DNA of 64,000 nucleotides. Origin: Albidovulum aestuarii. GTDB taxonomy: Bacteria; Pseudomonadota; Alphaproteobacteria; Rhodobacterales; Rhodobacteraceae. Below, in pieces: positions 1-64,000 of the stretch. The stretch is from NCBI RefSeq assembly GCF_029961185.1, contig NZ_JASBQQ010000004.1, forward strand, positions 248,001 through 312,000. The letters run 5' to 3'. The translations under genes and the position numbers were made by a program. Position 1 is the first letter of the stretch. Each line of letters starts with the position of its first letter. Under the pieces are notes generated by a model that worked only from the letters and a program-made list of their open reading frames with translations, made no database searches and was not told the DNA's origin.

Positions 1-1011
1 CCGGTTGATTTCGATCCAATCGCCGCTGCGGATGAAAAGCCGGTCCTGCGGCGGATCGAATTCGCGCTGCCACAGGCGTAGTCTCGGCCAATTCGTGACG
101 GCATTCTGCTCGCCCTTCAGCCAGTGGTCCCACCACTGAAGGGCGAGATTCTGAAAGCTGATGGCCGGACCCGGTTCACCGTGATCGGGGTAGTGGTGTC
201 CCCACGGACCAACGACGCCCCAGCAGAGATCGGGCCGTGCATCCACCAACCGCATCACCGAATTCGAATAGCGGTCGGCCCACCCTCCTATCGTCAGAAC
301 CGGGCAGGACAGGTGTTCGGCTGCGAACCGCACCGACCCGTGCCGCCAGTATGACCCACGCGTTGGGTGCTTAATCCACGCATCAAGGGGACAGGTGGCG
401 CGATCAAGTCGGGCTTTCCAGATTGCCATCCAGTCCTCGCCGACGGTCGCGCTGTCGGGCGGGGCGGCGAGGATCGCGGGCAGGGTCGCGCCCCATTCGA
501 AACCGTCTGTCAGAAGGCAGCCGCCCATCCAGTGTATGTCATCCTCGAACCGGTCGGCCGTCGCGCAATTGGCAAGCACCGCCTTGAGCGGTCCAGGTGC
601 ATCGACCGCCGCCTGCAGGCTGGCCGTGCCGCCCCAGGATGTGCCGAACATGCCGACAGCACCCGACGACCAGTCCTGTGCCGCGATCCAGGCGATGACC
701 TGACGCGCGTCGTCGAGTTCGGCATCGGCATACATGTCGGGCATGATGCCTTCACTGTCGCCGGAACCGCGCATGTCGACGCGCAGGCAGACATAGCCAT
801 GTGCCGCGAAATAGGGGTGATTGCGCTCATCCCGGGCGCGGACCATGTCGCGCTTGCGGTAGGGGATGTATTCCAGGATCGCAGGGAAGGGGCCCGGCCC
901 AGCGGGCCACCAGATGCGTGCGGCAAGACGCGTGCCATCCGCCATCGGGATCCAGACATGCTCCGATTCCCGAACGCTGCTATAGTCGGAACTGTCAATC
1001 CTGTCAGGCAC
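1..1011 (-). CDS. CocE/NonD family hydrolase, 3' end missing (window edge)
   Basis: The first 337 codons of a cytoplasmic alpha/beta-hydrolase of the CocE/NonD (peptidase S15-like) family, which cleaves amide or ester bonds. Visible: an entry motif WIPMADGTRLAARIWWP, then LEYIPYRKRD, the strand motif RVDMRGSGDSEG, and the nucleophile elbow GTSWGG with the catalytic Ser. The expected Asp is in GGWADRYS and the His in VGPWGHHYP. The C-terminal jelly-roll half lies beyond the window. I chose GTG at 1011 because GAGG sits five bases upstream; no ATG fits before the conserved entry motif. It is divergent from the XRE-cupin regulator gene, its likely controller, and resembles three more full-length CocE genes in this window. 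Family is sure; substrate is unknown. Confidence 0.88.
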   Translation of the reverse strand, partial: MPDRIDSSDYSSVRESEHVWIPMADGTRLAARIWWPAGPGPFPAILEYIPYRKRDMVRARDERNHPYFAAHGYVCLRVDMRGSGDSEGIMPDMYADAELDDARQVIAWIAAQDWSSGAVGMFGTSWGGTASLQAAVDAPGPLKAVLANCATADRFEDDIHWMGGCLLTDGFEWGATLPAILAAPPDSATVGEDWMAIWKARLDRATCPLDAWIKHPTRGSYWRHGSVRFAAEHLSCPVLTIGGWADRYSNSVMRLVDARPDLCWGVVGPWGHHYPDHGEPGPAISFQNLALQWWDHWLKGEQNAVTNWPRLRLWQREFDPPQDRLFIRSGDWIEINR

Positions 1012-1069
1012 TTGAACCTCGCTCCCGCATGTACCGCAGCCAATAGTTCCCAAATAGCGTAATGGCGAT

Positions 1070-1094
1070 AAAGAATTTCACCAGAAAATTCTTT
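1070..1094. promoter_or_regulatory. Inverted repeat between divergent CocE and XRE-cupin genes, likely operator
   Basis: Nine-base arms AAAGAATTT (1070-1078) and AAATTCTTT (1086-1094) are perfect reverse complements around a 7-base spacer, in an AT-rich patch of otherwise GC-rich DNA. It lies about 60 bases upstream of the hydrolase start and about 60 bases upstream of the preferred regulator start. Position and symmetry fit an operator for the adjacent dimeric XRE-type repressor; this is inference. Confidence 0.5.
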
Positions 1095-1155
1095 TCATAA
1101 GCGAATAATGTGGCAGTATTCCATTGCGACTCACCATCACGGACGCCTGAGGCCG

Positions 1156-1863
1156 ATGGACGGGAATGACACGACCCTTGATCAAGATGCGATCGGCTCG
1201 GCCGAGAGCCTGATTTCTCTGGGGTCGGAAATGCGCCAGGTTCGCAAGGCGCGTCTGCTTACGCTCAAAGAGGTGGCGGAGGTGACGGGAATATCCGTCA
1301 GTCATCTCAGTGCGATCGAACGCAGCGCCACGAGCCCGTCGCTCGATGTCGTGCACAGGATCGCTGCCGCTTTGGATATCGACCCGGATTGGTTCTTCGC
1401 CCGGCGTCCCGGTTCCGGCCCGCTGGAGCGGGCCTATGTCGTGCGCAAGCGAAACCGCCGCGACCTCAACCGCCTTTATCGAGAGGACAAGGACCAGATC
1501 GGTCTTTCCGATGAACTTCTGTCCAGCTCGATCGCCGGCCAGATTCTGATGGGTGTCGCGGAATATGAACCGCATTCTGAACGCCCGGGTCATACGATCT
1601 ATCAGCATGCCGGGGAACAGCACGGGTTCATCCTCGAAGGTCAGCTGGAACTGCAGCTTGAGAACGAGTTCATCACGCTTCAGGAAGGTGACAGTTTCAG
1701 CTTTCCGACCGAAATCATTCACAATGCGCGGAACCGGACGGACAAACCTGCTAAACTGATCTGGGCAATCTCCCCGATCGTCATTCCGAAATACGTAGTG
1801 GTGGGGGCCCAGGCGGTCCGAAAGGGCCAGACAAGTCAGCAAGGAGAAGGTGGCTCGGGCTAA
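1156..1863 (+). CDS. XRE-family transcriptional regulator with C-terminal cupin
   Basis: A 235-residue DNA-binding regulator. An N-terminal helix-turn-helix of the XRE/Cro type spans about residues 20-75 (LGSEMRQVRKARLLTLKEVA, then VTGISVSHLSAIERSATSPS). A cupin sensor domain follows at about 145-215 (GEQHGFILEGQLELQLE, LQEGDSFSFPTEIIHNARN). This architecture is typical of PuuR/SutR-like local regulators that sense a small metabolite. I prefer ATG 1156, just before the conserved part, preceded by GAGG at short spacing. An in-frame ATG at 1108 would add 16 residues. It stands between the divergent CocE gene and the module A transporter and could control both. Confidence 0.85.
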   Translation: MDGNDTTLDQDAIGSAESLISLGSEMRQVRKARLLTLKEVAEVTGISVSHLSAIERSATSPSLDVVHRIAAALDIDPDWFFARRPGSGPLERAYVVRKRNRRDLNRLYREDKDQIGLSDELLSSSIAGQILMGVAEYEPHSERPGHTIYQHAGEQHGFILEGQLELQLENEFITLQEGDSFSFPTEIIHNARNRTDKPAKLIWAISPIVIPKYVVVGAQAVRKGQTSQQGEGGSG

Positions 1864-1909
1864 GAGCCCAAAAGACGGACATACGACAAACAACAGGGAG
1901 CTATAACCG

Positions 1910-3466
1910 ATGACGATGAATCTATCAGGGGTTTCGCGGCGTTCGTTCCTCGCTGCGGCAGGTGCATTCGGGGCTGCGACGGTGGCGGTGCCACGCATGG
2001 CTTTGTCGCAGGACGGGAAAGTTCTGACACTCAGGTCCTATTCAGACATTCAGGTTCTCGATCCGGCCTTCCGTCTGTCTCTGCCCGAGGGCGATATCAT
2101 CACCGCGATCTTCGCACCCATGGTGACCCCGCAGCCCGGCGACACATGGGACTGGAAGGCCGTTGCCGTTGACAGCATCGAACAGCTCGACGATGTCACC
2201 GTCGCATTTACCCTGAAGGACAATATCGGCTTCACCGATGGTTACGGCCAGATGACGGCCGAAGACGTAAAATTCTCAATCGAGCGTTTTGCCGACCCGG
2301 CCATGGAAAGCCCCTATGCAGGCGACTGGTCTGCGCTGAAGGAAGTCGAGGTCAAGGACAAGCTCTCGGGCCTCATCCACCTCAAGAACAAGTTCGTCCC
2401 GCTCTGGACAACGACCCTGCCGACGGCGGCTTCCTGCATCTTGTCCAAGCGCGCGATGGAGGAACTGGGCGACAAGATAACGACGAAACCGGTTGCACAA
2501 TCTGGCCAGTACCTGCTTGCCGAATGGGTGCCCAAGCAGAAAACCATTCTGCGCCGCAACCCCGACTGGCAGCACGAGCCGGGCGGGTTCGACGAGATCC
2601 ATATCATCCCGATTGAAGACCCTGCGACGGCGGAACGCGGTTTTGAGGCCGGGGACCTTGACTACACCTGGACCTCCGTGTCGTCGATTCCGCGCCTGAA
2701 GGAGAACCCGCCCGCAGGCAGCGTCGTGCTGGAAAAGCCATCGCTCGCCTATGTCTGGCTGGGGATGAACCAGGACAACGAGGCGCTCAAGGACGTTCGC
2801 ATCCGCCGGGCGATCCAGCACGCCATTGACCGCACGTCTGTGGTGGATGCGGCCTATTTCGGGGCTGCTGCCGTGGGCAACGGCATCATCGCGCCGGGCC
2901 TGCCGGGATCGCGCGACAGCGTGACCTACGACTATGACCCCGACAAGGCGCGCGCGTTGCTGGCCGAGGCAGGGGCAGAGGGTCTGACGGTAACGCTCGA
3001 TATCCTCAACCAGTCCGAACGGCTCTCGGCGGCTCAGGTCATTCAGGCCAACCTGGCCGATGTCGGCGTCACCTGCGAAATCAAGCAGAATGACAGCGGC
3101 ACGTTCTGGACGCTTGGGGCGAAGGAGGGCGATTACTTCATGAACCTCCAGTTGATCCTCAGCCGCTTCTCGATGCAGCCGGACCCGAGCTGGGCCACGG
3201 TCTGGTTCACCCCCGAACAGGTCGGCGTCTGGAACTGGGAACGGTTCAACAACGCCGAGTACAAGGACCTGCACGAACAAGGGCTCGTTGAAAGCGACAA
3301 CGCGAAACGCGACGAGATCTACAAGAAGATGCAGGGGCTCATGGATGAAAGCGGATGCTACGTGTTCCTCACCCATGAGGTCGTTGGCGCGATCCACCGC
3401 GACACGATCCAGCCGGGGCTGAAACCGAACGGCGAGTCACTGCTCGCCGAGTTCAAGTCCGCCTAA
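1910..3466 (+). CDS. Dipeptide/oligopeptide-type ABC transporter substrate-binding protein (family 5)
   Basis: A 518-residue periplasmic binding protein of the SBP_bac_5 (DppA/OppA) family, first gene of module A. The N-terminus has a twin-arginine signal (VSRRSFLAAAGAFGAA) and a cleavage region near ALSQDG. Family landmarks are EDVKFSIERF, the lobe segment KDVRIRRAIQHAIDR and YDPDKARALLAEAGAEG. It presumably captures the module's substrate and delivers it to the two permeases directly downstream. A GC-rich stem-loop follows the stop. Family 5 proteins bind peptides, opines, metal chelates and glycosides, so the ligand cannot be read off. Confidence 0.9.
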   Translation: MTMNLSGVSRRSFLAAAGAFGAATVAVPRMALSQDGKVLTLRSYSDIQVLDPAFRLSLPEGDIITAIFAPMVTPQPGDTWDWKAVAVDSIEQLDDVTVAFTLKDNIGFTDGYGQMTAEDVKFSIERFADPAMESPYAGDWSALKEVEVKDKLSGLIHLKNKFVPLWTTTLPTAASCILSKRAMEELGDKITTKPVAQSGQYLLAEWVPKQKTILRRNPDWQHEPGGFDEIHIIPIEDPATAERGFEAGDLDYTWTSVSSIPRLKENPPAGSVVLEKPSLAYVWLGMNQDNEALKDVRIRRAIQHAIDRTSVVDAAYFGAAAVGNGIIAPGLPGSRDSVTYDYDPDKARALLAEAGAEGLTVTLDILNQSERLSAAQVIQANLADVGVTCEIKQNDSGTFWTLGAKEGDYFMNLQLILSRFSMQPDPSWATVWFTPEQVGVWNWERFNNAEYKDLHEQGLVESDNAKRDEIYKKMQGLMDESGCYVFLTHEVVGAIHRDTIQPGLKPNGESLLAEFKSA

Positions 3467-3473
3467 AGGGACA

Positions 3474-3497
3474 GGGGCGGCCCGCAAGGGTCGCCCC
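3474..3497 (+). terminator. Intercistronic GC-rich stem-loop after the binding-protein gene
   Basis: Ten-base arms (3474-3483 and 3488-3497) pair with a single G-U wobble around a GCAA loop. No run of T follows, so it is more likely an RNA-stabilising or attenuating hairpin than a full terminator. Such hairpins often separate the abundant binding-protein message from the permease genes, as they would here. Confidence 0.5.
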
Positions 3498-3511
3498 GCC
3501 ATTTCACCAGC

Positions 3512-4456
3512 ATGCTGCATTATACCCTCTCACGCCTCGGGCTGGCCGTGCTCATCGTCTCCGTGGCGATGCTGATCCTGTTTTCCATGATCTACCTGAT
3601 CCCGGGCGACCCTGCCGCCGTGGCGCTCGGCCCGCGTGCAACGGCCGCGATGCGCGAGGCGCTGCGGATCAAGATGGGACTCGATCAGCCGGTCTGGGTG
3701 CAGTTCTGGAACTTCTTCATCAATGCCTGGCAGGGCGATCTGGGGAACGAGGTTCTGTCGGACAGACCAGTTTCCCGTGTCGTTCTGGAACAGTTGCCCT
3801 ACACGCTCGCGCTGATCGCGGGCGGCATGGTCTGGTCGGTCGCGCTCGGCATTCCGCTTGGCTGCTGGGCCGCCGTGAAGCGCGGCAGCCTTGCCGACCG
3901 GCTGGTTGGCGTTCTCAGCGTCGCGGTCATCGCGGTGCCGTCCTTCGTCGTCGCGATCTACGCGCTTCTCATCTTCGCTGTGTCACTGCGCTGGTTGCCG
4001 GCGATCGGGGCAGGGGAGCCGGACGATCTCGGCGACCAACTCGTCCATCTCATTCTGCCCTCCATCGCTGTCGGGCTCGGCTGGGTCGGATACATCGCGC
4101 GCATGGTCCGCGCCTCGATGCTGGAGGTGCTGGAGGCGCAGCATATCCGCACCGCGCGCGCCTTTGGCCTGCCCGACAACCAGATCACCTATCAATACGC
4201 GCTGACCATCGCGATCCTGCCGACGATCACGCTGCTCGGTGTCGGGATCGGGCAGATGCTGTCCTCGGCGGTCTTCGCCGAGATCGTCTTCGCCCGTCCG
4301 GGTGTCGGCAAGCTCGTCTACGATGCGATCCTGACCCGCAACTACCCGCTCGTCACCGGCGCCGTGCTCGTAACGACCGTTCTCTTCGTCCTCATCAACC
4401 TCGTCGCCGATCTCATTGTCGGAGCCCTTGATCCCCGTGTCCGCAGCAGTTTCTAA
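3512..4456 (+). CDS. ABC transporter permease, DppB type
   Basis: A 314-residue inner-membrane permease of the DppB/OppB type with about six membrane helices. It opens with MLHYTLSRLGLAVLIVSVAM and the family motif LIPGDPAAVALGPRA; the first periplasmic loop carries IKMGLDQPVWVQFW. The cytoplasmic EAA-like loop, which contacts the ATPases, reads IRTARAFGLPDNQITYQYAL. The stretch FVVAIYALLIFAVSLRWLPA is nearly the same as in the DppB gene of module B, so the two transporters are paralogues. It pairs with the downstream DppC-type permease, whose start overlaps its 3' end. Confidence 0.93.
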   Translation: MLHYTLSRLGLAVLIVSVAMLILFSMIYLIPGDPAAVALGPRATAAMREALRIKMGLDQPVWVQFWNFFINAWQGDLGNEVLSDRPVSRVVLEQLPYTLALIAGGMVWSVALGIPLGCWAAVKRGSLADRLVGVLSVAVIAVPSFVVAIYALLIFAVSLRWLPAIGAGEPDDLGDQLVHLILPSIAVGLGWVGYIARMVRASMLEVLEAQHIRTARAFGLPDNQITYQYALTIAILPTITLLGVGIGQMLSSAVFAEIVFARPGVGKLVYDAILTRNYPLVTGAVLVTTVLFVLINLVADLIVGALDPRVRSSF

Positions 4457-5294
4457 CACCTTACGGTCCGCCCGACGGATCATGGCTGAGCCTTTGGGCG
4501 CGCTCGGGATCATATTGGTATTGCTGGTCGTCGGCGGCGCGGTCTTTGCTGACCTGATCGCCAGCGCCGATCCGAACAAGATCGCGCCGCGCGACCGGTT
4601 TCTTTCACCCTCCATCGACCACCTGATGGGCACCGATCAGTTGGGCCGCGATCTCTTCGCACGGGTCCTGCATGGTGGGCGGATCGCGCTTTCGGTCGCG
4701 CTCTTTGCCACCGCGGCGTCGCTCGCGGTTGGAATCGTGTTGGGGCTGATCGCCGGTTACGGGCCGCGCTGGCTCGACAACATCATGATCCTTGTCTTCG
4801 ATGCTCTGAAAAGCTTTCCGACCGTCATGCTGGCACTGGCGCTTGTGACGCTCTTCGGCCCGTCGCTGACGGCGGTCGTTGTTGTCGTCGTCCTTGTGAA
4901 CGTGCCAGGTTACGCGCGGATCATCCGCACCCAGACGCTGGCGCTGAAATCGGCTGAATTCGTCACAGCCGCACAAAGCATGGGGGCAGGGGCCGGACGT
5001 ATCCTCAGGGTACATGTCCTGCCGAACGTGATCGGTCCCCTGCTGATCCTCGCCTCGATGGACATCCCCGTCGTCATCGCAATCGAGGCCGGGATGTCAT
5101 TTCTCGGCCTCGGTGTGCGACCGCCGACCCCGTCCTGGGGCGCGATCCTGAACGACGGTTTCACCGCGATCCGGGATACGCCATGGATCGCTGTCGCGGG
5201 CGGGCTTCCGATCATCCTGACGACGCTTGGGTTCACCTTCCTTGGCGAAGCCCTGCGCGATGTGTTCGATCCCAGACTGAAGGGGCGCGGATGA
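4437..5294 (+). CDS. ABC transporter permease, DppC type
   Basis: The second membrane subunit (285 residues from GTG 4437), with the usual DppC order: short cytoplasmic tail, first helix at LGALGIILVLLVVGGAVFAD, then HLMGTDQLGRDLFARVLHGG, and the EAA loop TAAQSMGAGAGRILRVHVLPN. There is no ATG ahead of the conserved N-terminus. GTG 4437 gives the same N-terminal length as the module B paralogue; TTG 4416 is an alternative. Either way the gene overlaps dppB, implying translational coupling. The stop overlaps the next start as ATGA. Confidence 0.9.
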   Translation: MSAAVSNTLRSARRIMAEPLGALGIILVLLVVGGAVFADLIASADPNKIAPRDRFLSPSIDHLMGTDQLGRDLFARVLHGGRIALSVALFATAASLAVGIVLGLIAGYGPRWLDNIMILVFDALKSFPTVMLALALVTLFGPSLTAVVVVVVLVNVPGYARIIRTQTLALKSAEFVTAAQSMGAGAGRILRVHVLPNVIGPLLILASMDIPVVIAIEAGMSFLGLGVRPPTPSWGAILNDGFTAIRDTPWIAVAGGLPIILTTLGFTFLGEALRDVFDPRLKGRG

Positions 5295-6250
5295 CGGTCC
5301 TGTCGATCCAAAACCTCAATGTGACCTTCTCGACCGAAGGCGGTGACCTGCATGCGCTGAAGGACGTGTCCTTTGAGGTACCCGAACGGCGCATCGTCGG
5401 CATCGTCGGCGAATCCGGCTGCGGCAAGTCGACCCTGATCAACGCGATCCTCGGGCTGCTCGCCGATAACGGTCGTGTTTCTGGTGGCGAGATGATGTTT
5501 CAGGGGCGCGACCTGTCGCGTTTGTCCCCGCGCGAGATGACGGCACTGCGCGGCCCGCAGATCGCGACGGTGTTTCAGGACCCGATGGGCGCGCTGAACC
5601 CGGTCATCTCGGTCGGGCGGCAGATGACCAACATCCAGTACCGCTCTGGCCTGAGCAAGGCGGAGAAGGCCGAGCGCGCGGTGGCGATGCTGCGCCGCGT
5701 GCGCATCCCCGACCCCGAGGCGGCGCTCGCGCGGTTCCCGCACCAGTTTTCGGGCGGCATGAAGCAACGCATCGCCATCGCCATGGCGCTGATGATGGAG
5801 CCTGCGCTCTTGATCGCGGATGAACCGACGACCGCGCTCGACGCGACGCTGGAGGTCGCGACGATCGAGCTGTTGCAGGAGCTTCAGGCCCAGATCGGTT
5901 GTTCTGTTCTTTTCATTTCGCACCATCTGGGCGTGATCGCTGAGCTTTGCGAGGATGTGGTCGTCATGTATGCGGGCGAGGTGGTTGAGCGTGGCACCAC
6001 CCGTCAGGTCTTCAACTCCTCGCGTCATCCCTATACCGAACGGCTTTTAGACTGCGACCCCGCCCGGCAATCGAGCCGCACCCGGCATCTGCCGACGATC
6101 CCGGGCGAAATTCCCGATCTGCGCGCCCGTCCGCCCGGCTGCATCTTCGCGCCGCGCTGTCACCGCCGGGCACCCGTCTGCGATACTCCGCCGCCGGAAG
6201 AAACCGTTCAGAGCGGCCATGTCGCCCGTTGCCACATGGTGACGCCATGA
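5291..6250 (+). CDS. ABC transporter ATP-binding protein, DppD type
   Basis: A 319-residue ATPase of the dipeptide/oligopeptide class. Walker A is GESGCGKSTLINAI, the signature is FSGGMKQRIAIAMAL, Walker B is LLIADEPTTALD, and the switch His is in FISHHLGVIAELC. The C-terminal oligopeptide-ABC extension carries the Cys-rich motif PGCIFAPRCHRRAPVC, seen in DppD-type subunits. ATG 5291 overlaps the DppC stop as ATGA. It forms the heterodimeric motor with the next gene product. Confidence 0.93.
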   Translation: MTVLSIQNLNVTFSTEGGDLHALKDVSFEVPERRIVGIVGESGCGKSTLINAILGLLADNGRVSGGEMMFQGRDLSRLSPREMTALRGPQIATVFQDPMGALNPVISVGRQMTNIQYRSGLSKAEKAERAVAMLRRVRIPDPEAALARFPHQFSGGMKQRIAIAMALMMEPALLIADEPTTALDATLEVATIELLQELQAQIGCSVLFISHHLGVIAELCEDVVVMYAGEVVERGTTRQVFNSSRHPYTERLLDCDPARQSSRTRHLPTIPGEIPDLRARPPGCIFAPRCHRRAPVCDTPPPEETVQSGHVARCHMVTP

Positions 6251-7227
6251 TCCTGTCTGTCCGCGATCTTCAGGTCTCGTTCCCGGTCGGGCGACTCATG
6301 AGCCGCAGCGCCATTCTCGGTGTTGCCGGGGTCAGTTTCGATATCGCCGCCGGGGAAACCTTCGCGCTCGTCGGCGAAAGCGGCTCGGGGAAGACGACGC
6401 TCGCGCGGGCGGTCAACTTGCTGCAGCCAATCTCGGCGGGCGAGATCACTTTCGACGGCAAACGGATTGACGGTCTCAGGGGGGCGGACACGAAACCGCT
6501 GCGCCGCGAGATGGCGATGATGTTCCAGGACCCGGTCGGCTCGCTCTCGCCGCGGATGCAGGTCCGTGACATCGTGACCGAACCGTTCCGCGTCCATGGT
6601 GTGGAGGCCGATCTCAGGGCCGAGGCAGACCGCCTTCTGTCCCTTGTCGGGCTTTCGGGCGATTTCGCCAACCGGTTTCCGCATCAGCTGTCGGGCGGGC
6701 AGGCGCGGCGCGTCGGCGTCGCTCGGGCCATCGCGCTCAACCCGAAACTCATCATCGCCGACGAACCAACCGCCGGGCTTGACGTCTCGGTGCAGGGCGA
6801 GGTGCTGAACCTCTTGAACGAACTGCGCGAACGGCTCGGGCTCGCCATGCTGATCATCACCCACAACCTGCATGTCGTGCACCATGTCGCTGACCGGATG
6901 GCAGTGATGTATCTCGGGCGCTTCGTCGAGACGGGCGAGACCGAGGCGATCTTTCAGGCGCCCGCGCATCCCTATACAGCCGCACTCCTCAGCGCCAATC
7001 CCGAACCCGATCCGGACAAGGCGAAGGACCGGATTTCGCTTCCGGCCGAGGTGCCGTCGCTGCTTGCGCGGCCAACGGGATGCGAGTTCCACACGCGTTG
7101 CCCGTGGGCACAGGCGCGGTGCAGGACCGAGGCCCCGGCGGCCCAGGGCACGGACCGCCGCATCGCCTGCCATTTTCCGTTGTCGCCGGGCGCACGCCCC
7201 CCGGCCTTTAAGGAGACCGCGCCATGA
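6247..7227 (+). CDS. ABC transporter ATP-binding protein, DppF type
   Basis: A 326-residue partner ATPase. Walker A is GESGSGKTTLARAV, the signature is LSGGQARRVGVARAI, Walker B is LIIADEPTAGLD, and the C-terminal Cys motif is GCEFHTRCPWAQARC. ATG 6247 overlaps the previous stop as ATGA, and its own stop overlaps the start of the CocE hydrolase in the same way. So transporter and hydrolase are translationally coupled, which argues that the hydrolase acts on the imported compound. Confidence 0.93.
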   Translation: MILSVRDLQVSFPVGRLMSRSAILGVAGVSFDIAAGETFALVGESGSGKTTLARAVNLLQPISAGEITFDGKRIDGLRGADTKPLRREMAMMFQDPVGSLSPRMQVRDIVTEPFRVHGVEADLRAEADRLLSLVGLSGDFANRFPHQLSGGQARRVGVARAIALNPKLIIADEPTAGLDVSVQGEVLNLLNELRERLGLAMLIITHNLHVVHHVADRMAVMYLGRFVETGETEAIFQAPAHPYTAALLSANPEPDPDKAKDRISLPAEVPSLLARPTGCEFHTRCPWAQARCRTEAPAAQGTDRRIACHFPLSPGARPPAFKETAP

Positions 7228-9236
7228 CAGAGGTGATTGAAACCGTCTGGGTCCCCATGCCCGACGGGGTGAAGCTTGCCGCGCGGCTGTGGCTGCCCGA
7301 CGGCGCACGGCAAAAGCCGGTCCCGGCGGTCCTCGAATACATCCCCTATCGCCGCCGCGACCGCACCCGGATGCGCGATGAAAGCATGCACCCCCATTTC
7401 GCCGCTGCGGGCTATGCCGCGATCCGGGTCGACATTCGCGGCTATGGCGACAGCGAGGGCGTCGCTGAAGACGAGTATTCGCATCAGGAGATTCAGGACG
7501 GCCACGACGTCATTCAGTGGATCGCCGAACAGGACTGGTGCGATGGCAATGTCGGCATGTTCGGCAAAAGCTGGGGCGCCTACAATTCATTCCAGGTCGC
7601 GGCGACCCGTCCGCCCGCGCTCAAGGCCATCGCGCCGGTCATGGGCTGCGATGACCGCTGGCGCGAGGACATCCATTTCTATGGCGGCTGCCTTGCCAAC
7701 GACAATTTCTGGTGGGGCTCGATCATGCAGCTCTACAACGCCATGCCGCCCGATCCGGCGATCGTCGGTGCGGATCGTTGGGAAACGATGTGGCGCGAGC
7801 GGCTGGAGGCGATGCGATTCTGGCCCGCGATGTGGCTGGAGCATCAGACACATGACGAGATGTGGCGGCGCGGCTCGATCTCAGAGAACTATGCCGATGT
7901 CGAGGTGCCGGTCTATTTCTTCGGCGGTTGGGCAGACCTCTTCCGCGATACGCCGTTTCGCATCGCCGAGCATCTGAAGGGGCCGGTGAAGGTGCTGATG
8001 GGGCCATGGGCCCACCTTTATCCACATGAGGGCAGCCCGACCCCGAAAGCAGATTTCGTGGCCGAGGTGATCCGGTTCTGGGATCACTGGCTGAAGGGGC
8101 AGGATACCGGGCTGATGGATGAACCGCCGCTGCGGTTCTGGTTGCAGGACAGCATCGCCCCTGCCGGAAGCCAGGATCACAGGCCAGGCCGCTGGGTGGA
8201 GGAGGCACGGTGGCCATCACCGAATGTGTCCGACCGGGTGCTTTGGCTGAATTCTGACGGGCTGGGTGAAGTGCCGCAGGAGGGAGCGGACATGGCGATC
8301 TGCTCGCCGCAGACCTTCGGCTCGGCTGGCGGCGACATGTGTTCCTTCGCCATCCCCGGCGACATGCCGACCGATTGCCGGAGCGATGCTGGCGGTGCGC
8401 TGCAGCTTCACGGTCCGGTGCTCGATGCGCCCGTCGACATCCTTGGTCAGCCGACACTCGACCTCCACATCGGCGCCGATCGTCCACAGGGCATCGTTGC
8501 GGTCTTGCTGATCGATGAGGCGCCCGATGGCGCGCAGACCCTGATCACGCGCGGGTTCTGCAACCTGACCCATCGACACGACGACACCACTCCCGCCCCT
8601 GTCATCCCGGGCGAGGAGATGGCGGTGACCGTACCGCTGCACGGAATCGGCTACCGGGTTCTGGAAGGGCATCGGTTGGTCGTGCAGGTCGCGTCGGCCT
8701 ATTGGCCGATCCTCTGGCCTGCACCTGAGCCGGTGACGCTGACGCTAAGCGCCGGAACGTCGGCGCTTCATCTGTCGGTGCGCACCGCGACACCCGACGC
8801 CCCCGAACCGCGAGAGCTGCCCGACCCGCCGAAGCACGAGGGCCGTCGCCCGGTCACGCGGGTGCGCGACGGGTCAATGGAGCGTTCGATCCATGCCGAC
8901 CTGACAACCGGCCTTGAAACCCAGCGTTTCTTCCTCGATGGCGGTGTCTTCGGCCCCGTGGGCGATCTAAGGCTCGACGATATCGGCACGGTTCTGGGCG
9001 ATATCTCCGACCGCCGCTACACGATCCACGCTGCCGACCCGCTGACCGCGCGCGCGACGATGGAGCAGGAGGCGCGGTTCACCCGCGATGACTGGAAGGT
9101 GCGGATCAAGACCTATGCCGAACAGACTGCGACAGCGACCGATTTTCACCTGACCGCCCGGATCCAATGCTGGAGCGGTGACGATCTGTTCTTCGAGGAC
9201 GACCAGTCCTTCACCATCCCGCGCAACGGAATGTAA
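7224..9236 (+). CDS. CocE/NonD family hydrolase (module A, first copy)
   Basis: A 670-residue cytoplasmic hydrolase with the full CocE layout: alpha/beta core with cap, then a C-terminal jelly roll. Catalytic triad by motif: Ser in MFGKSWGAYN, Asp in FFGGWADLFRD, His in MGPWAHLYPH. The jelly roll begins near VDILGQPTLDLHIGADRPQG. No signal peptide is present. The family includes cocaine esterase, X-Pro dipeptidyl peptidases and beta-lactam acylases, so both esters and amides are possible substrates. It overlaps dppF by four bases and is followed after three bases by a paralogue. Confidence 0.92.
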   Translation: MTEVIETVWVPMPDGVKLAARLWLPDGARQKPVPAVLEYIPYRRRDRTRMRDESMHPHFAAAGYAAIRVDIRGYGDSEGVAEDEYSHQEIQDGHDVIQWIAEQDWCDGNVGMFGKSWGAYNSFQVAATRPPALKAIAPVMGCDDRWREDIHFYGGCLANDNFWWGSIMQLYNAMPPDPAIVGADRWETMWRERLEAMRFWPAMWLEHQTHDEMWRRGSISENYADVEVPVYFFGGWADLFRDTPFRIAEHLKGPVKVLMGPWAHLYPHEGSPTPKADFVAEVIRFWDHWLKGQDTGLMDEPPLRFWLQDSIAPAGSQDHRPGRWVEEARWPSPNVSDRVLWLNSDGLGEVPQEGADMAICSPQTFGSAGGDMCSFAIPGDMPTDCRSDAGGALQLHGPVLDAPVDILGQPTLDLHIGADRPQGIVAVLLIDEAPDGAQTLITRGFCNLTHRHDDTTPAPVIPGEEMAVTVPLHGIGYRVLEGHRLVVQVASAYWPILWPAPEPVTLTLSAGTSALHLSVRTATPDAPEPRELPDPPKHEGRRPVTRVRDGSMERSIHADLTTGLETQRFFLDGGVFGPVGDLRLDDIGTVLGDISDRRYTIHAADPLTARATMEQEARFTRDDWKVRIKTYAEQTATATDFHLTARIQCWSGDDLFFEDDQSFTIPRNGM

Positions 9237-9239
9237 GCC

Positions 9240-11261
9240 ATGCCCGATATTCCCGTCCGAACCAACTTTCCCCGAAAGATCCGCGAAATTGAGAACTGCT
9301 GGATCCCGATGCCCGACGGCACCAAGCTGGCAGCGCGGATCTGGCTTCCCGAGGATGCCGAGGCCGACCCGGTGCCCGCGATCCTTGAATACCTGCCCTA
9401 TCGCAAGCGCGACGGAACGGTGGAACGGGACCACCTGACCCATCCCTATTTCGCGGGCTTCGGTTATGCCGGGGTGCGGGTGGACATGCGCGGCACCGGC
9501 GACAGTGAGGGCGTGTGCAAAGGCGAATACCTGTTGCAGGAGCAGGACGATTGCCTTGCCGTGATCGAATGGCTCGCCGCCCAGCCCTGGTGTTCCGGCA
9601 AGGTGGGCATGATCGGGATCAGCTGGGGCGGGTTCAACGGCTTGCAGGTCGCCGCGCGGCGACCGCCCGCACTTGGTGCGGTGATTTCGCTCTGTTCGAC
9701 CGACGACCGCTATGCCGATGACATTCACTTCATGGGCGGCGCCTGCCTGACCGACAAGCTGGCATGGGGCGCGACCGCCTTTGCCATCGCCCACACTCCG
9801 CCTGACCCGGCGATCGTCGGCGAAAGGTGGAGGGACATGTGGAAGGAACGGCTGGAGGGCAACGGTCTCTGGATGCTCGACTGGTTCCGGCACCAGCGGC
9901 GCGACGACTTCTACCGCCATGGCTCGGTCTGCGAGAACTATGCCGACATCAAAGTGCCGGTCTATGCGGTCGGCGGTTATGCGGACGGCTATACCAATCC
10001 GATCTTCCGGATGATGGAGCATCTGCCGGGGCCACGTAAGGCGCTGGTGGGGCCCTGGGCGCACAAATATCCGCATTTTGCCACGCCCGCGCCGCGCATT
10101 GGCTTCCTGCAGGAATGCCTGCGCTGGTGGGACCAGCATCTGAAGGGGATCGAGACCGGCATCATGGATGAACCGATGATGCGGCTCTGGATGCAGGACC
10201 CGGTCGCGCCCAGCCCCTATGCGGTGGACCGCCCGGGACGCTGGCTGGGTCTGACCGGATGGCCGCGGACCGGGCAGGAGTTGCGCGTGCTGCATGTCGC
10301 GCCAGACGGAATGCACGATACGGCTCCGGCAGATGCCGGGCCGATTACGCTCTGTTCACCCGAAAACGCGGGCTCTGCGGCCCAGACATGGTGCATCTAC
10401 GGCACCGGTCCTGACGGGGCACTGGACCAGAACACTGAAGCAGGGCGGATGTCGTTCTTCGAAACCGCGCCCATTGCCGAAGACATGGAGATCCTCGGCT
10501 TCCCGCTTTTGAAGACCCGCGTGGTCAGCGATGTGCCGCAGGCGAACCTCGCCGCAGTTCTGTCGATGGTCGCGCCGGATGGCAGCGCGCGGCTGGTCTG
10601 TTTCGGGGTGCTTAACCTCACGCACCGCAACAGCCATTCCGACCCCGAACCGCTGCCAACAGGCACGCCGGTCGATGCGGTGGTGCAACTGAACGTGATT
10701 GGCCAGCGGATACCGGCGGGCTACAAGCTCCGGCTCGCGCTCGCCACGGCCTATTGGCCGATCATCTGGCCCTCGGCGGAAAAGGCGACGCTCTCCCTCA
10801 CTGATACGCGGCTGGAACTGCCACTGCACGACCGGACGCATGACGGGCCGGAACTGCCGGCCTTTGGCCCTGCCGAAGGTGCGGCCCCGCTTCGTACCGA
10901 GACCATTGAGGCGGGATCAGGCCACAGGACCCTGACGAAAGACTATGCCACGGGGATCGAGACCTATACCCGCTACGGCGACACCGGGCGGGTGCGGCAT
11001 CTGCACACAGACATGACCGTCCGCTATGTCGATGAAGACCAGTTCCGCATTCACCCGGACGATCCGAACTCGGCTACGGCGACGATGCGCTGGCACAAAT
11101 CCTACGGGCGCGGGGACTGGCAGGCGGAGGTCGCGGTGTCGGTCAAAGTCGCGGCTTTGCGGGACGTCTGGCAGATCGACGCACGGCTGGAGGCGCGGGA
11201 CGGTGATGGGCTCGTTTCCGAAAAAACGTGGTCTGAGGCGGTTCCGAGAGATCTTGTCTGA
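9240..11261 (+). CDS. CocE/NonD family hydrolase (module A, second copy)
   Basis: A 673-residue paralogue of the preceding gene, separated by three bases. Triad motifs: Ser in GISWGGFNGLQVAARRPPA, Asp in AVGGYADGYTN, His in VGPWAHKYPH. The C-terminal jelly-roll domain is complete. It is closer in sequence to the module B CocE (GISWGGFNGLQ is identical) than to its direct neighbour, so the tandem pair is unlikely to be a very recent duplication. Two hydrolases in one operon suggest two bond types or two related substrates. No signal peptide. Confidence 0.92.
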   Translation: MPDIPVRTNFPRKIREIENCWIPMPDGTKLAARIWLPEDAEADPVPAILEYLPYRKRDGTVERDHLTHPYFAGFGYAGVRVDMRGTGDSEGVCKGEYLLQEQDDCLAVIEWLAAQPWCSGKVGMIGISWGGFNGLQVAARRPPALGAVISLCSTDDRYADDIHFMGGACLTDKLAWGATAFAIAHTPPDPAIVGERWRDMWKERLEGNGLWMLDWFRHQRRDDFYRHGSVCENYADIKVPVYAVGGYADGYTNPIFRMMEHLPGPRKALVGPWAHKYPHFATPAPRIGFLQECLRWWDQHLKGIETGIMDEPMMRLWMQDPVAPSPYAVDRPGRWLGLTGWPRTGQELRVLHVAPDGMHDTAPADAGPITLCSPENAGSAAQTWCIYGTGPDGALDQNTEAGRMSFFETAPIAEDMEILGFPLLKTRVVSDVPQANLAAVLSMVAPDGSARLVCFGVLNLTHRNSHSDPEPLPTGTPVDAVVQLNVIGQRIPAGYKLRLALATAYWPIIWPSAEKATLSLTDTRLELPLHDRTHDGPELPAFGPAEGAAPLRTETIEAGSGHRTLTKDYATGIETYTRYGDTGRVRHLHTDMTVRYVDEDQFRIHPDDPNSATATMRWHKSYGRGDWQAEVAVSVKVAALRDVWQIDARLEARDGDGLVSEKTWSEAVPRDLV

Positions 11262-11301
11262 ACACGACCGGCGTGACCCCGCGGCGAATGGAGGAGTGTG
11301 A

Positions 11302-12162
11302 ATGGGTGCATTTCCCGACTTTGGGCCGGGCGTGGAGATCCACAGCCTGACCGCCAACGGCGTCACGATGCGGGTCGCGATCGAGGGCAGTGGCCCCGAA
11401 ATCGTGTTCATCCCTGGCGGGGACACCACTGCCGAGGGCTATTCCCAGCAATTCGCGCGGCTCCGCGACAGTTTCCGCTGCATCTCCTACGACCCGCGCG
11501 GCGCTGGGGCCACGACCTCGCCGCCCGCGCCATGGACGATGGCCGACTACGCCCGCGACTGCGCGGCGGTGATCGACGCCTTCTGTGGCGGCCCGGCCAT
11601 TGTCTGCGGTCTGTCTCTCGGCGGGTTGGTGACACAGCAGACGGCCATCGACTTCCCCGACAAGGTCCGGCTCGCCATCCCGATGGGAACCTCGGCCTAT
11701 ATCGACGGCTTCACCCGTGACTGGATGCAGGCCGAGATTGACCTGCGCAAGGACGGGATCGTGCTACCCGACTATTTCCTCGCCCCGCATTACGCGCCCT
11801 ATGCCTTCCCGGCCAAGGCCCTTGGCGATCCCATCCTCTGGGCCGAGATCAAGGCTGCCTATACCGAACGGTTCCGCGACCGGAACCCGAAAGACCTGAT
11901 CGACCAGTGGGAATCCTGCCTGGAGTTCGACTGCCGGGAGGGCCTGAAGACCTGTCCCGTGCCGATCCATGTCATTGCGTTTTCCGAGGATGTTCAGACC
12001 CCGCCCGCCATGTGCAAGGTGGTCTCCGACCTCGCGCCAAAAGGCGTGCTGCACGAGATCCCCGGCCTCGGCCATGTCTCGGTCGCCCGGCACCGGCCCG
12101 ATATCGTCGCGGCAAAACTGCGCGATATCATTTCAGAGGAGCTGGCGCATGCGGCGAGCTGA
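11302..12162 (+). CDS. Alpha/beta hydrolase
   Basis: A 286-residue single-domain alpha/beta hydrolase. The oxyanion region is IVFIPGGDTTAEGYS, the nucleophile elbow GLSLGGLVTQQ, the acid is in HVIAFSEDVQTPP and the base is His in PGLGHVSVARHR. This is a standard Ser-Asp-His enzyme. It lies 40 bases after the second CocE gene and 27 before the M81 peptidase gene, in the same operon. It may cleave a product of the CocE step, such as a lactone or ester, but nothing in the sequence fixes the substrate. Confidence 0.88.
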   Translation: MGAFPDFGPGVEIHSLTANGVTMRVAIEGSGPEIVFIPGGDTTAEGYSQQFARLRDSFRCISYDPRGAGATTSPPAPWTMADYARDCAAVIDAFCGGPAIVCGLSLGGLVTQQTAIDFPDKVRLAIPMGTSAYIDGFTRDWMQAEIDLRKDGIVLPDYFLAPHYAPYAFPAKALGDPILWAEIKAAYTERFRDRNPKDLIDQWESCLEFDCREGLKTCPVPIHVIAFSEDVQTPPAMCKVVSDLAPKGVLHEIPGLGHVSVARHRPDIVAAKLRDIISEELAHAAS

Positions 12163-12189
12163 CGCCCCGCGCAGCAAAGATGGTCAGCG

Positions 12190-13683
12190 ATGACCCGGAT
12201 CGCGATCGCCGGTTTTCAGCACGAAACAAATACCTTCACACCCGGTCGCGCGGGCATGGCGGAGTTCGAAATGGCCGACAGCTGGCCCGCGCTCCTCACC
12301 GGCACCGAGGTTATCGAAGGCACGCGCGGCATGAACCTGCCCATCGCCGGTTTCGCGGCTGCCGCCGGCGTGGTTCCCGGTCTCACGCTCGTCCCGATCC
12401 TTTGGTGCGCCGCCGAACCGTCCGGCCCGGTGACCGACGACGCCTTCGACGTGATTGTCGGCCGTATCGTCGACGGCGTGCGGCAGGCAGGCGCGGTCGA
12501 TGCGGTCTATCTGGACCTGCATGGCGCGATGGTCACGGAAAGCCTTGAGGATGGCGAGGGCGAACTGCTCCGCCGGTTGTGCGATCAGGTCGGTCCCGAT
12601 TTGCCGGTCGTCGTCAGCCTCGACCTGCATGCCAATCTGACCGCCGAGATGGTGCGGCACACGAATGCCATCTGCATCTATCGGACCTATCCCCATCTCG
12701 ACATGGCCGAAACCGGCGCGCGCGCTTTCGCTGCCCTTCAGGCCCAACTGAGAGGTCAGAGGCCTGCAAAGGCGTTTCGACAGGTGCCCTATCTCGTGCC
12801 GCTTCACGCCCAGCACACGGGCAGCGATCCGGCGCGGGCTCTTTATGCAGGGCTTGACCGGTTTACGGACGGGCCATCGACCTACGCCGAACTCGCGCTT
12901 GGATTCACCGCCGCCGACATCGCGGATGCCGGACCCGCTATCGTCGCTTATGCGCCCTCGGAAAGTGAAGCCAACAGGATGGCCGATACCGTCCTCGCGG
13001 ATATGCTTGCGGTCGAGTCCCGGGTCGACTGCACACTTCTGTCTCCCGCAGTCGCCGTCGCCCGTGCCATGGCCGCGCCGCCGGGGCGACCGGTGGTGAT
13101 CGCCGATGTGCAGGACAATCCCGGCGCGGGGGGAACGGCGGACACGACGGGGCTTCTGCGGGCACTGGTCGATCTGGGCGCGACAGGCGCGATCCTCGGC
13201 CTGATGCACGATCCCGAATTGGCCAGGACAGCGCATCATGCCGGGGCAGGGGCGGTCATAGCGGGCGCGATGGGTGGCCGGTCGGGCATACCGGGCGACA
13301 GGCCCTTCATCGGGCAGTTCCGCGTCGAAACACTCAGCGACGGTCAGTGTCACTATACCGGCGAGATGTATGGTGGAGGCGTGGCGACCTTGGGTCCGAG
13401 CGCGGTGCTGCGGGTGATCGACGGTAATAGTGACGTCCGCGTCGTCGTCACCTCGATCCGCAACCAGTGCCTCGACCGCGCGCAGTTCACCCATTTTGGC
13501 CTCAGGCCTGAAGCGGCGCGTATCGTTTGCGTCAAAAGCACGGCCCATTTCCGGGCCGATTTTGAACCGCTGGCCCGAGAGATTCTACTGGTAAACGCCC
13601 CCGGTACATTTCCCTGCGTTCTATCGGATGTTGTCTACAAGAAGCTGCGCCCCGGTGTGCGGCTTGGTCCATCAGCCCGCTGA
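12190..13683 (+). CDS. M81 family metallopeptidase (MlrC-like)
   Basis: A 497-residue cytoplasmic zinc enzyme of the M81 family, named after microcystinase C, which degrades linear peptides. Landmarks: N-terminal AGFQHETNTFTPGRAG, LDLHGAMVTES, then the metal site SLDLHANLT with a second His 22 residues later in YRTYPHLDMAETG, and the C-terminal domain starting near PVVIADVQDNPGAGGTADTT. MlrC-like genes often sit beside Dpp-type importers, as here. Real substrates of most family members are unknown. The next gene is 180 bases away, so the first transcript may end here. Confidence 0.9.
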   Translation: MTRIAIAGFQHETNTFTPGRAGMAEFEMADSWPALLTGTEVIEGTRGMNLPIAGFAAAAGVVPGLTLVPILWCAAEPSGPVTDDAFDVIVGRIVDGVRQAGAVDAVYLDLHGAMVTESLEDGEGELLRRLCDQVGPDLPVVVSLDLHANLTAEMVRHTNAICIYRTYPHLDMAETGARAFAALQAQLRGQRPAKAFRQVPYLVPLHAQHTGSDPARALYAGLDRFTDGPSTYAELALGFTAADIADAGPAIVAYAPSESEANRMADTVLADMLAVESRVDCTLLSPAVAVARAMAAPPGRPVVIADVQDNPGAGGTADTTGLLRALVDLGATGAILGLMHDPELARTAHHAGAGAVIAGAMGGRSGIPGDRPFIGQFRVETLSDGQCHYTGEMYGGGVATLGPSAVLRVIDGNSDVRVVVTSIRNQCLDRAQFTHFGLRPEAARIVCVKSTAHFRADFEPLAREILLVNAPGTFPCVLSDVVYKKLRPGVRLGPSAR

Positions 13684-13863
13684 GATACTGCCGCCGATGG
13701 TCGGCCGCCAAACCAGTCTAGACACCTCTGTACCAAATATCCGCACAGAAGACTGCATTATGTATTTATCAATAGGATTGACTCCGTTCACATATGTACG
13801 GAAAGGTGATACAGAAGGCCGGTGGAACGCCGTTCAGCGGCGGCAAGGATGGGGGGATACCGC
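13684..13863 (+). promoter_or_regulatory. AT-rich gap before the DMGDH-like gene, probable promoter region
   Basis: This 180-base gap holds an AT-rich patch (about 13730-13800) and a perfect palindrome ACATATGT at 13790-13797. A TTGACT at 13778 has no well-spaced -10 partner that I can see. A second promoter for 13864-19694, possibly under the TetR regulator at its end, would be placed here. Confidence 0.3.
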
Positions 13864-16266
13864 ATGAAGTCGCACTACAGGGTCGTCGTGATCGGGGGTG
13901 GGGTTGTCGGGACCTCGGTGCTCTATCATCTGGCCAAGCTGGGATGGACCGATGTCTGCCTGATCGAACGTTCTGTGCTGACGGCGGGATCGTCCTGGCA
14001 CGCAGCGGGCGGGTTTCATGCCCTGAACGCCGATCCGAACATTGCCTCATTGCAGGCCTATACCATCGACCTCCTGAGCGAGATCGAGAAGGAAAGCGGC
14101 CAGTCGGTCGGTATGCATATGACAGGCGGCATGACGCTGGCCGGAACGCCCGACCGCTGGGAATGGTTGCAATCCGCCTACCGCACCTTCCAGTCCATCG
14201 GCATCGAGGACGTGCGACTGATCACGCCCGAGGAAGCCAGGGAAAAGTGTCCGGTGATGTCCACCCACGGTATCCTTGGCGGCATGTGGGCGGATCGCGA
14301 GGGCTATGTCGATACGACCGGCACAGTGCAGGCCTATGCCGGTGCTGCGAAAAAGCGCGGCGCGACGGTGATCGAACATAACCGCGTGCTGGAACTGAAC
14401 CAGACGGCAGAGGGCTGGCAGGTCGTGACCGAAAAGGGCACCGTCACCTGCGAACATGTCGTCAATGCCGCCGGTCTCTGGGCCAAGCAGGTGGGTCGGA
14501 TGGCGGGAATCGAACTGCCGGTCTCGCCCCTGAACCACCACTACCTGATCACAGAGACGATCCCTGAGATCGCCGAACTGGATCACGAGGTGCCGCTGGT
14601 CGTCGACCTCGAAGGCTTCACCTATATGCGGCAGGACCAGAAGGGGATGCTTCTGGGCATCTACGAGATTGACCACCAGCACTGGATGATGGATGGCGCG
14701 CCGTGGGAATACGGGTTCCAGTTGCAGCAGGAAGACCCCGACCGGATCGAGCGTGAACTGATCCTGGGGTTTGAGCGTTACCCGGTCCTGCAGAAGGTCG
14801 GGATCAAGACCTGGGTCAATGGTGCCTTCACCTTCTCGCCCGACGGCAACCCGCTGGTCGGCCCTGTGCGCGGCAAGCCCGGCTACTGGTGCGCCTGCGC
14901 GGTCATGGCGGGCTTCCTGCAGGGCGGCGGTGTCGGCAAGAGCCTTGCCGAATGGATCATCGAGGGCGAGCCGGAGGCGGATATCTTCGGCATGGATGTG
15001 GCGCGTTACGGTGCCTTTGCCGAGAACAAGGAGTTCATTCGCCAGACCACGGGACAGTTCTATACCCGCCGCTTCGTGATGACCTATCCGAATGAACAGC
15101 TTCCTGCCGGCCGTCCACTGAAAATGGCACCGGCTTATAGCGAGATGACAGCGGCCGGGTGCAAATGGGGCGCGAGTTACGGGCTGGAGCTGCCGCTGTA
15201 CTTCGCACCTGAGGGGTTTGAGGAAAAGCCAACGCTGAAACGGTCGAACGCCTTCCCGCTCGTGGCTGAGGAATGCCGCGCGGTGCGCGAGGCGGTGGGG
15301 CTTCTCGACATATCGGGTTTTTCTCGGTTTGAGGTGAAAGGCCCGGGGGCAGAAGCCTGGCTCGACCGGGTCATGGCCTGCAAATTGCCCGGCCCGGGCC
15401 GCGCACGGCTGGCGCCGATGCTGTCGGAGGCGGGCAAGCTGAAGGGCGACCTGACCGTCTTCAACTGGGGCGACGGCACCTGGTGGATCATGGGCAGCTA
15501 CTACCTGCGCGCCTGGCATATGCGCTGGTTCGCCGACCATGCGGGCACCGGCGTGATTCTGCGCGACATCTCGGACGCGACGGTCGGATTCAGCCTGTCC
15601 GGCCCGAAGAGCCGTGCGGTGATCGAAAAACTGACCGATGGCCCGATCGGCGACCTGCCCTTCATGGGCTGCAGCACCTTCGATATTGGCCTGATCCGGA
15701 CCAAGGTCGGCCGCCTGTCGGTCACCGGCGAGCTTGGCTATGAAATCCACTGCGGCGCGGCCGAACATATCGCGCTCCGACGGCTGCTGTTGGAGGCGGG
15801 CGCCGGTCATGGCCTGCGCGAGGTTGGCTTCAACGCACTCCTGTCGCTCCGGCTGGAAAAGTCCTTCGGGATCTGGAGCCGGGAATTCACTCAGGCCTAC
15901 ACGCCCGGCGAAACCGGCATGGACCGCTGGATCGCCTGGGACAAGGGAGAGTTCATCGGCAAGACAGCGGCCGGGGCCGAACGCAAGGCAGGGCCGTCAC
16001 GGCGCGTCGTGATGCTGGAAGTGGATGCGACGGATGCCGATGCCTCGGGCTATGAACCGATCTGGCAAAACGGTAACCGGGTCGGCTTCGTCACCTCGGG
16101 CGGATACGGCCATACGATGGGTAAGTCCTACGCGCTTGCGATGATCGACAAGGGCGCGAACGAGGTCGGGACGAAACTCACGACACATATCGTCGGCCAG
16201 GAACGGCAGGCTTGCGTGATTGCCGCCTCTCCCTATGACCCGGACGGTATGGCGATGCGAGGATGA
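13864..16266 (+). CDS. FAD-dependent oxidoreductase fused to GcvT domain (dimethylglycine/sarcosine dehydrogenase-like)
   Basis: An 800-residue two-part enzyme. Residues 1 to about 385 form a DAO-type FAD domain with the dinucleotide motif VVVIGGGVVGTSVLYHLAKL and GSSWHAAGG, the place where DMGDH-type enzymes attach FAD covalently to His. About 430-800 is a GcvT/aminomethyltransferase-like domain that passes the one-carbon unit to tetrahydrofolate (LLDISGFSRFEVKGPGAEAW, GELGYEIHCG, LEKSFGIWSREFTQ). Expected reaction: oxidative N-demethylation of a methylated glycine-like amine. ATG 13864 was chosen because the FAD motif follows at once and a purine-rich site precedes it. Exact substrate is unknown. 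Confidence 0.88.
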   Translation: MKSHYRVVVIGGGVVGTSVLYHLAKLGWTDVCLIERSVLTAGSSWHAAGGFHALNADPNIASLQAYTIDLLSEIEKESGQSVGMHMTGGMTLAGTPDRWEWLQSAYRTFQSIGIEDVRLITPEEAREKCPVMSTHGILGGMWADREGYVDTTGTVQAYAGAAKKRGATVIEHNRVLELNQTAEGWQVVTEKGTVTCEHVVNAAGLWAKQVGRMAGIELPVSPLNHHYLITETIPEIAELDHEVPLVVDLEGFTYMRQDQKGMLLGIYEIDHQHWMMDGAPWEYGFQLQQEDPDRIERELILGFERYPVLQKVGIKTWVNGAFTFSPDGNPLVGPVRGKPGYWCACAVMAGFLQGGGVGKSLAEWIIEGEPEADIFGMDVARYGAFAENKEFIRQTTGQFYTRRFVMTYPNEQLPAGRPLKMAPAYSEMTAAGCKWGASYGLELPLYFAPEGFEEKPTLKRSNAFPLVAEECRAVREAVGLLDISGFSRFEVKGPGAEAWLDRVMACKLPGPGRARLAPMLSEAGKLKGDLTVFNWGDGTWWIMGSYYLRAWHMRWFADHAGTGVILRDISDATVGFSLSGPKSRAVIEKLTDGPIGDLPFMGCSTFDIGLIRTKVGRLSVTGELGYEIHCGAAEHIALRRLLLEAGAGHGLREVGFNALLSLRLEKSFGIWSREFTQAYTPGETGMDRWIAWDKGEFIGKTAAGAERKAGPSRRVVMLEVDATDADASGYEPIWQNGNRVGFVTSGGYGHTMGKSYALAMIDKGANEVGTKLTTHIVGQERQACVIAASPYDPDGMAMRG

Positions 16267-16267
16267 G

Positions 16268-17488
16268 ATGAAAGGGCTGGAATCCGATTTCAACGCACTG
16301 ACCAGCGCGCGCTTCCGCGCCGATCCCTATCCGATACTGGCGCATATGCGTGAGCATCACCCGGTCTTCCGGCTCTCACCGGGTCTGACGGAAAGCTGGC
16401 ACGTCTTTCGGTATGACGATGTGCGGGACCTCTTGCTGAAACCTGATCTCTTCTCCTCGGACCGCAGTCTGCAGGGGGGTGGCGATCTGGCCGACGCCAA
16501 TGTCGCGTTCCTTTTCAACAACATGATCTCAGCCGCGGGCGAAAAGCACCGCCGCCTGAGAATGCTGGCCAATCGTGTGTTCATGGCCAAGGCCATCGAG
16601 GCCCTTCGCCCGGCGGTCGAGACCGTGGTTGAGGAACGGATCGCGTTTGCCCTGTCAGCCGATGAATTTGACCTGGTGGAAGATTTTGCCGCGCATATCA
16701 CCGTGGCCATGATCTGTGCCGTCCTCGGCTTGCCGAAGGCCGATATGGCACGCATCCGCGGCTGGACGGCGGTTCTGGGTGATAATTCCGGCGCGGTTAC
16801 ATGGCTGGAGAAGATGGAACCCGCGCTTGCGGAACGCGGTCGCCGGGCCGCGGAGGAAATGACAGCCTATTTCCGCGACTTCCTGTCTCGCCCTGCCGCA
16901 GGTGACAGCCTGCTCGCGACATTCCGCGACCTTGAGGTCGAAGGCGAGAGGCTGTCCGAGGGGGAGCTTCTGTCGATGGCCATGCTTCTTCTTCTGGCCG
17001 GGAATGAGACGACGACGAACCTCATCACCAATTTCGTGCGCCTGCTTGATGGCTTTCCCGTGGAGGCCGCACGGCTCCGGGCAGACCCTGACATGACCGA
17101 CGGTGCGGTTGACGAAACGTTGCGCATGAGAAACTCGATCCGGAATATCGATCGCTTCGCCTTGCAGGACATGGAGATGCACGGGGTCACGATCCCGAAG
17201 GGCGGCCGCGTCGTGGTCTGGCTGACGGCTGCGAACCGCGATCCGCAGGTTTTCGACGCGCCGGATGACTTTCAGCCAGACCGCACGCCCAATCGTCACC
17301 TCGCCTTCGGACAGGGGATGCATATGTGCCTTGGCGCCTCGCTTGCGCGGCTGGAAACCCGCATCGCGGCCCGGGCTATCCTGACGCAAACTTCGGCGAT
17401 CGAACTGACGGGACCCGCCGAGCTTGGCGTTAACGCCAATTTCGACAACGTGACGCGCCAGATGGTGCGGTTCCACGGAAGGGGTTAG
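16268..17488 (+). CDS. Cytochrome P450
   Basis: A 406-residue soluble bacterial P450. The I-helix oxygen motif AGNETT is at residues 244-249, ExxR is in DETLRMRN, and the haem-binding loop AFGQGMHMCLGASLARLE places the Cys ligand at residue 354. It starts one base after the DMGDH-like stop. The sharp start at ATG 16268 avoids a spurious upstream extension into that gene. No ferredoxin or ferredoxin reductase is encoded nearby, so redox partners must come from elsewhere. In this context it may hydroxylate or N-dealkylate the module's substrate (inference). Confidence 0.93.
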   Translation: MKGLESDFNALTSARFRADPYPILAHMREHHPVFRLSPGLTESWHVFRYDDVRDLLLKPDLFSSDRSLQGGGDLADANVAFLFNNMISAAGEKHRRLRMLANRVFMAKAIEALRPAVETVVEERIAFALSADEFDLVEDFAAHITVAMICAVLGLPKADMARIRGWTAVLGDNSGAVTWLEKMEPALAERGRRAAEEMTAYFRDFLSRPAAGDSLLATFRDLEVEGERLSEGELLSMAMLLLLAGNETTTNLITNFVRLLDGFPVEAARLRADPDMTDGAVDETLRMRNSIRNIDRFALQDMEMHGVTIPKGGRVVVWLTAANRDPQVFDAPDDFQPDRTPNRHLAFGQGMHMCLGASLARLETRIAARAILTQTSAIELTGPAELGVNANFDNVTRQMVRFHGRG

Positions 17489-17493
17489 GGAGC

Positions 17494-19029
17494 ATGAGGG
17501 AAACCCATCGGACCGGGCGCAGACGCGCCAGCGGCCAACAGACGCAAACCCAGCGCGAAACCAATTACCGGCAGTTGCGCAATCCCTTCCCACCGATGCG
17601 GGTTTTTTCGGACGACCAGATTGCGGCGATGCATGATACGTCCCTGCGCGTCCTCGAGGACCTTGGCATCCGCATCCTTCTGCCCGAGGCGCGTGCAATC
17701 TTCCGTGCGGCGGGCGCGCGAGTGGACGAAGACAGCCAAATGGTCTTCCTCGGTCGCGACATCGTGGCAGAGGCATTGATCACGGCGCCGCGCAGCATCA
17801 GGCTACGGGGCGGCACGCCGGAACGCGACCTCCTGCTGGAGCTTGGTAGCCTGACCTTCCAACCGGGCGCGGGCTGCCCCCACGCGACCGATCTCGAACG
17901 CGGGCGGAGGCCCGGAACAGAGCGCGATTTTCGCGAACTCGTACAACTGACCCAGGCTTTTGACGTCCTGCACATGGTCCCGCCACTGGTCGAACCGCAG
18001 GACGTGCCGGTGCATCTGCGCCACTACGCCACGATGAAGGCCCAGATCGAACTGTCGGACAAAGTGCCCTTTGTCTTCTCCCGCGGCACGCCGCAGGTGT
18101 TGGAAAGCTTCGACATGCTGAAGCTCGCGCGAGGCCTCGACGACGGAGCATTTGCAGCCCAACCGCATTGCTACACGATCATCAACACCAACTCGCCCCG
18201 CCAGATCGACATACCGATGGCGCAGGGGCTGATCGACTTCGCGCGCGCCGGACAGGTGGCGATTGTGACGCCCTTCACGCTGATGGGGGCGATGGCGCCG
18301 ATCACGGTCGCGGGTTCAATCACGCTCAGCCATGCCGAGGCGCTGGCGGCGATCACGCTCAGTCAGCTTGCCCGGCCCGGAGCGCCGGTGATGTACGGCA
18401 CCTTCACCTCGAACGTCGACATGAAGTCCGGCGCCCCGGCGCTTGGCACGCCCGAGCATTTCAAGGCCTCTCTAGCCGCCGGGCAATTGGCCCGGCTCAT
18501 TGGCCTGCCGTGGCGCTGCGCCACAGGATCGGCTGGCAATATCAACGACGCGCAGGCCGCGCACGAGACGCAATTCGCGCTCTGGGGCTGCCTCATGGCG
18601 GGGGCGACGACCATCATCCATGCCGCAGGTTGGCTCGAAGGCGGGTTGAGTATCAGCTATGAAAAGATGATCACGGACATCGAGGCGCTGCAGATGGTGG
18701 CCGAACTTTGCGCTGCAACCCCTTGCACCAGCGACGAGATCGGTTTTGACGCCATCGCCGAGGTCGCACCCGGCGGGCATTTCTTTGCCACGACCCAGAC
18801 CATGGCCCGCTACCAGACGGAATTCTACGAGCCGATCGTCGCCGACTGGTCGAACTTCGGCACGTGGACGGAACGCGGTGCGGTCGACGCCAATACCCGC
18901 GCGACCGGGATCTGGAAGCGCATCGTAGCCGAGGACTGGCGCGCGCCTCTCGCCCCCGGCAGGATGGAGGCCGTCAACGATTACATCACGCGCCGGACCG
19001 CCGAGGGCGGTGCGCCGCCGGAGAGCTGA
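17494..19029 (+). CDS. MttB-superfamily (COG5598) methyltransferase, non-pyrrolysine (copy 1)
   Basis: A 511-residue TIM-barrel protein of the trimethylamine methyltransferase family. It reads through without an in-frame amber codon, so it is a non-pyrrolysine member like the glycine betaine methyltransferase MtgB. Shared core motifs with the other two copies: IINTNSPRQIDIPMAQGLI, GAMAPITVAG, ARPGAPVMYGTFTSNVDMKS. Such enzymes move a methyl group from a quaternary amine to a corrinoid protein. No corrinoid protein gene is adjacent. GGGAG precedes ATG 17494. It follows the P450 by five bases. Confidence 0.88.
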   Translation: MRETHRTGRRRASGQQTQTQRETNYRQLRNPFPPMRVFSDDQIAAMHDTSLRVLEDLGIRILLPEARAIFRAAGARVDEDSQMVFLGRDIVAEALITAPRSIRLRGGTPERDLLLELGSLTFQPGAGCPHATDLERGRRPGTERDFRELVQLTQAFDVLHMVPPLVEPQDVPVHLRHYATMKAQIELSDKVPFVFSRGTPQVLESFDMLKLARGLDDGAFAAQPHCYTIINTNSPRQIDIPMAQGLIDFARAGQVAIVTPFTLMGAMAPITVAGSITLSHAEALAAITLSQLARPGAPVMYGTFTSNVDMKSGAPALGTPEHFKASLAAGQLARLIGLPWRCATGSAGNINDAQAAHETQFALWGCLMAGATTIIHAAGWLEGGLSISYEKMITDIEALQMVAELCAATPCTSDEIGFDAIAEVAPGGHFFATTQTMARYQTEFYEPIVADWSNFGTWTERGAVDANTRATGIWKRIVAEDWRAPLAPGRMEAVNDYITRRTAEGGAPPES

Positions 19030-19031
19030 AC

Positions 19032-19694
19032 ATGACGCGCGACAACGGCAAGATCGTGAAATTGCAGCGCGAGGAAACAAACGCTGGCCCGCGCGTCACC
19101 CGCGACGACTGGCTGAACGTCGCCCGCGACATTCTTTTGTCTGACGGCGTTGCCGAGGTAAAAGTGCTGACCATCGGTGAGCGCCTGCAGGTCGCCCGGT
19201 CCTCATTCTACTGGTATTTCAAAAGCCGAAAGGACCTCCTCGACGCGCTTCTGGCAGACTGGGAGGCGACGAACACCGCGATCCTCGTGCGGCATTGCGA
19301 GATGCCTGCCCAGACGATCACCGGTGCGGTCTGCAACTTCTTCCGCTGCTTCGTTGACCCGGCGTTGTTTGACCAGCGGCTTGACTTCGCGGTCCGCGAA
19401 TGGGCGCGGCGCGACGGCTCGGTCCGCCGGGTCATCGACCGGGCCGACGACACGCGGCTGGCTGCGGTGGCTGCGATGTTCCGCCGACATGGTTATTCGG
19501 ACTACGAGGCCGATGTGCGCGCCCGCATCCTCTACTTCATGCAGCTCGGCTACCACGCCCTGGATCAGAGCGAGCCGATGCGGATCCGCATGGGGCGGCT
19601 CGAAGGCTATCTGCTTGGGTTCACAGGCAGGGAAGCTACTCGCGAAGAGGTCGAAGCATTCCGCTCCTGGGCAATCGCAGTAGCAAGGGGATGA
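19032..19694 (+). CDS. TetR-family transcriptional regulator
   Basis: A 220-residue regulator closing module A. The N-terminal HTH has recognition-helix region LTIGERLQVARSSFYWYFKSRK followed by DLLDALLADWE. The all-helical C-terminal ligand pocket is not informative. ATG 19032 is preceded by GGAGAG and sits just after the MttB stop; longer readings into the MttB gene are not needed. As last gene of the operon it is probably a local repressor that responds to the substrate or a pathway product. Module B also ends with a TetR gene. Confidence 0.88.
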   Translation: MTRDNGKIVKLQREETNAGPRVTRDDWLNVARDILLSDGVAEVKVLTIGERLQVARSSFYWYFKSRKDLLDALLADWEATNTAILVRHCEMPAQTITGAVCNFFRCFVDPALFDQRLDFAVREWARRDGSVRRVIDRADDTRLAAVAAMFRRHGYSDYEADVRARILYFMQLGYHALDQSEPMRIRMGRLEGYLLGFTGREATREEVEAFRSWAIAVARG

Positions 19695-20011
19695 CGACCG
19701 GGGAAGGTTCCTTCATTTTTCTGCATGAGGACCGCCGCGCCTCCTACGGCTGGCGCCCGGCCTGGGCAGAGGCCATCCTTTGGCCCGCAAATGGGGCTAT
19801 AGTCCTGGGCAAAGGCAGACACGGCCGCGCGACGGCCGAGCAGTGATCCGGGAAACCCGGTTATCGTCAGGGCGGCGCATCAAACCGCCGACAACAAGAA
19901 AACCCGCGACCATCCCGTCGTAGTATTCTTGTCTGACCTGCATGGCGGCCTGGGGAACAGGTAATTTCCCATTCGCGAATGAACCGTTAAATGATCTTCA
20001 GGGTGACAAAC
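19695..20011. other. Gap between convergent genes, no gene seen
   Basis: 317 bases separate the convergent TetR and AraC-type genes. I see only short hairpins (CCGGG/CCCGG at 19848-19860 and GGCGG/CCGCC at 19871-19889), neither followed by a T run. A 71-codon minus-strand reading (19607-19822) overlaps the TetR gene and has no recognisable motif, so it is not called. Confidence 0.5.
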
Positions 20012-21028
20012 CTAGGCGCGGCGCGCGATGTGTGAAGCCATTGCTTGGGGTGACACAGCTACCGGAAACTCGGTTGTGTGAGATCTGAAGGCGCGCTCAT
20101 TCATGGGCGAATAACCGAACCGGGTCCGGAACACCTTCGAGAAATGCGATGCGGAATTGAATCCGCACGCCACCGCGATTTCAGAGATGCTTGCCTCGGA
20201 TTGAAGCAGGAGGTTCCGGGCACGGTTTAGGCGCAGCGCGAGCCAATAGCGCATCGGTGCGGTGTTAAGATGTTTCGCGAAGATCCGCTCCAGTTGTCGG
20301 CAGGATATTCCCAGCTCTTCCGCAATTTCGTGCGAAGTGATCGGTGTTTCGATGTATTCGTTCATCAGCGCGATGGCCTTGCCGAGCAGCTTGTTGCGGA
20401 CGCCGTGTCGAAGCTGTGCGGAAAAGCGTTGTGGCGACGTGCCGTCCCGCATGCCGGAACACACAAGTTGTTCGGCAATCGCAATGGCGAGATCGCGACC
20501 ATGATCCTTTAAGATGATGTGAAGCAAGAGGTCCACTGTCGCAGTGCCCCCGGAACAGGTCGGATGGGTCGCATCGGCGACAAAGAGCGATCTGGTAAGA
20601 CTCACGGTCGGAAATCGTTCCAGAAAGACGTCGTGATAGGCCCAATGGATTGCGGCTTCCTTCCCGGCGAGGAGCCCCGCCTTGGCAAGAAAGTAAGCGC
20701 CCGAGCAAATCCCGCCTATTATCGCGCCATGGGCCCTTTGCGTTCGTATGTATGCGCCGAGATCGGCGCATTGACTTCGAAACGCCTCATCGCCTGAAAC
20801 GATCAGGAGCCTTTGCCTGCGTCCCAATTGTATCAGTCCACGATCCACGGACGTGTGCAGGCCGTTGGAAGCCGTCACCGGCTTGCCGTCGACGGACGCG
20901 AGGCTCCACCTGTAGATTTCCTTACCCGCGACGAAATTCGCCAGGCGGAGTGGTTCAATTGCGCAAGTCAAAGCAATCTGCGGGAAGCCGTCGGTCAGAA
21001 GGAATACGAAATGAGACGCCTCTCTCAT
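20012..21028 (-). CDS. GlxA/GbdR-type AraC-family transcriptional regulator
   Basis: A 338-residue activator-type protein. Residues 5 to about 185 form a DJ-1/PfpI-like (class I glutaminase-like) sensor domain with the elbow GGICSGAYFLAKAGLL. About 220-320 is a double HTH of the AraC type (ETPITSHEIAEELGISCRQ, EASISEIAVACGFNSASHFS). Proteins of this build include GbdR and CdhR of Pseudomonas, which sense betaines and carnitine derivatives. That fits the adjacent MttB gene on the same strand. AAGGAA lies nine bases before the ATG. Ligand is inferred, not shown. Confidence 0.88.
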   Translation of the reverse strand: MREASHFVFLLTDGFPQIALTCAIEPLRLANFVAGKEIYRWSLASVDGKPVTASNGLHTSVDRGLIQLGRRQRLLIVSGDEAFRSQCADLGAYIRTQRAHGAIIGGICSGAYFLAKAGLLAGKEAAIHWAYHDVFLERFPTVSLTRSLFVADATHPTCSGGTATVDLLLHIILKDHGRDLAIAIAEQLVCSGMRDGTSPQRFSAQLRHGVRNKLLGKAIALMNEYIETPITSHEIAEELGISCRQLERIFAKHLNTAPMRYWLALRLNRARNLLLQSEASISEIAVACGFNSASHFSKVFRTRFGYSPMNERAFRSHTTEFPVAVSPQAMASHIARRA

Positions 21029-21485
21029 GGATGAAATTTCCTTATGTTACGGCGCAGTCGGGACGATTCAGGCTTGTTGCCACTGAGACATGGAGACATT
21101 GCGCCGCGACTTTGACCGTAGCCGCACTGACCATTGGTTCGGGCCGGTACGATTGAGGGGAGGAGAAGCCCCCGAAATTTTAAGCGCCGCGGGTCAAGGG
21201 GTGACAGTACTTGGGGCTGACGCCCTGGGCGGCGTACAGCAGCGGCGCGAACACGATCCCAATGAAAAGGGAATCGAATTGTTCTGTCACTCGGATGCCG
21301 CCGCTTATCCTGGGATGTGGCGCGCGGTGTGCCATCCGAAAGCCTGATCAGATCCTTGCTCATGCGAATGTCTCCCGTTCTTTGTGTGCACGAGGATGAG
21401 GGAAGGAACCGTCCAAGGGCAGCGGGACATCTGGACGTTGTCTCTTGCGGTTTATCGCATTAGGTGGAGCATCCTTTGTGCGGGG
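21029..21485. other. 457-base gap holding a possible small-protein gene
   Basis: The gap lies between the MttB stop and the AraC-type start, all on the minus strand. The only coding signal I can support is the possible frameshifted small membrane protein at 21180-21363. The rest shows no clear gene, tRNA or strong hairpin; the stretch just upstream of 21028 should hold the promoter of the regulator gene. Confidence 0.5.
21180..21363 (-). pseudogene. Possible small single-pass membrane protein, apparent one-base frameshift
   Basis: ATG at 21363 has GGGAG at good spacing and opens a hydrophilic stretch (MSKDLIRLSDGTPRATSQDK...). At the four-base A run 21265-21268 (T run on the coding strand) the sense continues in the next frame as a hydrophobic helix, FIGIVFAPLLYAAQGV, and ends SPKYCHPLTRGA plus stop at 21180. 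Removing one base of the run would give a continuous 60-residue protein with one membrane helix. A sequencing error or true decay could cause this. Alternatively GTG 21290 starts a 36-residue protein. I recognise no family. Confidence 0.3.
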
Positions 21486-23057
21486 TTAGTACCACATGTC
21501 CGGCACCGCATCCTTGCGCCGCGCGATGAAGTCCTGCAGCGCCTCGTCGATGCCCTCGTCCAACGGAGGGGCCTCGAATTCCTGCAAAAGCTTCTTCCAG
21601 CGGGAATTGGCGCGCCTGGCGGAATCAATTCCACCCTGTTCGTCCCAGGTCTCCCACGGTTGGTTGTCATCCATTGCACTGTCCCAATAGGCGGTTTCGT
21701 AGTGCCGCAGGGTGTGCTGGGTGGAAAACAGGTGCTGGCCGGGGCCGAGTTCGGCCAAAGCGTCGAAGGCAAGCGTGTCCTCGTTTACCTCCATCCCGTC
21801 GAGATAGGCATGCAGCGCACCGCACATATCGGTGTCCATCACCAGCTTCTCGTAGGACATCGACAGCAACCCGTCGAGGAAACCGGCAGAATGCAGCACG
21901 TAGTTCGCACCACCCTGCACGGCCGACATCATCGACATCATGCTTTGCTGCATGGCCTGCCCGTCGGGCAGTTTCGACGTGCTGAAATTGCCCGCACAGC
22001 GCAGCGGCAGGTTCAGGCGCCGGGCAAGCTGGCCCATGGCAAGCGAGCCGATCGCGGGTTCCGGCGTACCGAAGGTGGGCGATCCGGAGCGCAAGCTCAT
22101 CGAGGAGAAGAAACTGGCGAGGATCGCGGGCGCGCCAGGGCGGACGAGTTGGGTCAGCGCACAGGAGGCCATGCTCTCGGCCAGGCCTTGCGCCACCATG
22201 CCCGCGGTCGTGAGCGGGGCAACGGCGCCGCCAAGAAGGAACGGCAGGTGGATCGAGCCCTGATTGGCCTCCGCATAGGTGCGGATACCCGCCGTCGTTA
22301 CCCCGTCGAGTACCAAGGGCGATGTGGTGTTGAAGTTCCCCATCACCACGCAGTTCTGATCCACGAACCCCGCCCCGAAGAGGATGCGTGCCATCTCGAC
22401 GCTGTCAGCAGCGCGTTCCGCAGCGGTGATCGAGCCGAGGAAGGCGCGGTCGGAATAGCGGATGTGGGAATAGACCATGTCGAGATGGCGTTTGTTCACG
22501 GGTACGTCGGTCGGTTCGCAGACGGTGCCGCCCGAATGGTGCAGCCAGGGCGAGGACTGGGCGAGTTTCACGAAGTTCCGGAAATCCTCGATCGTTCCGT
22601 AGCGGCGGCCCCGGTCGAGATCCATGACAAAGGGCGAGCCATAGGAGGGAGCGAAGACCACGTTCTTGCCGCCGATCCTCACGTTGTTCGCAGGGTTGCG
22701 GGCGTGCTGGGTAAACTCGGCCGGCGCGGTCTTCAGGATCTCGCGCAGCATTCCGGGCGGGAATTTCACGTTCCAGACATCGGCAGAGATATCGGTGACC
22801 TCCGCTCCGGCCTCACGGTACAGCCGCAGCGCTTCGGCGTCATCGCGCAGCTCGATCCCGATTTCAGCGAGGATGCGGTCGGCGGTCGCCTCGATCCGCG
22901 ACAGGCTTTCGTCGGACAGGATGTCGTAGGTTGGCAGGTTGCGGACGATGTAGGGTCGTTTCGACGCCTGTCCGCCCTGAAGCCGCATGTCGCGTCGCTG
23001 CGACCGGCCTCCCCGCTGGCGCTTTGCCTCCGGCTCCGCAAACCCACTGTCCGCCAT
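21486..23057 (-). CDS. MttB-superfamily (COG5598) methyltransferase, non-pyrrolysine (copy 2)
   Basis: A 523-residue member of the trimethylamine methyltransferase family with no internal amber codon. Shared motifs: ESLSRIEATADRILAEIGIE near the N-terminus, then TTSPLVLDGVTTAG, GGAVAPLTTAG and VRPGAPAILASFFSSMSLRS. It is clearly more distant from copies 1 and 3 than they are from each other (for example SFFSSMSLRSGSP against TFTSNVDMKSGAP), suggesting another substrate. A strong GAGGGAG site precedes the start. The divergent LysR gene and the GbdR-like gene are its likely regulators. No corrinoid protein gene is near. Confidence 0.87.
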   Translation of the reverse strand: MADSGFAEPEAKRQRGGRSQRRDMRLQGGQASKRPYIVRNLPTYDILSDESLSRIEATADRILAEIGIELRDDAEALRLYREAGAEVTDISADVWNVKFPPGMLREILKTAPAEFTQHARNPANNVRIGGKNVVFAPSYGSPFVMDLDRGRRYGTIEDFRNFVKLAQSSPWLHHSGGTVCEPTDVPVNKRHLDMVYSHIRYSDRAFLGSITAAERAADSVEMARILFGAGFVDQNCVVMGNFNTTSPLVLDGVTTAGIRTYAEANQGSIHLPFLLGGAVAPLTTAGMVAQGLAESMASCALTQLVRPGAPAILASFFSSMSLRSGSPTFGTPEPAIGSLAMGQLARRLNLPLRCAGNFSTSKLPDGQAMQQSMMSMMSAVQGGANYVLHSAGFLDGLLSMSYEKLVMDTDMCGALHAYLDGMEVNEDTLAFDALAELGPGQHLFSTQHTLRHYETAYWDSAMDDNQPWETWDEQGGIDSARRANSRWKKLLQEFEAPPLDEGIDEALQDFIARRKDAVPDMWY

Positions 23058-23149
23058 GATTCATCTCCCTCATAAGCAAAGTGCAGTTTAGTCAGGCAAA
23101 CGAGCGCGGTAACGCTGGAAAAGTTTCATAATATTGATAAGGTATTTTT
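23058..23149. promoter_or_regulatory. Divergent promoter region between MttB copy 2 and LysR genes
   Basis: Ninety-two bases separate the two divergent starts, the classic LysR-target arrangement. The LysR-proximal part is AT-rich and includes the palindrome AATATT within ATAATATTGATAAG. I cannot fix a T-N11-A box with certainty. Confidence 0.4.
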
Positions 23150-24061
23150 ATGGAAATGCTGCGCAGCCTGTTACCCTCCATCAACGGCCTCGTTGTGTTC
23201 GAAGCTGCCGGAAGGTTGTCGAGTTTTACCGCCGCTGCACGTGAGTTGCACATGACACAGGCGGCGGTTTCCTACGCCATCGCCCGGCTTGAGGAACATC
23301 TGGGCACGGCACTGTTCCTGCGCGAGTACCGGCGGGTCCGGCTGAGCGAGGCGGGCGAACGGTTTCATGCCGATGTGTCGATCGGGCTGTCCCATATCAA
23401 GCGGTCCGCTCAGGATCTGCGTTCGGTGGCTACAGGCGGTCACGTGACCCTGTCCTGCTCCACCGCCTTCGCGGCCTTCTGGATGGTGCCGCGCATGGCG
23501 CAACTGCGCGAGGATCTTCCCCATATCGACCTGCGTATCCAGACGGCGGACCGTGACCTTGACCTTTTGGGCGAAGGAATCCCTTTGGCTGTAAGGGGCG
23601 GCGATCCCGGTGAATGGTCGAAATACCATGCCGAGCCGCTCGCGCCCGAAGAAATCTACCCGGTCTGTGGAGCGGGTTATCTCGCCGAGAGAGACCAGCC
23701 GCGACGCGCGGCGGACTTGCTCGGGCACCAGTTGATCCACCTGGAAGAACCGTTCCGGTCGGCAGCGACCTGGCGCGATTGGTTCGAGTCCGTCGGCATT
23801 GACGGGCAGAAGGTGCCCAAAGGGCTGCAGATCAACGACTACGTTCTGGTCATCCAGTCAGTCATCGCAGGGCAAGGTGTCGCTCTCGGCTGGCGGCACC
23901 TCGTGGAGGGGCTGGTGGAAAAGGGCGTACTTGTCCGGCTGACCAACCATGCCCTGACGACGGGCATGGACTTCCATGTCATCTGGCCGCGAGACGCCGC
24001 CCTTTCGCGCGCGGCTTTGGACGTGCGGGATTGGCTGCTGGCATGGCCCGTGCCCAAATAG
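23150..24061 (+). CDS. LysR-family transcriptional regulator (GcvA-like)
   Basis: A 303-residue LysR protein. The N-terminal winged HTH reads FEAAGRLSSFTAAARELHMT then QAAVSYAIARLEEHLG, close to the GcvA group. The effector domain follows from about residue 90 (HVTLSCSTAFAAFWMVPRMA). It is transcribed away from MttB copy 2 with a 92-base shared region, so it probably activates that gene in response to its substrate. Nothing follows on the plus strand for over 400 bases. Confidence 0.9.
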   Translation: MEMLRSLLPSINGLVVFEAAGRLSSFTAAARELHMTQAAVSYAIARLEEHLGTALFLREYRRVRLSEAGERFHADVSIGLSHIKRSAQDLRSVATGGHVTLSCSTAFAAFWMVPRMAQLREDLPHIDLRIQTADRDLDLLGEGIPLAVRGGDPGEWSKYHAEPLAPEEIYPVCGAGYLAERDQPRRAADLLGHQLIHLEEPFRSAATWRDWFESVGIDGQKVPKGLQINDYVLVIQSVIAGQGVALGWRHLVEGLVEKGVLVRLTNHALTTGMDFHVIWPRDAALSRAALDVRDWLLAWPVPK

Positions 24062-24255
24062 GACGCGTCAGGTTCCGCCCCTCCGGGGCACCACCGCCGC
24101 CATCGGCTTCTCGGTTTCACGCGGACGTCAGGGCTCGGCGCGTCCGGCACCAGCTTGGGGCGCCGGGCCGCGTTTCGGTCGATTTCGACAAGCTGCCGAT
24201 CAGAGGATGAGAAGCAAGTCTTGCACCACCGTCCTGGCGGGCAGTGAGCAGCCTT

Positions 24256-24292
24256 AACCATAGCGGTGGACCAATTCAGTTGGAGAGGCTCA
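24256..24292 (+). repeat. 37-base dispersed repeat, copy 1
   Basis: These 37 bases match 59904-59940 at 34 positions in the same orientation. Both copies begin AACCATA and contain the block GGTGGACCAATTCAGTTGG. Neither lies in a gene. They look like relics of the end of one mobile element; the element family is not certain. Confidence 0.6.
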
Positions 24293-24316
24293 GGCCAGTT
24301 GAGTTGGGGAGGTTCA
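24271..24316 (+). repeat. Imperfect 22-base tandem repeat at the dispersed repeat
   Basis: Bases 24271-24292 and 24295-24316 are 22-base copies that match at 18 positions and are separated by GG. Tandem copies of a short site at an element end are typical of transposase binding sites, for example in IS21-type elements. Copy 2 of the dispersed repeat near 59904 has only one unit. Confidence 0.5.
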
Positions 24317-24482
24317 GCGAAATGCGGCCATCCATCGTTGATCCGGATGCCGCAGTGTGGTTCCCGCAAAGCCTCCCGAAACCGGACATTCTTGAACTGT
24401 CTAGTGTGGTCAGGAGCAGAGTTGAGGCAATTGGCACAGGCCAACGTCCTTAGCGTTGGCCGCGCTATGTCGCATTTTTTCG

Positions 24483-25397
24483 TCAACCCGAACGGGTTGG
24501 GCTGGACGACATTTGCGGTTCAGGCGGCGGTCCTGCGGGCGTATCGACGAGGAGGCCGTAGTTCCGGGGGCGTCTCGTCTGAAATGTACCCCAGTGATTT
24601 CGATCCTTTGCGGCCTGATCGAGATTGAATGTGGCCGTAACAATTCCTTCTTCGGTTCGACCCAATTGCGACACGACATGCGCGCGCTGATCACAGGCGA
24701 AGGACGAGCCGTAAAAATCGATGGTGTAGCCGTCATCGGTTTCCGTTCCGATCCGGTTCGCGGCAAGGACCGGGATCACATTCGACGCCGCATGTCCGCG
24801 CATCGCGGATTGCCACTGTTCGGCGGTATCGAGATCCGGCCATTTCGGTTCACTGCCGATGGCTGTGGGATAAACGAGAAGTTCCGCCCCCTTCAGCACC
24901 ATGGCGCGGGCAAGTTCGGGAAACCACTGGTCCCAGCAGATGCCAACTCCAAGGCGCAAATAGCGCGTGTCCCAGACCTGCGGTCCGTCGGGTGACGCAT
25001 CGAAATACGCCGTCTCGATATACCCGTCGAAATCCGGGATGTGGCATTTCCGGTAGATCCCCAGCACCGTTCCGTCAGCGTCGATCACGGCCACCGAATT
25101 GTAAAGCTGCTCACCCGCGTGTTCGTAGAACGATAGCGGGATCACGGTCCCGGTCTCCCGCGCGAGATCCTGAAACCGAGCGATCAGCGGATGCCCTTTG
25201 GCTGGTCGGGCAAGGTCGCGGTATTTCGGATTCACGGCCTTGCAGAAATAGGGCGCCGCGAACAGTTCCGATGGCAGAACCAGTTGCGCGCCATCACGTG
25301 CGGCACGGGCACAAAGCTCGAAAACCCGGCCAACGGTCGCCTTTTCGTCCCAGTCGTGCCACGTTTGAACCGCGGCAACCTTCAGTAATCGTGTCAT
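24483..25397 (-). CDS. aguB: N-carbamoylputrescine amidase-like carbon-nitrogen hydrolase
   Basis: A 304-residue nitrilase-superfamily enzyme predicted to hydrolyse N-carbamoylputrescine to putrescine, CO2 and ammonia. The catalytic triad is visible: Glu in QLVLPSELF, Lys in YRKCHIPDF, Cys in GVGICWDQWFPE. Length fits the AguB family. The agmatine deiminase gene just across the divergent region supports this role over other amidases of the fold. It shares a four-base overlap with the upstream LysR gene, so the two are co-translated. Confidence 0.87.
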   Translation of the reverse strand: MTRLLKVAAVQTWHDWDEKATVGRVFELCARAARDGAQLVLPSELFAAPYFCKAVNPKYRDLARPAKGHPLIARFQDLARETGTVIPLSFYEHAGEQLYNSVAVIDADGTVLGIYRKCHIPDFDGYIETAYFDASPDGPQVWDTRYLRLGVGICWDQWFPELARAMVLKGAELLVYPTAIGSEPKWPDLDTAEQWQSAMRGHAASNVIPVLAANRIGTETDDGYTIDFYGSSFACDQRAHVVSQLGRTEEGIVTATFNLDQAAKDRNHWGTFQTRRPRNYGLLVDTPAGPPPEPQMSSSPTRSG

Positions 25398-26287
25398 GTC
25401 GAATGTCCTTCTTCTGACAGCAGGTCAAGCAGCCAGGCGCGGAACACCCGCACCCGTTCCAGTTTCAGCGCCTCGGGGCTTGAGATCATCAGGTAGCCGG
25501 GCGCAGCGACGCGAATATCTGGAAATGGAGCGACCAGCGCGCCGCTTTCCAATAACCCGTGTGCAAGTGTCAAACTGCCAAGCGCGATGCCCAGATCGCG
25601 AGTGGCGGCCTGAAGCAGCAGCCCGGAATCGCTGAAATTGTATCCAGCGACCTGATTGCCGCCGTTCACACCCGCGGCGGCAAACCAGGTCGGCCAGTCC
25701 TCGCGGCGTTCGTCGTGCAACAGTGTCGCGGCGAGCAGATCGACTGGCGACCGGATCGCCAGCCGCTCGATCAGCGCGGGCGTGGCGAGAGGCGTCAGGA
25801 AGTCATCGCAAATCGGCGTTGCCTGAATGCCCTCCGGGCGCCGGTCAGCGTGCCGTATGGTGACGAAAACCTCGCCGAGCAGAGGGTCGATGGGCGTGTC
25901 TTCGGTGTGAAGCCAAATGTTGTGTTCCGGATGCAAGTTCTTGTACTGCGCTAATTTCGGCAGCAGGACGGCATCGGCGAATGACCGTGACGAAGACACG
26001 ATGATCTGGTTGGGTTTCTTGTATTGCTCCAGACGCCGCAGCCCGTGGTCGAGCAGGTCGAGACAATCCCGCACCGTCTGGAGCAGATCAGTTCCCGCGT
26101 CCGTGGTCACCGCGCCGCGATGCAGCCGGTTGAACAACGGTTGCCCAAGCAGGTCTTCAAGCGATTTGACCTGATGGCTGACCGCGGATTGTGTCATCGA
26201 CAGTTCGTCAGCCGCACGGGTGAAACTGCTAAGCCGCGCCGTCGCCTCAAACGAGATGAGAGATCGGAGAGTTGGACGATTTAGCAT
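25394..26287 (-). CDS. LysR-family transcriptional regulator (GcvA-like)
   Basis: A 297-residue regulator. The HTH is FEATARLSSFTRAADELSMT followed by QSAVSHQVKSLEDLLGQPLF. It lies first in a minus-strand pair with the amidase gene and is divergent from the agmatine deiminase gene, so it is well placed to control the whole agmatine cluster. The effector domain gives no ligand. Its start lacks a strong ribosome site. Confidence 0.9.
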   Translation of the reverse strand: MLNRPTLRSLISFEATARLSSFTRAADELSMTQSAVSHQVKSLEDLLGQPLFNRLHRGAVTTDAGTDLLQTVRDCLDLLDHGLRRLEQYKKPNQIIVSSSRSFADAVLLPKLAQYKNLHPEHNIWLHTEDTPIDPLLGEVFVTIRHADRRPEGIQATPICDDFLTPLATPALIERLAIRSPVDLLAATLLHDERREDWPTWFAAAGVNGGNQVAGYNFSDSGLLLQAATRDLGIALGSLTLAHGLLESGALVAPFPDIRVAAPGYLMISSPEALKLERVRVFRAWLLDLLSEEGHST

Positions 26288-26445
26288 GAGAAAATTCGAT
26301 TGAATGGATCAGATTTTTCCCGGTTCAACGCAAAACCCCCTTTGAATTAGAGTTTTTTCAGAGGAATCATGAAAGCACTATGAATGTTCTTTATCAACCG
26401 GGAAATTTCGCAGCGCGTGGATAGCGGCTTGGAGGGGCGGATCCT
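26288..26445. promoter_or_regulatory. Divergent control region of the agmatine cluster
   Basis: 158 bases between the divergent LysR and agmatine deiminase starts, AT-rich compared with its surroundings (about 26290-26400). Several short A or T runs occur, but no clear symmetric LysR box could be fixed by eye. Promoters for both directions should be here. Confidence 0.4.
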
Positions 26446-27465
26446 ATGACGACATCGACCATGCAAAAGGTGCGCATGCCGGCAGAGTGGGAAGCGCACA
26501 GTTGCTGCTGGATGGGTTGGCCGATCCATAGCATGTGGGGCAATGACCGGGGCGGCGCCGAGGCAGACTACGCCGCCGTTGCCCACGCGGTGCGCCGCTT
26601 CGAACCGGTATCCATGCTCGCCGACCCGTCGGTTGTCCAGCGGGCCCGGAATCTGCTCGGCGCGGACATTGACGTGATCGAAGTGCCCATGGACGATGCC
26701 TGGCTGCGCGACAGTGGCCCGACATTCGTGCGCGCCGCAGACGGGGCGCTGACGGGTGTCTCGTGGAGGTTCAACGGATGGGGCGGGGCTAACCCGTCCT
26801 TCGAAAAAGATGCGGCACTCGCCGAATTTGTGCTGAAGCGGGCGGGTGTTCCGATCGTTCCGTCAACCATGGCGATCGAGGGCGGCGCGATCGCCGTCGA
26901 TGGAGCGGGCACACTCATTACGACCGAAACCGTCGTTCTCAACCCGAACCGGAACCCCGGGATGACCCGCGCCGAAGCAGAAGCAGAATTTGCGCGCACA
27001 CTCGGCGTGACGAAGGTGATCTGGCTGCATGGCAATGAGCATGAGTTCGGCACCGATGGCCATATCGACGGGATCGCCTGCTTCACCCGACCGGGCGCGC
27101 TGCTTTTCGAGGAAAGCTATGAGCGTGCCGGACTCTCCCATGAGGTCGCGATGACGAATCTGCGCGCCGTTGAGGGTCAAACCGATGCTGCCGGCCGCAA
27201 AATCGAGATCTTGCGCATGACCGAAGCCCCGCCCGTCGGGCGGCGGGGCAAGGGCGATTGGGGTGCATCGCGGTCTTACATCAATTTTTACGTCGCCAAT
27301 GGCGGTATCGTCATGCCGTCCTATGGCGTGCCTGAGGATGACGCAGCACGCGACATCGTCGCGGCCGCATTCCCCGGGCGTGACGTCGTTCAGGTGCCGA
27401 TCCCGGTCCTATGTACTGGCGGCGGCGGTATTCACTGCATCACCCAACAGCAACCTCAACTCTGA
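26446..27465 (+). CDS. aguA: Agmatine deiminase
   Basis: A 339-residue enzyme of the Porphyromonas-type peptidyl-arginine deiminase family, converting agmatine to N-carbamoylputrescine and ammonia. Motifs in order: MPAEWEAHSCCWMGWP, the active-site block DDAWLRDSGPTF, TDGHIDGIACF with the catalytic His, and GGGGIHCITQQQP, which puts the catalytic Cys at residue 331. It is somewhat shorter than the usual 360-370 residues but keeps all active-site blocks. GAGGGG precedes ATG 26446; ATG 26461 is also possible. Together with the amidase it completes agmatine to putrescine. Confidence 0.92.
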   Translation: MTTSTMQKVRMPAEWEAHSCCWMGWPIHSMWGNDRGGAEADYAAVAHAVRRFEPVSMLADPSVVQRARNLLGADIDVIEVPMDDAWLRDSGPTFVRAADGALTGVSWRFNGWGGANPSFEKDAALAEFVLKRAGVPIVPSTMAIEGGAIAVDGAGTLITTETVVLNPNRNPGMTRAEAEAEFARTLGVTKVIWLHGNEHEFGTDGHIDGIACFTRPGALLFEESYERAGLSHEVAMTNLRAVEGQTDAAGRKIEILRMTEAPPVGRRGKGDWGASRSYINFYVANGGIVMPSYGVPEDDAARDIVAAAFPGRDVVQVPIPVLCTGGGGIHCITQQQPQL

Positions 27466-27512
27466 CCCTTATGCTGCCTCGCCCCAAAGGGTGTCACCAA
27501 CAAGGAAGAAAA

Positions 27513-28601
27513 ATGCAGAAAACCACTCTCACAATTGCCGCATCCCTGCTCGCCAGCGTGAGCACAGCCGCCTCGGCCCATGAGAAACTCTACATCTACA
27601 ACTGGGCCGACTATTTCGGCGAAACGACGATCGCGGACTTCGAGGCGGAATTCGGGATCGATGTCGTCTATGACACTTTCTCGTCAAACGACGTGCTCGA
27701 AACCAAACTCCTCGCGGGAGGCAGCGGCTACGATGTCGTTTTCCCGTCGTCGGAGCGCGTGGGAAAGCAGATCGAGGCAGGCGCGTATCAGCCGCTCGAC
27801 ATTCCGAAACTCACCAACATCGGCAATGTCGATCCTCAGTTCCTGGGCGTCGCCGCGTCCGTCGACCGGGGCAATCAATACACCGTTCCCTATACTTGGG
27901 GCACTCTTGGCATCTATGTCGACAACACTGAAGTCGCCGACCGGATGCCTGATGCACCGATCGACAGCTGGGAGGTGATTTTCAACCCCGAGATCGTAAA
28001 GCGCTTCGCCGATTGCGGGTTTTTCGTGCAGAATTCGTCGTCCGAACTTATACCGGCCGCGCTGACATATCTTGGCCGGGAACCGGGCAGTGTCGAAGCG
28101 GAAGACCTTGATGCGGCGATGAACCTGCTGAACGGAATCCGGCCCTACCTTCTGCATTCCGACAATTCCCGGGTGATTTCGGATATCGCAACCGGCGAAA
28201 CCTGCCTCGGCGTCGTCTACAATGGCGATGTCGGGATCGCCTACCTGCGTGCCGACGAAGCGGGCCGCGAACTCGACATCAGTTATTCCGTGCCGAAGGA
28301 AGGCACTGACATGTTCATGGATGTCATGGCCATACCAGTCGATGCGCCCAATCCGGATGCAGCGCACAAATTCATCAACTACATCCTCCGACCCGAGGTT
28401 GCCGCGGGCATCACCAATTACGTCTACTATGCAAATGCAAACGCCGCCGCGACCGATCTTGTCATTGAAGACGTCCGCATGGATCCGGGAACATATCCGC
28501 CCGCAGACCTGCGGAAAAAACTCTATGGCATTCCGAACTATCCCGTGGAGTTTGCCCGGATCGTAAACCGGAAATGGACACGGCTGATGTCCGGGCAGTA
28601 G
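27513..28601 (+). CDS. Spermidine/putrescine-type substrate-binding protein (PotF/PotD-like)
   Basis: A 362-residue periplasmic binding protein with a Sec signal peptide (MQKTTLTIAASLLASVSTAA, cleavage near ASAHEK). The mature N-terminus KLYIYNWADYFGETT is characteristic of polyamine-binding PotD/PotF proteins. ATG 27513 is preceded by AAGGAAG; upstream in-frame codons overlap the deiminase gene and would spoil the signal peptide. No permease or ATPase gene follows it, so it must use a transporter encoded elsewhere, perhaps one of the two Pot systems in this window. Agmatine or putrescine is the likely ligand. Confidence 0.9.
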   Translation: MQKTTLTIAASLLASVSTAASAHEKLYIYNWADYFGETTIADFEAEFGIDVVYDTFSSNDVLETKLLAGGSGYDVVFPSSERVGKQIEAGAYQPLDIPKLTNIGNVDPQFLGVAASVDRGNQYTVPYTWGTLGIYVDNTEVADRMPDAPIDSWEVIFNPEIVKRFADCGFFVQNSSSELIPAALTYLGREPGSVEAEDLDAAMNLLNGIRPYLLHSDNSRVISDIATGETCLGVVYNGDVGIAYLRADEAGRELDISYSVPKEGTDMFMDVMAIPVDAPNPDAAHKFINYILRPEVAAGITNYVYYANANAAATDLVIEDVRMDPGTYPPADLRKKLYGIPNYPVEFARIVNRKWTRLMSGQ

Positions 28602-29195
28602 CAACCGGTTTCGACAGGGTGCGCATTGCTCAACGGAATGTAACCGACGGGCAAGCCATCCGAAATCGCGATTTGGTATCGCCAATCAATCTTGACGCGA
28701 GCGCTGATGGACTGAATTTGATGCGACATTTGAACTTCACCCAGATCCACCATGCGCCCGGCGCTGAGAACGCAGCTTGGCTCCCGCATTGTCCCACGCA
28801 GAGGTGCCAGACCGGTGTGATACAGTGCTGCCGGATCCTTTCGGAGTTCCGAAGTTGCGGAAGCAGTCTGTAGCGGAACGACGGGGCCATTACACACGTC
28901 GGCCCAAACCAGTCGCGGCGGCGGTGCAATGGGTGCGCCGCTCCGATCCGCCAGCGACCGCCGCAAAGGTTACGCCCAAGGTCTGGTCAACCCTTGACTC
29001 ACATCAGCCTCGTTCTCCCGCTCATTGATAATCGCGACAAAGCCCGAAACCTCGAATGTCTCGGATCGGCCCATTCCGGCCAAAAACATGCAGGCCCCTG
29101 TACTCGTGCGCCATCTTCTGGGCGACCCGAGATGAGGAAGCGCAGTACGGCGCAGGGCATGAATGTGACTTGTCCGCAGGCTGCGTATCGCAAGA
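28602..29195. other. 594-base gap, no confident gene
   Basis: The gap lies between two convergent genes. On the minus strand one frame is open from about 28960 into the PotF-like gene and contains protein-like text (RVKIDWRYQIAISDGLPVGY), and a second short frame near 29080 reads GMGRSETFEVSGFVAIINER. Neither matches a family I know and stops break them up. It could be a decayed gene. No RNA structure or strong terminator was seen. Confidence 0.4.
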
Positions 29196-30218
29196 TCATG
29201 CGCGATGACAGCCCTTCAGGAAACTCGTCAGGTTCGCTCCGAGGTCGGGCTGAAGATAGCCACCTTCCTGCACGATCAGAGCAGGCTTTCCGAGGTTGAG
29301 GATGGCTTCCGCGATGCGCGCGAAACCGTCGGTCGTGACCCGGAAGCCCTGGAAGGGATCATTCTCGTGGGCGTCGAGGCCGAGAGCGACAACGATAACG
29401 TCGGCACCGAATGCCTGGATCCGTCTGAGTGCGGTGTCCAGCGCGTCGAGATAGCTCGTATCGTCGGTGCCTCTCGGCAGCGGAATGTTGAGGTTGTAGC
29501 CCAGCCCGTCGCCCTCCCCGCGTTCCTCGGCATGGCCCCAGAAAAACGGGTAGAACCGGATCGGGTCGGCGTGGATCGAAACCGTCAGCACGTCGCGGCG
29601 GTTATAGAAGATGCCTTGCGTCCCGTTGCCGTGATGGACATCCACGTCGAGGATCGCGGGGCGGAGGCCGGCCTTCAGGAAGGCCTCGGCCGCGATCCCG
29701 GAATTGTTGAGAAAGCAGAAGCCCCCGGCGAGATCGCCGAAGGCGTGGTGCCCGGGCGGGCGCGATAGCGCATAGACCGCACGGTTGCCCGCGATCACCG
29801 CATCCGCGCCCGAAAGCGCGGTCTGGGCCGACCAATAGGCCGCCTCCCAGGTCCCGGCGGAGATTGGGCAGGACGTGTCGGCCTGATGGAACCCCGCCTG
29901 ACCCACGGCTGAGCGCGGATAGGAGGCGGTGCGTCGGTCGGGATGGATGTTCGGGATCACCTCTTCCGAGGCGCCCTCGATCCGGCTCCAGCGGGCGTGG
30001 ATCGTCTGAAGGAACACGAGGTATTCCGGCGAATGCAGCGCCGCGATGGGGCCGAGCCCGTAATCGGTCGGTGCCTCGAATCGGCAACCGGCGGCTTCCG
30101 CGCCCGCGCGCAGGACCTCGATCCGGGTCGGCTGTTCGGGGTTCGGCAGGCGGGTGCCGTTCGCCATGAACATCTTCGGGTCATGGACCCGTTGCCTGTC
30201 GTCGAGAATGGCCTTCAT
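29196..30218 (-). CDS. Acetylpolyamine amidohydrolase (histone deacetylase family)
   Basis: A 340-residue zinc amidohydrolase of the HDAC superfamily, bacterial acetylpolyamine amidohydrolase type. The catalytic His pair is in SRPPGHHAF. The zinc ligands are in LDVDVHHGNGTQGIFY and in ALGLDAHENDPFQGF. It should remove acetyl groups from N-acetylated polyamines or similar amines in the cytoplasm. It is the last gene of a minus-strand operon with a GNAT, a BKACE enzyme, an aminotransferase and a polyamine-type importer, and overlaps the GNAT gene by four bases. Confidence 0.9.
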   Translation of the reverse strand: MKAILDDRQRVHDPKMFMANGTRLPNPEQPTRIEVLRAGAEAAGCRFEAPTDYGLGPIAALHSPEYLVFLQTIHARWSRIEGASEEVIPNIHPDRRTASYPRSAVGQAGFHQADTSCPISAGTWEAAYWSAQTALSGADAVIAGNRAVYALSRPPGHHAFGDLAGGFCFLNNSGIAAEAFLKAGLRPAILDVDVHHGNGTQGIFYNRRDVLTVSIHADPIRFYPFFWGHAEERGEGDGLGYNLNIPLPRGTDDTSYLDALDTALRRIQAFGADVIVVALGLDAHENDPFQGFRVTTDGFARIAEAILNLGKPALIVQEGGYLQPDLGANLTSFLKGCHRA

Positions 30219-30700
30219 GCCGTGCCTCCGATATCGCCCAAAGCCGCGCCGGAAAGGATCATCCCGACCTCGCCCGACCGCGCCTCAAATCCCATCCGTT
30301 CGTAGAACGTCACCGCGCGCGGGTTGTCGGCATAGACGGCGAGCCGGATGAACCCGCAACCGGCGCGCGCCGCCGCCGCATCCCGCACCGCCGCCAGAAG
30401 CCGTGGGCCGAGCCGAGCCCCGCGCGCCGAGGCCGCGACCCAGAGGTCGGAGACGAAAACCCCGGCCGAGGCCCGCGTCGTCGAATAGATCGGCGAGAAG
30501 ACCGCGACACCGACCACGTCCTCGCCCCTGAGCGCGAGGACCGCCCGGAAAGACGGATCGGGGCCGAAGCCCGCCGCCGCGATATCGGCATCGCTTGCCC
30601 CATGCGTGTCGCCGAGATCGTCGGACAGCGCCCGGAGTGCCGCGTTCAGCCGCGCGGCATCCGCCGCCTCCGCCAGCCGGATCGTGATCCCCGCCGCCAT
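30215..30700 (-). CDS. GNAT-family N-acetyltransferase
   Basis: A 161-residue single-domain acetyltransferase. Landmarks: N-terminal ITIRLAEAADAARLNAALRA, the central beta strands FVSDLWVAASARGARLGPRL with the acetyl-CoA pyrophosphate loop (RGARLG), and FYERMGFEARSG at the end. It abuts the BKACE stop with no gap and overlaps the deacetylase start, so acetyl transfer and removal are encoded side by side. Its amine substrate is unknown; it may protect or tag an amino intermediate of the pathway. Confidence 0.87.
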   Translation of the reverse strand: MAAGITIRLAEAADAARLNAALRALSDDLGDTHGASDADIAAAGFGPDPSFRAVLALRGEDVVGVAVFSPIYSTTRASAGVFVSDLWVAASARGARLGPRLLAAVRDAAAARAGCGFIRLAVYADNPRAVTFYERMGFEARSGEVGMILSGAALGDIGGTA

Positions 30701-31627
30701 TCAGAACCCCACCGCGCCCGCGCCCTTCAGCCCGAGCATCGCGCGCGCCTCGTCGGGCGTGGCGACGGTTCGCCCCAGCCCCTCGACGATCTCACGCACT
30801 TTCTCCACCTGTTCGGCATTCGACCGCGCCAGAACGCCCTTCGAGATAAAAAGGTTGTCCTCCAGCCCCACGCGCACATGTCCGCCCATTGCCGCTGCCT
30901 TCTCGGCCATCGGCATCTGCTGGCGCCCGGCGGCGAGGACGGAGAACAGGTAGTCCTCGCCGAACAGCTGGTCAGCGGTTGCCTTCAGATGCTCCAGATG
31001 CTCGGGCTCCGCCGCGATTCCGCCGAGTACGCCCATCACGAACTGGATGAAGACCGTCCCCTCGACCAGCCCCCGGTCGGCGAAGTGGCGCAGCATGTAG
31101 AGATGGCTGACATCGTAGCATTCGAATTCGAACCGCGCGCCGCGCTCCTGTCCCATCCGGCGCAAAACACCCTCGATATCACGCGGCGTGTTCTTGAAGA
31201 CTAGGTCGTCGGACTCGCGCAGGAACGGCTCTTCCCAGTCGTGCAGCCAGTCGGTGCGCTTGCCGAGCATCGGGTAGAGCGCGAAGTTCATCGTGCCCAT
31301 GTTGAGAGAGCACATCTCGGGCCGCAGTTCCAAGGGCGCCGCGAGGCGGTCGTCGAGCGTCATCACCGCGCTTCCGCCTGTCGTCAGGTTGACGACGGCA
31401 TCGCATCCGGCGCGGATCTTCGGCAGGAAGGCGCGGTAATGCTCCACGCTGGCCGAAGGCTGGCCGGTCTGAGGGTCGCGGGCATGAAGGTGCAGGATCG
31501 CCGCCCCCGCCTGAGCGGCGCCGATCGCCTGGGAGGCAATATCCTCGGCGGTCACCGGAAGGTAGGGCGACATCGACGGCGTGTGGATCGAGCCGGTGAT
31601 GGCGCAGGTGATGACGATCTTCGACAT
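30701..31627 (-). CDS. Beta-keto acid cleavage enzyme (BKACE, DUF849)
   Basis: A 308-residue TIM-barrel zinc enzyme. BKACE proteins condense a beta-keto acid with acetyl-CoA and split it into acetoacetate and a new CoA ester. Visible: MSKIVITCAITGSIHTPSMS, the metal site ILHLHARDPQTGQPS with two His, NLTTGGSAVMTLDDRL, and the C-terminal GGHVRVGLEDNLFISKG. Known members act on 3-keto-5-aminohexanoate (Kce) and 3-dehydrocarnitine. The upstream aminotransferase gene suggests an amino-derived beta-keto acid here (inference). Confidence 0.9.
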   Translation of the reverse strand: MSKIVITCAITGSIHTPSMSPYLPVTAEDIASQAIGAAQAGAAILHLHARDPQTGQPSASVEHYRAFLPKIRAGCDAVVNLTTGGSAVMTLDDRLAAPLELRPEMCSLNMGTMNFALYPMLGKRTDWLHDWEEPFLRESDDLVFKNTPRDIEGVLRRMGQERGARFEFECYDVSHLYMLRHFADRGLVEGTVFIQFVMGVLGGIAAEPEHLEHLKATADQLFGEDYLFSVLAAGRQQMPMAEKAAAMGGHVRVGLEDNLFISKGVLARSNAEQVEKVREIVEGLGRTVATPDEARAMLGLKGAGAVGF

Positions 31628-31631
31628 GACC

Positions 31632-32981
31632 TCAGGCGCTCTGCTTCAGGGCCGGTTCGACCCGTTCGGCGAAGCGGTCGAGCGCGGCGGTGAGCATGAT
31701 CATGATCTCCTCGACCTGCTCTGCACTGGTGATCATCGGCGGGCAGACGAGGAAATGGTCGCCCTCCGTTCCGTCGCGGGTGCGGCGGGAATAGATGATC
31801 AGCCCTTCCTGATAGGCGAGCTCTACCAGTTCCGAATGCGCGTTCAGCGCCTTCGGCAGGGGCCGCATCGTCTGGCGATCCTCGACCAGTTCAAAGGCCA
31901 GCAGCAGTCCCTTGCCCCGCACGTCGCCGATGAAGGGATAGCGCTGCATGAGCGCGCCGAGGCGGGATTTCAGAAGGTCGCCCGTCTCGGCGGCATTCTC
32001 CATCATGCCGCGCGCCTCAATCTCCTCCAGCACCGCGAGGCCGGCGGCGCAGGCCAGCGGGTTGCCGGCATAGGTGTGGCCATGCATGAAGCCGCCCGCC
32101 TTCAGGACCGGATCGACGAGCCGGTCATGGGCGATCATGGCGCCCAAGGGCGCATAGCCCGCGCCGAATCCCTTGGAAATCGCTATGATGTCAGGCGCGA
32201 TGCCCCAGTGATCGGCACCAAGGAATCGCCCCGTGCGGCCACCGCCCGACATCACCTCATCGTGGATCAGAAGCACCCCATAGCGGTCGCAGATCGCGCG
32301 CACCGCTTGCATATAGCCCGCCGGGGGCACCAGCGCGCCGGTCGAGGCGCCGCCCACCGGTTCGTGGATGAAGGCCAGCACCGTATCCGGCCCTTCCTCC
32401 AGGATCTTCGCCTCCAGCATCTCCGCGTAATGCGCGCCGGTGGCAAGGTCGTCCATGTCGAGCCCGTCGAGATAGGCGCGGGGCGACGGGATCTTCGGCA
32501 TCGCCTGCATCATCGGCTCGAACGGTCGGGTGAGCGGCGTGTAACTCGTCAGTGCCAGCGCGCCGAGGGTGGAGCCGTGATAGGACGGTGCGCGGGAGAT
32601 CACCTTCCATCGAGAGGATTGTCCAACGGTAACAGCATATTGCCGGGCGATCTTGATTGCACTTTCGACGGCCTCGGAACCGCCCGAGACGAAAAAGACC
32701 TTCTCCATTCCCTCGGGTGTCAGTGCGGCTACCTTCGTTGCCAGCATCTCGCTCGGCTCGGTCTCGAAATGCAGCCGGTAGCCGAAGGTCGACTTCTCCA
32801 TCTGCCGACGCATCGCATCGAGGACGCGCGGGTTCGAATGGCCGATATTCGACACCATCGCGCCCGAGGAGCCGTCGATGTAACGCTTGCCGTCGACATC
32901 CCACATGTAGATCCCGCGCGCCTCGGCAAGGACCGGGCGGCGGCTGTCGGTCTGATAGAAAAGATGGCTCTTCGTCGTCAT
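31632..32981 (-). CDS. Class III (omega-amino acid type) aminotransferase
   Basis: A 449-residue PLP enzyme of the aspartate aminotransferase family class III (omega-amino acid, GABA and diamine transaminases). Motifs: GSSGAMVSNIGHSNPRVLDA near the N-terminus, FVSGGSEAVESAIKIARQY binding the cofactor phosphate, LIHDEVMSGGGRTGRF with the PLP-ring Asp, and AISKGFGAGYAPLGA with the Schiff-base Lys. It should remove a terminal amino group from the imported amine or a product. It overlaps the potA-like gene by four bases. Confidence 0.9.
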   Translation of the reverse strand: MTTKSHLFYQTDSRRPVLAEARGIYMWDVDGKRYIDGSSGAMVSNIGHSNPRVLDAMRRQMEKSTFGYRLHFETEPSEMLATKVAALTPEGMEKVFFVSGGSEAVESAIKIARQYAVTVGQSSRWKVISRAPSYHGSTLGALALTSYTPLTRPFEPMMQAMPKIPSPRAYLDGLDMDDLATGAHYAEMLEAKILEEGPDTVLAFIHEPVGGASTGALVPPAGYMQAVRAICDRYGVLLIHDEVMSGGGRTGRFLGADHWGIAPDIIAISKGFGAGYAPLGAMIAHDRLVDPVLKAGGFMHGHTYAGNPLACAAGLAVLEEIEARGMMENAAETGDLLKSRLGALMQRYPFIGDVRGKGLLLAFELVEDRQTMRPLPKALNAHSELVELAYQEGLIIYSRRTRDGTEGDHFLVCPPMITSAEQVEEIMIMLTAALDRFAERVEPALKQSA

Positions 32982-34066
32982 GTCCGGGGCTCCGAGGGCA
33001 GGGCGGCGCAGTCCTTGGCGCGGATGCGCACGGAAATGTCGGCCCCGATGGGCAGGGGGTGATCGTCGATCATGTTGATGGCCTGCAGGGCGTGGCGGCC
33101 GACCCGCAGGAAATAGCGGGCCGACTGGCCCTGATAATCCACCGTCTCAACGGTGCCCGCAACGGCATATCTTCCGTCCGGGGCGGCGCCCGCAGGCAGG
33201 ACGTCGAGCTTCTCGGCGCGGATGACGAGCTTTGCCGGCCCGGTCCCGGCGAGCCGGGGCGCGCGGTCGCGCGGGACGGCGAGCGCGGGCAGGTCGGGCA
33301 CGTCAAGCGCGACGTTGCCGCCCTCGATTCCGGTGCAGGTCGCGGGCAGAATGTTCGAGGCGCCGAGGAAGGTCGCGACGAACTCGCTCGCCGGAGTGTT
33401 GTAGACTTCTTCCGGCGCGCCCATCTGCTCCACACGGCCTTTCGACATGACGATGATCCGGTCGGACATCGCCAAAGCTTCAGTCTGGTCGTGGGTAACG
33501 AAAACTGTTGTCACGCCAATGCGTTGCTGGATCTTCTTCAACTCGACCCGCATATCCTCGCGCAGGTTCGCGTCGAGCGCGGAGAGCGGTTCGTCGAGGA
33601 GGAGCACATCCGGCTCGATCACGATGGCGCGGGCGAGCGCCACGCGCTGCTGCTGGCCGCCCGACAGCTCCTTCGGATAGCGCCCGCCGAGATCGGGAAG
33701 CTGAACAAGCTCCAGCGCCTCGGCCACGCGGCGTTTGATCTCGTCCTTGCCGACGTTGCGGTAGCGCAAGCCGAAAGCGACGTTGTCGGATACGGTCCGG
33801 TGGGGAAAAAGCGCGTAGTTCTGGAAGACGAGGCCAAGGTTGCGGCGGTGGATCGGCACGTCGTTCACGCGACGTCCGCCGATGGAAATGTCGCCCTCGC
33901 TCGGGTCGAGAAGCCCGGCGATCATGCGCAAGGTCGTCGTCTTGCCGCAGCCCGAAGGGCCGAGAAGCGTGACGAAGCTGCCTTGCGGAATGTCGAGCGA
34001 CATCCGGTGGACGGCGGTGAAGTCGCCGAAGCGCTTGACGATATCGGTCAGGGTGACGGCGCTCAA
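32978..34066 (-). CDS. Polyamine-type ABC transporter ATP-binding protein (PotA-like)
   Basis: A 362-residue ATPase. Walker A is GPSGCGKTTTLRMIAG, the signature LSGGQQQRVALARAI, Walker B VLLLDEPLSALD, and a C-terminal TOBE domain starts near residue 270. The start codon is TTG at 34066, chosen because a strong AGGAGAGG site stands just before it and no ATG or GTG fits. It forms one importer with the binding protein and two permeases encoded directly upstream. Confidence 0.91.
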   Translation of the reverse strand: MSAVTLTDIVKRFGDFTAVHRMSLDIPQGSFVTLLGPSGCGKTTTLRMIAGLLDPSEGDISIGGRRVNDVPIHRRNLGLVFQNYALFPHRTVSDNVAFGLRYRNVGKDEIKRRVAEALELVQLPDLGGRYPKELSGGQQQRVALARAIVIEPDVLLLDEPLSALDANLREDMRVELKKIQQRIGVTTVFVTHDQTEALAMSDRIIVMSKGRVEQMGAPEEVYNTPASEFVATFLGASNILPATCTGIEGGNVALDVPDLPALAVPRDRAPRLAGTGPAKLVIRAEKLDVLPAGAAPDGRYAVAGTVETVDYQGQSARYFLRVGRHALQAINMIDDHPLPIGADISVRIRAKDCAALPSEPRT

Positions 34067-34124
34067 CGGGCCTCTCCTCGGGGCTGGGGTGCCCGGCCCC
34101 CGTTCGGGGACCGGGTCATCGGTC

Positions 34125-35267
34125 TCAGTAGCCGCGTTGGACGCGGGAGAAGGTCTCGGACCAGTCGGCCTCGTTGCCGTTCCAGTAGCCGGGATCGGCG
34201 AAGGTCAGGCCCGACAGCGTGCCGGTCGGATCGAAGGCCGGCAGCGTCGGGATCTTCGCGCCGAGATCGACCTTGGTCGGGTCAAGCGCCGGGGGATAGT
34301 TCTGCCCCTCCGCCACCGCGATCGAGGTCGCGGGATCGAGCATGAAGTTCAGAAGCTCCTCGCAGGCCTCCATCGGGCTCCCCTTGATCACGAAGAGGCA
34401 TTCCTGCCAGCCGAAGCCCTTCGGCGGATCGTAATAGCCGATGTCGTGGCCCTGTTCCTGCAGCGCGTAGATGCGGCCCGACCAGCCTTCGGTCACGTGA
34501 ATCTCTTCCTCGGCCAGAAGGCTCATCAGTTCTGCGCCCGAAGCCCAGTATTTCAGTGCGAGGTCGCGGTGCTGGCGCACGGCGTCCCAGACGGCCTCAA
34601 TGTCGGTGATGTGGTTCGGATCCTGATCGGTCTGCAAAGCACCGTACCAGACGCGGGTGCGCCAGTCGCTCCAGCCGCCGATCTTGCCCTTGTGGGCCGC
34701 GTCGATCAGGATCTTGGCGCCCTTCTCCTTCATCTCCTCGTCCGAGATGTACTTGCGGTTATAGGCAAGGCCGGTCGAGCCGTAGTCGTAGGGCACGGCG
34801 CTGAGGCTGTCGGGCGTGACGGCGGCGAAGGCGTTGGTCAGGGCCGGCATCACCAGCGACATGTTGGGGATGTTGTCGAGGTTGAGCGCGCTCGTCAGGT
34901 CGAACGAGTGGTAGCGGGCATAGTCGAAGACGCCCGAGAGGTGGGCGATGTTGTATTCGCCGGGCTGCGAGGCGCGGACCTGCGCGAGGTATTCGTCGCC
35001 GCCGGGGAAGGTGCCGTCGACCACCGTCACGCCGGTCTTGGCGGTATAAGGGTCGAAGGCGTATTTGCGGAACGCCTCGGACACTATGCCGCCCCAGCCG
35101 TCGAAACGCACCTGGCTCACGGTCTGGGCATTTGCGTATTTCGCAAACGGCGTCTGGAGCCCGTAGGCGGCGCCGGCCGCGCCGATCAGGCCGAGGAATT
35201 TCCGCCGGTCGAGGTCGCCGTTCTGAAGCCGCTCGCGCAGCCGTTCGTAACGTGTTGTGTTGTCCAT
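34125..35267 (-). CDS. Polyamine-type ABC transporter substrate-binding protein, Tat-exported
   Basis: A 380-residue binding protein of the PotD/PotF class (SBP_bac_8). The N-terminus carries a twin-arginine signal, LDRRKFLGLIGAAGAAYGLQ, with cleavage near YANAQT. ATG 35267 is preceded by a near-ideal AAGGAGG. The mature part has RFDGWGGIVSEAFRKYAFDP and late PALDPTKVDLGAKIPTLPAF. It is unusual in lying between the permease and ATPase genes. Ligand class is a polyamine or other cationic amine by family. Confidence 0.9.
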   Translation of the reverse strand: MDNTTRYERLRERLQNGDLDRRKFLGLIGAAGAAYGLQTPFAKYANAQTVSQVRFDGWGGIVSEAFRKYAFDPYTAKTGVTVVDGTFPGGDEYLAQVRASQPGEYNIAHLSGVFDYARYHSFDLTSALNLDNIPNMSLVMPALTNAFAAVTPDSLSAVPYDYGSTGLAYNRKYISDEEMKEKGAKILIDAAHKGKIGGWSDWRTRVWYGALQTDQDPNHITDIEAVWDAVRQHRDLALKYWASGAELMSLLAEEEIHVTEGWSGRIYALQEQGHDIGYYDPPKGFGWQECLFVIKGSPMEACEELLNFMLDPATSIAVAEGQNYPPALDPTKVDLGAKIPTLPAFDPTGTLSGLTFADPGYWNGNEADWSETFSRVQRGY

Positions 35268-35307
35268 GGTCAGCCTCCTTGCTGGATATGGGTGGGTCAT
35301 GGGCGGT

Positions 35308-36093
35308 TCAGCCGCCTTTTCTGTTGGCCAGGGACCGGGCGATTCCGGCCCCGATGAGTGGCAGCCCGACGGTCATCACGATCATCACCGTGCCGAGCGC
35401 GTTGATCTCGGGCGAGATTGAGTTCCTGAGCATCGAGAAAATCTGCGTCGGCACCGTCTCCACCCCGCCGGGTTTCCAGAAGAGCGTGCCGGTGATGTCG
35501 TCGAAGCTGATGGTGAAGGCGAAAAGCGCGCCCGCCGCGACCGCCGGGGTCAGGAGCGGCAGCGTCACCGCGAAGAAGGTCTGGCGCGGCGTGGCGCCGA
35601 GGCTCAGCGCCGCCTCCTCGACATCGCGGCGGATCGAGACGAGCCGCGCCTGTACGACGAGGATGACGAAGGGCAGGGTGAAGATCACGTGCCCCATGAG
35701 GAGGAGCCCGAAGCTCTTGTTGATGTTGAGCGCGTTGAGAAAGAGGAGAAGCGCGACGGCGAGCACCACCTCGGGCACCAGGATTGGCGCGATCAGAAGC
35801 GTGGTGATCATTTCGCGCCCCGGCACGCTGTAGCGCACGAGCGCCAGCGCCGCGAGGACGCCGAGCGTGGTGGAGACGAGCGCCGTCATCAGCCCGAGCG
35901 CGATCGAGGTCTTGAAGGCGCGCACGATCGCCTCGTTCTGCCACAGCGTCTCGAACCAGCGGAAGGAAAAGCCGGTCATCGGGAAGCTGCCGAACTGGCT
36001 CGCGTTGAACGAGAGGAGCACGACCACCGCGACGGGCAGAAACATGAAGAGGTAGACGAGGACCGTATAGGCCCGGATCAGCGCCCAGCCCAT
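35308..36093 (-). CDS. Polyamine-type ABC transporter permease (PotC-like)
   Basis: A 261-residue inner-membrane permease of about six helices, starting MGWALIRAYTVLVYLFMFLP. The cytoplasmic EAA loop is DVEEAALSLGATPRQTFFAV. ATG 36093 overlaps the potB-like stop (ATGA); long upstream readings are in the wrong phase of that gene. It pairs with the potB-like product. Confidence 0.92.
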   Translation of the reverse strand: MGWALIRAYTVLVYLFMFLPVAVVVLLSFNASQFGSFPMTGFSFRWFETLWQNEAIVRAFKTSIALGLMTALVSTTLGVLAALALVRYSVPGREMITTLLIAPILVPEVVLAVALLLFLNALNINKSFGLLLMGHVIFTLPFVILVVQARLVSIRRDVEEAALSLGATPRQTFFAVTLPLLTPAVAAGALFAFTISFDDITGTLFWKPGGVETVPTQIFSMLRNSISPEINALGTVMIVMTVGLPLIGAGIARSLANRKGG

Positions 36094-36959
36094 CAGCCCA
36101 GCCCCTTCGCAAGCTGCGCCATGCCGAGATAGCGGTTGTAGATGAGGACAAGCGCGCCGAGCACGGCGAGCAGCGCAAGCGAGAGCGCCGAGCCGAGCGG
36201 CCAGTTGAGCTGGCGGATGATCGCCTCGAAGACGAGATTGGCGAACATCGCGTCGCGCGGGCCGCCGAGGATCACCGGGGTGATGTAGGTGCCGGCGCCG
36301 AGGACGAAGCAGAGTAGCCCGCCGGCGGCGAGGCCCGGGAGCGACAGCGGCAGCGTGACCTGAATAAAGCTCTGCCACCGCGTCGCGCCGAGCGAATTGG
36401 CAGCGTCTTCCAGGTTCGTGTCGATGCCTTCGAGGCTGACATAGATGTTAAGCACCATGAAGGGCAGGAGGAAATGCACGAGGCCGAGGATCACCGTCAC
36501 CTCGTTGTAGAGCATCTGGATGGGTTCGGAGATGATGCCGAGCGCGAGCAGGGCCGAGTTCAAGGCCCCCGAGATGCCGAGAATGTTGATCCAGCTCATC
36601 GTGCGGATGATGTAGCTGATCCAGAAGGGTAGCATCAGCAAGACAAGTAGGATCAGCTTGTTGCCGCGCGACCGGGCTATGAAATACGCGGCCGGATAAC
36701 CCATGACCGCGCAGACAGCTGTGGTGATTGCTGCAATTTTCAACGTGTTCAACAGGATGTCGCGGTAGAACCGGTCCGTCAGCACCTTCTGCCAATTGTC
36801 GACGTAAAAGCCCGGTGTGTCCGCACCGGCAGCGCTTCTAAGCCAGAAAGAATAGACCACGATGAAGAGGAGCGGCACGATAAGAAGCAGGGTGACGGCC
36901 GTCAGTGCGGGGGACAGAAGTATCCACGGTTGCCGTTTTTCCCGCGACTCAATGGTCAT
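36093..36959 (-). CDS. Polyamine-type ABC transporter permease (PotB-like)
   Basis: A 288-residue permease, first gene of the minus-strand operon that runs to 29196. The first helix is at ILLSPALTAVTLLLIVPLLF, and the EAA loop is DTNLEDAANSLGATRWQSFI. ATG 36959 was chosen for its AAGG site nine bases upstream and because earlier codons encode nothing conserved. It is divergent from the LysR gene at 37058, which likely controls the operon. Confidence 0.9.
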   Translation of the reverse strand: MTIESREKRQPWILLSPALTAVTLLLIVPLLFIVVYSFWLRSAAGADTPGFYVDNWQKVLTDRFYRDILLNTLKIAAITTAVCAVMGYPAAYFIARSRGNKLILLVLLMLPFWISYIIRTMSWINILGISGALNSALLALGIISEPIQMLYNEVTVILGLVHFLLPFMVLNIYVSLEGIDTNLEDAANSLGATRWQSFIQVTLPLSLPGLAAGGLLCFVLGAGTYITPVILGGPRDAMFANLVFEAIIRQLNWPLGSALSLALLAVLGALVLIYNRYLGMAQLAKGLG

Positions 36960-37057
36960 CGAAACCAGCCTTCCCCATGCCGTTTGCGAGGCACAGTGAG
37001 GGGTTACACAGCCATAAATCAAATAGATAATTGAAATTCTAAATATTGATGTAATCT
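36960..37057. promoter_or_regulatory. Divergent control region between the Pot/BKACE operon and LysR gene
   Basis: A 98-base region with an AT-rich LysR-proximal half. At 37025-37040 AGA and AATT blocks face AATT and CT blocks to form an imperfect dyad, a possible LysR site. Binding is inferred from layout only. Confidence 0.4.
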
Positions 37058-38023
37058 ATGGATATGACCCGACTCACTCCTGCTGAACGTCTCGCGCGCG
37101 ACCTTGACTGGAATCTCCTGCGCACCTTTCTCGTTCTCGCCCAATCCCGTTCCGTCACCGATGCGGCAGAGCGCCTGGGGCTAAAGCAGCCCACGGTCTC
37201 CAGCGCGCTGAAGCGGCTGGAAGACCGGTTGGGCAAGCGGCTGTTTTACCGTAGCCCCGGCAGATTCGAACTGACGGCCGCGGGCCGGCTCCTGCAAACA
37301 GAGGCGACTGACATCCATGGCGCCATTATCCGGCTTGGCACGGTCATGCGCGATGTCGACGACGAGGTGCGCGGACATGTTTCGATCGCGATGGCCAGCC
37401 ATGTGATCTGCCCGCTCTTTGACAATGCTCTGACCGAATTTCATACCGCACATCCCGCCGCCACTCTCTCAATCGACGCGATGGCGAGCCGCGAGGCTTT
37501 AGAGGCCGTCACGTCGCGTCGCGCCTCCTTCGCCGTTTGTCTTGTCAACGACCACAAGCCGGGGCTGGAATACCGTCGGCTCTTTCGCGAATTCTTTGGT
37601 CTCTTCTGCGGCCCGACACATCCGCTTTTCGGCCGCACCGGGCTTGCGACGGCTGATCTGGCGGGTCATTCATCGGTCAGTTTCGTGACGGACCAGATGA
37701 ACGACGCGCTGCGCGCCGTCACGATGATGCGCAGCGAGGCGCGGCTTGACGACCGCATCGTCGGCACCTCGGCCAACCTTGAGGAAGTCCGTCGCATGAT
37801 CGTCGCCGGGCTGGGCATCGGCCCGTTGCCAATTCATGTTGTGCGGGAGGATGTCGAGATGGGGCGGCTGTGGCGGTTACCGCCATACGACTCACCACCT
37901 GCGATCGACGTTCACGTCATCTGGAATCCCCGAACCCGCGCAAACCGTGCAGAACAGGCCGTACTGACGGGTCTCCTTGACAGTATTGAAGCAACGCCGA
38001 TGGCCGAGCGGATCTACATGTAG
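37058..38023 (+). CDS. LysR-family transcriptional regulator
   Basis: A 321-residue LysR protein. The HTH is LAQSRSVTDAAERLGLKQPT then VSSALKRLEDRLGKRLFYRS, and the effector domain starts near residue 100 (HVSIAMASHVICPLFDNALT). It is divergent from the Pot/BKACE operon and also lies 244 bases before the second Pot-type importer, so it could control both sides. ATG 37058 may be preceded by alternative starts; the N-terminal 20 residues before the HTH are variable in the family. Confidence 0.9.
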   Translation: MDMTRLTPAERLARDLDWNLLRTFLVLAQSRSVTDAAERLGLKQPTVSSALKRLEDRLGKRLFYRSPGRFELTAAGRLLQTEATDIHGAIIRLGTVMRDVDDEVRGHVSIAMASHVICPLFDNALTEFHTAHPAATLSIDAMASREALEAVTSRRASFAVCLVNDHKPGLEYRRLFREFFGLFCGPTHPLFGRTGLATADLAGHSSVSFVTDQMNDALRAVTMMRSEARLDDRIVGTSANLEEVRRMIVAGLGIGPLPIHVVREDVEMGRLWRLPPYDSPPAIDVHVIWNPRTRANRAEQAVLTGLLDSIEATPMAERIYM

Positions 38024-38267
38024 AATTGTCGCACCTGCGAACAGTGGCAAATGTAGTCGGCACCGGCGAAATAATGCGCGGCATGTCCCTGAGCCATGTT
38101 AAGAGATCACTGACTGGTAGGTGCCCTACTAGTGTCGGCATTGGCGATGACTCCAAGCCACTGGCAGTGCAGATGTCCGGCCACCGGATGTCAGCTATAA
38201 ACCCCCTTCTCGAAACAAAAAACCCGTGTCATGATCGCGCATTCATCCCCTTTACAGAGGCATCAGA
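38024..38267 (+). promoter_or_regulatory. Promoter region of the second Pot-type operon with dyad
   Basis: At 38113-38133 arms ACTGGTAG and CTACTAGT pair with one mismatch around GTGCC, a candidate operator. A second short dyad TCCGG/CCGGA is at 38176-38188. The gap precedes the binding-protein gene and should hold the promoter for the 38268-42203 genes. Confidence 0.4.
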
Positions 38268-39392
38268 ATGCAACGCGTCAAGTTCATCGACCGGATGGCG
38301 CAAGGCAAGCTTTCGCGCCGTGAAATGCTGCAATCCGCGGGCGCTTTTGGCGTCGGATTAATGGCTCTTCCCCGTGTGGCACGTGCACAGGGCGGGCCGC
38401 TCACCTGCCTCGAATGGGGGGGCTATGACGCCGAGGAATATGTTGGCTCCTACGTGTCAAAACACGGGGCGCTGCCCGACTTCTCGATCTTCTCCGGCGA
38501 GGAGGAAGCGCTGGCGAAAGTCCGCGCCGGTTTCGCGGCGGATGTCATGCATCCCTGCAACTACTCGGTCAGCCGCTTCGTGAATGCGGGCCTCGTGACC
38601 GAGATCGACACGTCGAAGCTATCGAACTGGGCCGATGTCTTCCCCACCCTGCAAACCGCCGAGGGCGTGATGCTCGACGGAAAGGTCGTCATGGCCCCGG
38701 CCGACTGGGGCAATTCCTCGATCGCTTACCGCTCCGACCTCATCGATCCGGCCTTTGCCGAAGACCCGTCCTGGGCCATCTTCTACGACGAGGCCTATGC
38801 CGGAAAGGTCTCCATGCTCGACAATGAGCTGGTTATCCAGATCGGCGCCATGGTCGGCGGCATGCCCTATGAGGAAGCGTACAACCTGACGGGGGATGCG
38901 CTGGCCGCCGCCGCGAAGGACTGGGGCGCGAAGGGCGTCAATGTCTCGCGCTTCCTCTGGACAGATGCGTCGGAAGTGCAGCAGGCCATGGCGTCGGGCG
39001 AGATCATCGCGGCATATGCCTGGAACGACCTTGTGAAGAACCTCAAGGCCGAGGGCATTCCGGTGGAATACGCGTCGCCGAAGGAGGGCATGTTCACCTG
39101 GTTCTGCGGGCTGACGCTTCTGAATTCCGGCAAGGCCGATCCGGCGCTCGCCTATGATTTCATCGACGCCTGGCTGAGTCCGGAAACCGGCAAGTACCTG
39201 ATCGAGTCCTCCGGCTACGGCCACGCCAACCAGAAGAGCTTCGAGATTGCCGATCCGGCGGAGGTCGCGGCGATGGGGATCTCCGACCCTGTTGCGATGA
39301 TGGCTTCGGCCAAGCTTTTCCTGACGCCGACGGACGAGGTGCAGGTCGAACAAAACCGGGTCTGGGGCGATACCAAGGCATTGAAGATGTAA
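38268..39392 (+). CDS. Polyamine-type ABC transporter substrate-binding protein, Tat-exported
   Basis: A 374-residue binding protein of the SBP_bac_8/PotD class. The signal is twin-arginine (KLSRREMLQSAGAFGVGLMA, cleavage near ARAQGG). The mature start is PLTCLEWGGYDAEEYVGSYV. It differs strongly from the binding protein at 34125, so the two Pot-type systems probably take different ligands. AGAGG precedes ATG 38268. First gene of a five-part run with two permeases, an ATPase and then the TMADH-like enzyme. Confidence 0.9.
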   Translation: MQRVKFIDRMAQGKLSRREMLQSAGAFGVGLMALPRVARAQGGPLTCLEWGGYDAEEYVGSYVSKHGALPDFSIFSGEEEALAKVRAGFAADVMHPCNYSVSRFVNAGLVTEIDTSKLSNWADVFPTLQTAEGVMLDGKVVMAPADWGNSSIAYRSDLIDPAFAEDPSWAIFYDEAYAGKVSMLDNELVIQIGAMVGGMPYEEAYNLTGDALAAAAKDWGAKGVNVSRFLWTDASEVQQAMASGEIIAAYAWNDLVKNLKAEGIPVEYASPKEGMFTWFCGLTLLNSGKADPALAYDFIDAWLSPETGKYLIESSGYGHANQKSFEIADPAEVAAMGISDPVAMMASAKLFLTPTDEVQVEQNRVWGDTKALKM

Positions 39393-39403
39393 CGCACCAC
39401 GCG

Positions 39404-40312
39404 ATGTCGGCAGGGTCCGCACGTACCGGGTTGTCGCTGCTGTCACCGGCCTTTCTGGTGATGGCGGCGACACTTCTTGCGCCTGTCGTGGCGCTGGTTG
39501 TCATGTCGTTCTGGACCCAGTCGGGTTTCGAGATCGACCGCACATTCACGCTTGATAACTACGCAAGATTGGGTGAGCCGGGCGAGGGCGTTGTCTGGTA
39601 TGGCATACGCTTTCCCTTTGCCTATCCGGTGCCTGCCGTCTTGATGGTCAAATCGCTGGCGATGTCGCTGATGGCCACGATCTGTGTCATCGGCGTGGCG
39701 TGGCCGATGGCCTATTTCCTTGCCTTCCGCGTCACCCGCTATAAGGCGATGTGGATCATCCTCCTGACGATCCCGTTCTGGACAAGCTACCTTCTGCGCG
39801 TCTTTTCCTGGAAGATCGTCCTTGGCTTCAATGGCGCGATCAATTCCGGGCTTCAATGGCTGGGGCTGATCAGGGAGCCATTGGAGTTCCTGCTTTACAA
39901 CCCCATCGCCGTGATGATCACGCTGGCCCATAGCTGGATCGCGTTTTCCGTCCTTCCGATCTACGTAAGCCTCGAAAAAATCGACCGGTCACTTCTGGAG
40001 GCGGCCTCGGACCTTGGCGACAGCAAATGGGCGCGGTTCCGGCGGATTACGCTGCCCCTGTCGATGCCGGGCACCATCGCGGCGACGCTTCTCATCTTCA
40101 TCCCGACCGTCGGGGACTATGTGACACCGACGCTTGTCGGCGGGCCGGGGGGCACGATGGTCGGCAGCCTTGTCCAGCAGTTGTTTCTCAAGCAGAACGA
40201 TGCGCCGATGGGGGCCGCCATTTCCATCGTGATGATGCTGATCATCGCGGCGCTGGTCGGGCTCTTTCTCTGGGCCATCGGCTATGGCCGGATGCGGAAG
40301 AGGATCGGATGA
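39404..40312 (+). CDS. Polyamine-type ABC transporter permease (PotB-like)
   Basis: A 302-residue permease. The first helix is at FLVMAATLLAPVVALVVMSF, then a long periplasmic loop and SLAMSLMATICVIGVAWPMA; the EAA loop is RSLLEAASDLGDSKWARFRR. It starts 11 bases after the binding-protein gene and its stop overlaps the next start (ATGA). It belongs with the genes on either side as one importer. Confidence 0.91.
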   Translation: MSAGSARTGLSLLSPAFLVMAATLLAPVVALVVMSFWTQSGFEIDRTFTLDNYARLGEPGEGVVWYGIRFPFAYPVPAVLMVKSLAMSLMATICVIGVAWPMAYFLAFRVTRYKAMWIILLTIPFWTSYLLRVFSWKIVLGFNGAINSGLQWLGLIREPLEFLLYNPIAVMITLAHSWIAFSVLPIYVSLEKIDRSLLEAASDLGDSKWARFRRITLPLSMPGTIAATLLIFIPTVGDYVTPTLVGGPGGTMVGSLVQQLFLKQNDAPMGAAISIVMMLIIAALVGLFLWAIGYGRMRKRIG

Positions 40313-41112
40313 CCAAGCGCTTCGACCTTCTTTTCGTTTACGCGGTGTTTTTTGTCCTGTTTCTCTATGGGCCGATGCTGCTGATGCCGCTGTTTTCGCT
40401 CAACGACGGTAATTTCGCGACCTTCCCGCTCAAGGGGTTCACTCTGCGCCATTATGGCGAAATGGCTGCGAACACCTCGATGATGACAGCCCTCAAAAAC
40501 TCGCTGATCGTTGGGATATGCGTGTCCATCACGTCCACCGCCCTGGCATTACCCGCGGCACTTGCGCTGACGCGTTACCGGGTGCCGGGCGGGGGCGCGA
40601 TCCTGTCGTTCATGATGCTGCCGCTTGTGGTGCCTTCCATCGTCCTTGCGGTCGGTCTTCTGGTGGTCATCCTGCGCATCCTCGGCTTGCCCCTGTCTCT
40701 CTGGACCGTGGCGGCGGGGCACCTGATGCTCTGTATTCCCTTCGGGATGACTGTCCTCATGTCCCGCCTCGAAGGCTTCGACAAGAGTCTTGAGGAAGCC
40801 TCCCGCGATCTCGGCGCGGGTGGGTGGAGCACGTTTCGGCGGGTGACGCTGCCCCTGGCCGCGCCGGGGGTAATCTCAAGCCTGCTCTTGTGCTTCATCA
40901 TCTCCTTTGATGAGTTTGTCATCTCGTTCTTCCTGACCGGCACGGACAGCACTCTGCCGGTCTTTCTCTTCTCGCAGCTTCGCTTCCCGAACAAGCTGCC
41001 GGGGACGCTGGCGCTCGGCTCGCTCATTCTCGTGGGTTCGGCGGTGCTGGTGATCCTGGCCGAGATCGTGCGTAAACGCGGCGTCGCTTCCGACAACCCC
41101 GGAGACCTTTGA
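40309..41112 (+). CDS. Polyamine-type ABC transporter permease (PotC-like)
   Basis: A 267-residue permease with about six helices. It starts MTKRFDLLFVYAVFFVLFLY at ATG 40309, overlapping the previous stop. The EAA loop is KSLEEASRDLGAGGWSTFRR. Its stop overlaps the ATPase start, so all subunits are coupled. Confidence 0.92.
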   Translation: MTKRFDLLFVYAVFFVLFLYGPMLLMPLFSLNDGNFATFPLKGFTLRHYGEMAANTSMMTALKNSLIVGICVSITSTALALPAALALTRYRVPGGGAILSFMMLPLVVPSIVLAVGLLVVILRILGLPLSLWTVAAGHLMLCIPFGMTVLMSRLEGFDKSLEEASRDLGAGGWSTFRRVTLPLAAPGVISSLLLCFIISFDEFVISFFLTGTDSTLPVFLFSQLRFPNKLPGTLALGSLILVGSAVLVILAEIVRKRGVASDNPGDL

Positions 41113-42203
41113 TGGACGATCCGATCATCCGCCTTCAGGGCATCGCCAAGCAGTTCGGCACCTTCGTTGCGCTCAGGGACATCAGCTTTGACATCGGGCG
41201 TGGCGAGTTCTTTTCGCTGCTCGGCGCATCGGGCTGCGGCAAGACAACGCTTCTTCGCATTCTTGCCGGGATCGAGCAGCCCTCAAAAGGGGATCTGACA
41301 ATCGATGGCAAGTCGATGGCGGGCGTTCCCGCGAACCGGCGACCGACCAACATGGTCTTCCAGAGTTACGCGATCTTTCCGCATCTGACGGTGCGGGAAA
41401 ACATCGGCTACGGACTTGTTTACCAGAATCTCTCAAAGGCAGAGGCGGCGGCGCGGACAGAAGAAGCGATCGAACTGGTGAAACTCACCGGCCTCAGCGA
41501 CCGGAGCGCCCATCAACTTTCGGGCGGGCAAAGGCAAAGGGTGGCTTTGGCCCGGGCGCTGGTGTGCCGCCCAAAGGTCCTGCTGCTCGATGAGCCGCTT
41601 TCCGCGCTCGACAAGAAGCTCAGGGAAGAGATGCAGCAGGAATTGCGGTCGCTTCAACGCACGGTCGGGATCACTTTTGTCTTCGTGACCCACGATCAGG
41701 AAGAGGCACTGACGCTTTCGGACCGCATCGCCGTCATGTCCGGTGGCAAGGTGCTTCAGATCGACACGCCGCAAGGTCTGTACGAACGGCCGAATTGTCT
41801 GGAAGTCGCCGGCTTTGTGGGCACCATGAACCTGTTTCCGGCGACAGTTTCCGGGGCGGACGGAAGCTGTGCGGTTGCGAATGGCACGTCCATCGGTGAG
41901 CTTCGCGGCCGTTTGAATGACCGACCCGTTACGGCGGGCGACGCGATCTACATGGCAGTCCGGCCCGAGAAGATCGCGATTGATGCCGCTCCCCACAAGG
42001 CCGGTCCCAACTGCGCGGCCGGGCGAATTGCCTCGGTCTCCTATCTTGGCGACCGGAGTCATTACCTTGTCGATGTCGCAGGACTTGAGGAGCCTGTGGC
42101 GGTTTACCGGACCAACCTTGCACGGCAAGGTCTTCCTGAAACCGCCGGAACCGAGGTGACCCTCAGCTGGGACGAAACCAGCGCAATGGTTCTGCCCAGA
42201 TAA
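41112..42203 (+). CDS. Polyamine-type ABC transporter ATP-binding protein (PotA-like)
   Basis: A 363-residue ATPase. Walker A is GASGCGKTTLLRILAG, the signature LSGGQRQRVALARAL, Walker B VLLLDEPLSALD, and a C-terminal TOBE domain is present. ATG 41112 is preceded by GGAG; the codon before it is TTG and part of the potC-like stop region. Next on the strand, after 160 bases, is the TMADH-like enzyme, so the imported amine may be its substrate. Confidence 0.91.
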   Translation: MDDPIIRLQGIAKQFGTFVALRDISFDIGRGEFFSLLGASGCGKTTLLRILAGIEQPSKGDLTIDGKSMAGVPANRRPTNMVFQSYAIFPHLTVRENIGYGLVYQNLSKAEAAARTEEAIELVKLTGLSDRSAHQLSGGQRQRVALARALVCRPKVLLLDEPLSALDKKLREEMQQELRSLQRTVGITFVFVTHDQEEALTLSDRIAVMSGGKVLQIDTPQGLYERPNCLEVAGFVGTMNLFPATVSGADGSCAVANGTSIGELRGRLNDRPVTAGDAIYMAVRPEKIAIDAAPHKAGPNCAAGRIASVSYLGDRSHYLVDVAGLEEPVAVYRTNLARQGLPETAGTEVTLSWDETSAMVLPR

Positions 42204-42363
42204 AGTCAGGCCCATCGGATTTCTGACCGCCACACACGCGCCACCTGCGCCATTCTGGTGCGGGCGGTTTCGTGGCAGGTCATGATTGATTGCTGGTTCA
42301 ACAATCCGGCTTGACAGACTCACTGAACGCCACAACTATACGGTAGTTCAACAGAGAATCCCA

Positions 42364-44433
42364 ATGACCAGTTCGCCGCGCTTCGACGTCCTGTTCGACC
42401 CTGTCCGGATCGGTCCGAAGACCGCGAAGAACCGGTTTTTTCAGGTGCCTCACGCTTCGGGCATGACGAACGCGAACCCGCATGTCCGCGCCGCGTTTCG
42501 TGGCATGAAGGCGGAAGGCGGTTGGGGGGTGGTTTCGACCGGTGCTTGTTCGGTCCATCCATCCTCGGACGACACACCGTTCCCCTTCGCCTCGCTCTGG
42601 GACGAGGCGGACCTGAGGTCGCACCGGGTGATGACGGATGCAGTCCACGCTCATGGTGCGCTGGCGGCGGTGGAGCTTTGGCATGGCGGTGCAGCGGCTG
42701 TGAACCGGACCTCGCGCCACGCGCCCCTGTCGCCCTCGGGTGTGCCCTGGATGGCAACACATGTCGGCTTCATGTCCTCGGCCCGGCCGAAGGTGATGGA
42801 TGCGGGCGACATCCGCGACCTGATCCGCTGGCATGCCGAGGCGGCCGTCAGGGCGGAGCGCGCAGGCTTTGACATTCTCTACGTCTATGCCGGGATGGGC
42901 TATCTGCCGTACCAATTCCTGCTGTCCGACTACAATCACCGCTCCGACGCCTATGGAGGCTCGGTCCGCAATCGCGTCCGTCTGACCGAGGAACTGATCG
43001 ATGCGGTGCGCGAGGCGACCGGCGGGCGCTGCGCCGTCGCCTTGCGGATTTCGTTGCAGGAGCTGCGGGCGCGGGCCTCCGATACCGCGCCGTCAGAGGC
43101 CCACGAGGTGATATCGCATCTGAAGGATGCCCCCGATCTCTTCGACGTCAAGATGGATTATTCGGCCACCGACTGCGCGCCCTCGCGATTTACGGCTGAG
43201 GGCAGCCACGAGCCGGTGGTGGATTTCGTCAAGACGCTGACCGACAAGCCGGTGGTCGGCGTCGGACGCTTCACATCGCCCGACACCATGGTGTCGATGG
43301 TCCGGCGCGGCGTGCTCGACCTCATCGGCGGCGCGCGGCCCTCGATCGCCGATCCGTTCCTGCCAAAGAAGATCGCCGAGGGGCGGGAAGACGACATCCG
43401 CGAATGTATCGGCTGCAACATGTGCATCGCATCATGGCATGACGGCGTCTGGGTCCGCTGTACGCAGAACCCCACGGCGGGCGAGGAATGGCGGCGCGGC
43501 TGGCATCCCGAGATCGTGCGGAAGGACCGCGATGGCTCCGTCCTGATCGTCGGTGGAGGGCCTGCGGGTCTGGAGGCGGCGCTGACGCTCGGGCGCCGCG
43601 GGTTCTCTGTGACGCTGGCAGAGTCGCAGCGCGACTTTGGCGGCAGGCTTCTATGGGAAACGCGGCTGCCGGGGCTAAGGGAATGGTTCAGGGTCGCCGA
43701 CTATCGCCTCGGCCAACTACTAAAAATGTCCAACGTCTCGCTTCACGCCGAAAGCCGCATGGAGGCGGGCGATGTCCGTGATTTTGGCGCAGACCATGTG
43801 ATCATCGCAACCGGCGCGCGTTGGACGAGAAACCTTTGCGGCGCGAACGAGATTCCCTCGGGCCCGCTTGACGCCCCACGTGTCTACACGCCCGACGACA
43901 TCGCGGCGGGCGCGACGATCGAGGGGCCGGTCGCGGTCTTCGATTTTGACAATTACTACATGGGTTCGGCCATCGCTGAGCATCTGGCCGCGCAGGGACT
44001 TTCCACGACCTACATCACCAGTGCCGGCAGTGCGCAGTCCTGGGGGGTGATGACCAACGAACAACCTCTGGTACACAAGGCATTCCTGAAGGCCGGGATC
44101 GCCTACCGGACACTGGAGGTGGTCGAAGGTTTCGATGGCGAAACCCTCCGCCTGTCGCAGGTCTTTTCGGGTGAGGCGCGGCAGGTCAAGGCCCGCTCGC
44201 TTGTGATTGTCGGTCAGCGCGCGGGCGGGTCTGCGCTTTATGAGACACTGAAAGCCGCTGGCCAGCCATCCGTGACCCTGACCGGCGACGCCAATGCGCC
44301 CGGCGCAATCGCCCATGCGGTCTACCAGGCGCACCGGTTAGCGCGCGAACTCGGGGTCTCCGCACAGGAAGTCCTCCGCGATGCACCATTCGCGATGCGT
44401 GACCTTCTGCGCTACGGGGAGGCGGCCCAGTGA
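42364..44433 (+). CDS. TMADH-like iron-sulfur flavoprotein (old-yellow-enzyme family amine demethylase)
   Basis: A 689-residue protein collinear with trimethylamine dehydrogenase: FMN TIM barrel (residues 1 to about 340), a 4Fe-4S site with Cys 348, 351, 354 and 366 (CX2CX2CX11C), then an FAD/NAD-type domain (DGSVLIVGGGPAGLEAAL). TMADH of strain W3A1 links FMN to Cys30; here the matching residue is Ala31 (QVPHASGM), so FMN is not covalently bound that way. By eye, two of three TMADH substrate-pocket aromatics are missing (Tyr60 and Trp264) and one Trp is kept (residue 358). Expected role: oxidative N-demethylation of another methylated amine, for instance N-methylproline or a betaine product. 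Confidence 0.88.
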   Translation: MTSSPRFDVLFDPVRIGPKTAKNRFFQVPHASGMTNANPHVRAAFRGMKAEGGWGVVSTGACSVHPSSDDTPFPFASLWDEADLRSHRVMTDAVHAHGALAAVELWHGGAAAVNRTSRHAPLSPSGVPWMATHVGFMSSARPKVMDAGDIRDLIRWHAEAAVRAERAGFDILYVYAGMGYLPYQFLLSDYNHRSDAYGGSVRNRVRLTEELIDAVREATGGRCAVALRISLQELRARASDTAPSEAHEVISHLKDAPDLFDVKMDYSATDCAPSRFTAEGSHEPVVDFVKTLTDKPVVGVGRFTSPDTMVSMVRRGVLDLIGGARPSIADPFLPKKIAEGREDDIRECIGCNMCIASWHDGVWVRCTQNPTAGEEWRRGWHPEIVRKDRDGSVLIVGGGPAGLEAALTLGRRGFSVTLAESQRDFGGRLLWETRLPGLREWFRVADYRLGQLLKMSNVSLHAESRMEAGDVRDFGADHVIIATGARWTRNLCGANEIPSGPLDAPRVYTPDDIAAGATIEGPVAVFDFDNYYMGSAIAEHLAAQGLSTTYITSAGSAQSWGVMTNEQPLVHKAFLKAGIAYRTLEVVEGFDGETLRLSQVFSGEARQVKARSLVIVGQRAGGSALYETLKAAGQPSVTLTGDANAPGAIAHAVYQAHRLARELGVSAQEVLRDAPFAMRDLLRYGEAAQ

Positions 44434-45944
44434 CCGCCCGCAACCGCCGCCGGAACCGCGACAGTGCAGGCATAGTGCAGCCCGCCTTCGGGCAACGACG
44501 GCGACCATATTCCCCGGTGGAGGTGCTGAGCGCCGATCAGGTCACAGCGATCCATCACGCAGGCCTCGATATCCTCGCCCGCTTCGGCCTGCGCGTGCTC
44601 GATCCGACGGCTCGTGCCCTGTACGCAAGGTCCGGGGCCGCGGTTTCGGACAATGTGGTTCGGCTCGATCCCGGGCTGGTTGCCGAACGCCTTGCGACCG
44701 TGCCGCAAAGTTTCACTCTTCACGCCCGCAACCCCGTCCATGACGTCAGCGTCGGCGGCGATATGTGCGTCTACACTTCCGTCGGCGGCCCGGCTTATGT
44801 GATGGACAATGACCGCGGCCGCCGGGATGGAACCTTCGCCGAAATGTGTGACTACATGCGGCTCGTGCAGGTACTGAACGTCATCCACCAGGAGGGCGGC
44901 GGCCCGTTTGAGCCGATGGACCTGCCGGCCAACACCCGCCACCTCGACATCTACCGCGCTCAGATTGGGCTTCTTGACAAGACCTGGCAGGGCCAGACGC
45001 TGGGCCGCGCCCGCACGATGGACGGCATCAACATGGCCGCAATCGCCCTCGGAACGACGCCCGAGGGATTGGAAGACCGGCCTGCGCTGGTCGGCGTCAT
45101 CAACACCAACTCGCCTCTGCAACTCGATATTCCGATGGCCGAGGGGCTGATTGCCATGGCGGAACACGGGCAGGCGCTGGCGATTACGCCCTTCACGCTC
45201 GCGGGCGCGATGGCGCCGGTGACGCTCGCCGGTGCCCTCGCCCAGCAGCATGCCGAAGCGATGGCGGGGATCGTGCTGACCCAGATCGTTCGACCCGGCG
45301 CGCCGGTCCTCTATGGCGGCTTCACCTCGAATGTCGACATGCGGTCGGGCGCACCTGCCTTCGGTACACCCGAATACGTCAAGGCGGCGCAGGCCTCGGG
45401 CCAGCTCGCCCGCCACATCCGCGTGCCCTTCCGGTCCTCGAATGTCACCGCAGCGAACGAGGTCGATGCGCAGGCGGCCTATGAGAGCCAGATGGCGCTC
45501 TGGGGCGCGCTGATGGGCGGCGCGCATCTTCTGGAACATGGCGCGGGATGGATGCATGGCGGGCTGACGGCCAGCTTCGAAAAGCTCATCCTCGATGCCG
45601 AGCTTCTGATGATGATGGACGCCTATTTCGACCCCATCGATACGTCTGCCGAGGCGCTGGCGCTGGATGCGATCCGTGAGGCGGGACCGGGCGGACATTT
45701 CTTCGGCACCAGCCACACGATGGCGCGGTACGAAACCGCGTTCCACGCGCCTTTGTTGTCGAATTGGGACAACTATCCGACATGGCTTGACCGCGGCGGC
45801 ATCGACGCGCGGGCCCGCGCCAACACCGTCTGGAAGACGTTGCTGGCAGAATATGAAGAACCGGAACTCGACCCTGCCGTGGCCGAGGCGCTTGACGACT
45901 ACGTCGCCCGCCGAAAGGCCGAGGGCGGCGCGCCTATGAACTGA
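44430..45944 (+). CDS. MttB-superfamily (COG5598) methyltransferase, non-pyrrolysine (copy 3)
   Basis: A 504-residue trimethylamine methyltransferase family protein without an internal amber codon. Core motifs closely match copy 1 at 17494: INTNSPLQLDIPMAEGLI, GAMAPVTLAG, VRPGAPVLYGGFTSNVDMRS. The start is GTG 44430, overlapping the stop of the TMADH-like gene (GTGA), so a methyl-transfer step and an oxidative demethylation step are coupled. The CocE gene follows after eight bases. No corrinoid protein gene is present in the operon. Confidence 0.88.
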   Translation: MTARNRRRNRDSAGIVQPAFGQRRRPYSPVEVLSADQVTAIHHAGLDILARFGLRVLDPTARALYARSGAAVSDNVVRLDPGLVAERLATVPQSFTLHARNPVHDVSVGGDMCVYTSVGGPAYVMDNDRGRRDGTFAEMCDYMRLVQVLNVIHQEGGGPFEPMDLPANTRHLDIYRAQIGLLDKTWQGQTLGRARTMDGINMAAIALGTTPEGLEDRPALVGVINTNSPLQLDIPMAEGLIAMAEHGQALAITPFTLAGAMAPVTLAGALAQQHAEAMAGIVLTQIVRPGAPVLYGGFTSNVDMRSGAPAFGTPEYVKAAQASGQLARHIRVPFRSSNVTAANEVDAQAAYESQMALWGALMGGAHLLEHGAGWMHGGLTASFEKLILDAELLMMMDAYFDPIDTSAEALALDAIREAGPGGHFFGTSHTMARYETAFHAPLLSNWDNYPTWLDRGGIDARARANTVWKTLLAEYEEPELDPAVAEALDDYVARRKAEGGAPMN

Positions 45945-45952
45945 GGGAGCCG

Positions 45953-47971
45953 ATGACGACGATCCGCGAGACATTTCCGAACGAGGTCGAGATTGTCGAG
46001 AATATCTTCGTCCCGATGCCCGACGGCACACGCCTCGCGGCCAAGCTCTGGCGGACGAAGGGCGTGGGGCCCGTGCCCGCGATCCTCGAATACCTGCCTT
46101 ACCGGAAGCGCGAGGGAACGCGTGGCCGCGACCAGAAGATGCATGCATGGCTGGCAGGTCACGGCTATGCCTGCTTGCGGCTCGACATCAGGGGAACCGG
46201 CGACAGCGAGGGGCTGATCGACGATGAGTATACCGAGCAGGAGATCGTTGACGGTTGCCATGCGATCGCATGGATCGCCGCACAGGACTGGTGCGACGGA
46301 CAGGTCGCGATGTACGGAATTTCCTGGGGCGGGTTCAACGGCCTCCAGATCGCCGCCCGACGGCCGCCGACCCTCAAGACGATCATCACGGTGGGCTCCA
46401 CCGACGACCGCTATGCGACCGATGTCCACTATGTCGGCGGGTGCCTCTCAAAGGACAATTTCGACTGGTCGGCCACCATGCTCGCCCATAACGACTTGCC
46501 GCCCGACCCGGATATCGTCGGGCCAAAGTGGCGCGAGATGTGGCAGGCCCGGATGCGCCACAACGCGCCGTGGATCCTCCACTGGCTGGCCCATCAGCGG
46601 CGCGACAGCTACTGGCGGCACGGTTCGGTCTGCGAAGACTTCTCGGCCATCGACATCCCGGTCTTCGCGGTCTCTGGCTGGGCCGACAACTATTCCGAAA
46701 GCGTACCGCGCCTTCTGGCGGGGCTATCGGGCCCAAGGCGCGGGTTGATCGGCCCCTGGGCGCATTCCTTCCCGCATGACGTGGCGGTCGAACCCGCCAT
46801 CGGCTGGCTGCAGGAGGTGAAACGCTGGTGCGATCACTGGATGAAGGGCGTCCCGGGTGGAGTCATGGAGGACCCGATGTACCGGGTCTGGATGCAGGAA
46901 AGCGTGCCGCCGTCGACCTGCTACCTTGAACGCCAGGGACGCTGGGTAGCCGAGGCGGACTGGCCGTCGCCCCGGATCGAACACCGGGCGCTACATCTGA
47001 ACGCGGGCAGGCGGCTTGGGTCGGAACCGTCGGAGAGCGAGGACGCCACCATCTGCTCACCCCTCTGGGTCGGCCTCGCCTCAGGTGAGGTCGGGCGCTA
47101 TGGCGAGGACGCCGAATGGCCGACCGACCAGCGCGAGGATGACGGCGGATCGCTCGTCTTCCTGTCCGAGCCGCTACCGGGTCGCACCGAAATCCTCGGA
47201 GCACCGCAACTGCATCTGCGGTTTTCCTGCGACAAGCCGCTGGCTCTGGTCGCGGTCAGGCTGAACGACGTGATGCCCGACGGCCGGTCCACGCGGGTCA
47301 CGCTCGGCTGCCTGAACCTGACTCACCGGGAAGGCCACAGCGACCCCAAGCCGCTGGAGCCGGGAAAGGTCTACGACGCCATCATCGACCTTGACGACAT
47401 CGCCCATGCCTTCCCGGCGGGCCACCGGATCGCGGTCGCGCTTTCGACGACTTACTGGCCAATCGCATGGCCGTCGCCCGAGCTAGCCACGCTGACCATG
47501 CGGACGGGTGAGACGTGGCTTGATCTGCCGGTCCGTCCCTCAGATCCGGCTGACAGCACCTTGCGCACCTTTGATCCGCCAGAGATGGCGTCGCCGACGC
47601 CTTCGACTGATCTTCCCACTGAACCGGCGGTGCGGCGCACCGTCGCACGCGACCTTCTGAGCGGCGAAATGGTCGTCGACTTCCCGCGCTGGACCTATGC
47701 GCACGAGATGCCGGATATAGGTCAGACCGTGATATCGGACGCCTTCGCCCGCTATCGCATCACCGATGGCGATCCCCTCTCAGCGACCTGCGAAACCGGG
47801 GCGAATGTCATCATTCACCGCAAGGACGGTGCATTCGGTCATCATTCAACCGGCAGGCTTTCCTGCGACGCCACCCATTTCCGGGTCGAGACGACCCTGC
47901 GGATCACCGAAAACGACACGACAGTGTTCGAGCGCGAATGGGACGAAAGGATCCCGCGTGACAATGTGTAA
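45953..47971 (+). CDS. CocE/NonD family hydrolase (module B)
   Basis: A 672-residue cytoplasmic hydrolase with alpha/beta core, cap and C-terminal jelly roll. Triad motifs: Ser in MYGISWGGFNGLQIAARRPP, Asp in VSGWADNYSES, His in IGPWAHSFPH. Sequence blocks match the second CocE of module A more than the first. It sits between an MttB gene and the second Dpp-type importer, as expected if it cuts the imported molecule and frees a methylated amine. Substrate unknown. Confidence 0.92.
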   Translation: MTTIRETFPNEVEIVENIFVPMPDGTRLAAKLWRTKGVGPVPAILEYLPYRKREGTRGRDQKMHAWLAGHGYACLRLDIRGTGDSEGLIDDEYTEQEIVDGCHAIAWIAAQDWCDGQVAMYGISWGGFNGLQIAARRPPTLKTIITVGSTDDRYATDVHYVGGCLSKDNFDWSATMLAHNDLPPDPDIVGPKWREMWQARMRHNAPWILHWLAHQRRDSYWRHGSVCEDFSAIDIPVFAVSGWADNYSESVPRLLAGLSGPRRGLIGPWAHSFPHDVAVEPAIGWLQEVKRWCDHWMKGVPGGVMEDPMYRVWMQESVPPSTCYLERQGRWVAEADWPSPRIEHRALHLNAGRRLGSEPSESEDATICSPLWVGLASGEVGRYGEDAEWPTDQREDDGGSLVFLSEPLPGRTEILGAPQLHLRFSCDKPLALVAVRLNDVMPDGRSTRVTLGCLNLTHREGHSDPKPLEPGKVYDAIIDLDDIAHAFPAGHRIAVALSTTYWPIAWPSPELATLTMRTGETWLDLPVRPSDPADSTLRTFDPPEMASPTPSTDLPTEPAVRRTVARDLLSGEMVVDFPRWTYAHEMPDIGQTVISDAFARYRITDGDPLSATCETGANVIIHRKDGAFGHHSTGRLSCDATHFRVETTLRITENDTTVFEREWDERIPRDNV

Positions 47972-47992
47972 GAGGGGGCACCTGGCGGCCAG

Positions 47993-48943
47993 ATGCTGAG
48001 ATACGCCATCAAGCGCATCGCCCTTGCTTTCGTGATCCTGATCACGGTGATGCTGGCGATGTACGCGATGGTGTTCCTCGTGCCCGGCGATCCGGCCTCG
48101 CTCGCGCTCGGGCCACGGGCCACGCCGGAACTGAAGGAACTGCTGCGCGAGAGGATGGGGTTGGATGAGCCCGTCCTGATGCAGGTCTGGCACTTCTTCC
48201 ACAACGCGCTGACCGGCGATCTGGGCTATGACGTGTGGTCCAAGCGGCCTGTTCTCGACCAGATCCTTGAGTTTTTCCCGAACACGCTGATCCTGGGGAT
48301 CACCGCGCTTGGCTGGGCCGTTGTCCTGGGCATCGCCCTTGGCTGCGCCGCGGTTGTCTGGCGGGGCACTGTCACCGACCGACTTCTGGGCGTCCTGTCG
48401 GTCGGGCTGATTTCGGTCCCCGCCTTCGTCGTCGCGATCTATGCGATCCTGATCTTCGCGGTCTGGCTGCGCTGGCTGCCCGCGATCGGGGCCGGCACGC
48501 CGGGTGATATCGGCAGCCAGATCCGCGCGCTGATCCTGCCCGCCTTCGCGCTTGGCATCGGCTGGGTCGGATATCTCGCGCGTCTGGTGCGCGCCTCGCT
48601 GCTGGAGGTGATGGGGGAGAACTACATCCGCACCGCCCGGGCCTTTGGATTGCCTGAGCGTCGCGTCGTCTTCCGCTACGCCCTGCGCGTCGCGATCATT
48701 CCCACCATTGCGCTTCTGGCGGTTGGGCTCGGCTCAATCCTTTCAAGCGCGGTCTTCGTGGAAACCGTCTTTGGCAGGCCCGGAATTGGTACGCTGATCA
48801 CCGGTGCCGTTCAGAAGCGGAATTATCCGGTCGTCATGGGCACGGTCCTTTTCATGACCGCCTTCTACCTTTTCATCGTCACCGCCGCCGATCTTCTGAT
48901 TGCGCGGCTCGATCCGAGGGTGCGCGATGTCTTCCGGCGGTAA
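47993..48943 (+). CDS. ABC transporter permease, DppB type
   Basis: A 316-residue permease, paralogue of the module A DppB. It opens MLRYAIKRIALAFVILITVM with LVPGDPASLALGPRATPELK, and the EAA loop IRTARAFGLPERRVVFRYAL. It shares long near-identical stretches with module A, for example FVVAIYAILIFAVWLRWLPA. It overlaps the DppC-type start by 17 bases. Confidence 0.93.
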   Translation: MLRYAIKRIALAFVILITVMLAMYAMVFLVPGDPASLALGPRATPELKELLRERMGLDEPVLMQVWHFFHNALTGDLGYDVWSKRPVLDQILEFFPNTLILGITALGWAVVLGIALGCAAVVWRGTVTDRLLGVLSVGLISVPAFVVAIYAILIFAVWLRWLPAIGAGTPGDIGSQIRALILPAFALGIGWVGYLARLVRASLLEVMGENYIRTARAFGLPERRVVFRYALRVAIIPTIALLAVGLGSILSSAVFVETVFGRPGIGTLITGAVQKRNYPVVMGTVLFMTAFYLFIVTAADLLIARLDPRVRDVFRR

Positions 48944-49784
48944 GTTCAGGGTGCTCCGTGCGCTGCTCTCTGACCCGATGGGGGCGCTCGGGCTGATCCT
49001 TGTCCTGCTTTTTGTCGCGATGGCGCTCTTCGCGCCCTGGGTCGCACCCGCCGATCCGATCAAGCTGAACGTTATGGAAAAATTTCAGCCACCGTCGCTG
49101 TCGCACCTTGCAGGTACCGACCAACTGGGCCGGGACCTTCTGTCGCGCATCATCTTCGGGGCGCGGACGGCCCTGTCGATCGCGCTGACATCGGTCGGGC
49201 TTGCCGGGTTAGGCGGGCTGATCCTTGGTATGATCGCTGGGTTCGGGCCGCGCTGGCTGGATGCGCTACTGGTGCTCGCGTTCGACTCGATGTCGTCGCT
49301 GCCGATGATCATGTTCGCGCTTGCGGTCATCACCATCGTCGGCCCCGGCACCGGGACGCTGATCCTTGTCGTCGTCCTCGTCTCGATCCCCGCCTATGCG
49401 CGATTGATCCGCGCCCAGACGCTGAGCCTTGCGGGTGCAGACTTCATCGTGGCCGAGCGCGCGATGGGGGCATCGTCTGCCCGTATCCTCTTCCGCCACC
49501 TGTTGCCGAACGTGGTCGGCCCCCTGGTCATCCTTCTGTCGATGGATGTGCCGATCGTGATCATGCTTGAGGCCGGGCTTTCCTACCTCAACCTCGGGGT
49601 CAGGCCGCCGACGCCATCATGGGGCAACATCCTTTACGACGGTTACACCTCGATCCGTGCGGCGCCCTATATGGTGCTGATCGCGGGTTTGCCGCTGGTC
49701 CTGTCCACGCTCGGCTTCACCTTCCTCGGCGAAGGGCTGCGCGACGCGCTTGACCCAAAGCTTAGACGGGGGGCGGCGCGATGA
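48927..49784 (+). CDS. ABC transporter permease, DppC type
   Basis: A 285-residue permease with first helix at MGALGLILVLLFVAMALFAP, then SHLAGTDQLGRDLLSRIIFG, and the EAA loop VAERAMGASSARILFRHLLP. ATG 48927 gives the standard DppC N-terminal tail. The stop overlaps the DppD-type start as ATGA. Paralogue of the module A DppC. Confidence 0.92.
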   Translation: MSSGGKFRVLRALLSDPMGALGLILVLLFVAMALFAPWVAPADPIKLNVMEKFQPPSLSHLAGTDQLGRDLLSRIIFGARTALSIALTSVGLAGLGGLILGMIAGFGPRWLDALLVLAFDSMSSLPMIMFALAVITIVGPGTGTLILVVVLVSIPAYARLIRAQTLSLAGADFIVAERAMGASSARILFRHLLPNVVGPLVILLSMDVPIVIMLEAGLSYLNLGVRPPTPSWGNILYDGYTSIRAAPYMVLIAGLPLVLSTLGFTFLGEGLRDALDPKLRRGAAR

Positions 49785-50752
49785 GCGAAGCGGTCCTGTC
49801 AGTCGAGAACCTGTCGCTGCGATACCGCGTTCCCGGGGGTACGGTCGCGGCACTCAGGAACGTGAGCCTTGCCGTGCGACAGGGCGAGGTGCTGGGCATC
49901 GCGGGTGAAAGCGGCTGCGGCAAGTCGACCCTTGCCTCAGCGATGATCGACCTGATGGGAGCAAATGCCGAAATCACCTCGGGCGCGGTCTGCCTGAACG
50001 GGTGTGACATCCTCTCCCTGCCGCGCGCAGAACGGCGACGGCTGCGCGGGCGCGAGATCGCGATGGTCTTCCAGGATCCTATGACCGCCTTCAGCCCGGT
50101 CCTGACCGTCGGTGCGCAGCTTGTCGACTTTCAGTTCAACCTCGATGGCGTAACAGGGCGCGAGAAATGGAGCCGTGCGCGGGATATGCTGGCGCGTGTC
50201 GGCCTGTCGGACCCGGACCTCGCGATGGGACGGTTCCCGCATGAACTGTCGGGTGGCATGCGCCAGCGCGCGGCCATCGCGGCGGCGCTTCTGATGCGGC
50301 CCGCCGTTCTGATCGCAGATGAACCGACGACCGCGCTGGACGTGACGATGGAGGCGCAGATCGTCCACCTTCTGCGCGAGTTGCAGGCGGATTACCAGTG
50401 CGCAATCGTTATCGTCACGCACCATCTGGGCGTGATTGCCGAACTGTGCGACCGGGTCGCGGTCATGTATGCGGGCGAGGTGGTCGAAGAGGCACCGGTC
50501 GACGCGCTCTACCACGATCCCCGCCACCCCTATACCCGCGCGCTTCTGTCCTGCGACCCGGCCGGGATCGAGGCGGCGACGGGCAGGCTGCCGGCGATCG
50601 GTGGGCGGCTGCCTGACCTGTCCGACCTACCGCCCGGCTGCACCTTCGCCGCCCGCTGCGGGATCGCGACAGATCGTTGCCGGACGGTGCCGCCGCCGTG
50701 CGTGGCGCTTGGTCCAGACCGAAGCGCCCTTTGCCACGAGGTTGCGCCATGA
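49781..50752 (+). CDS. ABC transporter ATP-binding protein, DppD type
   Basis: A 323-residue ATPase. Walker A is GESGCGKSTLASAM, the signature LSGGMRQRAAIAAAL, Walker B VLIADEPTTALD. The C-terminal Cys motif is GCTFAARCGIATDRC. It overlaps both neighbours by four bases. It works with the following DppF-type ATPase to power the importer. Confidence 0.93.
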   Translation: MSEAVLSVENLSLRYRVPGGTVAALRNVSLAVRQGEVLGIAGESGCGKSTLASAMIDLMGANAEITSGAVCLNGCDILSLPRAERRRLRGREIAMVFQDPMTAFSPVLTVGAQLVDFQFNLDGVTGREKWSRARDMLARVGLSDPDLAMGRFPHELSGGMRQRAAIAAALLMRPAVLIADEPTTALDVTMEAQIVHLLRELQADYQCAIVIVTHHLGVIAELCDRVAVMYAGEVVEEAPVDALYHDPRHPYTRALLSCDPAGIEAATGRLPAIGGRLPDLSDLPPGCTFAARCGIATDRCRTVPPPCVALGPDRSALCHEVAP

Positions 50753-51735
50753 CCGCGCTTCTGTCGATCCGCGACGTCAGCGTCGTCCTGCCGACGGGCG
50801 GCTGGTTTGGGGGTGCCGCGCCACTGAATATCCTTGCTGGCGTCACGCTCGACCTCATGCCGGGCGAGACGCTGGGGCTTGTCGGGGAAAGCGGATCGGG
50901 CAAGACCACGCTCGCCCGCGCGATTCTCGGGTTGCAGCCGATCAGCGCCGGTCGGGTCCGTTTCGATGGCAGGGATCTGATCCACTCCGCAGGTTTCAAG
51001 GCGATCCGACCGCGAACGGCGCTGATGTTTCAGGACGCGACGGCATCGCTTTCCCCGCGCATGACGGTGGGCGACGCGGTGACCGAGCCTTTCTCGATCC
51101 ATGGCGTTGCAGTGAGAAATCACCGGGACAAGGCCGCCGAGCTTCTGGCCGAGGTCGGCCTTCCGCCTGAAATGGCGACGCGTTACCCGCACGAGCTATC
51201 TGGCGGGCAGGCCCGGCGTGTGGGTGTCGCGCGGGCGCTGGCGCTGAAACCTGCGCTCGTGATCGCTGATGAGCCGACGGCGGGGCTCGATGTCTCGGTG
51301 CAGGCGGAAATCCTGAACCTCATGGCCGACCTGAAGGACAGGCACGGGCTGAGTTACCTGATCATCACTCACAATCTGGCGCTGGTCCGGCACGTGGCCG
51401 ACCGCATCGCGGTGCTCTATCTCGGGCGGCTGGTCGAAACTGGTCCTACGCGCGCCATCTTTGCCGAACCCCGCCACCCCTACACACAAAGCCTGATCGC
51501 GGCAGAACCAAAGCCCGACCCGCGCAAGCGCCGTGCCGATCTGGCGATCCGTGGCGAGATTCCAAGCATTCTGCGCCGTCCGAAGGGATGCGAATTCCAC
51601 ACGCGATGCCCCTTGGCCGAGGACATCTGCCGTACGACCCCGCCTGCTCTGAAGGAACTCGGTTACGGCCGTTCGGTGCGCTGCCATTTTACTGAAACCA
51701 CAACTGAGGGAGGAAGACATGAACTGGAACACTGA
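50749..51735 (+). CDS. ABC transporter ATP-binding protein, DppF type
   Basis: A 328-residue ATPase. Walker A is GESGSGKTTLARAI, the signature LSGGQARRVGVARAL, Walker B LVIADEPTAGLD, and the Cys motif GCEFHTRCPLAEDIC. ATG 50749 overlaps the previous stop. Its 3' end overlaps the binding-protein gene by 17 bases and contains that gene's ribosome site. Confidence 0.93.
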   Translation: MTALLSIRDVSVVLPTGGWFGGAAPLNILAGVTLDLMPGETLGLVGESGSGKTTLARAILGLQPISAGRVRFDGRDLIHSAGFKAIRPRTALMFQDATASLSPRMTVGDAVTEPFSIHGVAVRNHRDKAAELLAEVGLPPEMATRYPHELSGGQARRVGVARALALKPALVIADEPTAGLDVSVQAEILNLMADLKDRHGLSYLIITHNLALVRHVADRIAVLYLGRLVETGPTRAIFAEPRHPYTQSLIAAEPKPDPRKRRADLAIRGEIPSILRRPKGCEFHTRCPLAEDICRTTPPALKELGYGRSVRCHFTETTTEGGRHELEH

Positions 51736-53269
51736 CAGACGGCAATTCCTGAAACTCACTGGCGCCGGTCTGGCCGCTGCGGCCGCCTCGCCGCATTTCG
51801 CCTGGGCCGCCGAGGGCGATACGCTGCGCATCCGTGTGACCTCCGATTTCCAGGTGCTGGACCCCTGGGGGATCATCGGGGAACTGGATGAGATCATACC
51901 GCGCTGCACGCAGGTCTCACTTGTGCGGATGGGTGACATGCGCGCGGGCAATCAGTGGGAGCTCTACGCTGCCGAAAAACTGGAATGGCTCGATGGTACG
52001 CGGCTGGCCTTCACGTTGCGCGAGGGCCTTGTCTGGACGGGTGACTACGGCCCCGTGACCGCCAATGACGTCAAATTTTCTTACGAACGCATCGCCGGGT
52101 CGGACAGCGCCTGGGCTTACCAGTTCGAGAAACTGAAGGAGGTCGAGGTGATCGACGACCGGAACGGCGTCATCCACCTGACCGAGGCCTTCGCGCCCTT
52201 CATCGTCATCGCGATGCCCTATTACGGGGGGCATATCGTCTGCAAGGCGGCGGTCGAGGCCGCGGGCGGCCAGTATACGACCGAGATCCCGGCCCAGTGC
52301 GGGCCCTACCTGCTTGGCAGTTGGGAACAGCAGCAGAAGGTGACGCTGGTCACGAACCCGGCCTGGAGCGGTGAAAAGCCCGCCTTCGCGACGGTCGAGA
52401 TCTACATCGTGACCGACGATCAGGCGGCACAGCTTGCCTATGAGGCCGATGCATTCGACTACACCCGCCTCGCACCCGGCGCGGTCAAGCAGCTGAAAGA
52501 CGCGATGCCACAAGGCGCGACACTGATCGAGGCGGAGTCGACCCGCTATGTCTGGCTGACCATCAACCAGAACGCCGAACCGTTGAAAGACATCCGCGTA
52601 CGGCAGGCGATCCAGTACGCTTATGACAGCGACGCAGTACTTCAGGGTGCCTATGACGGTCTAGTCAGCCGTTCGGCAGGCGTCGTTCAGCCCGGCACCG
52701 CCTTTGCGCGTGAAAAGAACATCATCGACACACGCGACGTTGAAAAGGCCAAGGCGCTTCTGGCCGAGGCCGGGGCAGAGGGGTTGACGCTGAACCTCGT
52801 GACGCAGACGGATTCAACCTCGCAGGCCATCTCCCAGATCATCCAGGCAAGCCTTGCCGAGGCCGGGATCACCGTCGTGATCCAGCCGACCGAGGATGCT
52901 GCCTACTGGGCCCTGGGTGATAAGACGGCCGGGGACGATTACCTGTCGCTGGAACTTGTCCTTCAAAGCTTCGCGGGAGGCGTGGACCCGACCGAAAACC
53001 TCGTCTGGTTCCGCCCGGACCAGATCGGCGTCTACAACTGGACATTCTTCGACAGCGCAGAATACGAGGAGCTCTACCAGAAGTCGCTGACCGAACTGGA
53101 CACCGAAAAGCGCCGGGCCATGTTCAACCGGATGGAGGACCTGATGGAGGAGTCGGGATCGTTCGTCTTCATCTGCTTTGAGCCGCTGGTGGCGATCCAC
53201 GATTCAAATATCGGCCCGGTCATCCTTTCCGACGGGCACCCCGATCCGGTAAGGTTCACGCGAACCTGA
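51719..53269 (+). CDS. Dipeptide/oligopeptide-type substrate-binding protein (family 5), Tat-exported
   Basis: A 516-residue binding protein of the SBP_bac_5 family. The twin-arginine signal is TDRRQFLKLTGAGLAAAAAS with cleavage near AWAAEG. Family blocks: NDVKFSYERIAGSD, KDIRVRQAIQYAYDSDAV, RDVEKAKALLAEAGAEGLTL. GGGAGG stands just before ATG 51719. Unlike module A, the gene is last in its transporter operon. It resembles the module A protein throughout, so the two ligands are probably related. A perfect hairpin follows the stop. Confidence 0.91.
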   Translation: MNWNTDRRQFLKLTGAGLAAAAASPHFAWAAEGDTLRIRVTSDFQVLDPWGIIGELDEIIPRCTQVSLVRMGDMRAGNQWELYAAEKLEWLDGTRLAFTLREGLVWTGDYGPVTANDVKFSYERIAGSDSAWAYQFEKLKEVEVIDDRNGVIHLTEAFAPFIVIAMPYYGGHIVCKAAVEAAGGQYTTEIPAQCGPYLLGSWEQQQKVTLVTNPAWSGEKPAFATVEIYIVTDDQAAQLAYEADAFDYTRLAPGAVKQLKDAMPQGATLIEAESTRYVWLTINQNAEPLKDIRVRQAIQYAYDSDAVLQGAYDGLVSRSAGVVQPGTAFAREKNIIDTRDVEKAKALLAEAGAEGLTLNLVTQTDSTSQAISQIIQASLAEAGITVVIQPTEDAAYWALGDKTAGDDYLSLELVLQSFAGGVDPTENLVWFRPDQIGVYNWTFFDSAEYEELYQKSLTELDTEKRRAMFNRMEDLMEESGSFVFICFEPLVAIHDSNIGPVILSDGHPDPVRFTRT

Positions 53270-53277
53270 CCTTGCGG

Positions 53278-53299
53278 CGGCGCCCTTTGCCGGGCGCCG
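53278..53299 (+). terminator. Perfect 8-base GC stem-loop after the binding-protein gene
   Basis: Arms CGGCGCCC (53278-53285) and GGGCGCCG (53292-53299) pair fully around a 6-base loop. No T run follows, so it may act as a 3' RNA stabiliser, as for the module A hairpin after its binding-protein gene. The TetR gene begins 20 bases later. Confidence 0.5.
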
Positions 53300-53318
53300 T
53301 CACCATCCGGGGATCCTG

Positions 53319-53924
53319 ATGCCGCAGAAAGCCACGTCGCCAAAATATGTCCGACTGACCGGAGAGGAGCGGCGCGCCCGGCTGATAGAGGCGGGTCTGG
53401 CCTGCATGGCGCGGGGCGGTATCCAGGAATTCACCGTGGATAAGATCTGCGCCGAGGCGGGCGTGTCGCGCGGGTTGATCATCCATCATTTCGGTTCGAT
53501 GAACGCGCTTTTGACCGCAGTCTACGCGACGATGTATGACGGGTCGACCAAGCTCACCCGTGACCTCGCCCCCGGTGAAACGCGGCTGGCCGCTCTGCTT
53601 AATGCATTCTTCGCACCTGAAGTCTTCAACCGTGAAGCCTTCAATATCTGGCTTACCCTCTGGGGACAAATCTCGATCAACCCTGACCTCAGAGACGAGC
53701 ATCGGGTGCAATACGCGGACTATGTTCGTGACGTTGCGGACGCGATCAGCGAGGTGGCGGTGGCGCGTGGGAGGAATGTCGATGCCGATGCTCTGGCCCG
53801 CTCGCTCGTCTGCCTGATTGACGGCCTCGGCATCCAGCACTGCATCGAGCCGACGTCGATGCAGGCCGACGATGCGAAAGCGGCGTGTCGGTTCTTCCTG
53901 CTGCCACATCTCGGCAGCTTCTGA
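53319..53924 (+). CDS. TetR-family regulator, BetI-like
   Basis: A 201-residue regulator. The HTH is FTVDKICAEAGVSRGLIIHHFGSMNALLTA, here split for reading as FTVDKICAEAGVSRGL and IIHHFGSMNALL; the IIHHFG segment resembles BetI, the choline/betaine repressor. The C-terminal domain also has the BetI-like length. It closes module B as another TetR closes module A. Likely a local repressor with a betaine-like ligand; the ligand is inference. Confidence 0.87.
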   Translation: MPQKATSPKYVRLTGEERRARLIEAGLACMARGGIQEFTVDKICAEAGVSRGLIIHHFGSMNALLTAVYATMYDGSTKLTRDLAPGETRLAALLNAFFAPEVFNREAFNIWLTLWGQISINPDLRDEHRVQYADYVRDVADAISEVAVARGRNVDADALARSLVCLIDGLGIQHCIEPTSMQADDAKAACRFFLLPHLGSF

Positions 53925-54069
53925 AAGCGGCGGCAGCTATACCATAGATTGCCGTTCAATAGTCGGCACGGCTCAGGAATTGCATGGCAGGCGGGATGAA
54001 TGCGCATGGGTTCGAATTGTGCGCTGCCCTTTGCCGCAGTCACGCGAAACGATGTTGCTCTAAATGAGG
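53925..54069. other. Gap before the IS3 remnant, nothing seen
   Basis: 145 bases after the TetR stop, ending with the AGG target duplication at 54067-54069. No gene, hairpin with T run or promoter is evident. Confidence 0.4.
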
Positions 54070-54242
54070 TGCCGCTAGTTTCCTAGACTCGTGCCTGTTT
54101 GAGTTTGACTGTCCGTTTTCGAAGTCAACGGGTGACGGCATGCCATTCTTCGGGTGCTTGCGCTTAGGGTTATAGAAGAGCTCAATGTATTAGAAAACGT
54201 CGCGCCTTGCATCGTCGCGTGTCGGGTAAAGGCGTACTTCAT
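54070..54242 (-). pseudogene. IS3-family transposase OrfB remnant
   Basis: From ATG 54242 the sequence starts MKYAF like IS3-type OrfB, then jumps directly to the OrfB C-terminus in another frame: DARRDVF, stop, YIELFYNPKRKHPKNGMPSP, VDFE. The DDE integrase core that should lie between is deleted. A stop codon also interrupts the C-terminal part. Non-functional. Confidence 0.8.
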
Positions 54243-54264
54243 GGGGACCCACGCGCGAAGTACA

Positions 54265-54510
54265 CTATCGCCTTTTTAGGATTTCGCGCTCCTCGGTCAC
54301 CCTGGCCAGCTTACGCCTCAAGCGACGGTTCTCCGCTTTATGGTCCACGCCGGGCTTCGGTGCCGGCTCGGCGAACCGCTTCATCCACTTGTGCAGAGAG
54401 TGTGTATTGACGCCCAAGCGCCTCGAAACCTCCCGAACCGGATACCCACGCACCGTGATCTGATGCACCGCGTCCCGCTTGAACTCGTCACTGTAATCGC
54501 TTGTACCCAT
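54265..54510 (-). pseudogene. IS3-family transposase OrfA, frameshifted at the 3' end
   Basis: 81 residues with the OrfA HTH: MGTSDYSDEFKRDAVHQITV, then GYPVREVSRRLGVNTHSLHK and a C-terminal leucine-zipper region ending ILKRR. Related OrfA proteins go on ILKKATVYFA; that text is present here one frame over (KKAIVYFARGS). The A run on the coding strand (54273-54277) has five A where related elements have six, so a one-base loss ended the frame early. It also removes the usual slippery site. Confidence 0.8.
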
Positions 54511-54541
54511 GTCGGCCTCCGCGCCTTAAATATAAGCGGCA

Positions 54542-54786
54542 AGGCATCTACAAATCTGGGGGCATCGCAGTCGACTGTTGGTGGCGTATGAAGCCCGGAT
54601 TGCCGCCATTCGTTGCGCACGCAAAATCGGAATGTTTTCGAGCGTTCACATCGCCGCCGATAGGCGACCTCCAGATGAGACCTGCCATGCCGAGTGTGAT
54701 TGCGGCCGTATGCTGCGATGGCACGTTGCCGAGCGCTTTTGAGGGCAAGGCAAGATAAAACTTAAACCAGTACGTCCGACCGGATG
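54542..54786. other. Gap between the IS3 remnant and the acyl-CoA synthetase gene
   Basis: 245 bases downstream of the minus-strand synthetase stop. A minus-strand frame is open but its translation has no motif. No terminator with a T run was found. Confidence 0.4.
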
Positions 54787-56418
54787 TCAGGTGGCGATAG
54801 CCCTTGCCTGTTCGCGCAGAACAAATTTCTGGATCTTCCCCGTCGAGGTCCTTGGTATGGGCATGAAGATGAAGCTTCCGGGAACCTTGTAGGGCGCGAG
54901 CTGATCGCGGCACCAGGCGCGGAGCGTATCCGCATCTGCCTGTTGATCTGCGGCCAGTTCGATAAAGGCGCAGGGCGTTTCGCCCCACTTTTCATGCGGC
55001 ATCGCGACGACAGCGGCGACTGCGACGGCGGGGTGCCGGTAGAGCGCTTCCTCGACCTCGATCGAGGAGATGTTCTCTCCTCCCGAGATGATGATGTCCT
55101 TGGATCTGTCCTTGAGCTGGATGTAGCCGTCAGGATGCATGACCCCCAGATCGCCGGAATGGAACCAGCCACCGGCGAAAGCCTCCTGCGTGGCCTTGGG
55201 ATTGCGGAAATAGCCCTTCATCACGACATTGCCGCGGAACATGACCTCGCCGATGGTCTTGCCGTCGCGCGGGACGGGGCGCATCGTGTCGGGGTCCAGA
55301 ACGTCCAGCTGTTCCAATGCGAGATAGCGCACGCCCTGACGGGATTTCAGCGCGGCCTGTTCGGCGCGGGGCAGTCCGGACCAGCTTTCGTGCCAGTCGT
55401 TGACCACCGCCGGGCCGTAGGTTTCCGTCAGCCCGTAAAGATGGGTCACATCAAAACCTGCGTCGCGCATGTCGGCCAGCAGCTTTTCGGGCGGCGGTGC
55501 TGCGGCGGTGAAGAACTGCACGGTGCGGTCGAGATCGCGTTTGACGTCATCCGGTGCCGAGATCATCAGCGACATCACGATGGGGGCACCACAGAGATGG
55601 GTCACGCCTTCATCGGCCAGCGCATTCCAGATCGGTTCCGCCCGCACCTGCCGCAGGCAGACATGGGTTCCGATGATGGCCGACATCGTCCAGGGAAAAC
55701 ACCAGCCGTTGCAGTGAAACATCGGCAGGGTCCACAGATAGACCGCGTGTTTCTGCATCGATGTCGTCAGTGCATTGCCCTGTGCCAGAAGGTAGGCGCC
55801 ACGATGATGCGACACGACGCCCTTCGGGTCGCCGGTCGTGCCGGACGTGTAGTTGATAGAGATCGCATCCCATTCGTCCTCGGGCATCAGCCATTCAAAA
55901 TCGGGGTCACCCGACGCCAGGAAGGCCTCGTAGTCCTGCGCCATGACCGGGGCATGCGGGCCGTCGAATTCGGGATCGTCGTACTGGATCAGAACCGGCT
56001 TCACGGTGGCGAGGGCAAGTGCCTCTTGCATCAGCGGCATGAACTCGCGATCCACGATCACGATTTTCGACGACGCATGGTCAAGCTGGAAGGCGATGAT
56101 CGCTGCATCGAGACGGGTGTTGATCGAATGAAGGACAGCGCCGCACATCGGCACGCCGTAGTGGCATTCCAGCATGGCCGGCGTGTTGGCCAGCAGCACC
56201 GACACCGTGTCACCGCGCCCGATGCCGTTCTTGGCCAAGGCCGAGGCAAGGCGCCGCGACCGCGCGTAGAACTCGGCATAGCTGCGGCGCAGGGGGCCGT
56301 GGATGATCGCGGTGTGTTCGGGAAAGACGCTGGCCGCGCGTTCGAGAAACGTCAGCGGTGTCAGCGGCTGGTGGTTCGCCGGGTTGCGGTCCAGATCGGT
56401 ATTGTAGGGATTCTGCAT
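54787..56418 (-). CDS. AMP-dependent acyl-CoA synthetase
   Basis: A 543-residue adenylate-forming CoA ligase. Core motifs in order: NYTSGTTGDPKGVV (P-loop), YGLTETYGP, GWFHSGDLGVMHPDGYIQLK, SGGENISSIEVEE and the Lys motif PRTSTGKIQKF. It resembles medium/short-chain ligases of the butyrate type. ATG 56418 was taken because MQNPYNTDLDRNPANHQPLT aligns with family starts. Eight bases upstream lies the crotonase-like gene. In context with a DmdA-like gene it might activate methylmercaptopropionate (DmdB role), but substrate choice cannot be read. Confidence 0.9.
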   Translation of the reverse strand: MQNPYNTDLDRNPANHQPLTPLTFLERAASVFPEHTAIIHGPLRRSYAEFYARSRRLASALAKNGIGRGDTVSVLLANTPAMLECHYGVPMCGAVLHSINTRLDAAIIAFQLDHASSKIVIVDREFMPLMQEALALATVKPVLIQYDDPEFDGPHAPVMAQDYEAFLASGDPDFEWLMPEDEWDAISINYTSGTTGDPKGVVSHHRGAYLLAQGNALTTSMQKHAVYLWTLPMFHCNGWCFPWTMSAIIGTHVCLRQVRAEPIWNALADEGVTHLCGAPIVMSLMISAPDDVKRDLDRTVQFFTAAAPPPEKLLADMRDAGFDVTHLYGLTETYGPAVVNDWHESWSGLPRAEQAALKSRQGVRYLALEQLDVLDPDTMRPVPRDGKTIGEVMFRGNVVMKGYFRNPKATQEAFAGGWFHSGDLGVMHPDGYIQLKDRSKDIIISGGENISSIEVEEALYRHPAVAVAAVVAMPHEKWGETPCAFIELAADQQADADTLRAWCRDQLAPYKVPGSFIFMPIPRTSTGKIQKFVLREQARAIAT

Positions 56419-56425
56419 GGTGATC

Positions 56426-57223
56426 TCACTGATCCTGCCACTGGGGCGCGCGTTTTTCGATGAAAGCACCGATGCCTTCTTGGGCGTCGCGGGCGAGCAT
56501 GTTCTCGACCATGACGTTCGAGGCATAGTCGTAGGCCTCTGCCAGCGGCATCTCGCGTTGTGCGTAGAACGCGCGTTTGCCGGTGGCGAGCGTCATGCTG
56601 GATTTCGACGCGATCTTGCGCGCCATCTCCAGCGTCGCCTCACTCAAGGCTTCCTCGGTCGCAACCCGGTTGACGAGCCCGATCTCGGCCGCCCGGGCCG
56701 CGGGCGTCATGTCGCCGGTCAGCAGCATTTCCATCGTGTGCTTGCCCGCGACATTGCGCGAAAGCGCTACCATTGGGGTGGAGCAGAAAAGCCCGATATG
56801 AACGCCCGGCGTGCTGAATTGCGCGGTCTCGGCGGCAACAGCCAGATCGCAGCTTGCGACCAGTTGGCAGCCCGCTGCCGTGGCAATCCCCGTTACCTCT
56901 GCAATAACGGGTTTCGGGCAGTTTACGATGGCCTGCATGACGCCGGAACACATCGCCATCACCATGGTGAAATAGGCGCGGCCGCGATCCGGGGCCGCGC
57001 GGCCCGCCGTCATCTCTTTCAGATCGTGCCCCGCGCAGAAAGCCGGCCCGTTGGCGGCCAGAATGACGACCCGAACCGCCGGGTTGGCCCCGGCCTCGGC
57101 AAAGGCCGCGGCCAGTTCAGCAAGCATCGCCTCGGACAGCGCGTTGCGGCGGCGGGCGTCATTCAGGGTCAGGCGAAGGATGCCGTCACCATCCAGATCG
57201 CTGAGCAGCATCTTCTCTTGCAC
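56426..57223 (-). CDS. Crotonase-fold protein lacking both hydratase glutamates (ECHDC3-like)
   Basis: A 265-residue enoyl-CoA hydratase/isomerase family protein. The CoA-binding and oxyanion-hole parts are present (GPAFCAGHDLKEM, ATAAGCQLVASCDLAVAAE). In true hydratases one Glu lies in the GGGxELA block and one in the PEIxLG block; here these positions read CQLVA and PGVHIG, so neither Glu is present. This matches the ECHDC3-like branch, whose reaction is unclear. It is therefore unlikely to be a classical hydratase or a standard DmdD. Same operon as the ligase. Confidence 0.87.
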   Translation of the reverse strand: MQEKMLLSDLDGDGILRLTLNDARRRNALSEAMLAELAAAFAEAGANPAVRVVILAANGPAFCAGHDLKEMTAGRAAPDRGRAYFTMVMAMCSGVMQAIVNCPKPVIAEVTGIATAAGCQLVASCDLAVAAETAQFSTPGVHIGLFCSTPMVALSRNVAGKHTMEMLLTGDMTPAARAAEIGLVNRVATEEALSEATLEMARKIASKSSMTLATGKRAFYAQREMPLAEAYDYASNVMVENMLARDAQEGIGAFIEKRAPQWQDQ

Positions 57224-57244
57224 GGACTTGCTCCTTGCCAGGGT

Positions 57245-57694
57245 CTAAAGGACGTTGATCTCGACAGTGTCGGCAAGCGTGTTGGCGATGAAGCAGTAGC
57301 GGTGCGCGCGATCCTGCATGTCCTCCAACGTCTTGTCGTCGACCGAGAAGCCGGTATCGAAGCGCACCACCGGGTGCAGGTCGATACGCGTGACCGACAT
57401 CTGCCCCTTGGGGTTCTTGCCCAGATGGGCAACGGCATGGTCGTGATAGCTGGCGACCGGCCAGTTTGCCTTCGCGGCCAGTGCCAGAAAGGTCATCATG
57501 TGGCAGCTCGACAGGGCCGAGGCGAGCGCCTGTTCGGGATTGGTGTTTTCCGGTTTGCCGCCCCAGTCCGGGGCGGCATCTGCTTGCACTTCGTAGCTGT
57601 TGTTGTAGCGCACGACATGCTCGGCCGAGTATTTGCCGGGCAGAAAAGCCGGTTCAGCGCGGTGCCAGTGCAGTTCGATCGAAAGGTCGGACAT
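57245..57694 (-). CDS. OsmC-family protein
   Basis: A 149-residue protein of the OsmC/Ohr fold, which reduces organic hydroperoxides through two Cys. Candidate peroxidatic Cys is in ASALSSCHMMTFLALAAK and resolving Cys in DRAHRYCFIANTLADT. ATG 57694 opens the conserved MSDLSIELHWHR; a longer reading adds nothing conserved. It lies between the crotonase-like and DmdA-like genes on the same strand and may protect sulfur or flavin chemistry from peroxides (inference). Confidence 0.88.
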   Translation of the reverse strand: MSDLSIELHWHRAEPAFLPGKYSAEHVVRYNNSYEVQADAAPDWGGKPENTNPEQALASALSSCHMMTFLALAAKANWPVASYHDHAVAHLGKNPKGQMSVTRIDLHPVVRFDTGFSVDDKTLEDMQDRAHRYCFIANTLADTVEINVL

Positions 57695-57723
57695 GGCTGT
57701 GTTTCCCTGCCTTGGCGTTGCGA

Positions 57724-58908
57724 TCAAGCAGCGGCAATCTTCTTCTGCGGATCGTAGAAAGGGCGATCGACGATCGTAGCGCGCTCTGTTCCGGCCTCAT
57801 TGACGAGCCCGGTCCTGTTGACGACCTCCACCTCTGCACCCAGGGTGGCATGCTCTGCGGCGACCATTGCCAGCGCAATGTTCTGTTTAAGGCGCGGCGA
57901 ATAGACCGCCGAGGTGACTTTACCGATGGTCACGCCATTCTTCCGGATCGGCCAATACGAGGTGTTCGGTCCGTTCAAGGGCGTACCCTCGATGATCAGG
58001 CCGATCTGTTTGCGGCTGACCCCTTGCTCCTTGATCCGGCGTAGAGCGGCCTTGCCGATGAACTCGGCCTCGATGTCGAGGTTCACCAGCCGGTCCAGCC
58101 CAAGCTCGTAGGGATTGGTGTTGATATCGGCATCGGCGTGATAGGACAACATGCCACCTTCAATGCGACGGATCGACGAGGTGTGGCCCGGCTTCAGGTT
58201 GAATGGCTTGCCGGCCGCCATGATCTTTTCCCACAGCTCGTCGCCGCGCGATCCGTCCTGCAGGTAAAGCTCATAACCCAGTTCGCTCGACCAGCCGGTG
58301 CGCGATACGATCAGCGGAATGCCGTCCAGCTCGACCTCACGCAGCCAGTAGTACTTGAGGTCCATGATGCCGTCGCCGAAGAGCGCCTTCATGATCTCTC
58401 CGGATTTCGGGCCCTGCAGCTGCAGCGGCGAGACATCCGGTTCGCCAATTGTCACATCCAGCCCCGAATGCACGGCCACACCCTGCGCCCAAAGCAGGAT
58501 GTCGCTGTCGGCAAGCGAAATCCAGAAGTGGTTCTCGGCCAGACGCAGCAGGATCGGGTCGTTCAGGATACCGCCCTCGGCATTGGTGATCAGCACGTAC
58601 TTGCACTGCCCGATCGCCATCTTCGACAGATCGCGCGGCGTCAGCATCTGCACGAATTTCGCAGCATCCGGGCCGGTGATCTCGACCTGACGCTCAACCG
58701 CGACATCGCACAGGATCGCGTCGTTCACGAGGTTCCAGAAGTTTTGTTCCGGATCGCCGAAGTCGCGCGGGATATACATGTGGTTATAGACCGAGAACCC
58801 CTTGGCGCCCCAACGGACGGTCGCCGCGAAATACGGGGATTTACGGATCTGCGTTCCGAAACCGAATTCGTCGGCGTGCTTCGTACCAAAATCGCTTACT
58901 TTCGTCAT
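57724..58908 (-). CDS. GcvT-fold tetrahydrofolate-dependent methyltransferase, DmdA-like
   Basis: A 394-residue protein of the aminomethyltransferase (GcvT) fold. It carries blocks that I recall from DMSP demethylase DmdA: YNHMYIPRDF, CDVAVERQVEITGPDAAKFV, QMLTPRDL, ILNDPILLRLAENHFWISLA and the DVSPLQLQGPKSGEI block, and RIEGGMLSYHADADINTNP. DmdA moves a methyl group from dimethylsulfoniopropionate to tetrahydrofolate. Neighbouring ligase and crotonase-like genes mimic a Dmd pathway, but no dmdC is present. It could equally demethylate another sulfonium or quaternary amine. Fold is sure; DMSP as substrate is only moderate. Confidence 0.85.
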   Translation of the reverse strand: MTKVSDFGTKHADEFGFGTQIRKSPYFAATVRWGAKGFSVYNHMYIPRDFGDPEQNFWNLVNDAILCDVAVERQVEITGPDAAKFVQMLTPRDLSKMAIGQCKYVLITNAEGGILNDPILLRLAENHFWISLADSDILLWAQGVAVHSGLDVTIGEPDVSPLQLQGPKSGEIMKALFGDGIMDLKYYWLREVELDGIPLIVSRTGWSSELGYELYLQDGSRGDELWEKIMAAGKPFNLKPGHTSSIRRIEGGMLSYHADADINTNPYELGLDRLVNLDIEAEFIGKAALRRIKEQGVSRKQIGLIIEGTPLNGPNTSYWPIRKNGVTIGKVTSAVYSPRLKQNIALAMVAAEHATLGAEVEVVNRTGLVNEAGTERATIVDRPFYDPQKKIAAA

Positions 58909-59092
58909 CGTGTTTGCCCTTGCTGGCGGGTCATTCCCAGACCGCGCGACCTCGTCTAACTTGGCGAGGTTCTAGGGGCATTCAGGATGAAGATTCGGGC
59001 CAAAGATTCATGCTAGAGAGACCGAACGGACTATTTTTTATTGGGAGTTCGGACCGTTTGGTCGATCTGGTAACCAAGCGGGTTCCGCTGGG
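58909..59092 (-). promoter_or_regulatory. Gap upstream of the DmdA-like operon, probable promoter
   Basis: 184 bases between the Lrp-type gene and the DmdA-like gene on the same strand. An AT-rich patch near 59020-59045 is the best place for a promoter. No clear dyad was fixed. Confidence 0.3.
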
Positions 59093-59584
59093 TCACTTCC
59101 CGGAATCGGCCAGCAGGCGGGCGAGATTCGGCTGAACCGATTTGACCTCGCGCGTGACGATATAGGTCATGTATCGGTCGATCCCGAGTTCCGCCGACAG
59201 CATCTCGTCCATCAGGGTCTGGAATGCCGAAAGACTGGTCGTTACGACCGTCATCACATAGTCCATCCCGCCGCCCGTCGCGACACAGTCAGTGATCTCG
59301 TAAAGGCTGCGGACATGTGCCTCGAAGCGGTCGAAATCCGTCTTGCGGTGACTTTTCAGCGAAACGGTCACGACGACCTTGGAAATGGCCACGATCTTAC
59401 CGACCGCAACATCCGCATGGTACCCGCGGATCAGCCCCGCAGTCTTCAGCCGGGTAAAGCGCGCCCAGCATGGCGTGGGCGAAAGCCCGGCAAGTTCTGC
59501 CAGCCTGGACTTGCTGAGCTGCCCATGTTGCTGCAGTGCGCAAAGGATGCGAATGTCGGCGGCGTCGAGGGCGGTCGATTTCAT
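59093..59584 (-). CDS. Lrp/AsnC-family transcriptional regulator
   Basis: A 163-residue regulator. The HTH reads LDAADIRILCALQQHGQLSK, then SRLAELAGLSPTPCWARFTR. The RAM ligand/oligomer domain follows (KVVVTVSLKSHRKTDFDRFE, CVATGGGMDYVMTVVTTSLS). It precedes the DmdA-like operon on the same strand, separated by 184 bases, and is the natural candidate to control it. Lrp-type proteins usually sense amino acids. Confidence 0.92.
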   Translation of the reverse strand: MKSTALDAADIRILCALQQHGQLSKSRLAELAGLSPTPCWARFTRLKTAGLIRGYHADVAVGKIVAISKVVVTVSLKSHRKTDFDRFEAHVRSLYEITDCVATGGGMDYVMTVVTTSLSAFQTLMDEMLSAELGIDRYMTYIVTREVKSVQPNLARLLADSGK

Positions 59585-60115
59585 TCGTTCGCTGCTTTCT
59601 CACATCGACGTTTCCAGAGAACGTCTGTTGCCCAAGAATACAAATTTCTGAATTTCTACCTATTCAAAGGCTCCGATGCCAATCGTCAATTTGTGCTTTC
59701 GCCTCCTGTCCTATGCGTAAACCGAGACGCGGTTACGGTCCAAGAACAACCGACTTCTGAGCCAAAACGGAAAAAGGTGACTTTCCGATCGCAGCTGACG
59801 AAGACGGCCCTCCTCCGACATCCAATGTGACGGTTGTGGAGGTCGACTTTCGGTCCGCACCAGGATCGCGTTGCGCTTTGCCATTCCTGGTCCTCCGGTT
59901 CTCAACCATAACGGTGGACCAATTCAGTTGGGGAGGTTCATGTCGCAATGGGTCCCGGTGGTATGACCAGATGGACCGATGATCAATCGCTTGCGTTGCC
60001 TGAAATGACGCGCCAGACTACGCGGCACTTGGGGGGCGGTCGGCGCCATAGGCACCGGCTGCATTGGGGGAAACGCAATCAGCCTTGACGGCATCTCCGG
60101 GGAAATAGCCGCAGC
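59585..60115. other. 531-base gap with repeat relic, no gene
   Basis: This region between the divergent Lrp and cyanophycinase genes has an AT-rich left part (59620-59700) suitable for the Lrp promoter. At 59904-59940 it carries the 37-base repeat shared with 24256-24292. Short minus-strand frames around it (59711-59905) have no recognisable motif and look like decayed element DNA. No RNA gene was seen. Confidence 0.5.
59904..59940 (+). repeat. 37-base dispersed repeat, copy 2
   Basis: Matches 24256-24292 at 34 of 37 positions in the same orientation, about 35.6 kb away. It lies in intergenic DNA 176 bases before the cyanophycinase start. Probable end relic of the same type of mobile element; only one copy of the internal 22-base unit is present. 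Confidence 0.6.
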
Positions 60116-60988
60116 ATGTGTCCAGCCCCTGTGAATCACAACCATCCTCGTGGCTTCATTATTCCGATCGGAGGCGGTGAGGATCGCGTGAAAGAGCGGC
60201 ATATCCATCGCCGCTTCGTCGAGCTGTCGGGCGGCAAGGATGCCGATATCGTGGTCATTCCAACGGCGTCGGAACTTGAGACGACGGGGCCGGACTACAA
60301 CCGGATCTTCCGCGATCTTGGCGCTTCGGCGGTGGATTTCCTGCCGATCAGCCGCCGTGCCGATTGCGACAATCCACGGTATCTCGACATGCTCGATCGG
60401 GCCACGGGCATCTTCCTGACCGGTGGCAACCAGTTGCGGCTGTCAACGATCCTCGGCGGCACCGGTATCGCCCAGAAGATCCGTCGCCGCAACGCCGCGG
60501 GTGTCGCCGTGGCCGGCACCTCGGCCGGGGCGTCGATCATGTCGGAACATATGATTGCGGGCGGTGACAGCAATTCCGCCCCCGTCGAGGGCGCTGTCAG
60601 CCTCGCGCCCGGCATCGGCCTGACGAATGCCGTGATCATCGACCAGCATTTCACCGAGCGGAACCGGCTCGGGCGGCTCTTGACCGCGTCGAGCTACAAT
60701 CCCTTTCTGATTGGCCTCGGCATCGACGAGGATACCGCTGCCTTCATCGGGCCTGATGGCGTGTTCGAGGTGGTCGGCTCGGGCACGGTGACGGTTGTCG
60801 ATGCCTCCGGTCTTACACATTCCTCTATGTGGGACGCCTCGCCCGGTCAGGCTTTGACTCTGCTTGGGCTGAAGGTTCACGTGATGGGGGAAGGTTGCCG
60901 CTACGATCTTGTCGGGCGGCACGCCTATGCGCCGGATGAACACGCAGCATTCTGCACATTGCCTAACGAAAAGGTCACGAAGAACTGA
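60116..60988 (+). CDS. cphB: Cyanophycinase
   Basis: A 290-residue serine exopeptidase of family S51 that releases beta-Asp-Arg dipeptides from cyanophycin. Motifs: GFIIPIGGGEDRVKERHIHR at the start, VVIPTASELETTGPDY, IFLTGGNQLRLSTILGGT and the nucleophile elbow VAGTSAGASIMSEHMI with the catalytic Ser near residue 135, then IIDQHFTERNRLGRLL. No signal peptide, so it is the cytoplasmic form. It lies 28 bases before the cyanophycin synthetase gene. Confidence 0.94.
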   Translation: MCPAPVNHNHPRGFIIPIGGGEDRVKERHIHRRFVELSGGKDADIVVIPTASELETTGPDYNRIFRDLGASAVDFLPISRRADCDNPRYLDMLDRATGIFLTGGNQLRLSTILGGTGIAQKIRRRNAAGVAVAGTSAGASIMSEHMIAGGDSNSAPVEGAVSLAPGIGLTNAVIIDQHFTERNRLGRLLTASSYNPFLIGLGIDEDTAAFIGPDGVFEVVGSGTVTVVDASGLTHSSMWDASPGQALTLLGLKVHVMGEGCRYDLVGRHAYAPDEHAAFCTLPNEKVTKN

Positions 60989-61016
60989 CCGCACGACCTA
61001 AGGGAGGAACTCCGCA

Positions 61017-63821
61017 ATGAAGATCGTTTCGACGAACGTGTTTGTCGGTCCGAACGTGTGGGCGGGGTTTCCCGTCATCCGCTATGTCGTTGACCTTGGC
61101 GTTCTGGAGGACTGGCCATCAGCGAAGATCGGCGAAGACTGGATCAACGCACTGGTCGAGGCGCTTCCGGGGCTGCATGAGCATGGCTGTTCCTACCGCG
61201 AGCCGGGCGGCTTCATCCGCCGCCTGAGAGAGGGTGAGGGCACTTGGCTCGGCCATATCGCCGAGCATGTCGCGCTGGAGATTCAGGGGGTTGCTGGGTC
61301 GGAGGTCACGTTTGGTCGCACGCGGTCTACAGGGGTGCCGGGGCAGTACAACCTCGTCTACCAATACCATCAGCGCGATGTCGGGCTGGAGGCCGGGCAA
61401 CTGGCGATCCGGCTTCTGATGCACCTTCTGCCTGACCATCTGAAGTCACAGGTCGACTACCAGTTCGACCCGGAATTCGACTTCCCCGACGAGTTGAAAA
61501 GCTTTGTCCTCATGGCGCAGCGCAAGGAATTCGGACCCTCGACCGGGTCGCTGGTCAAGGCGGCGGAGGATCGCGACATCCCGTGGATCCGGCTTAACGA
61601 CAATTCGCTGGTGCAGTTCGGGCATGGCAAGTTCCAGCAACGGATTCAGGCGACGATCACGAGCGAGACGAAGCATATCGCGGTGGAAATATCCTGTGAC
61701 AAGGAAGACACCCACAACATGCTGAGCGACCTCGGCCTGCCGGTGCCGCAGCAGCGTCTGGTCTATTCGCCGACGCAGGCCGTCCGTGCGGCCAAGCGGA
61801 TCGGTTTTCCGGTCGTGGTCAAACCGCTCGACGGCAATCACGGGCGGGGCGTGTCGATCAACCTGACCGAGGACGCGCAGGTCGAAACCGCATTCCATGA
61901 GGCCAAGGCGCATTCCAAGAGCCGCGGCATCCTTGTCGAAAGTTTCGTCACTGGCATGGATCACCGTATGCTTGTCGTGAACGGCGAACTGGTCGCGGTG
62001 GCCAAGCGCGTGCCCGGCCATGTCGTCGGCGACGGCAAGCATACGATTGCCGAACTGGTGGAGATCGTGAATTCCGACCCGCGCCGCGGTATCGGGCACG
62101 AGAAGGTGCTGACCAATCTCGAACTCGACAATCAGGCAGAGCGTCTGATGGCGGATGCCGGGTACACCGCCGAAACCGTCCTTCCGGCAGGCGAGACTTT
62201 CTACCTGCGTTCGACCGCGAACCTCTCGACCGGCGGCACGGCTATCGACATGACCGATGTCTGCCACCCGGACAACAAGGATATGGCGGAACGCACGATC
62301 AAGTCGGTGGGCCTCGATGTCGGCGGGGTCGACTTCCTCACCTCGGACATCACTAAAAGCTACAAGGATATTGGCGGCGCCATCGTCGAGGTTAACGCCG
62401 CGCCCGGCTTCCGGATGCATGTCGCGCCGTCCGAGGGCAAGCCGCGCGACGTGGCGGGTAAGGTCATCGACATGCTCTTTCCTAAGGGGCGGCAGGCGCG
62501 CATTCCGATCGGCGCGATCACCGGCACCAATGGCAAGACCACGACCAGTCGGATGCTTGCCCATATCATGAAATCCTCGGGCAAGATCGTCGGCATGACC
62601 TCGACCGACGGGGTCTATGTCGATGGCAAGCTCACGGTGAAGGGCGACATGACTGGTCCCGCCTCGGCGCAGATGGTGCTGCGCGACCCGTCGGTCGACT
62701 TCGCGGTGATGGAAACGGCGCGGGGCGGGCTTGTCCGTTCCGGCCTCGGCTATCAGCGCTGCGATGTCTCGGCCTGCCTCAACGTCGCTGCCGATCACCT
62801 CGGGATGGGCGGGATCGACACGCTGGAACAACTGGCCGTCGTGAAGCGCGTCGTCGTCGAGACCGCGACCGATACGGTCGTCCTGAACGCCGACGACCTT
62901 CACTGCCTGCGCATGGCCGATTTCTGCAAGGCCACGCATATCTGCTACGTGACGACAAATTCCGACCATCCGCTGGTGAAGGAGCATATTCAGGCCGGGG
63001 GCCGTGCCGTGGTGCTGGAAAAGGCCATGAACGGCGACATGATCACGATCTATGCAAACGGTCTGCACATGCCGGTTCTCTGGTCGCACCTCATCCCGGC
63101 CACGCTGGAGGGCAAGGCGCTCTACAATGTGCAGAACGCGATGTTCGCCTGCGCGATGGCCTATTCCTTCGGACTGGATCTCGACAATATCCGCCACGGG
63201 CTTAGAACCTTCGATACCTCCTTCTTCCAGGTGCCGGGGCGGACGAACGTCTTCGACGAACACCCGTTCAAGGTCATCCTCGACTACGGCCATAACCCGG
63301 CGGCGATCTCGGCCATGGCGGGGCTTGCCGACCGGCTCGACGTCAAGGGCCGCCGGCTCGTTGTCTCTGCCATGCCGGGGGATCGCCGCGACGAGGATAT
63401 TCGGGATGCAGCCCGGGCACTGGCTGGCCACTTCGATCACTACTTCCTTAAACCGGATGATGACAGGCGCGGACGCGGGCCGATGGAAGTACCCGAAATG
63501 ATCCGCGAGGAACTGCTGAAACAGGGCGTCGAGGAGGAGCGGATCACACTTGTCGAGAGCGAGGCGGACGCCATCGACATGGCGCTGAACGCGGCGCAGC
63601 CCGGTGATCTGCTGGTGGTCTTTGCGGATGAACTGGCCCGATCGTGGAAGCAGATCATCTACTTCAAGAAGGCCGAGCGGGAGGCCATCGTCATGGCCAA
63701 GCCATCTCGTGTGGAACGCCCGGCCCCCGAGTTCGAGGAACTGATGTCTGCCACGGATCAACTGATCCGCGACGAGCGCGGCGTGCGCCTCGCGCGGGTC
63801 GAGAACGAGGAGTCGGACTGA
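61017..63821 (+). CDS. cphA: Cyanophycin synthetase
   Basis: A 934-residue enzyme building the Asp-Arg storage polymer multi-L-arginyl-poly-L-aspartate with ATP. The N-terminal domain has GPNVWAGFPVIRYVVDLG. The ATP-grasp domain (about 215-480) includes FPVVVKPLDGNHGRGVSINL and adds one amino acid. The Mur-ligase-like domain (about 490-900) with P-loop GAITGTNGKTTTSRM adds the other. AAGGGAGG precedes ATG 61017. Length is at the upper end of the family. With cphB it forms a storage and release pair. Confidence 0.95.
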   Translation: MKIVSTNVFVGPNVWAGFPVIRYVVDLGVLEDWPSAKIGEDWINALVEALPGLHEHGCSYREPGGFIRRLREGEGTWLGHIAEHVALEIQGVAGSEVTFGRTRSTGVPGQYNLVYQYHQRDVGLEAGQLAIRLLMHLLPDHLKSQVDYQFDPEFDFPDELKSFVLMAQRKEFGPSTGSLVKAAEDRDIPWIRLNDNSLVQFGHGKFQQRIQATITSETKHIAVEISCDKEDTHNMLSDLGLPVPQQRLVYSPTQAVRAAKRIGFPVVVKPLDGNHGRGVSINLTEDAQVETAFHEAKAHSKSRGILVESFVTGMDHRMLVVNGELVAVAKRVPGHVVGDGKHTIAELVEIVNSDPRRGIGHEKVLTNLELDNQAERLMADAGYTAETVLPAGETFYLRSTANLSTGGTAIDMTDVCHPDNKDMAERTIKSVGLDVGGVDFLTSDITKSYKDIGGAIVEVNAAPGFRMHVAPSEGKPRDVAGKVIDMLFPKGRQARIPIGAITGTNGKTTTSRMLAHIMKSSGKIVGMTSTDGVYVDGKLTVKGDMTGPASAQMVLRDPSVDFAVMETARGGLVRSGLGYQRCDVSACLNVAADHLGMGGIDTLEQLAVVKRVVVETATDTVVLNADDLHCLRMADFCKATHICYVTTNSDHPLVKEHIQAGGRAVVLEKAMNGDMITIYANGLHMPVLWSHLIPATLEGKALYNVQNAMFACAMAYSFGLDLDNIRHGLRTFDTSFFQVPGRTNVFDEHPFKVILDYGHNPAAISAMAGLADRLDVKGRRLVVSAMPGDRRDEDIRDAARALAGHFDHYFLKPDDDRRGRGPMEVPEMIREELLKQGVEEERITLVESEADAIDMALNAAQPGDLLVVFADELARSWKQIIYFKKAEREAIVMAKPSRVERPAPEFEELMSATDQLIRDERGVRLARVENEESD

Positions 63822-63836
63822 CCGGGGCGCAGTGTC

Positions 63837-64000
63837 ATGCAGTCCGACGCGTTGCAGGACGTTTTGGATATCCCGGTGCCGGACCATCCGGCACTGGTTC
63901 TGGATGGCTGCCGCAGGCTGCTTGGGCCGAACCTTTACGGGCGGGAACCGGGCGCGGTCGGCGACGGTCTGGCCTCCAGTGTCGATCCGGATGTGATGCT
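63837..64000 (+). CDS. Start of a gene after cphA, cut by the window edge
   Basis: An open frame begins at ATG 63837, 15 bases after the cphA stop, and stays open to the edge (54 codons). It reads MQSDALQDVLDIPVPDHPAL, then a segment RRLLGPNLYGREPGAVGDGL. The GPNLY element recalls the GPNxW start of cyanophycin synthetases, so a second CphA-like or Mur-ligase-like protein is possible. Too little is visible to name it. Confidence 0.5.
   Translation, partial: MQSDALQDVLDIPVPDHPALVLDGCRRLLGPNLYGREPGAVGDGLASSVDPDVM

Follow-up and report, generated by a model that had tools for sequence, protein, structure and literature searches.

What do the clustered importer, hydrolase and methyltransferase genes of this window (the whole 64,000-nucleotide stretch of Albidovulum aestuarii DNA analysed here) do together, and are they two copies of one system? 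The first-pass annotation had proposed two paralogous modules, A and B, each of which takes up a conjugated N-methylated amine, cleaves it and demethylates it. Pfam and NCBIfam searches placed the named families where that annotation had put them in both modules. Each operon contains a family 5 solute-binding protein (SBP5), two permeases and two oligo_HPY ATPases, the composition of a Dpp/Opp importer, and the transporters are indeed paralogous, with subunits 49–58% identical and the SBPs 39%. Both methyltransferases match the MTTB domain over its full length (662 bits for MttB_A and 624 bits for MttB_B, against a PF06253 cut-off of 25), and neither is of the pyrrolysine-type trimethylamine family TIGR02369, as had also been claimed, since their frames are uninterrupted and they reach 280 and 277 bits against a 525-bit cut-off. 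In the comparison with glycine betaine methyltransferase MtgB, sequence resemblance to 9yce/2qne was seen (308 bits).

Module B occupies positions 42286–53924 of the window on the forward strand and comprises nine families: a TMADH-like OYE, MttB, CocE, DppB, DppC, DppD, DppF, SBP5 and TetR. It opens with OYE_B (42286–44433; PF00724, 236 bits), an FMN+FAD protein of the TMADH/histamine dehydrogenase family, followed with a 4-base overlap by MttB_B (44430–45944) and then by CocE_B (45953–47971), a cytoplasmic-looking CocE/NonD hydrolase with Peptidase_S15 and PepX_C domains that scores 246 bits for TIGR00976 (cut-off 66.3). The importer is encoded by the permease genes DppB_B (47993–48943; PF00528/PF19300) and DppC_B (48900–49784; PF00528/OppC_N), the ATPase genes DppD_B (49781–50752) and DppF_B (50677–51735), both with ABC_tran and oligo_HPY, and SBP_B (51719–53269; PF00496, 214 bits), which carries a Tat-like signal (TAT_signal match with E 7e-4, under the curated cut-off); the real start probably lies slightly downstream in DppC_B and downstream in DppF_B. 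TetR_B (53319–53924; TetR_N and TetR_C_6, the C-terminus being of BetI type) closes the module.

Module B is a real, strongly conserved nine-gene set across several alphaproteobacterial groups, with Defluviimonas and Rhodobacter amnigenus among its carriers. Neighbourhoods were compared for the best 80 of 136 confirmed MttB_B relatives, from which 24 without full flanks were left out, so that the set consists of 56 loci from near relatives and many Mesorhizobium. An OYE gene was present at 55 of these 56 loci, CocE at 49 (absent from 7) and all four Dpp subunits at 48 (8 without), while at 45 both OYE and CocE were accompanied by four distinct Dpp genes; beyond the nine families, no neighbour cluster exceeded 7 of the 56. 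The 43 complete loci follow three main gene orders. Among the CocEs at MttB_B loci, 35 of 49 were at least 60% identical to those of the window, and most of the remaining 14 were of a Mesorhizobium type (43–46% identity). HDAC-GNAT-BKACE genes adjoined OYE-MttB at 6 of the 80 loci, five of them without CocE. Across 149 genomes of the family, MttB_B (at least 70% identity) was found in nine, our own included, and CocE_B (at least 65% identity) in exactly the same nine; the two were linked inside the fetched regions in seven, and in G034 they lay ~132 kb apart. The claim that module B is one conserved uptake-cleave-demethylate system is thus borne out, in that its families co-occur far above chance (by Fisher tests that ignore phylogeny) and stay together despite rearrangement. 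Genes were called with a home-made codon-score caller trained on the window genes, which gave no output for L057, L138 and L139; tblastn revealed three genes that it had overlooked, an MttB at L243 and a TetR each at L241 and L243.

We consider it reasonably probable that module B forms a complete catabolic operon in its own right and acts on a conjugated quaternary-ammonium compound; a plausible substrate class would be quaternary amines linked through an ester or amide bond. The Tat-exported SBP_B and DppBCDF would import the conjugate, which CocE_B may then split in the cytoplasm by means of a Ser-Asp-His triad. MttB_B would transfer one methyl group from the quaternary nitrogen to the single corrinoid protein found in the genome (MtgC-like), from which it would pass to tetrahydrofolate via an MtgD-like protein, and the remaining tertiary amine would be oxidatively demethylated by OYE_B, although these steps from cleavage to the second demethylation might follow another order. 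TetR_B, with its BetI-like C-terminus, might repress the operon until the substrate, its putative ligand, arrives.

The hydrolase has an intact triad and the flavoprotein intact Fe-S cysteines. The model of CocE_B (pLDDT 92) has cocaine esterase (1ju3 and mutants) as its top fold matches, with TM values of 0.65–0.67 by query and 0.75–0.78 by target, and the CocE/NonD-type triad is common to both: the proposed residues S124-D245-H271 align with those of cocaine esterase and are invariant in 27 sequences. CocE_B differs in being only 22–23% identical to cocaine esterase and longer (672 aa against ~574). Within its best 50 fold matches, SBP_B resembles AapF, DppA and MoaA; the top one, AapF of Pseudomonas sp. 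PDC86 (7kz8, 7kz9; 22% identity), is a substrate-binding protein whose structure was determined with HEHEAA, a signal that is an ethanolamine-derived amide. Reading the substrate from structure was considered and rejected: because the close fold matches are weakly identical (15–23% for SBP_B, and 22–23% for CocE_B against cocaine esterases), we assign no ligand to either protein.

The best solved relatives of OYE_B are 6l6j, histamine dehydrogenase and TMADH; it scores 494–576 bits against the TMADH/histamine dehydrogenase branch and ~150 or less against other OYEs among the matches listed. Within the trimethylamine/histamine dehydrogenase family (1djn, 3k30, 6de6, 6l6j), its alignment with 6l6j and the histamine dehydrogenases is nearly full-length, and the four cysteines of the 4Fe-4S motif are kept as in TMADH (CIGCNMC..C, aligned as CxxCxxC..C). 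It differs from TMADH in parts of the amine site and in having Ala (within QVPHASGM) at the position aligned with the covalent-flavin cysteine. That position is Cys in the histamine dehydrogenase 3k30 and Ala both in 6l6j and in the aligned TMADH chain 1djq, which we assume to be the C30A mutant, Cys30 presumably being the 6-S-cysteinyl-FMN cysteine of TMADH; the amine-site residues at which OYE_B differs are taken to be Tyr60, His172 and Trp264. OYE_B is likely to carry out the second N-demethylation in module B. The first-pass annotation mentioned neither this partner demethylase nor its counterpart in module A, the DMGDH.

A candidate methyl acceptor is present in the same genome, which has ten MttB matches over eight contigs and one PF02607 match, from a search that would miss corrinoid proteins lacking this domain; the match is a B12-binding_2/B12-binding protein (G000:C21) with DUF1638, radical SAM and S-methyl_trans genes as neighbours. 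MttB counts ranged from 1 to 10 per genome in 21 genomes, a PF02607 match was present in 11 of 12 genomes checked (the exception, G068, is 76% complete), and two Pterin_bind matches were present in 7 of 7. A corrinoid partner, as expected for the MttB superfamily, is found at the genome level and may be shared among the MttBs. In Ruegeria pomeroyi, MtgBCD/E tie glycine betaine demethylation to methionine synthesis by a corrinoid hub mechanism, and up to seven PF06253 ORFs are noted as suggesting other methylated substrates, according to the available part of the article (PMC12478193). That aerobic roseobacter likewise has PF06253 MtgB-type proteins together with a pterin protein and a corrinoid protein that stands alone. 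In module B the MttB shares its operon with genes for a Dpp importer, a hydrolase of the CocE type and a flavoprotein resembling TMADH, partners of which the available part of PMC12478193 gives no description. There, Eubacterium MtpB, MtyB, MtcB and related MttBs are described as substrate-specific for quaternary amines, with a single corrinoid subunit (PMC12478193). These MttBs are likened to module B by description, and unlike ours their hosts are anaerobic acetogens. To our knowledge they have no CocE-Dpp partner.

It is conceivable, if unlikely, that an ordinary ester or peptide-like compound is what the importer and CocE take up and use, while MttB_B and OYE_B form an independent betaine-type demethylation pair, co-located through a common inducing environment. 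CocE and Dpp genes are common without MttB: 116 of 126 CocE matches (four of them from our own genome) fell within 100 fetched regions, 81 of which reach 18 kb, and at least three Dpp subunits were present in 75 of these regions and MttB in 10; six weak matches lay outside them (G080, G003 twice, G113:C4, G102:C196 and G014:C15). OYE-MttB is likewise present in six of the seven full-flank loci without CocE (best 80 of 136 relatives), and module A has such units side by side. What speaks against two separate units is that the CocE_B and MttB_B clades occupy an identical set of genomes (nine of 149) and that the genes remain together across the three main orders. More doubtful still is the proposal that MttB_B takes its methyl group from another kind of substrate than quaternary amines, for example an N-methyl aromatic or a compound with an O-, S- or halo-methyl group, with OYE_B acting as a reductase or amine dehydrogenase on the freed part. 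Since the MttB superfamily is mentioned in dichloromethane and chloromethane work (available parts of PMC9768040 and PMC13222342), non-amine substrates are possible, and OYE_B is unlike TMADH at the cysteinyl-flavin and in part of the amine-binding site; yet the Eubacterium members act on quaternary amines (available part of PMC12478193), the bit scores of OYE_B place it in the TMADH/histamine dehydrogenase branch rather than with the other OYEs listed, and 5 of the 10 MttB loci of our own genome have a relative of OYE or DMGDH close by. Chance juxtaposition of families as abundant as MttB (10) and SBP5 (13 PF00496 matches, two apparently within one frame) in our own genome, to which the rarity of the module A MttB-CocE neighbourhood in relatives (3 of 34 genomes) would lend itself, is very improbable, being refuted for module B by its conservation and opposed for module A by a common phyletic pattern.

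Aerobic alphaproteobacteria carry many MttB-family genes without assigned substrates, and module B, if it is the catabolic operon proposed here, links a single MttB clade with a single importer, hydrolase, second-step demethylase and regulator. As this holds in Rhodobacterales, Mesorhizobium and other groups, routine screens of growth or of ligands should suffice to find the substrate. The titles and abstract openings of the open-licence literature searched contained no description of the nine-gene set. We tentatively suggest, as a possibility just short of even, that module B is the first recognised dedicated pathway that feeds a corrinoid MttB via its own conjugate importer and hydrolase, and that it lets alphaproteobacteria consume a so far unrecognised class of naturally occurring esters or amides of quaternary-ammonium compounds, such as acyl-betaines or peptide-like molecules with N-trimethyl groups. 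If true, MttB would plug into the methionine-synthase corrinoid hub as an adaptor, and the reach of this hub would grow beyond free osmolytes to quaternary amines in conjugated form.

Module A, also on the forward strand, is a looser assembly. It is headed by an HTH-cupin regulator (1108–1863; HTH_3+Cupin_2), a relative of which (cluster c10) was called in four orthologous core regions (L038, L062, L086 and L094), and continues with SBP_A (1910–3466; PF00496, 226 bits), the DppBCDF_A transporter genes (3512–7227; two BPD_transp_1 and two ABC_tran+oligo_HPY), CocE1_A and CocE2_A (7224–11261; S15+PepX_C, TIGR00976), an alpha/beta hydrolase (11302–12162; Abhydrolase_6) and an M81/MlrC-type peptidase (12190–13683; PF07364+PF07171). 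The close gene spacing reported for both modules holds in general, but module A is interrupted after the peptidase by a gap (13684–13821) at least 138 bases long; a simple scan of these 138 bases found no promoter. A separate DMGDH-MttB-TetR unit follows, consisting of DMGDH_A (13822–16266), a cytochrome P450 (16220–17488; PF00067), MttB_A (17494–19029) and TetR_A (19029–19694; TetR_N), whose ORF is listed from 18864 and for which we read 19029 as the likely ATG. DMGDH_A joins an FAD oxidoreductase part to a GCV_T domain that binds folate (DAO, FAO_M, GCV_T and GCV_T_C), as in the DMGDH/sarcosine dehydrogenase type, and falls under the curated cut-off for all NCBIfam families among 25 of 29 listed. 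The second CocE, the alpha/beta hydrolase, the M81 peptidase, the DMGDH-like protein and the P450 were additional to what had been annotated before.

Those 3 of 34 genomes, in which a CocE and MttB_A are at most 15 kb apart, exceed the chance expectation only slightly (estimated from 126 CocEs, 149 genomes and a 4.0 Mb genome size), as counted by eye and with contig ends that may hide links (in G020:C24, MttB_A runs from base 415); G126 contains an additional MttB_A (60%). The two besides our own (L057 and L086) are without the DMGDH_A and TetR_A partners. MttB_A is nevertheless carried by 9 of 10 genomes with the A core against 25 of 139 others (Fisher test, kinship ignored), where the core set was picked after viewing the similarity results, includes incomplete members (G140 with neither abhydrolase nor M81, G144 with no M81 match, G014 and G102 cut by contig ends) and excludes G033 and G043, which combine partial likeness with MttB_A. 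Orthologues of DMGDH_A (77–81%) adjoin MttB_A at 4 of 4 fetched sites, directly at L241, L242 and L244, and are missing at L057, L086 and L239; TetR_A orthologues (53–74%) occur at L238 and L241–L244. A suggestive enrichment of demethylase genes was seen around the A core, with 5 of 9 regions positive compared with 7 of 83 (p 0.0015, counting distant OYE/DMGDH homologues and ignoring kinship). Module A is therefore not a conserved module in the form first proposed, because core and MttB_A are usually not neighbours; the first proposal holds weakly for it, and it is better described as two halves, an importer with several hydrolases and, next to these in our genome, a DMGDH-MttB-TetR unit for demethylation that is independent of them; the halves share a phyletic pattern and usually stand apart.

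The proposed paralogy of the modules stands for some of their genes. In midpoint-rooted FastTree trees, MttB_A is sister to MttB_B and DppB_A to DppB_B, but for the CocEs of the two modules no clear sister relation emerges, CocE_B grouping at 0.69 with the Mesorhizobium-type CocE and both A CocEs belonging to a group of 83. The nearest neighbours of DppF_A in its tree are other transporters linked to CocE. A single duplication of the entire module is therefore unsupported, and we rejected A and B as copies of one duplicated unit. Independent CocE recruitment in Mesorhizobium is likewise not claimed, because the Mesorhizobium-type CocE is placed as a weakly supported sister of CocE_B. A general MttB-CocE association was also discarded: in 20 sampled relatives, with distances read from coordinates, MttB lay within 15 kb of a CocE match only in G018 (module B) and G020. 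In our own genome all four PepX_C matches nevertheless lie within C23:247–296 kb, a grouping beyond chance when set against ten MttB matches spread over eight contigs.

The gene content ascribed to module A (window 1910-19694) and module B (42286-53924) was confirmed by Pfam and NCBIfam. Module B runs in the order OYE (a TMADH-like flavoprotein), MttB, CocE, DppB, DppC, DppD, DppF, SBP5 (family 5 solute-binding protein) and TetR, with a 4-base overlap at the OYE/MttB junction. At least 138 bases separate the M81 and DAO-GCV_T genes of module A, dividing it into a first part (SBP5, DppBCDF, CocE, CocE, abhydrolase and M81; the A core) and a second part comprising DAO-GCV_T (DMGDH-like), P450, MttB and TetR. 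The window corresponds to G000:C23:248001-312000 of a 4.24 Mb genome, which holds 10 MttB matches, 13 PF00496 matches and only four PepX_C (CocE-type) matches, every one at C23:247-296 kb.

Searching GTDB contigs with seven orthologues of the module B methyltransferase (MttB_B) confirmed 136 relatives, the best 80 of which were used, and 56 of these loci had at least 9 kb on each side. In this full-flank subset, OYE was present at 55/56 loci, CocE at 49/56, four distinct Dpp genes at 48/56, SBP5 at 46/56 and TetR at 50/56, while 45/56 combined all four Dpp genes with OYE and CocE. Under stricter limits, four Dpp genes of at least 48% identity were found in 45/56 and CocE of at least 60% in 35/56; when called genes were clustered at >45% identity, no other gene cluster exceeded 7/56. 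All eight gene kinds occurred in 43 of the best 80 loci, in three main orders (17, 15 and 8 loci); each of the remaining three loci has an order of its own. By record titles, these 80 loci belong mostly to Rhodobacterales and Mesorhizobium, the remainder to other Hyphomicrobiales, Pacificispira and alphaproteobacterial bins. Within the family, MttB_B (at least 70% identity) was found in 9/149 genomes and a CocE_B orthologue (at least 65%) in exactly the same nine; the two are linked in seven, lie on separate contigs in G028 and are about 132 kb apart in G034.

The first-pass annotation had proposed two paralogous uptake-cleave-demethylate modules, an association that recurs across relatives for B but seldom for A: MttB_A (at least 60%) occurs in 34/149 genomes, and a CocE lies within 15 kb of it in only three (the own genome, G126 and G033). 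At all four further MttB_A sites fetched, picked among those of highest identity, orthologues of DMGDH_A (77-81%) and TetR_A (53-74%) flank MttB_A. Another four sites differed: L238 has TetR_A, its DMGDH relatives all being distant, and neither orthologue occurs at L057, L086 or L239; L057 and L086 are the two sites besides the own one with MttB_A near a CocE. DMGDH-MttB-TetR is thus a separate recurring unit, and MttB_A also occurs without these partners. The A core was found in 10 genomes, nine of which carry MttB_A somewhere, versus 25/139 others (p = 6e-6, phylogeny not corrected for); CocE-bearing genomes without the A core showed no MttB_A association (p = 0.34). The P450 gene (16220-17488) sits between DMGDH_A and MttB_A in the own genome, and the two are directly adjacent, with no P450 between, at the three orthologous sites with both called (L241, L242, L244).

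A PepX_C survey of 149 family genomes, the own included, gave 126 matches in 82 genomes, and 116 of the matches were examined in 100 surrounding regions, each at most 20 kb long. At least three Dpp subunits lay beside CocE in 75/100 regions (67/81 of those reaching 18 kb) and MttB was present in only 10/100; CocE and Dpp are therefore often paired within this family, mostly without MttB. A more distant extra minus-strand CocE, 31% identical to CocE_B, faces the A core (window 1-1053; G000:C23:247464-248105), and a divergent CocE recurs at the A core in G020, G024, G079, G082 and G126.

Between A and B, transporter subunits are 49-58% identical, SBPs 39%, MttBs 44% and CocEs 40-42%. The MttB_A and MttB_B clades are sisters (tree support 1.0). 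Paralogy of the transporters is borne out by the subunit identities and by sister DppB_A and DppB_B clades (support 1.0), but not throughout, as DppF_A joins other CocE-linked transporters first. A third MttB (21486-23057, minus strand), with a divergent LysR gene, falls in a clade distinct from both and has relatives of 65-67% at L119 and L146.

CocE_B is predicted to adopt the cocaine-esterase fold, and its S124-D245-H271 set is invariant across 27 sequences and aligns with cocaine esterase. By reading of the N-termini, no signal peptide is evident on CocE_B, and SBP_A and SBP_B begin with Tat-like sequences. The nearest relatives of OYE_B are 6l6j, histamine dehydrogenase and TMADH; compared with TMADH it keeps the four Fe-S cysteines, whereas Ala occupies the covalent-flavin position and further amine-site positions (TMADH residue numbering) differ. 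An OYE or DMGDH relative lies near MttB in 5/10 own loci (A, B, L119, L123 and L124). We infer that the simplest order would be import, cytoplasmic cleavage and then two unlike demethylations. The genome has one corrinoid protein (PF02607) match, near DUF1638, radical SAM and S-methyl_trans genes, one RACo-type activase match and two Pterin_bind matches. Such a corrinoid hub is already described for Ruegeria in Mausz et al. 2025 (PMC12478193). The component families are likewise known, and we found no description of the nine-gene combination in the literature searched; we call it a branch of MttB that has an importer and a hydrolase of its own.

An HDAC-GNAT-BKACE operon lies beside OYE-MttB at six of the best 80 of 136 MttB_B loci, and CocE is missing from five of the six. 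This hints at possible variation in the substrate skeleton or the hydrolase of MttB_B systems; the operon may mark a beta-keto-acid skeleton in a variant substrate. Dpp genes occur at five of the six, and L202 and L224 also have an M19 dipeptidase. These loci are in six other genomes (L198, L202, L224, L225, L230 and L232), with the operon next to or at most two genes from OYE-MttB_B. The window also has such an operon (29196-31627), 60-74% identical to the variants in HDAC and BKACE and 35-41% in GNAT.

Another own MttB, at G000:C4 (L122), adjoins an SBP5/Dpp set and Ldh_2 and ApbA genes, with no CocE found nearby. In a study of Mesorhizobium alhagi (PMC4302635), an mttB gene was strongly salt-induced, and on the basis of a knockout it was judged to play no part in salt resistance. 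The stretch between the modules (23150-42203) encodes agmatine-deiminase-like (PAD_porph), CN_hydrolase, HDAC, class III aminotransferase and BKACE proteins, together with two ABC systems with TOBE-type ATPases, a content that suggests polyamine or amino-acid-amine catabolism.
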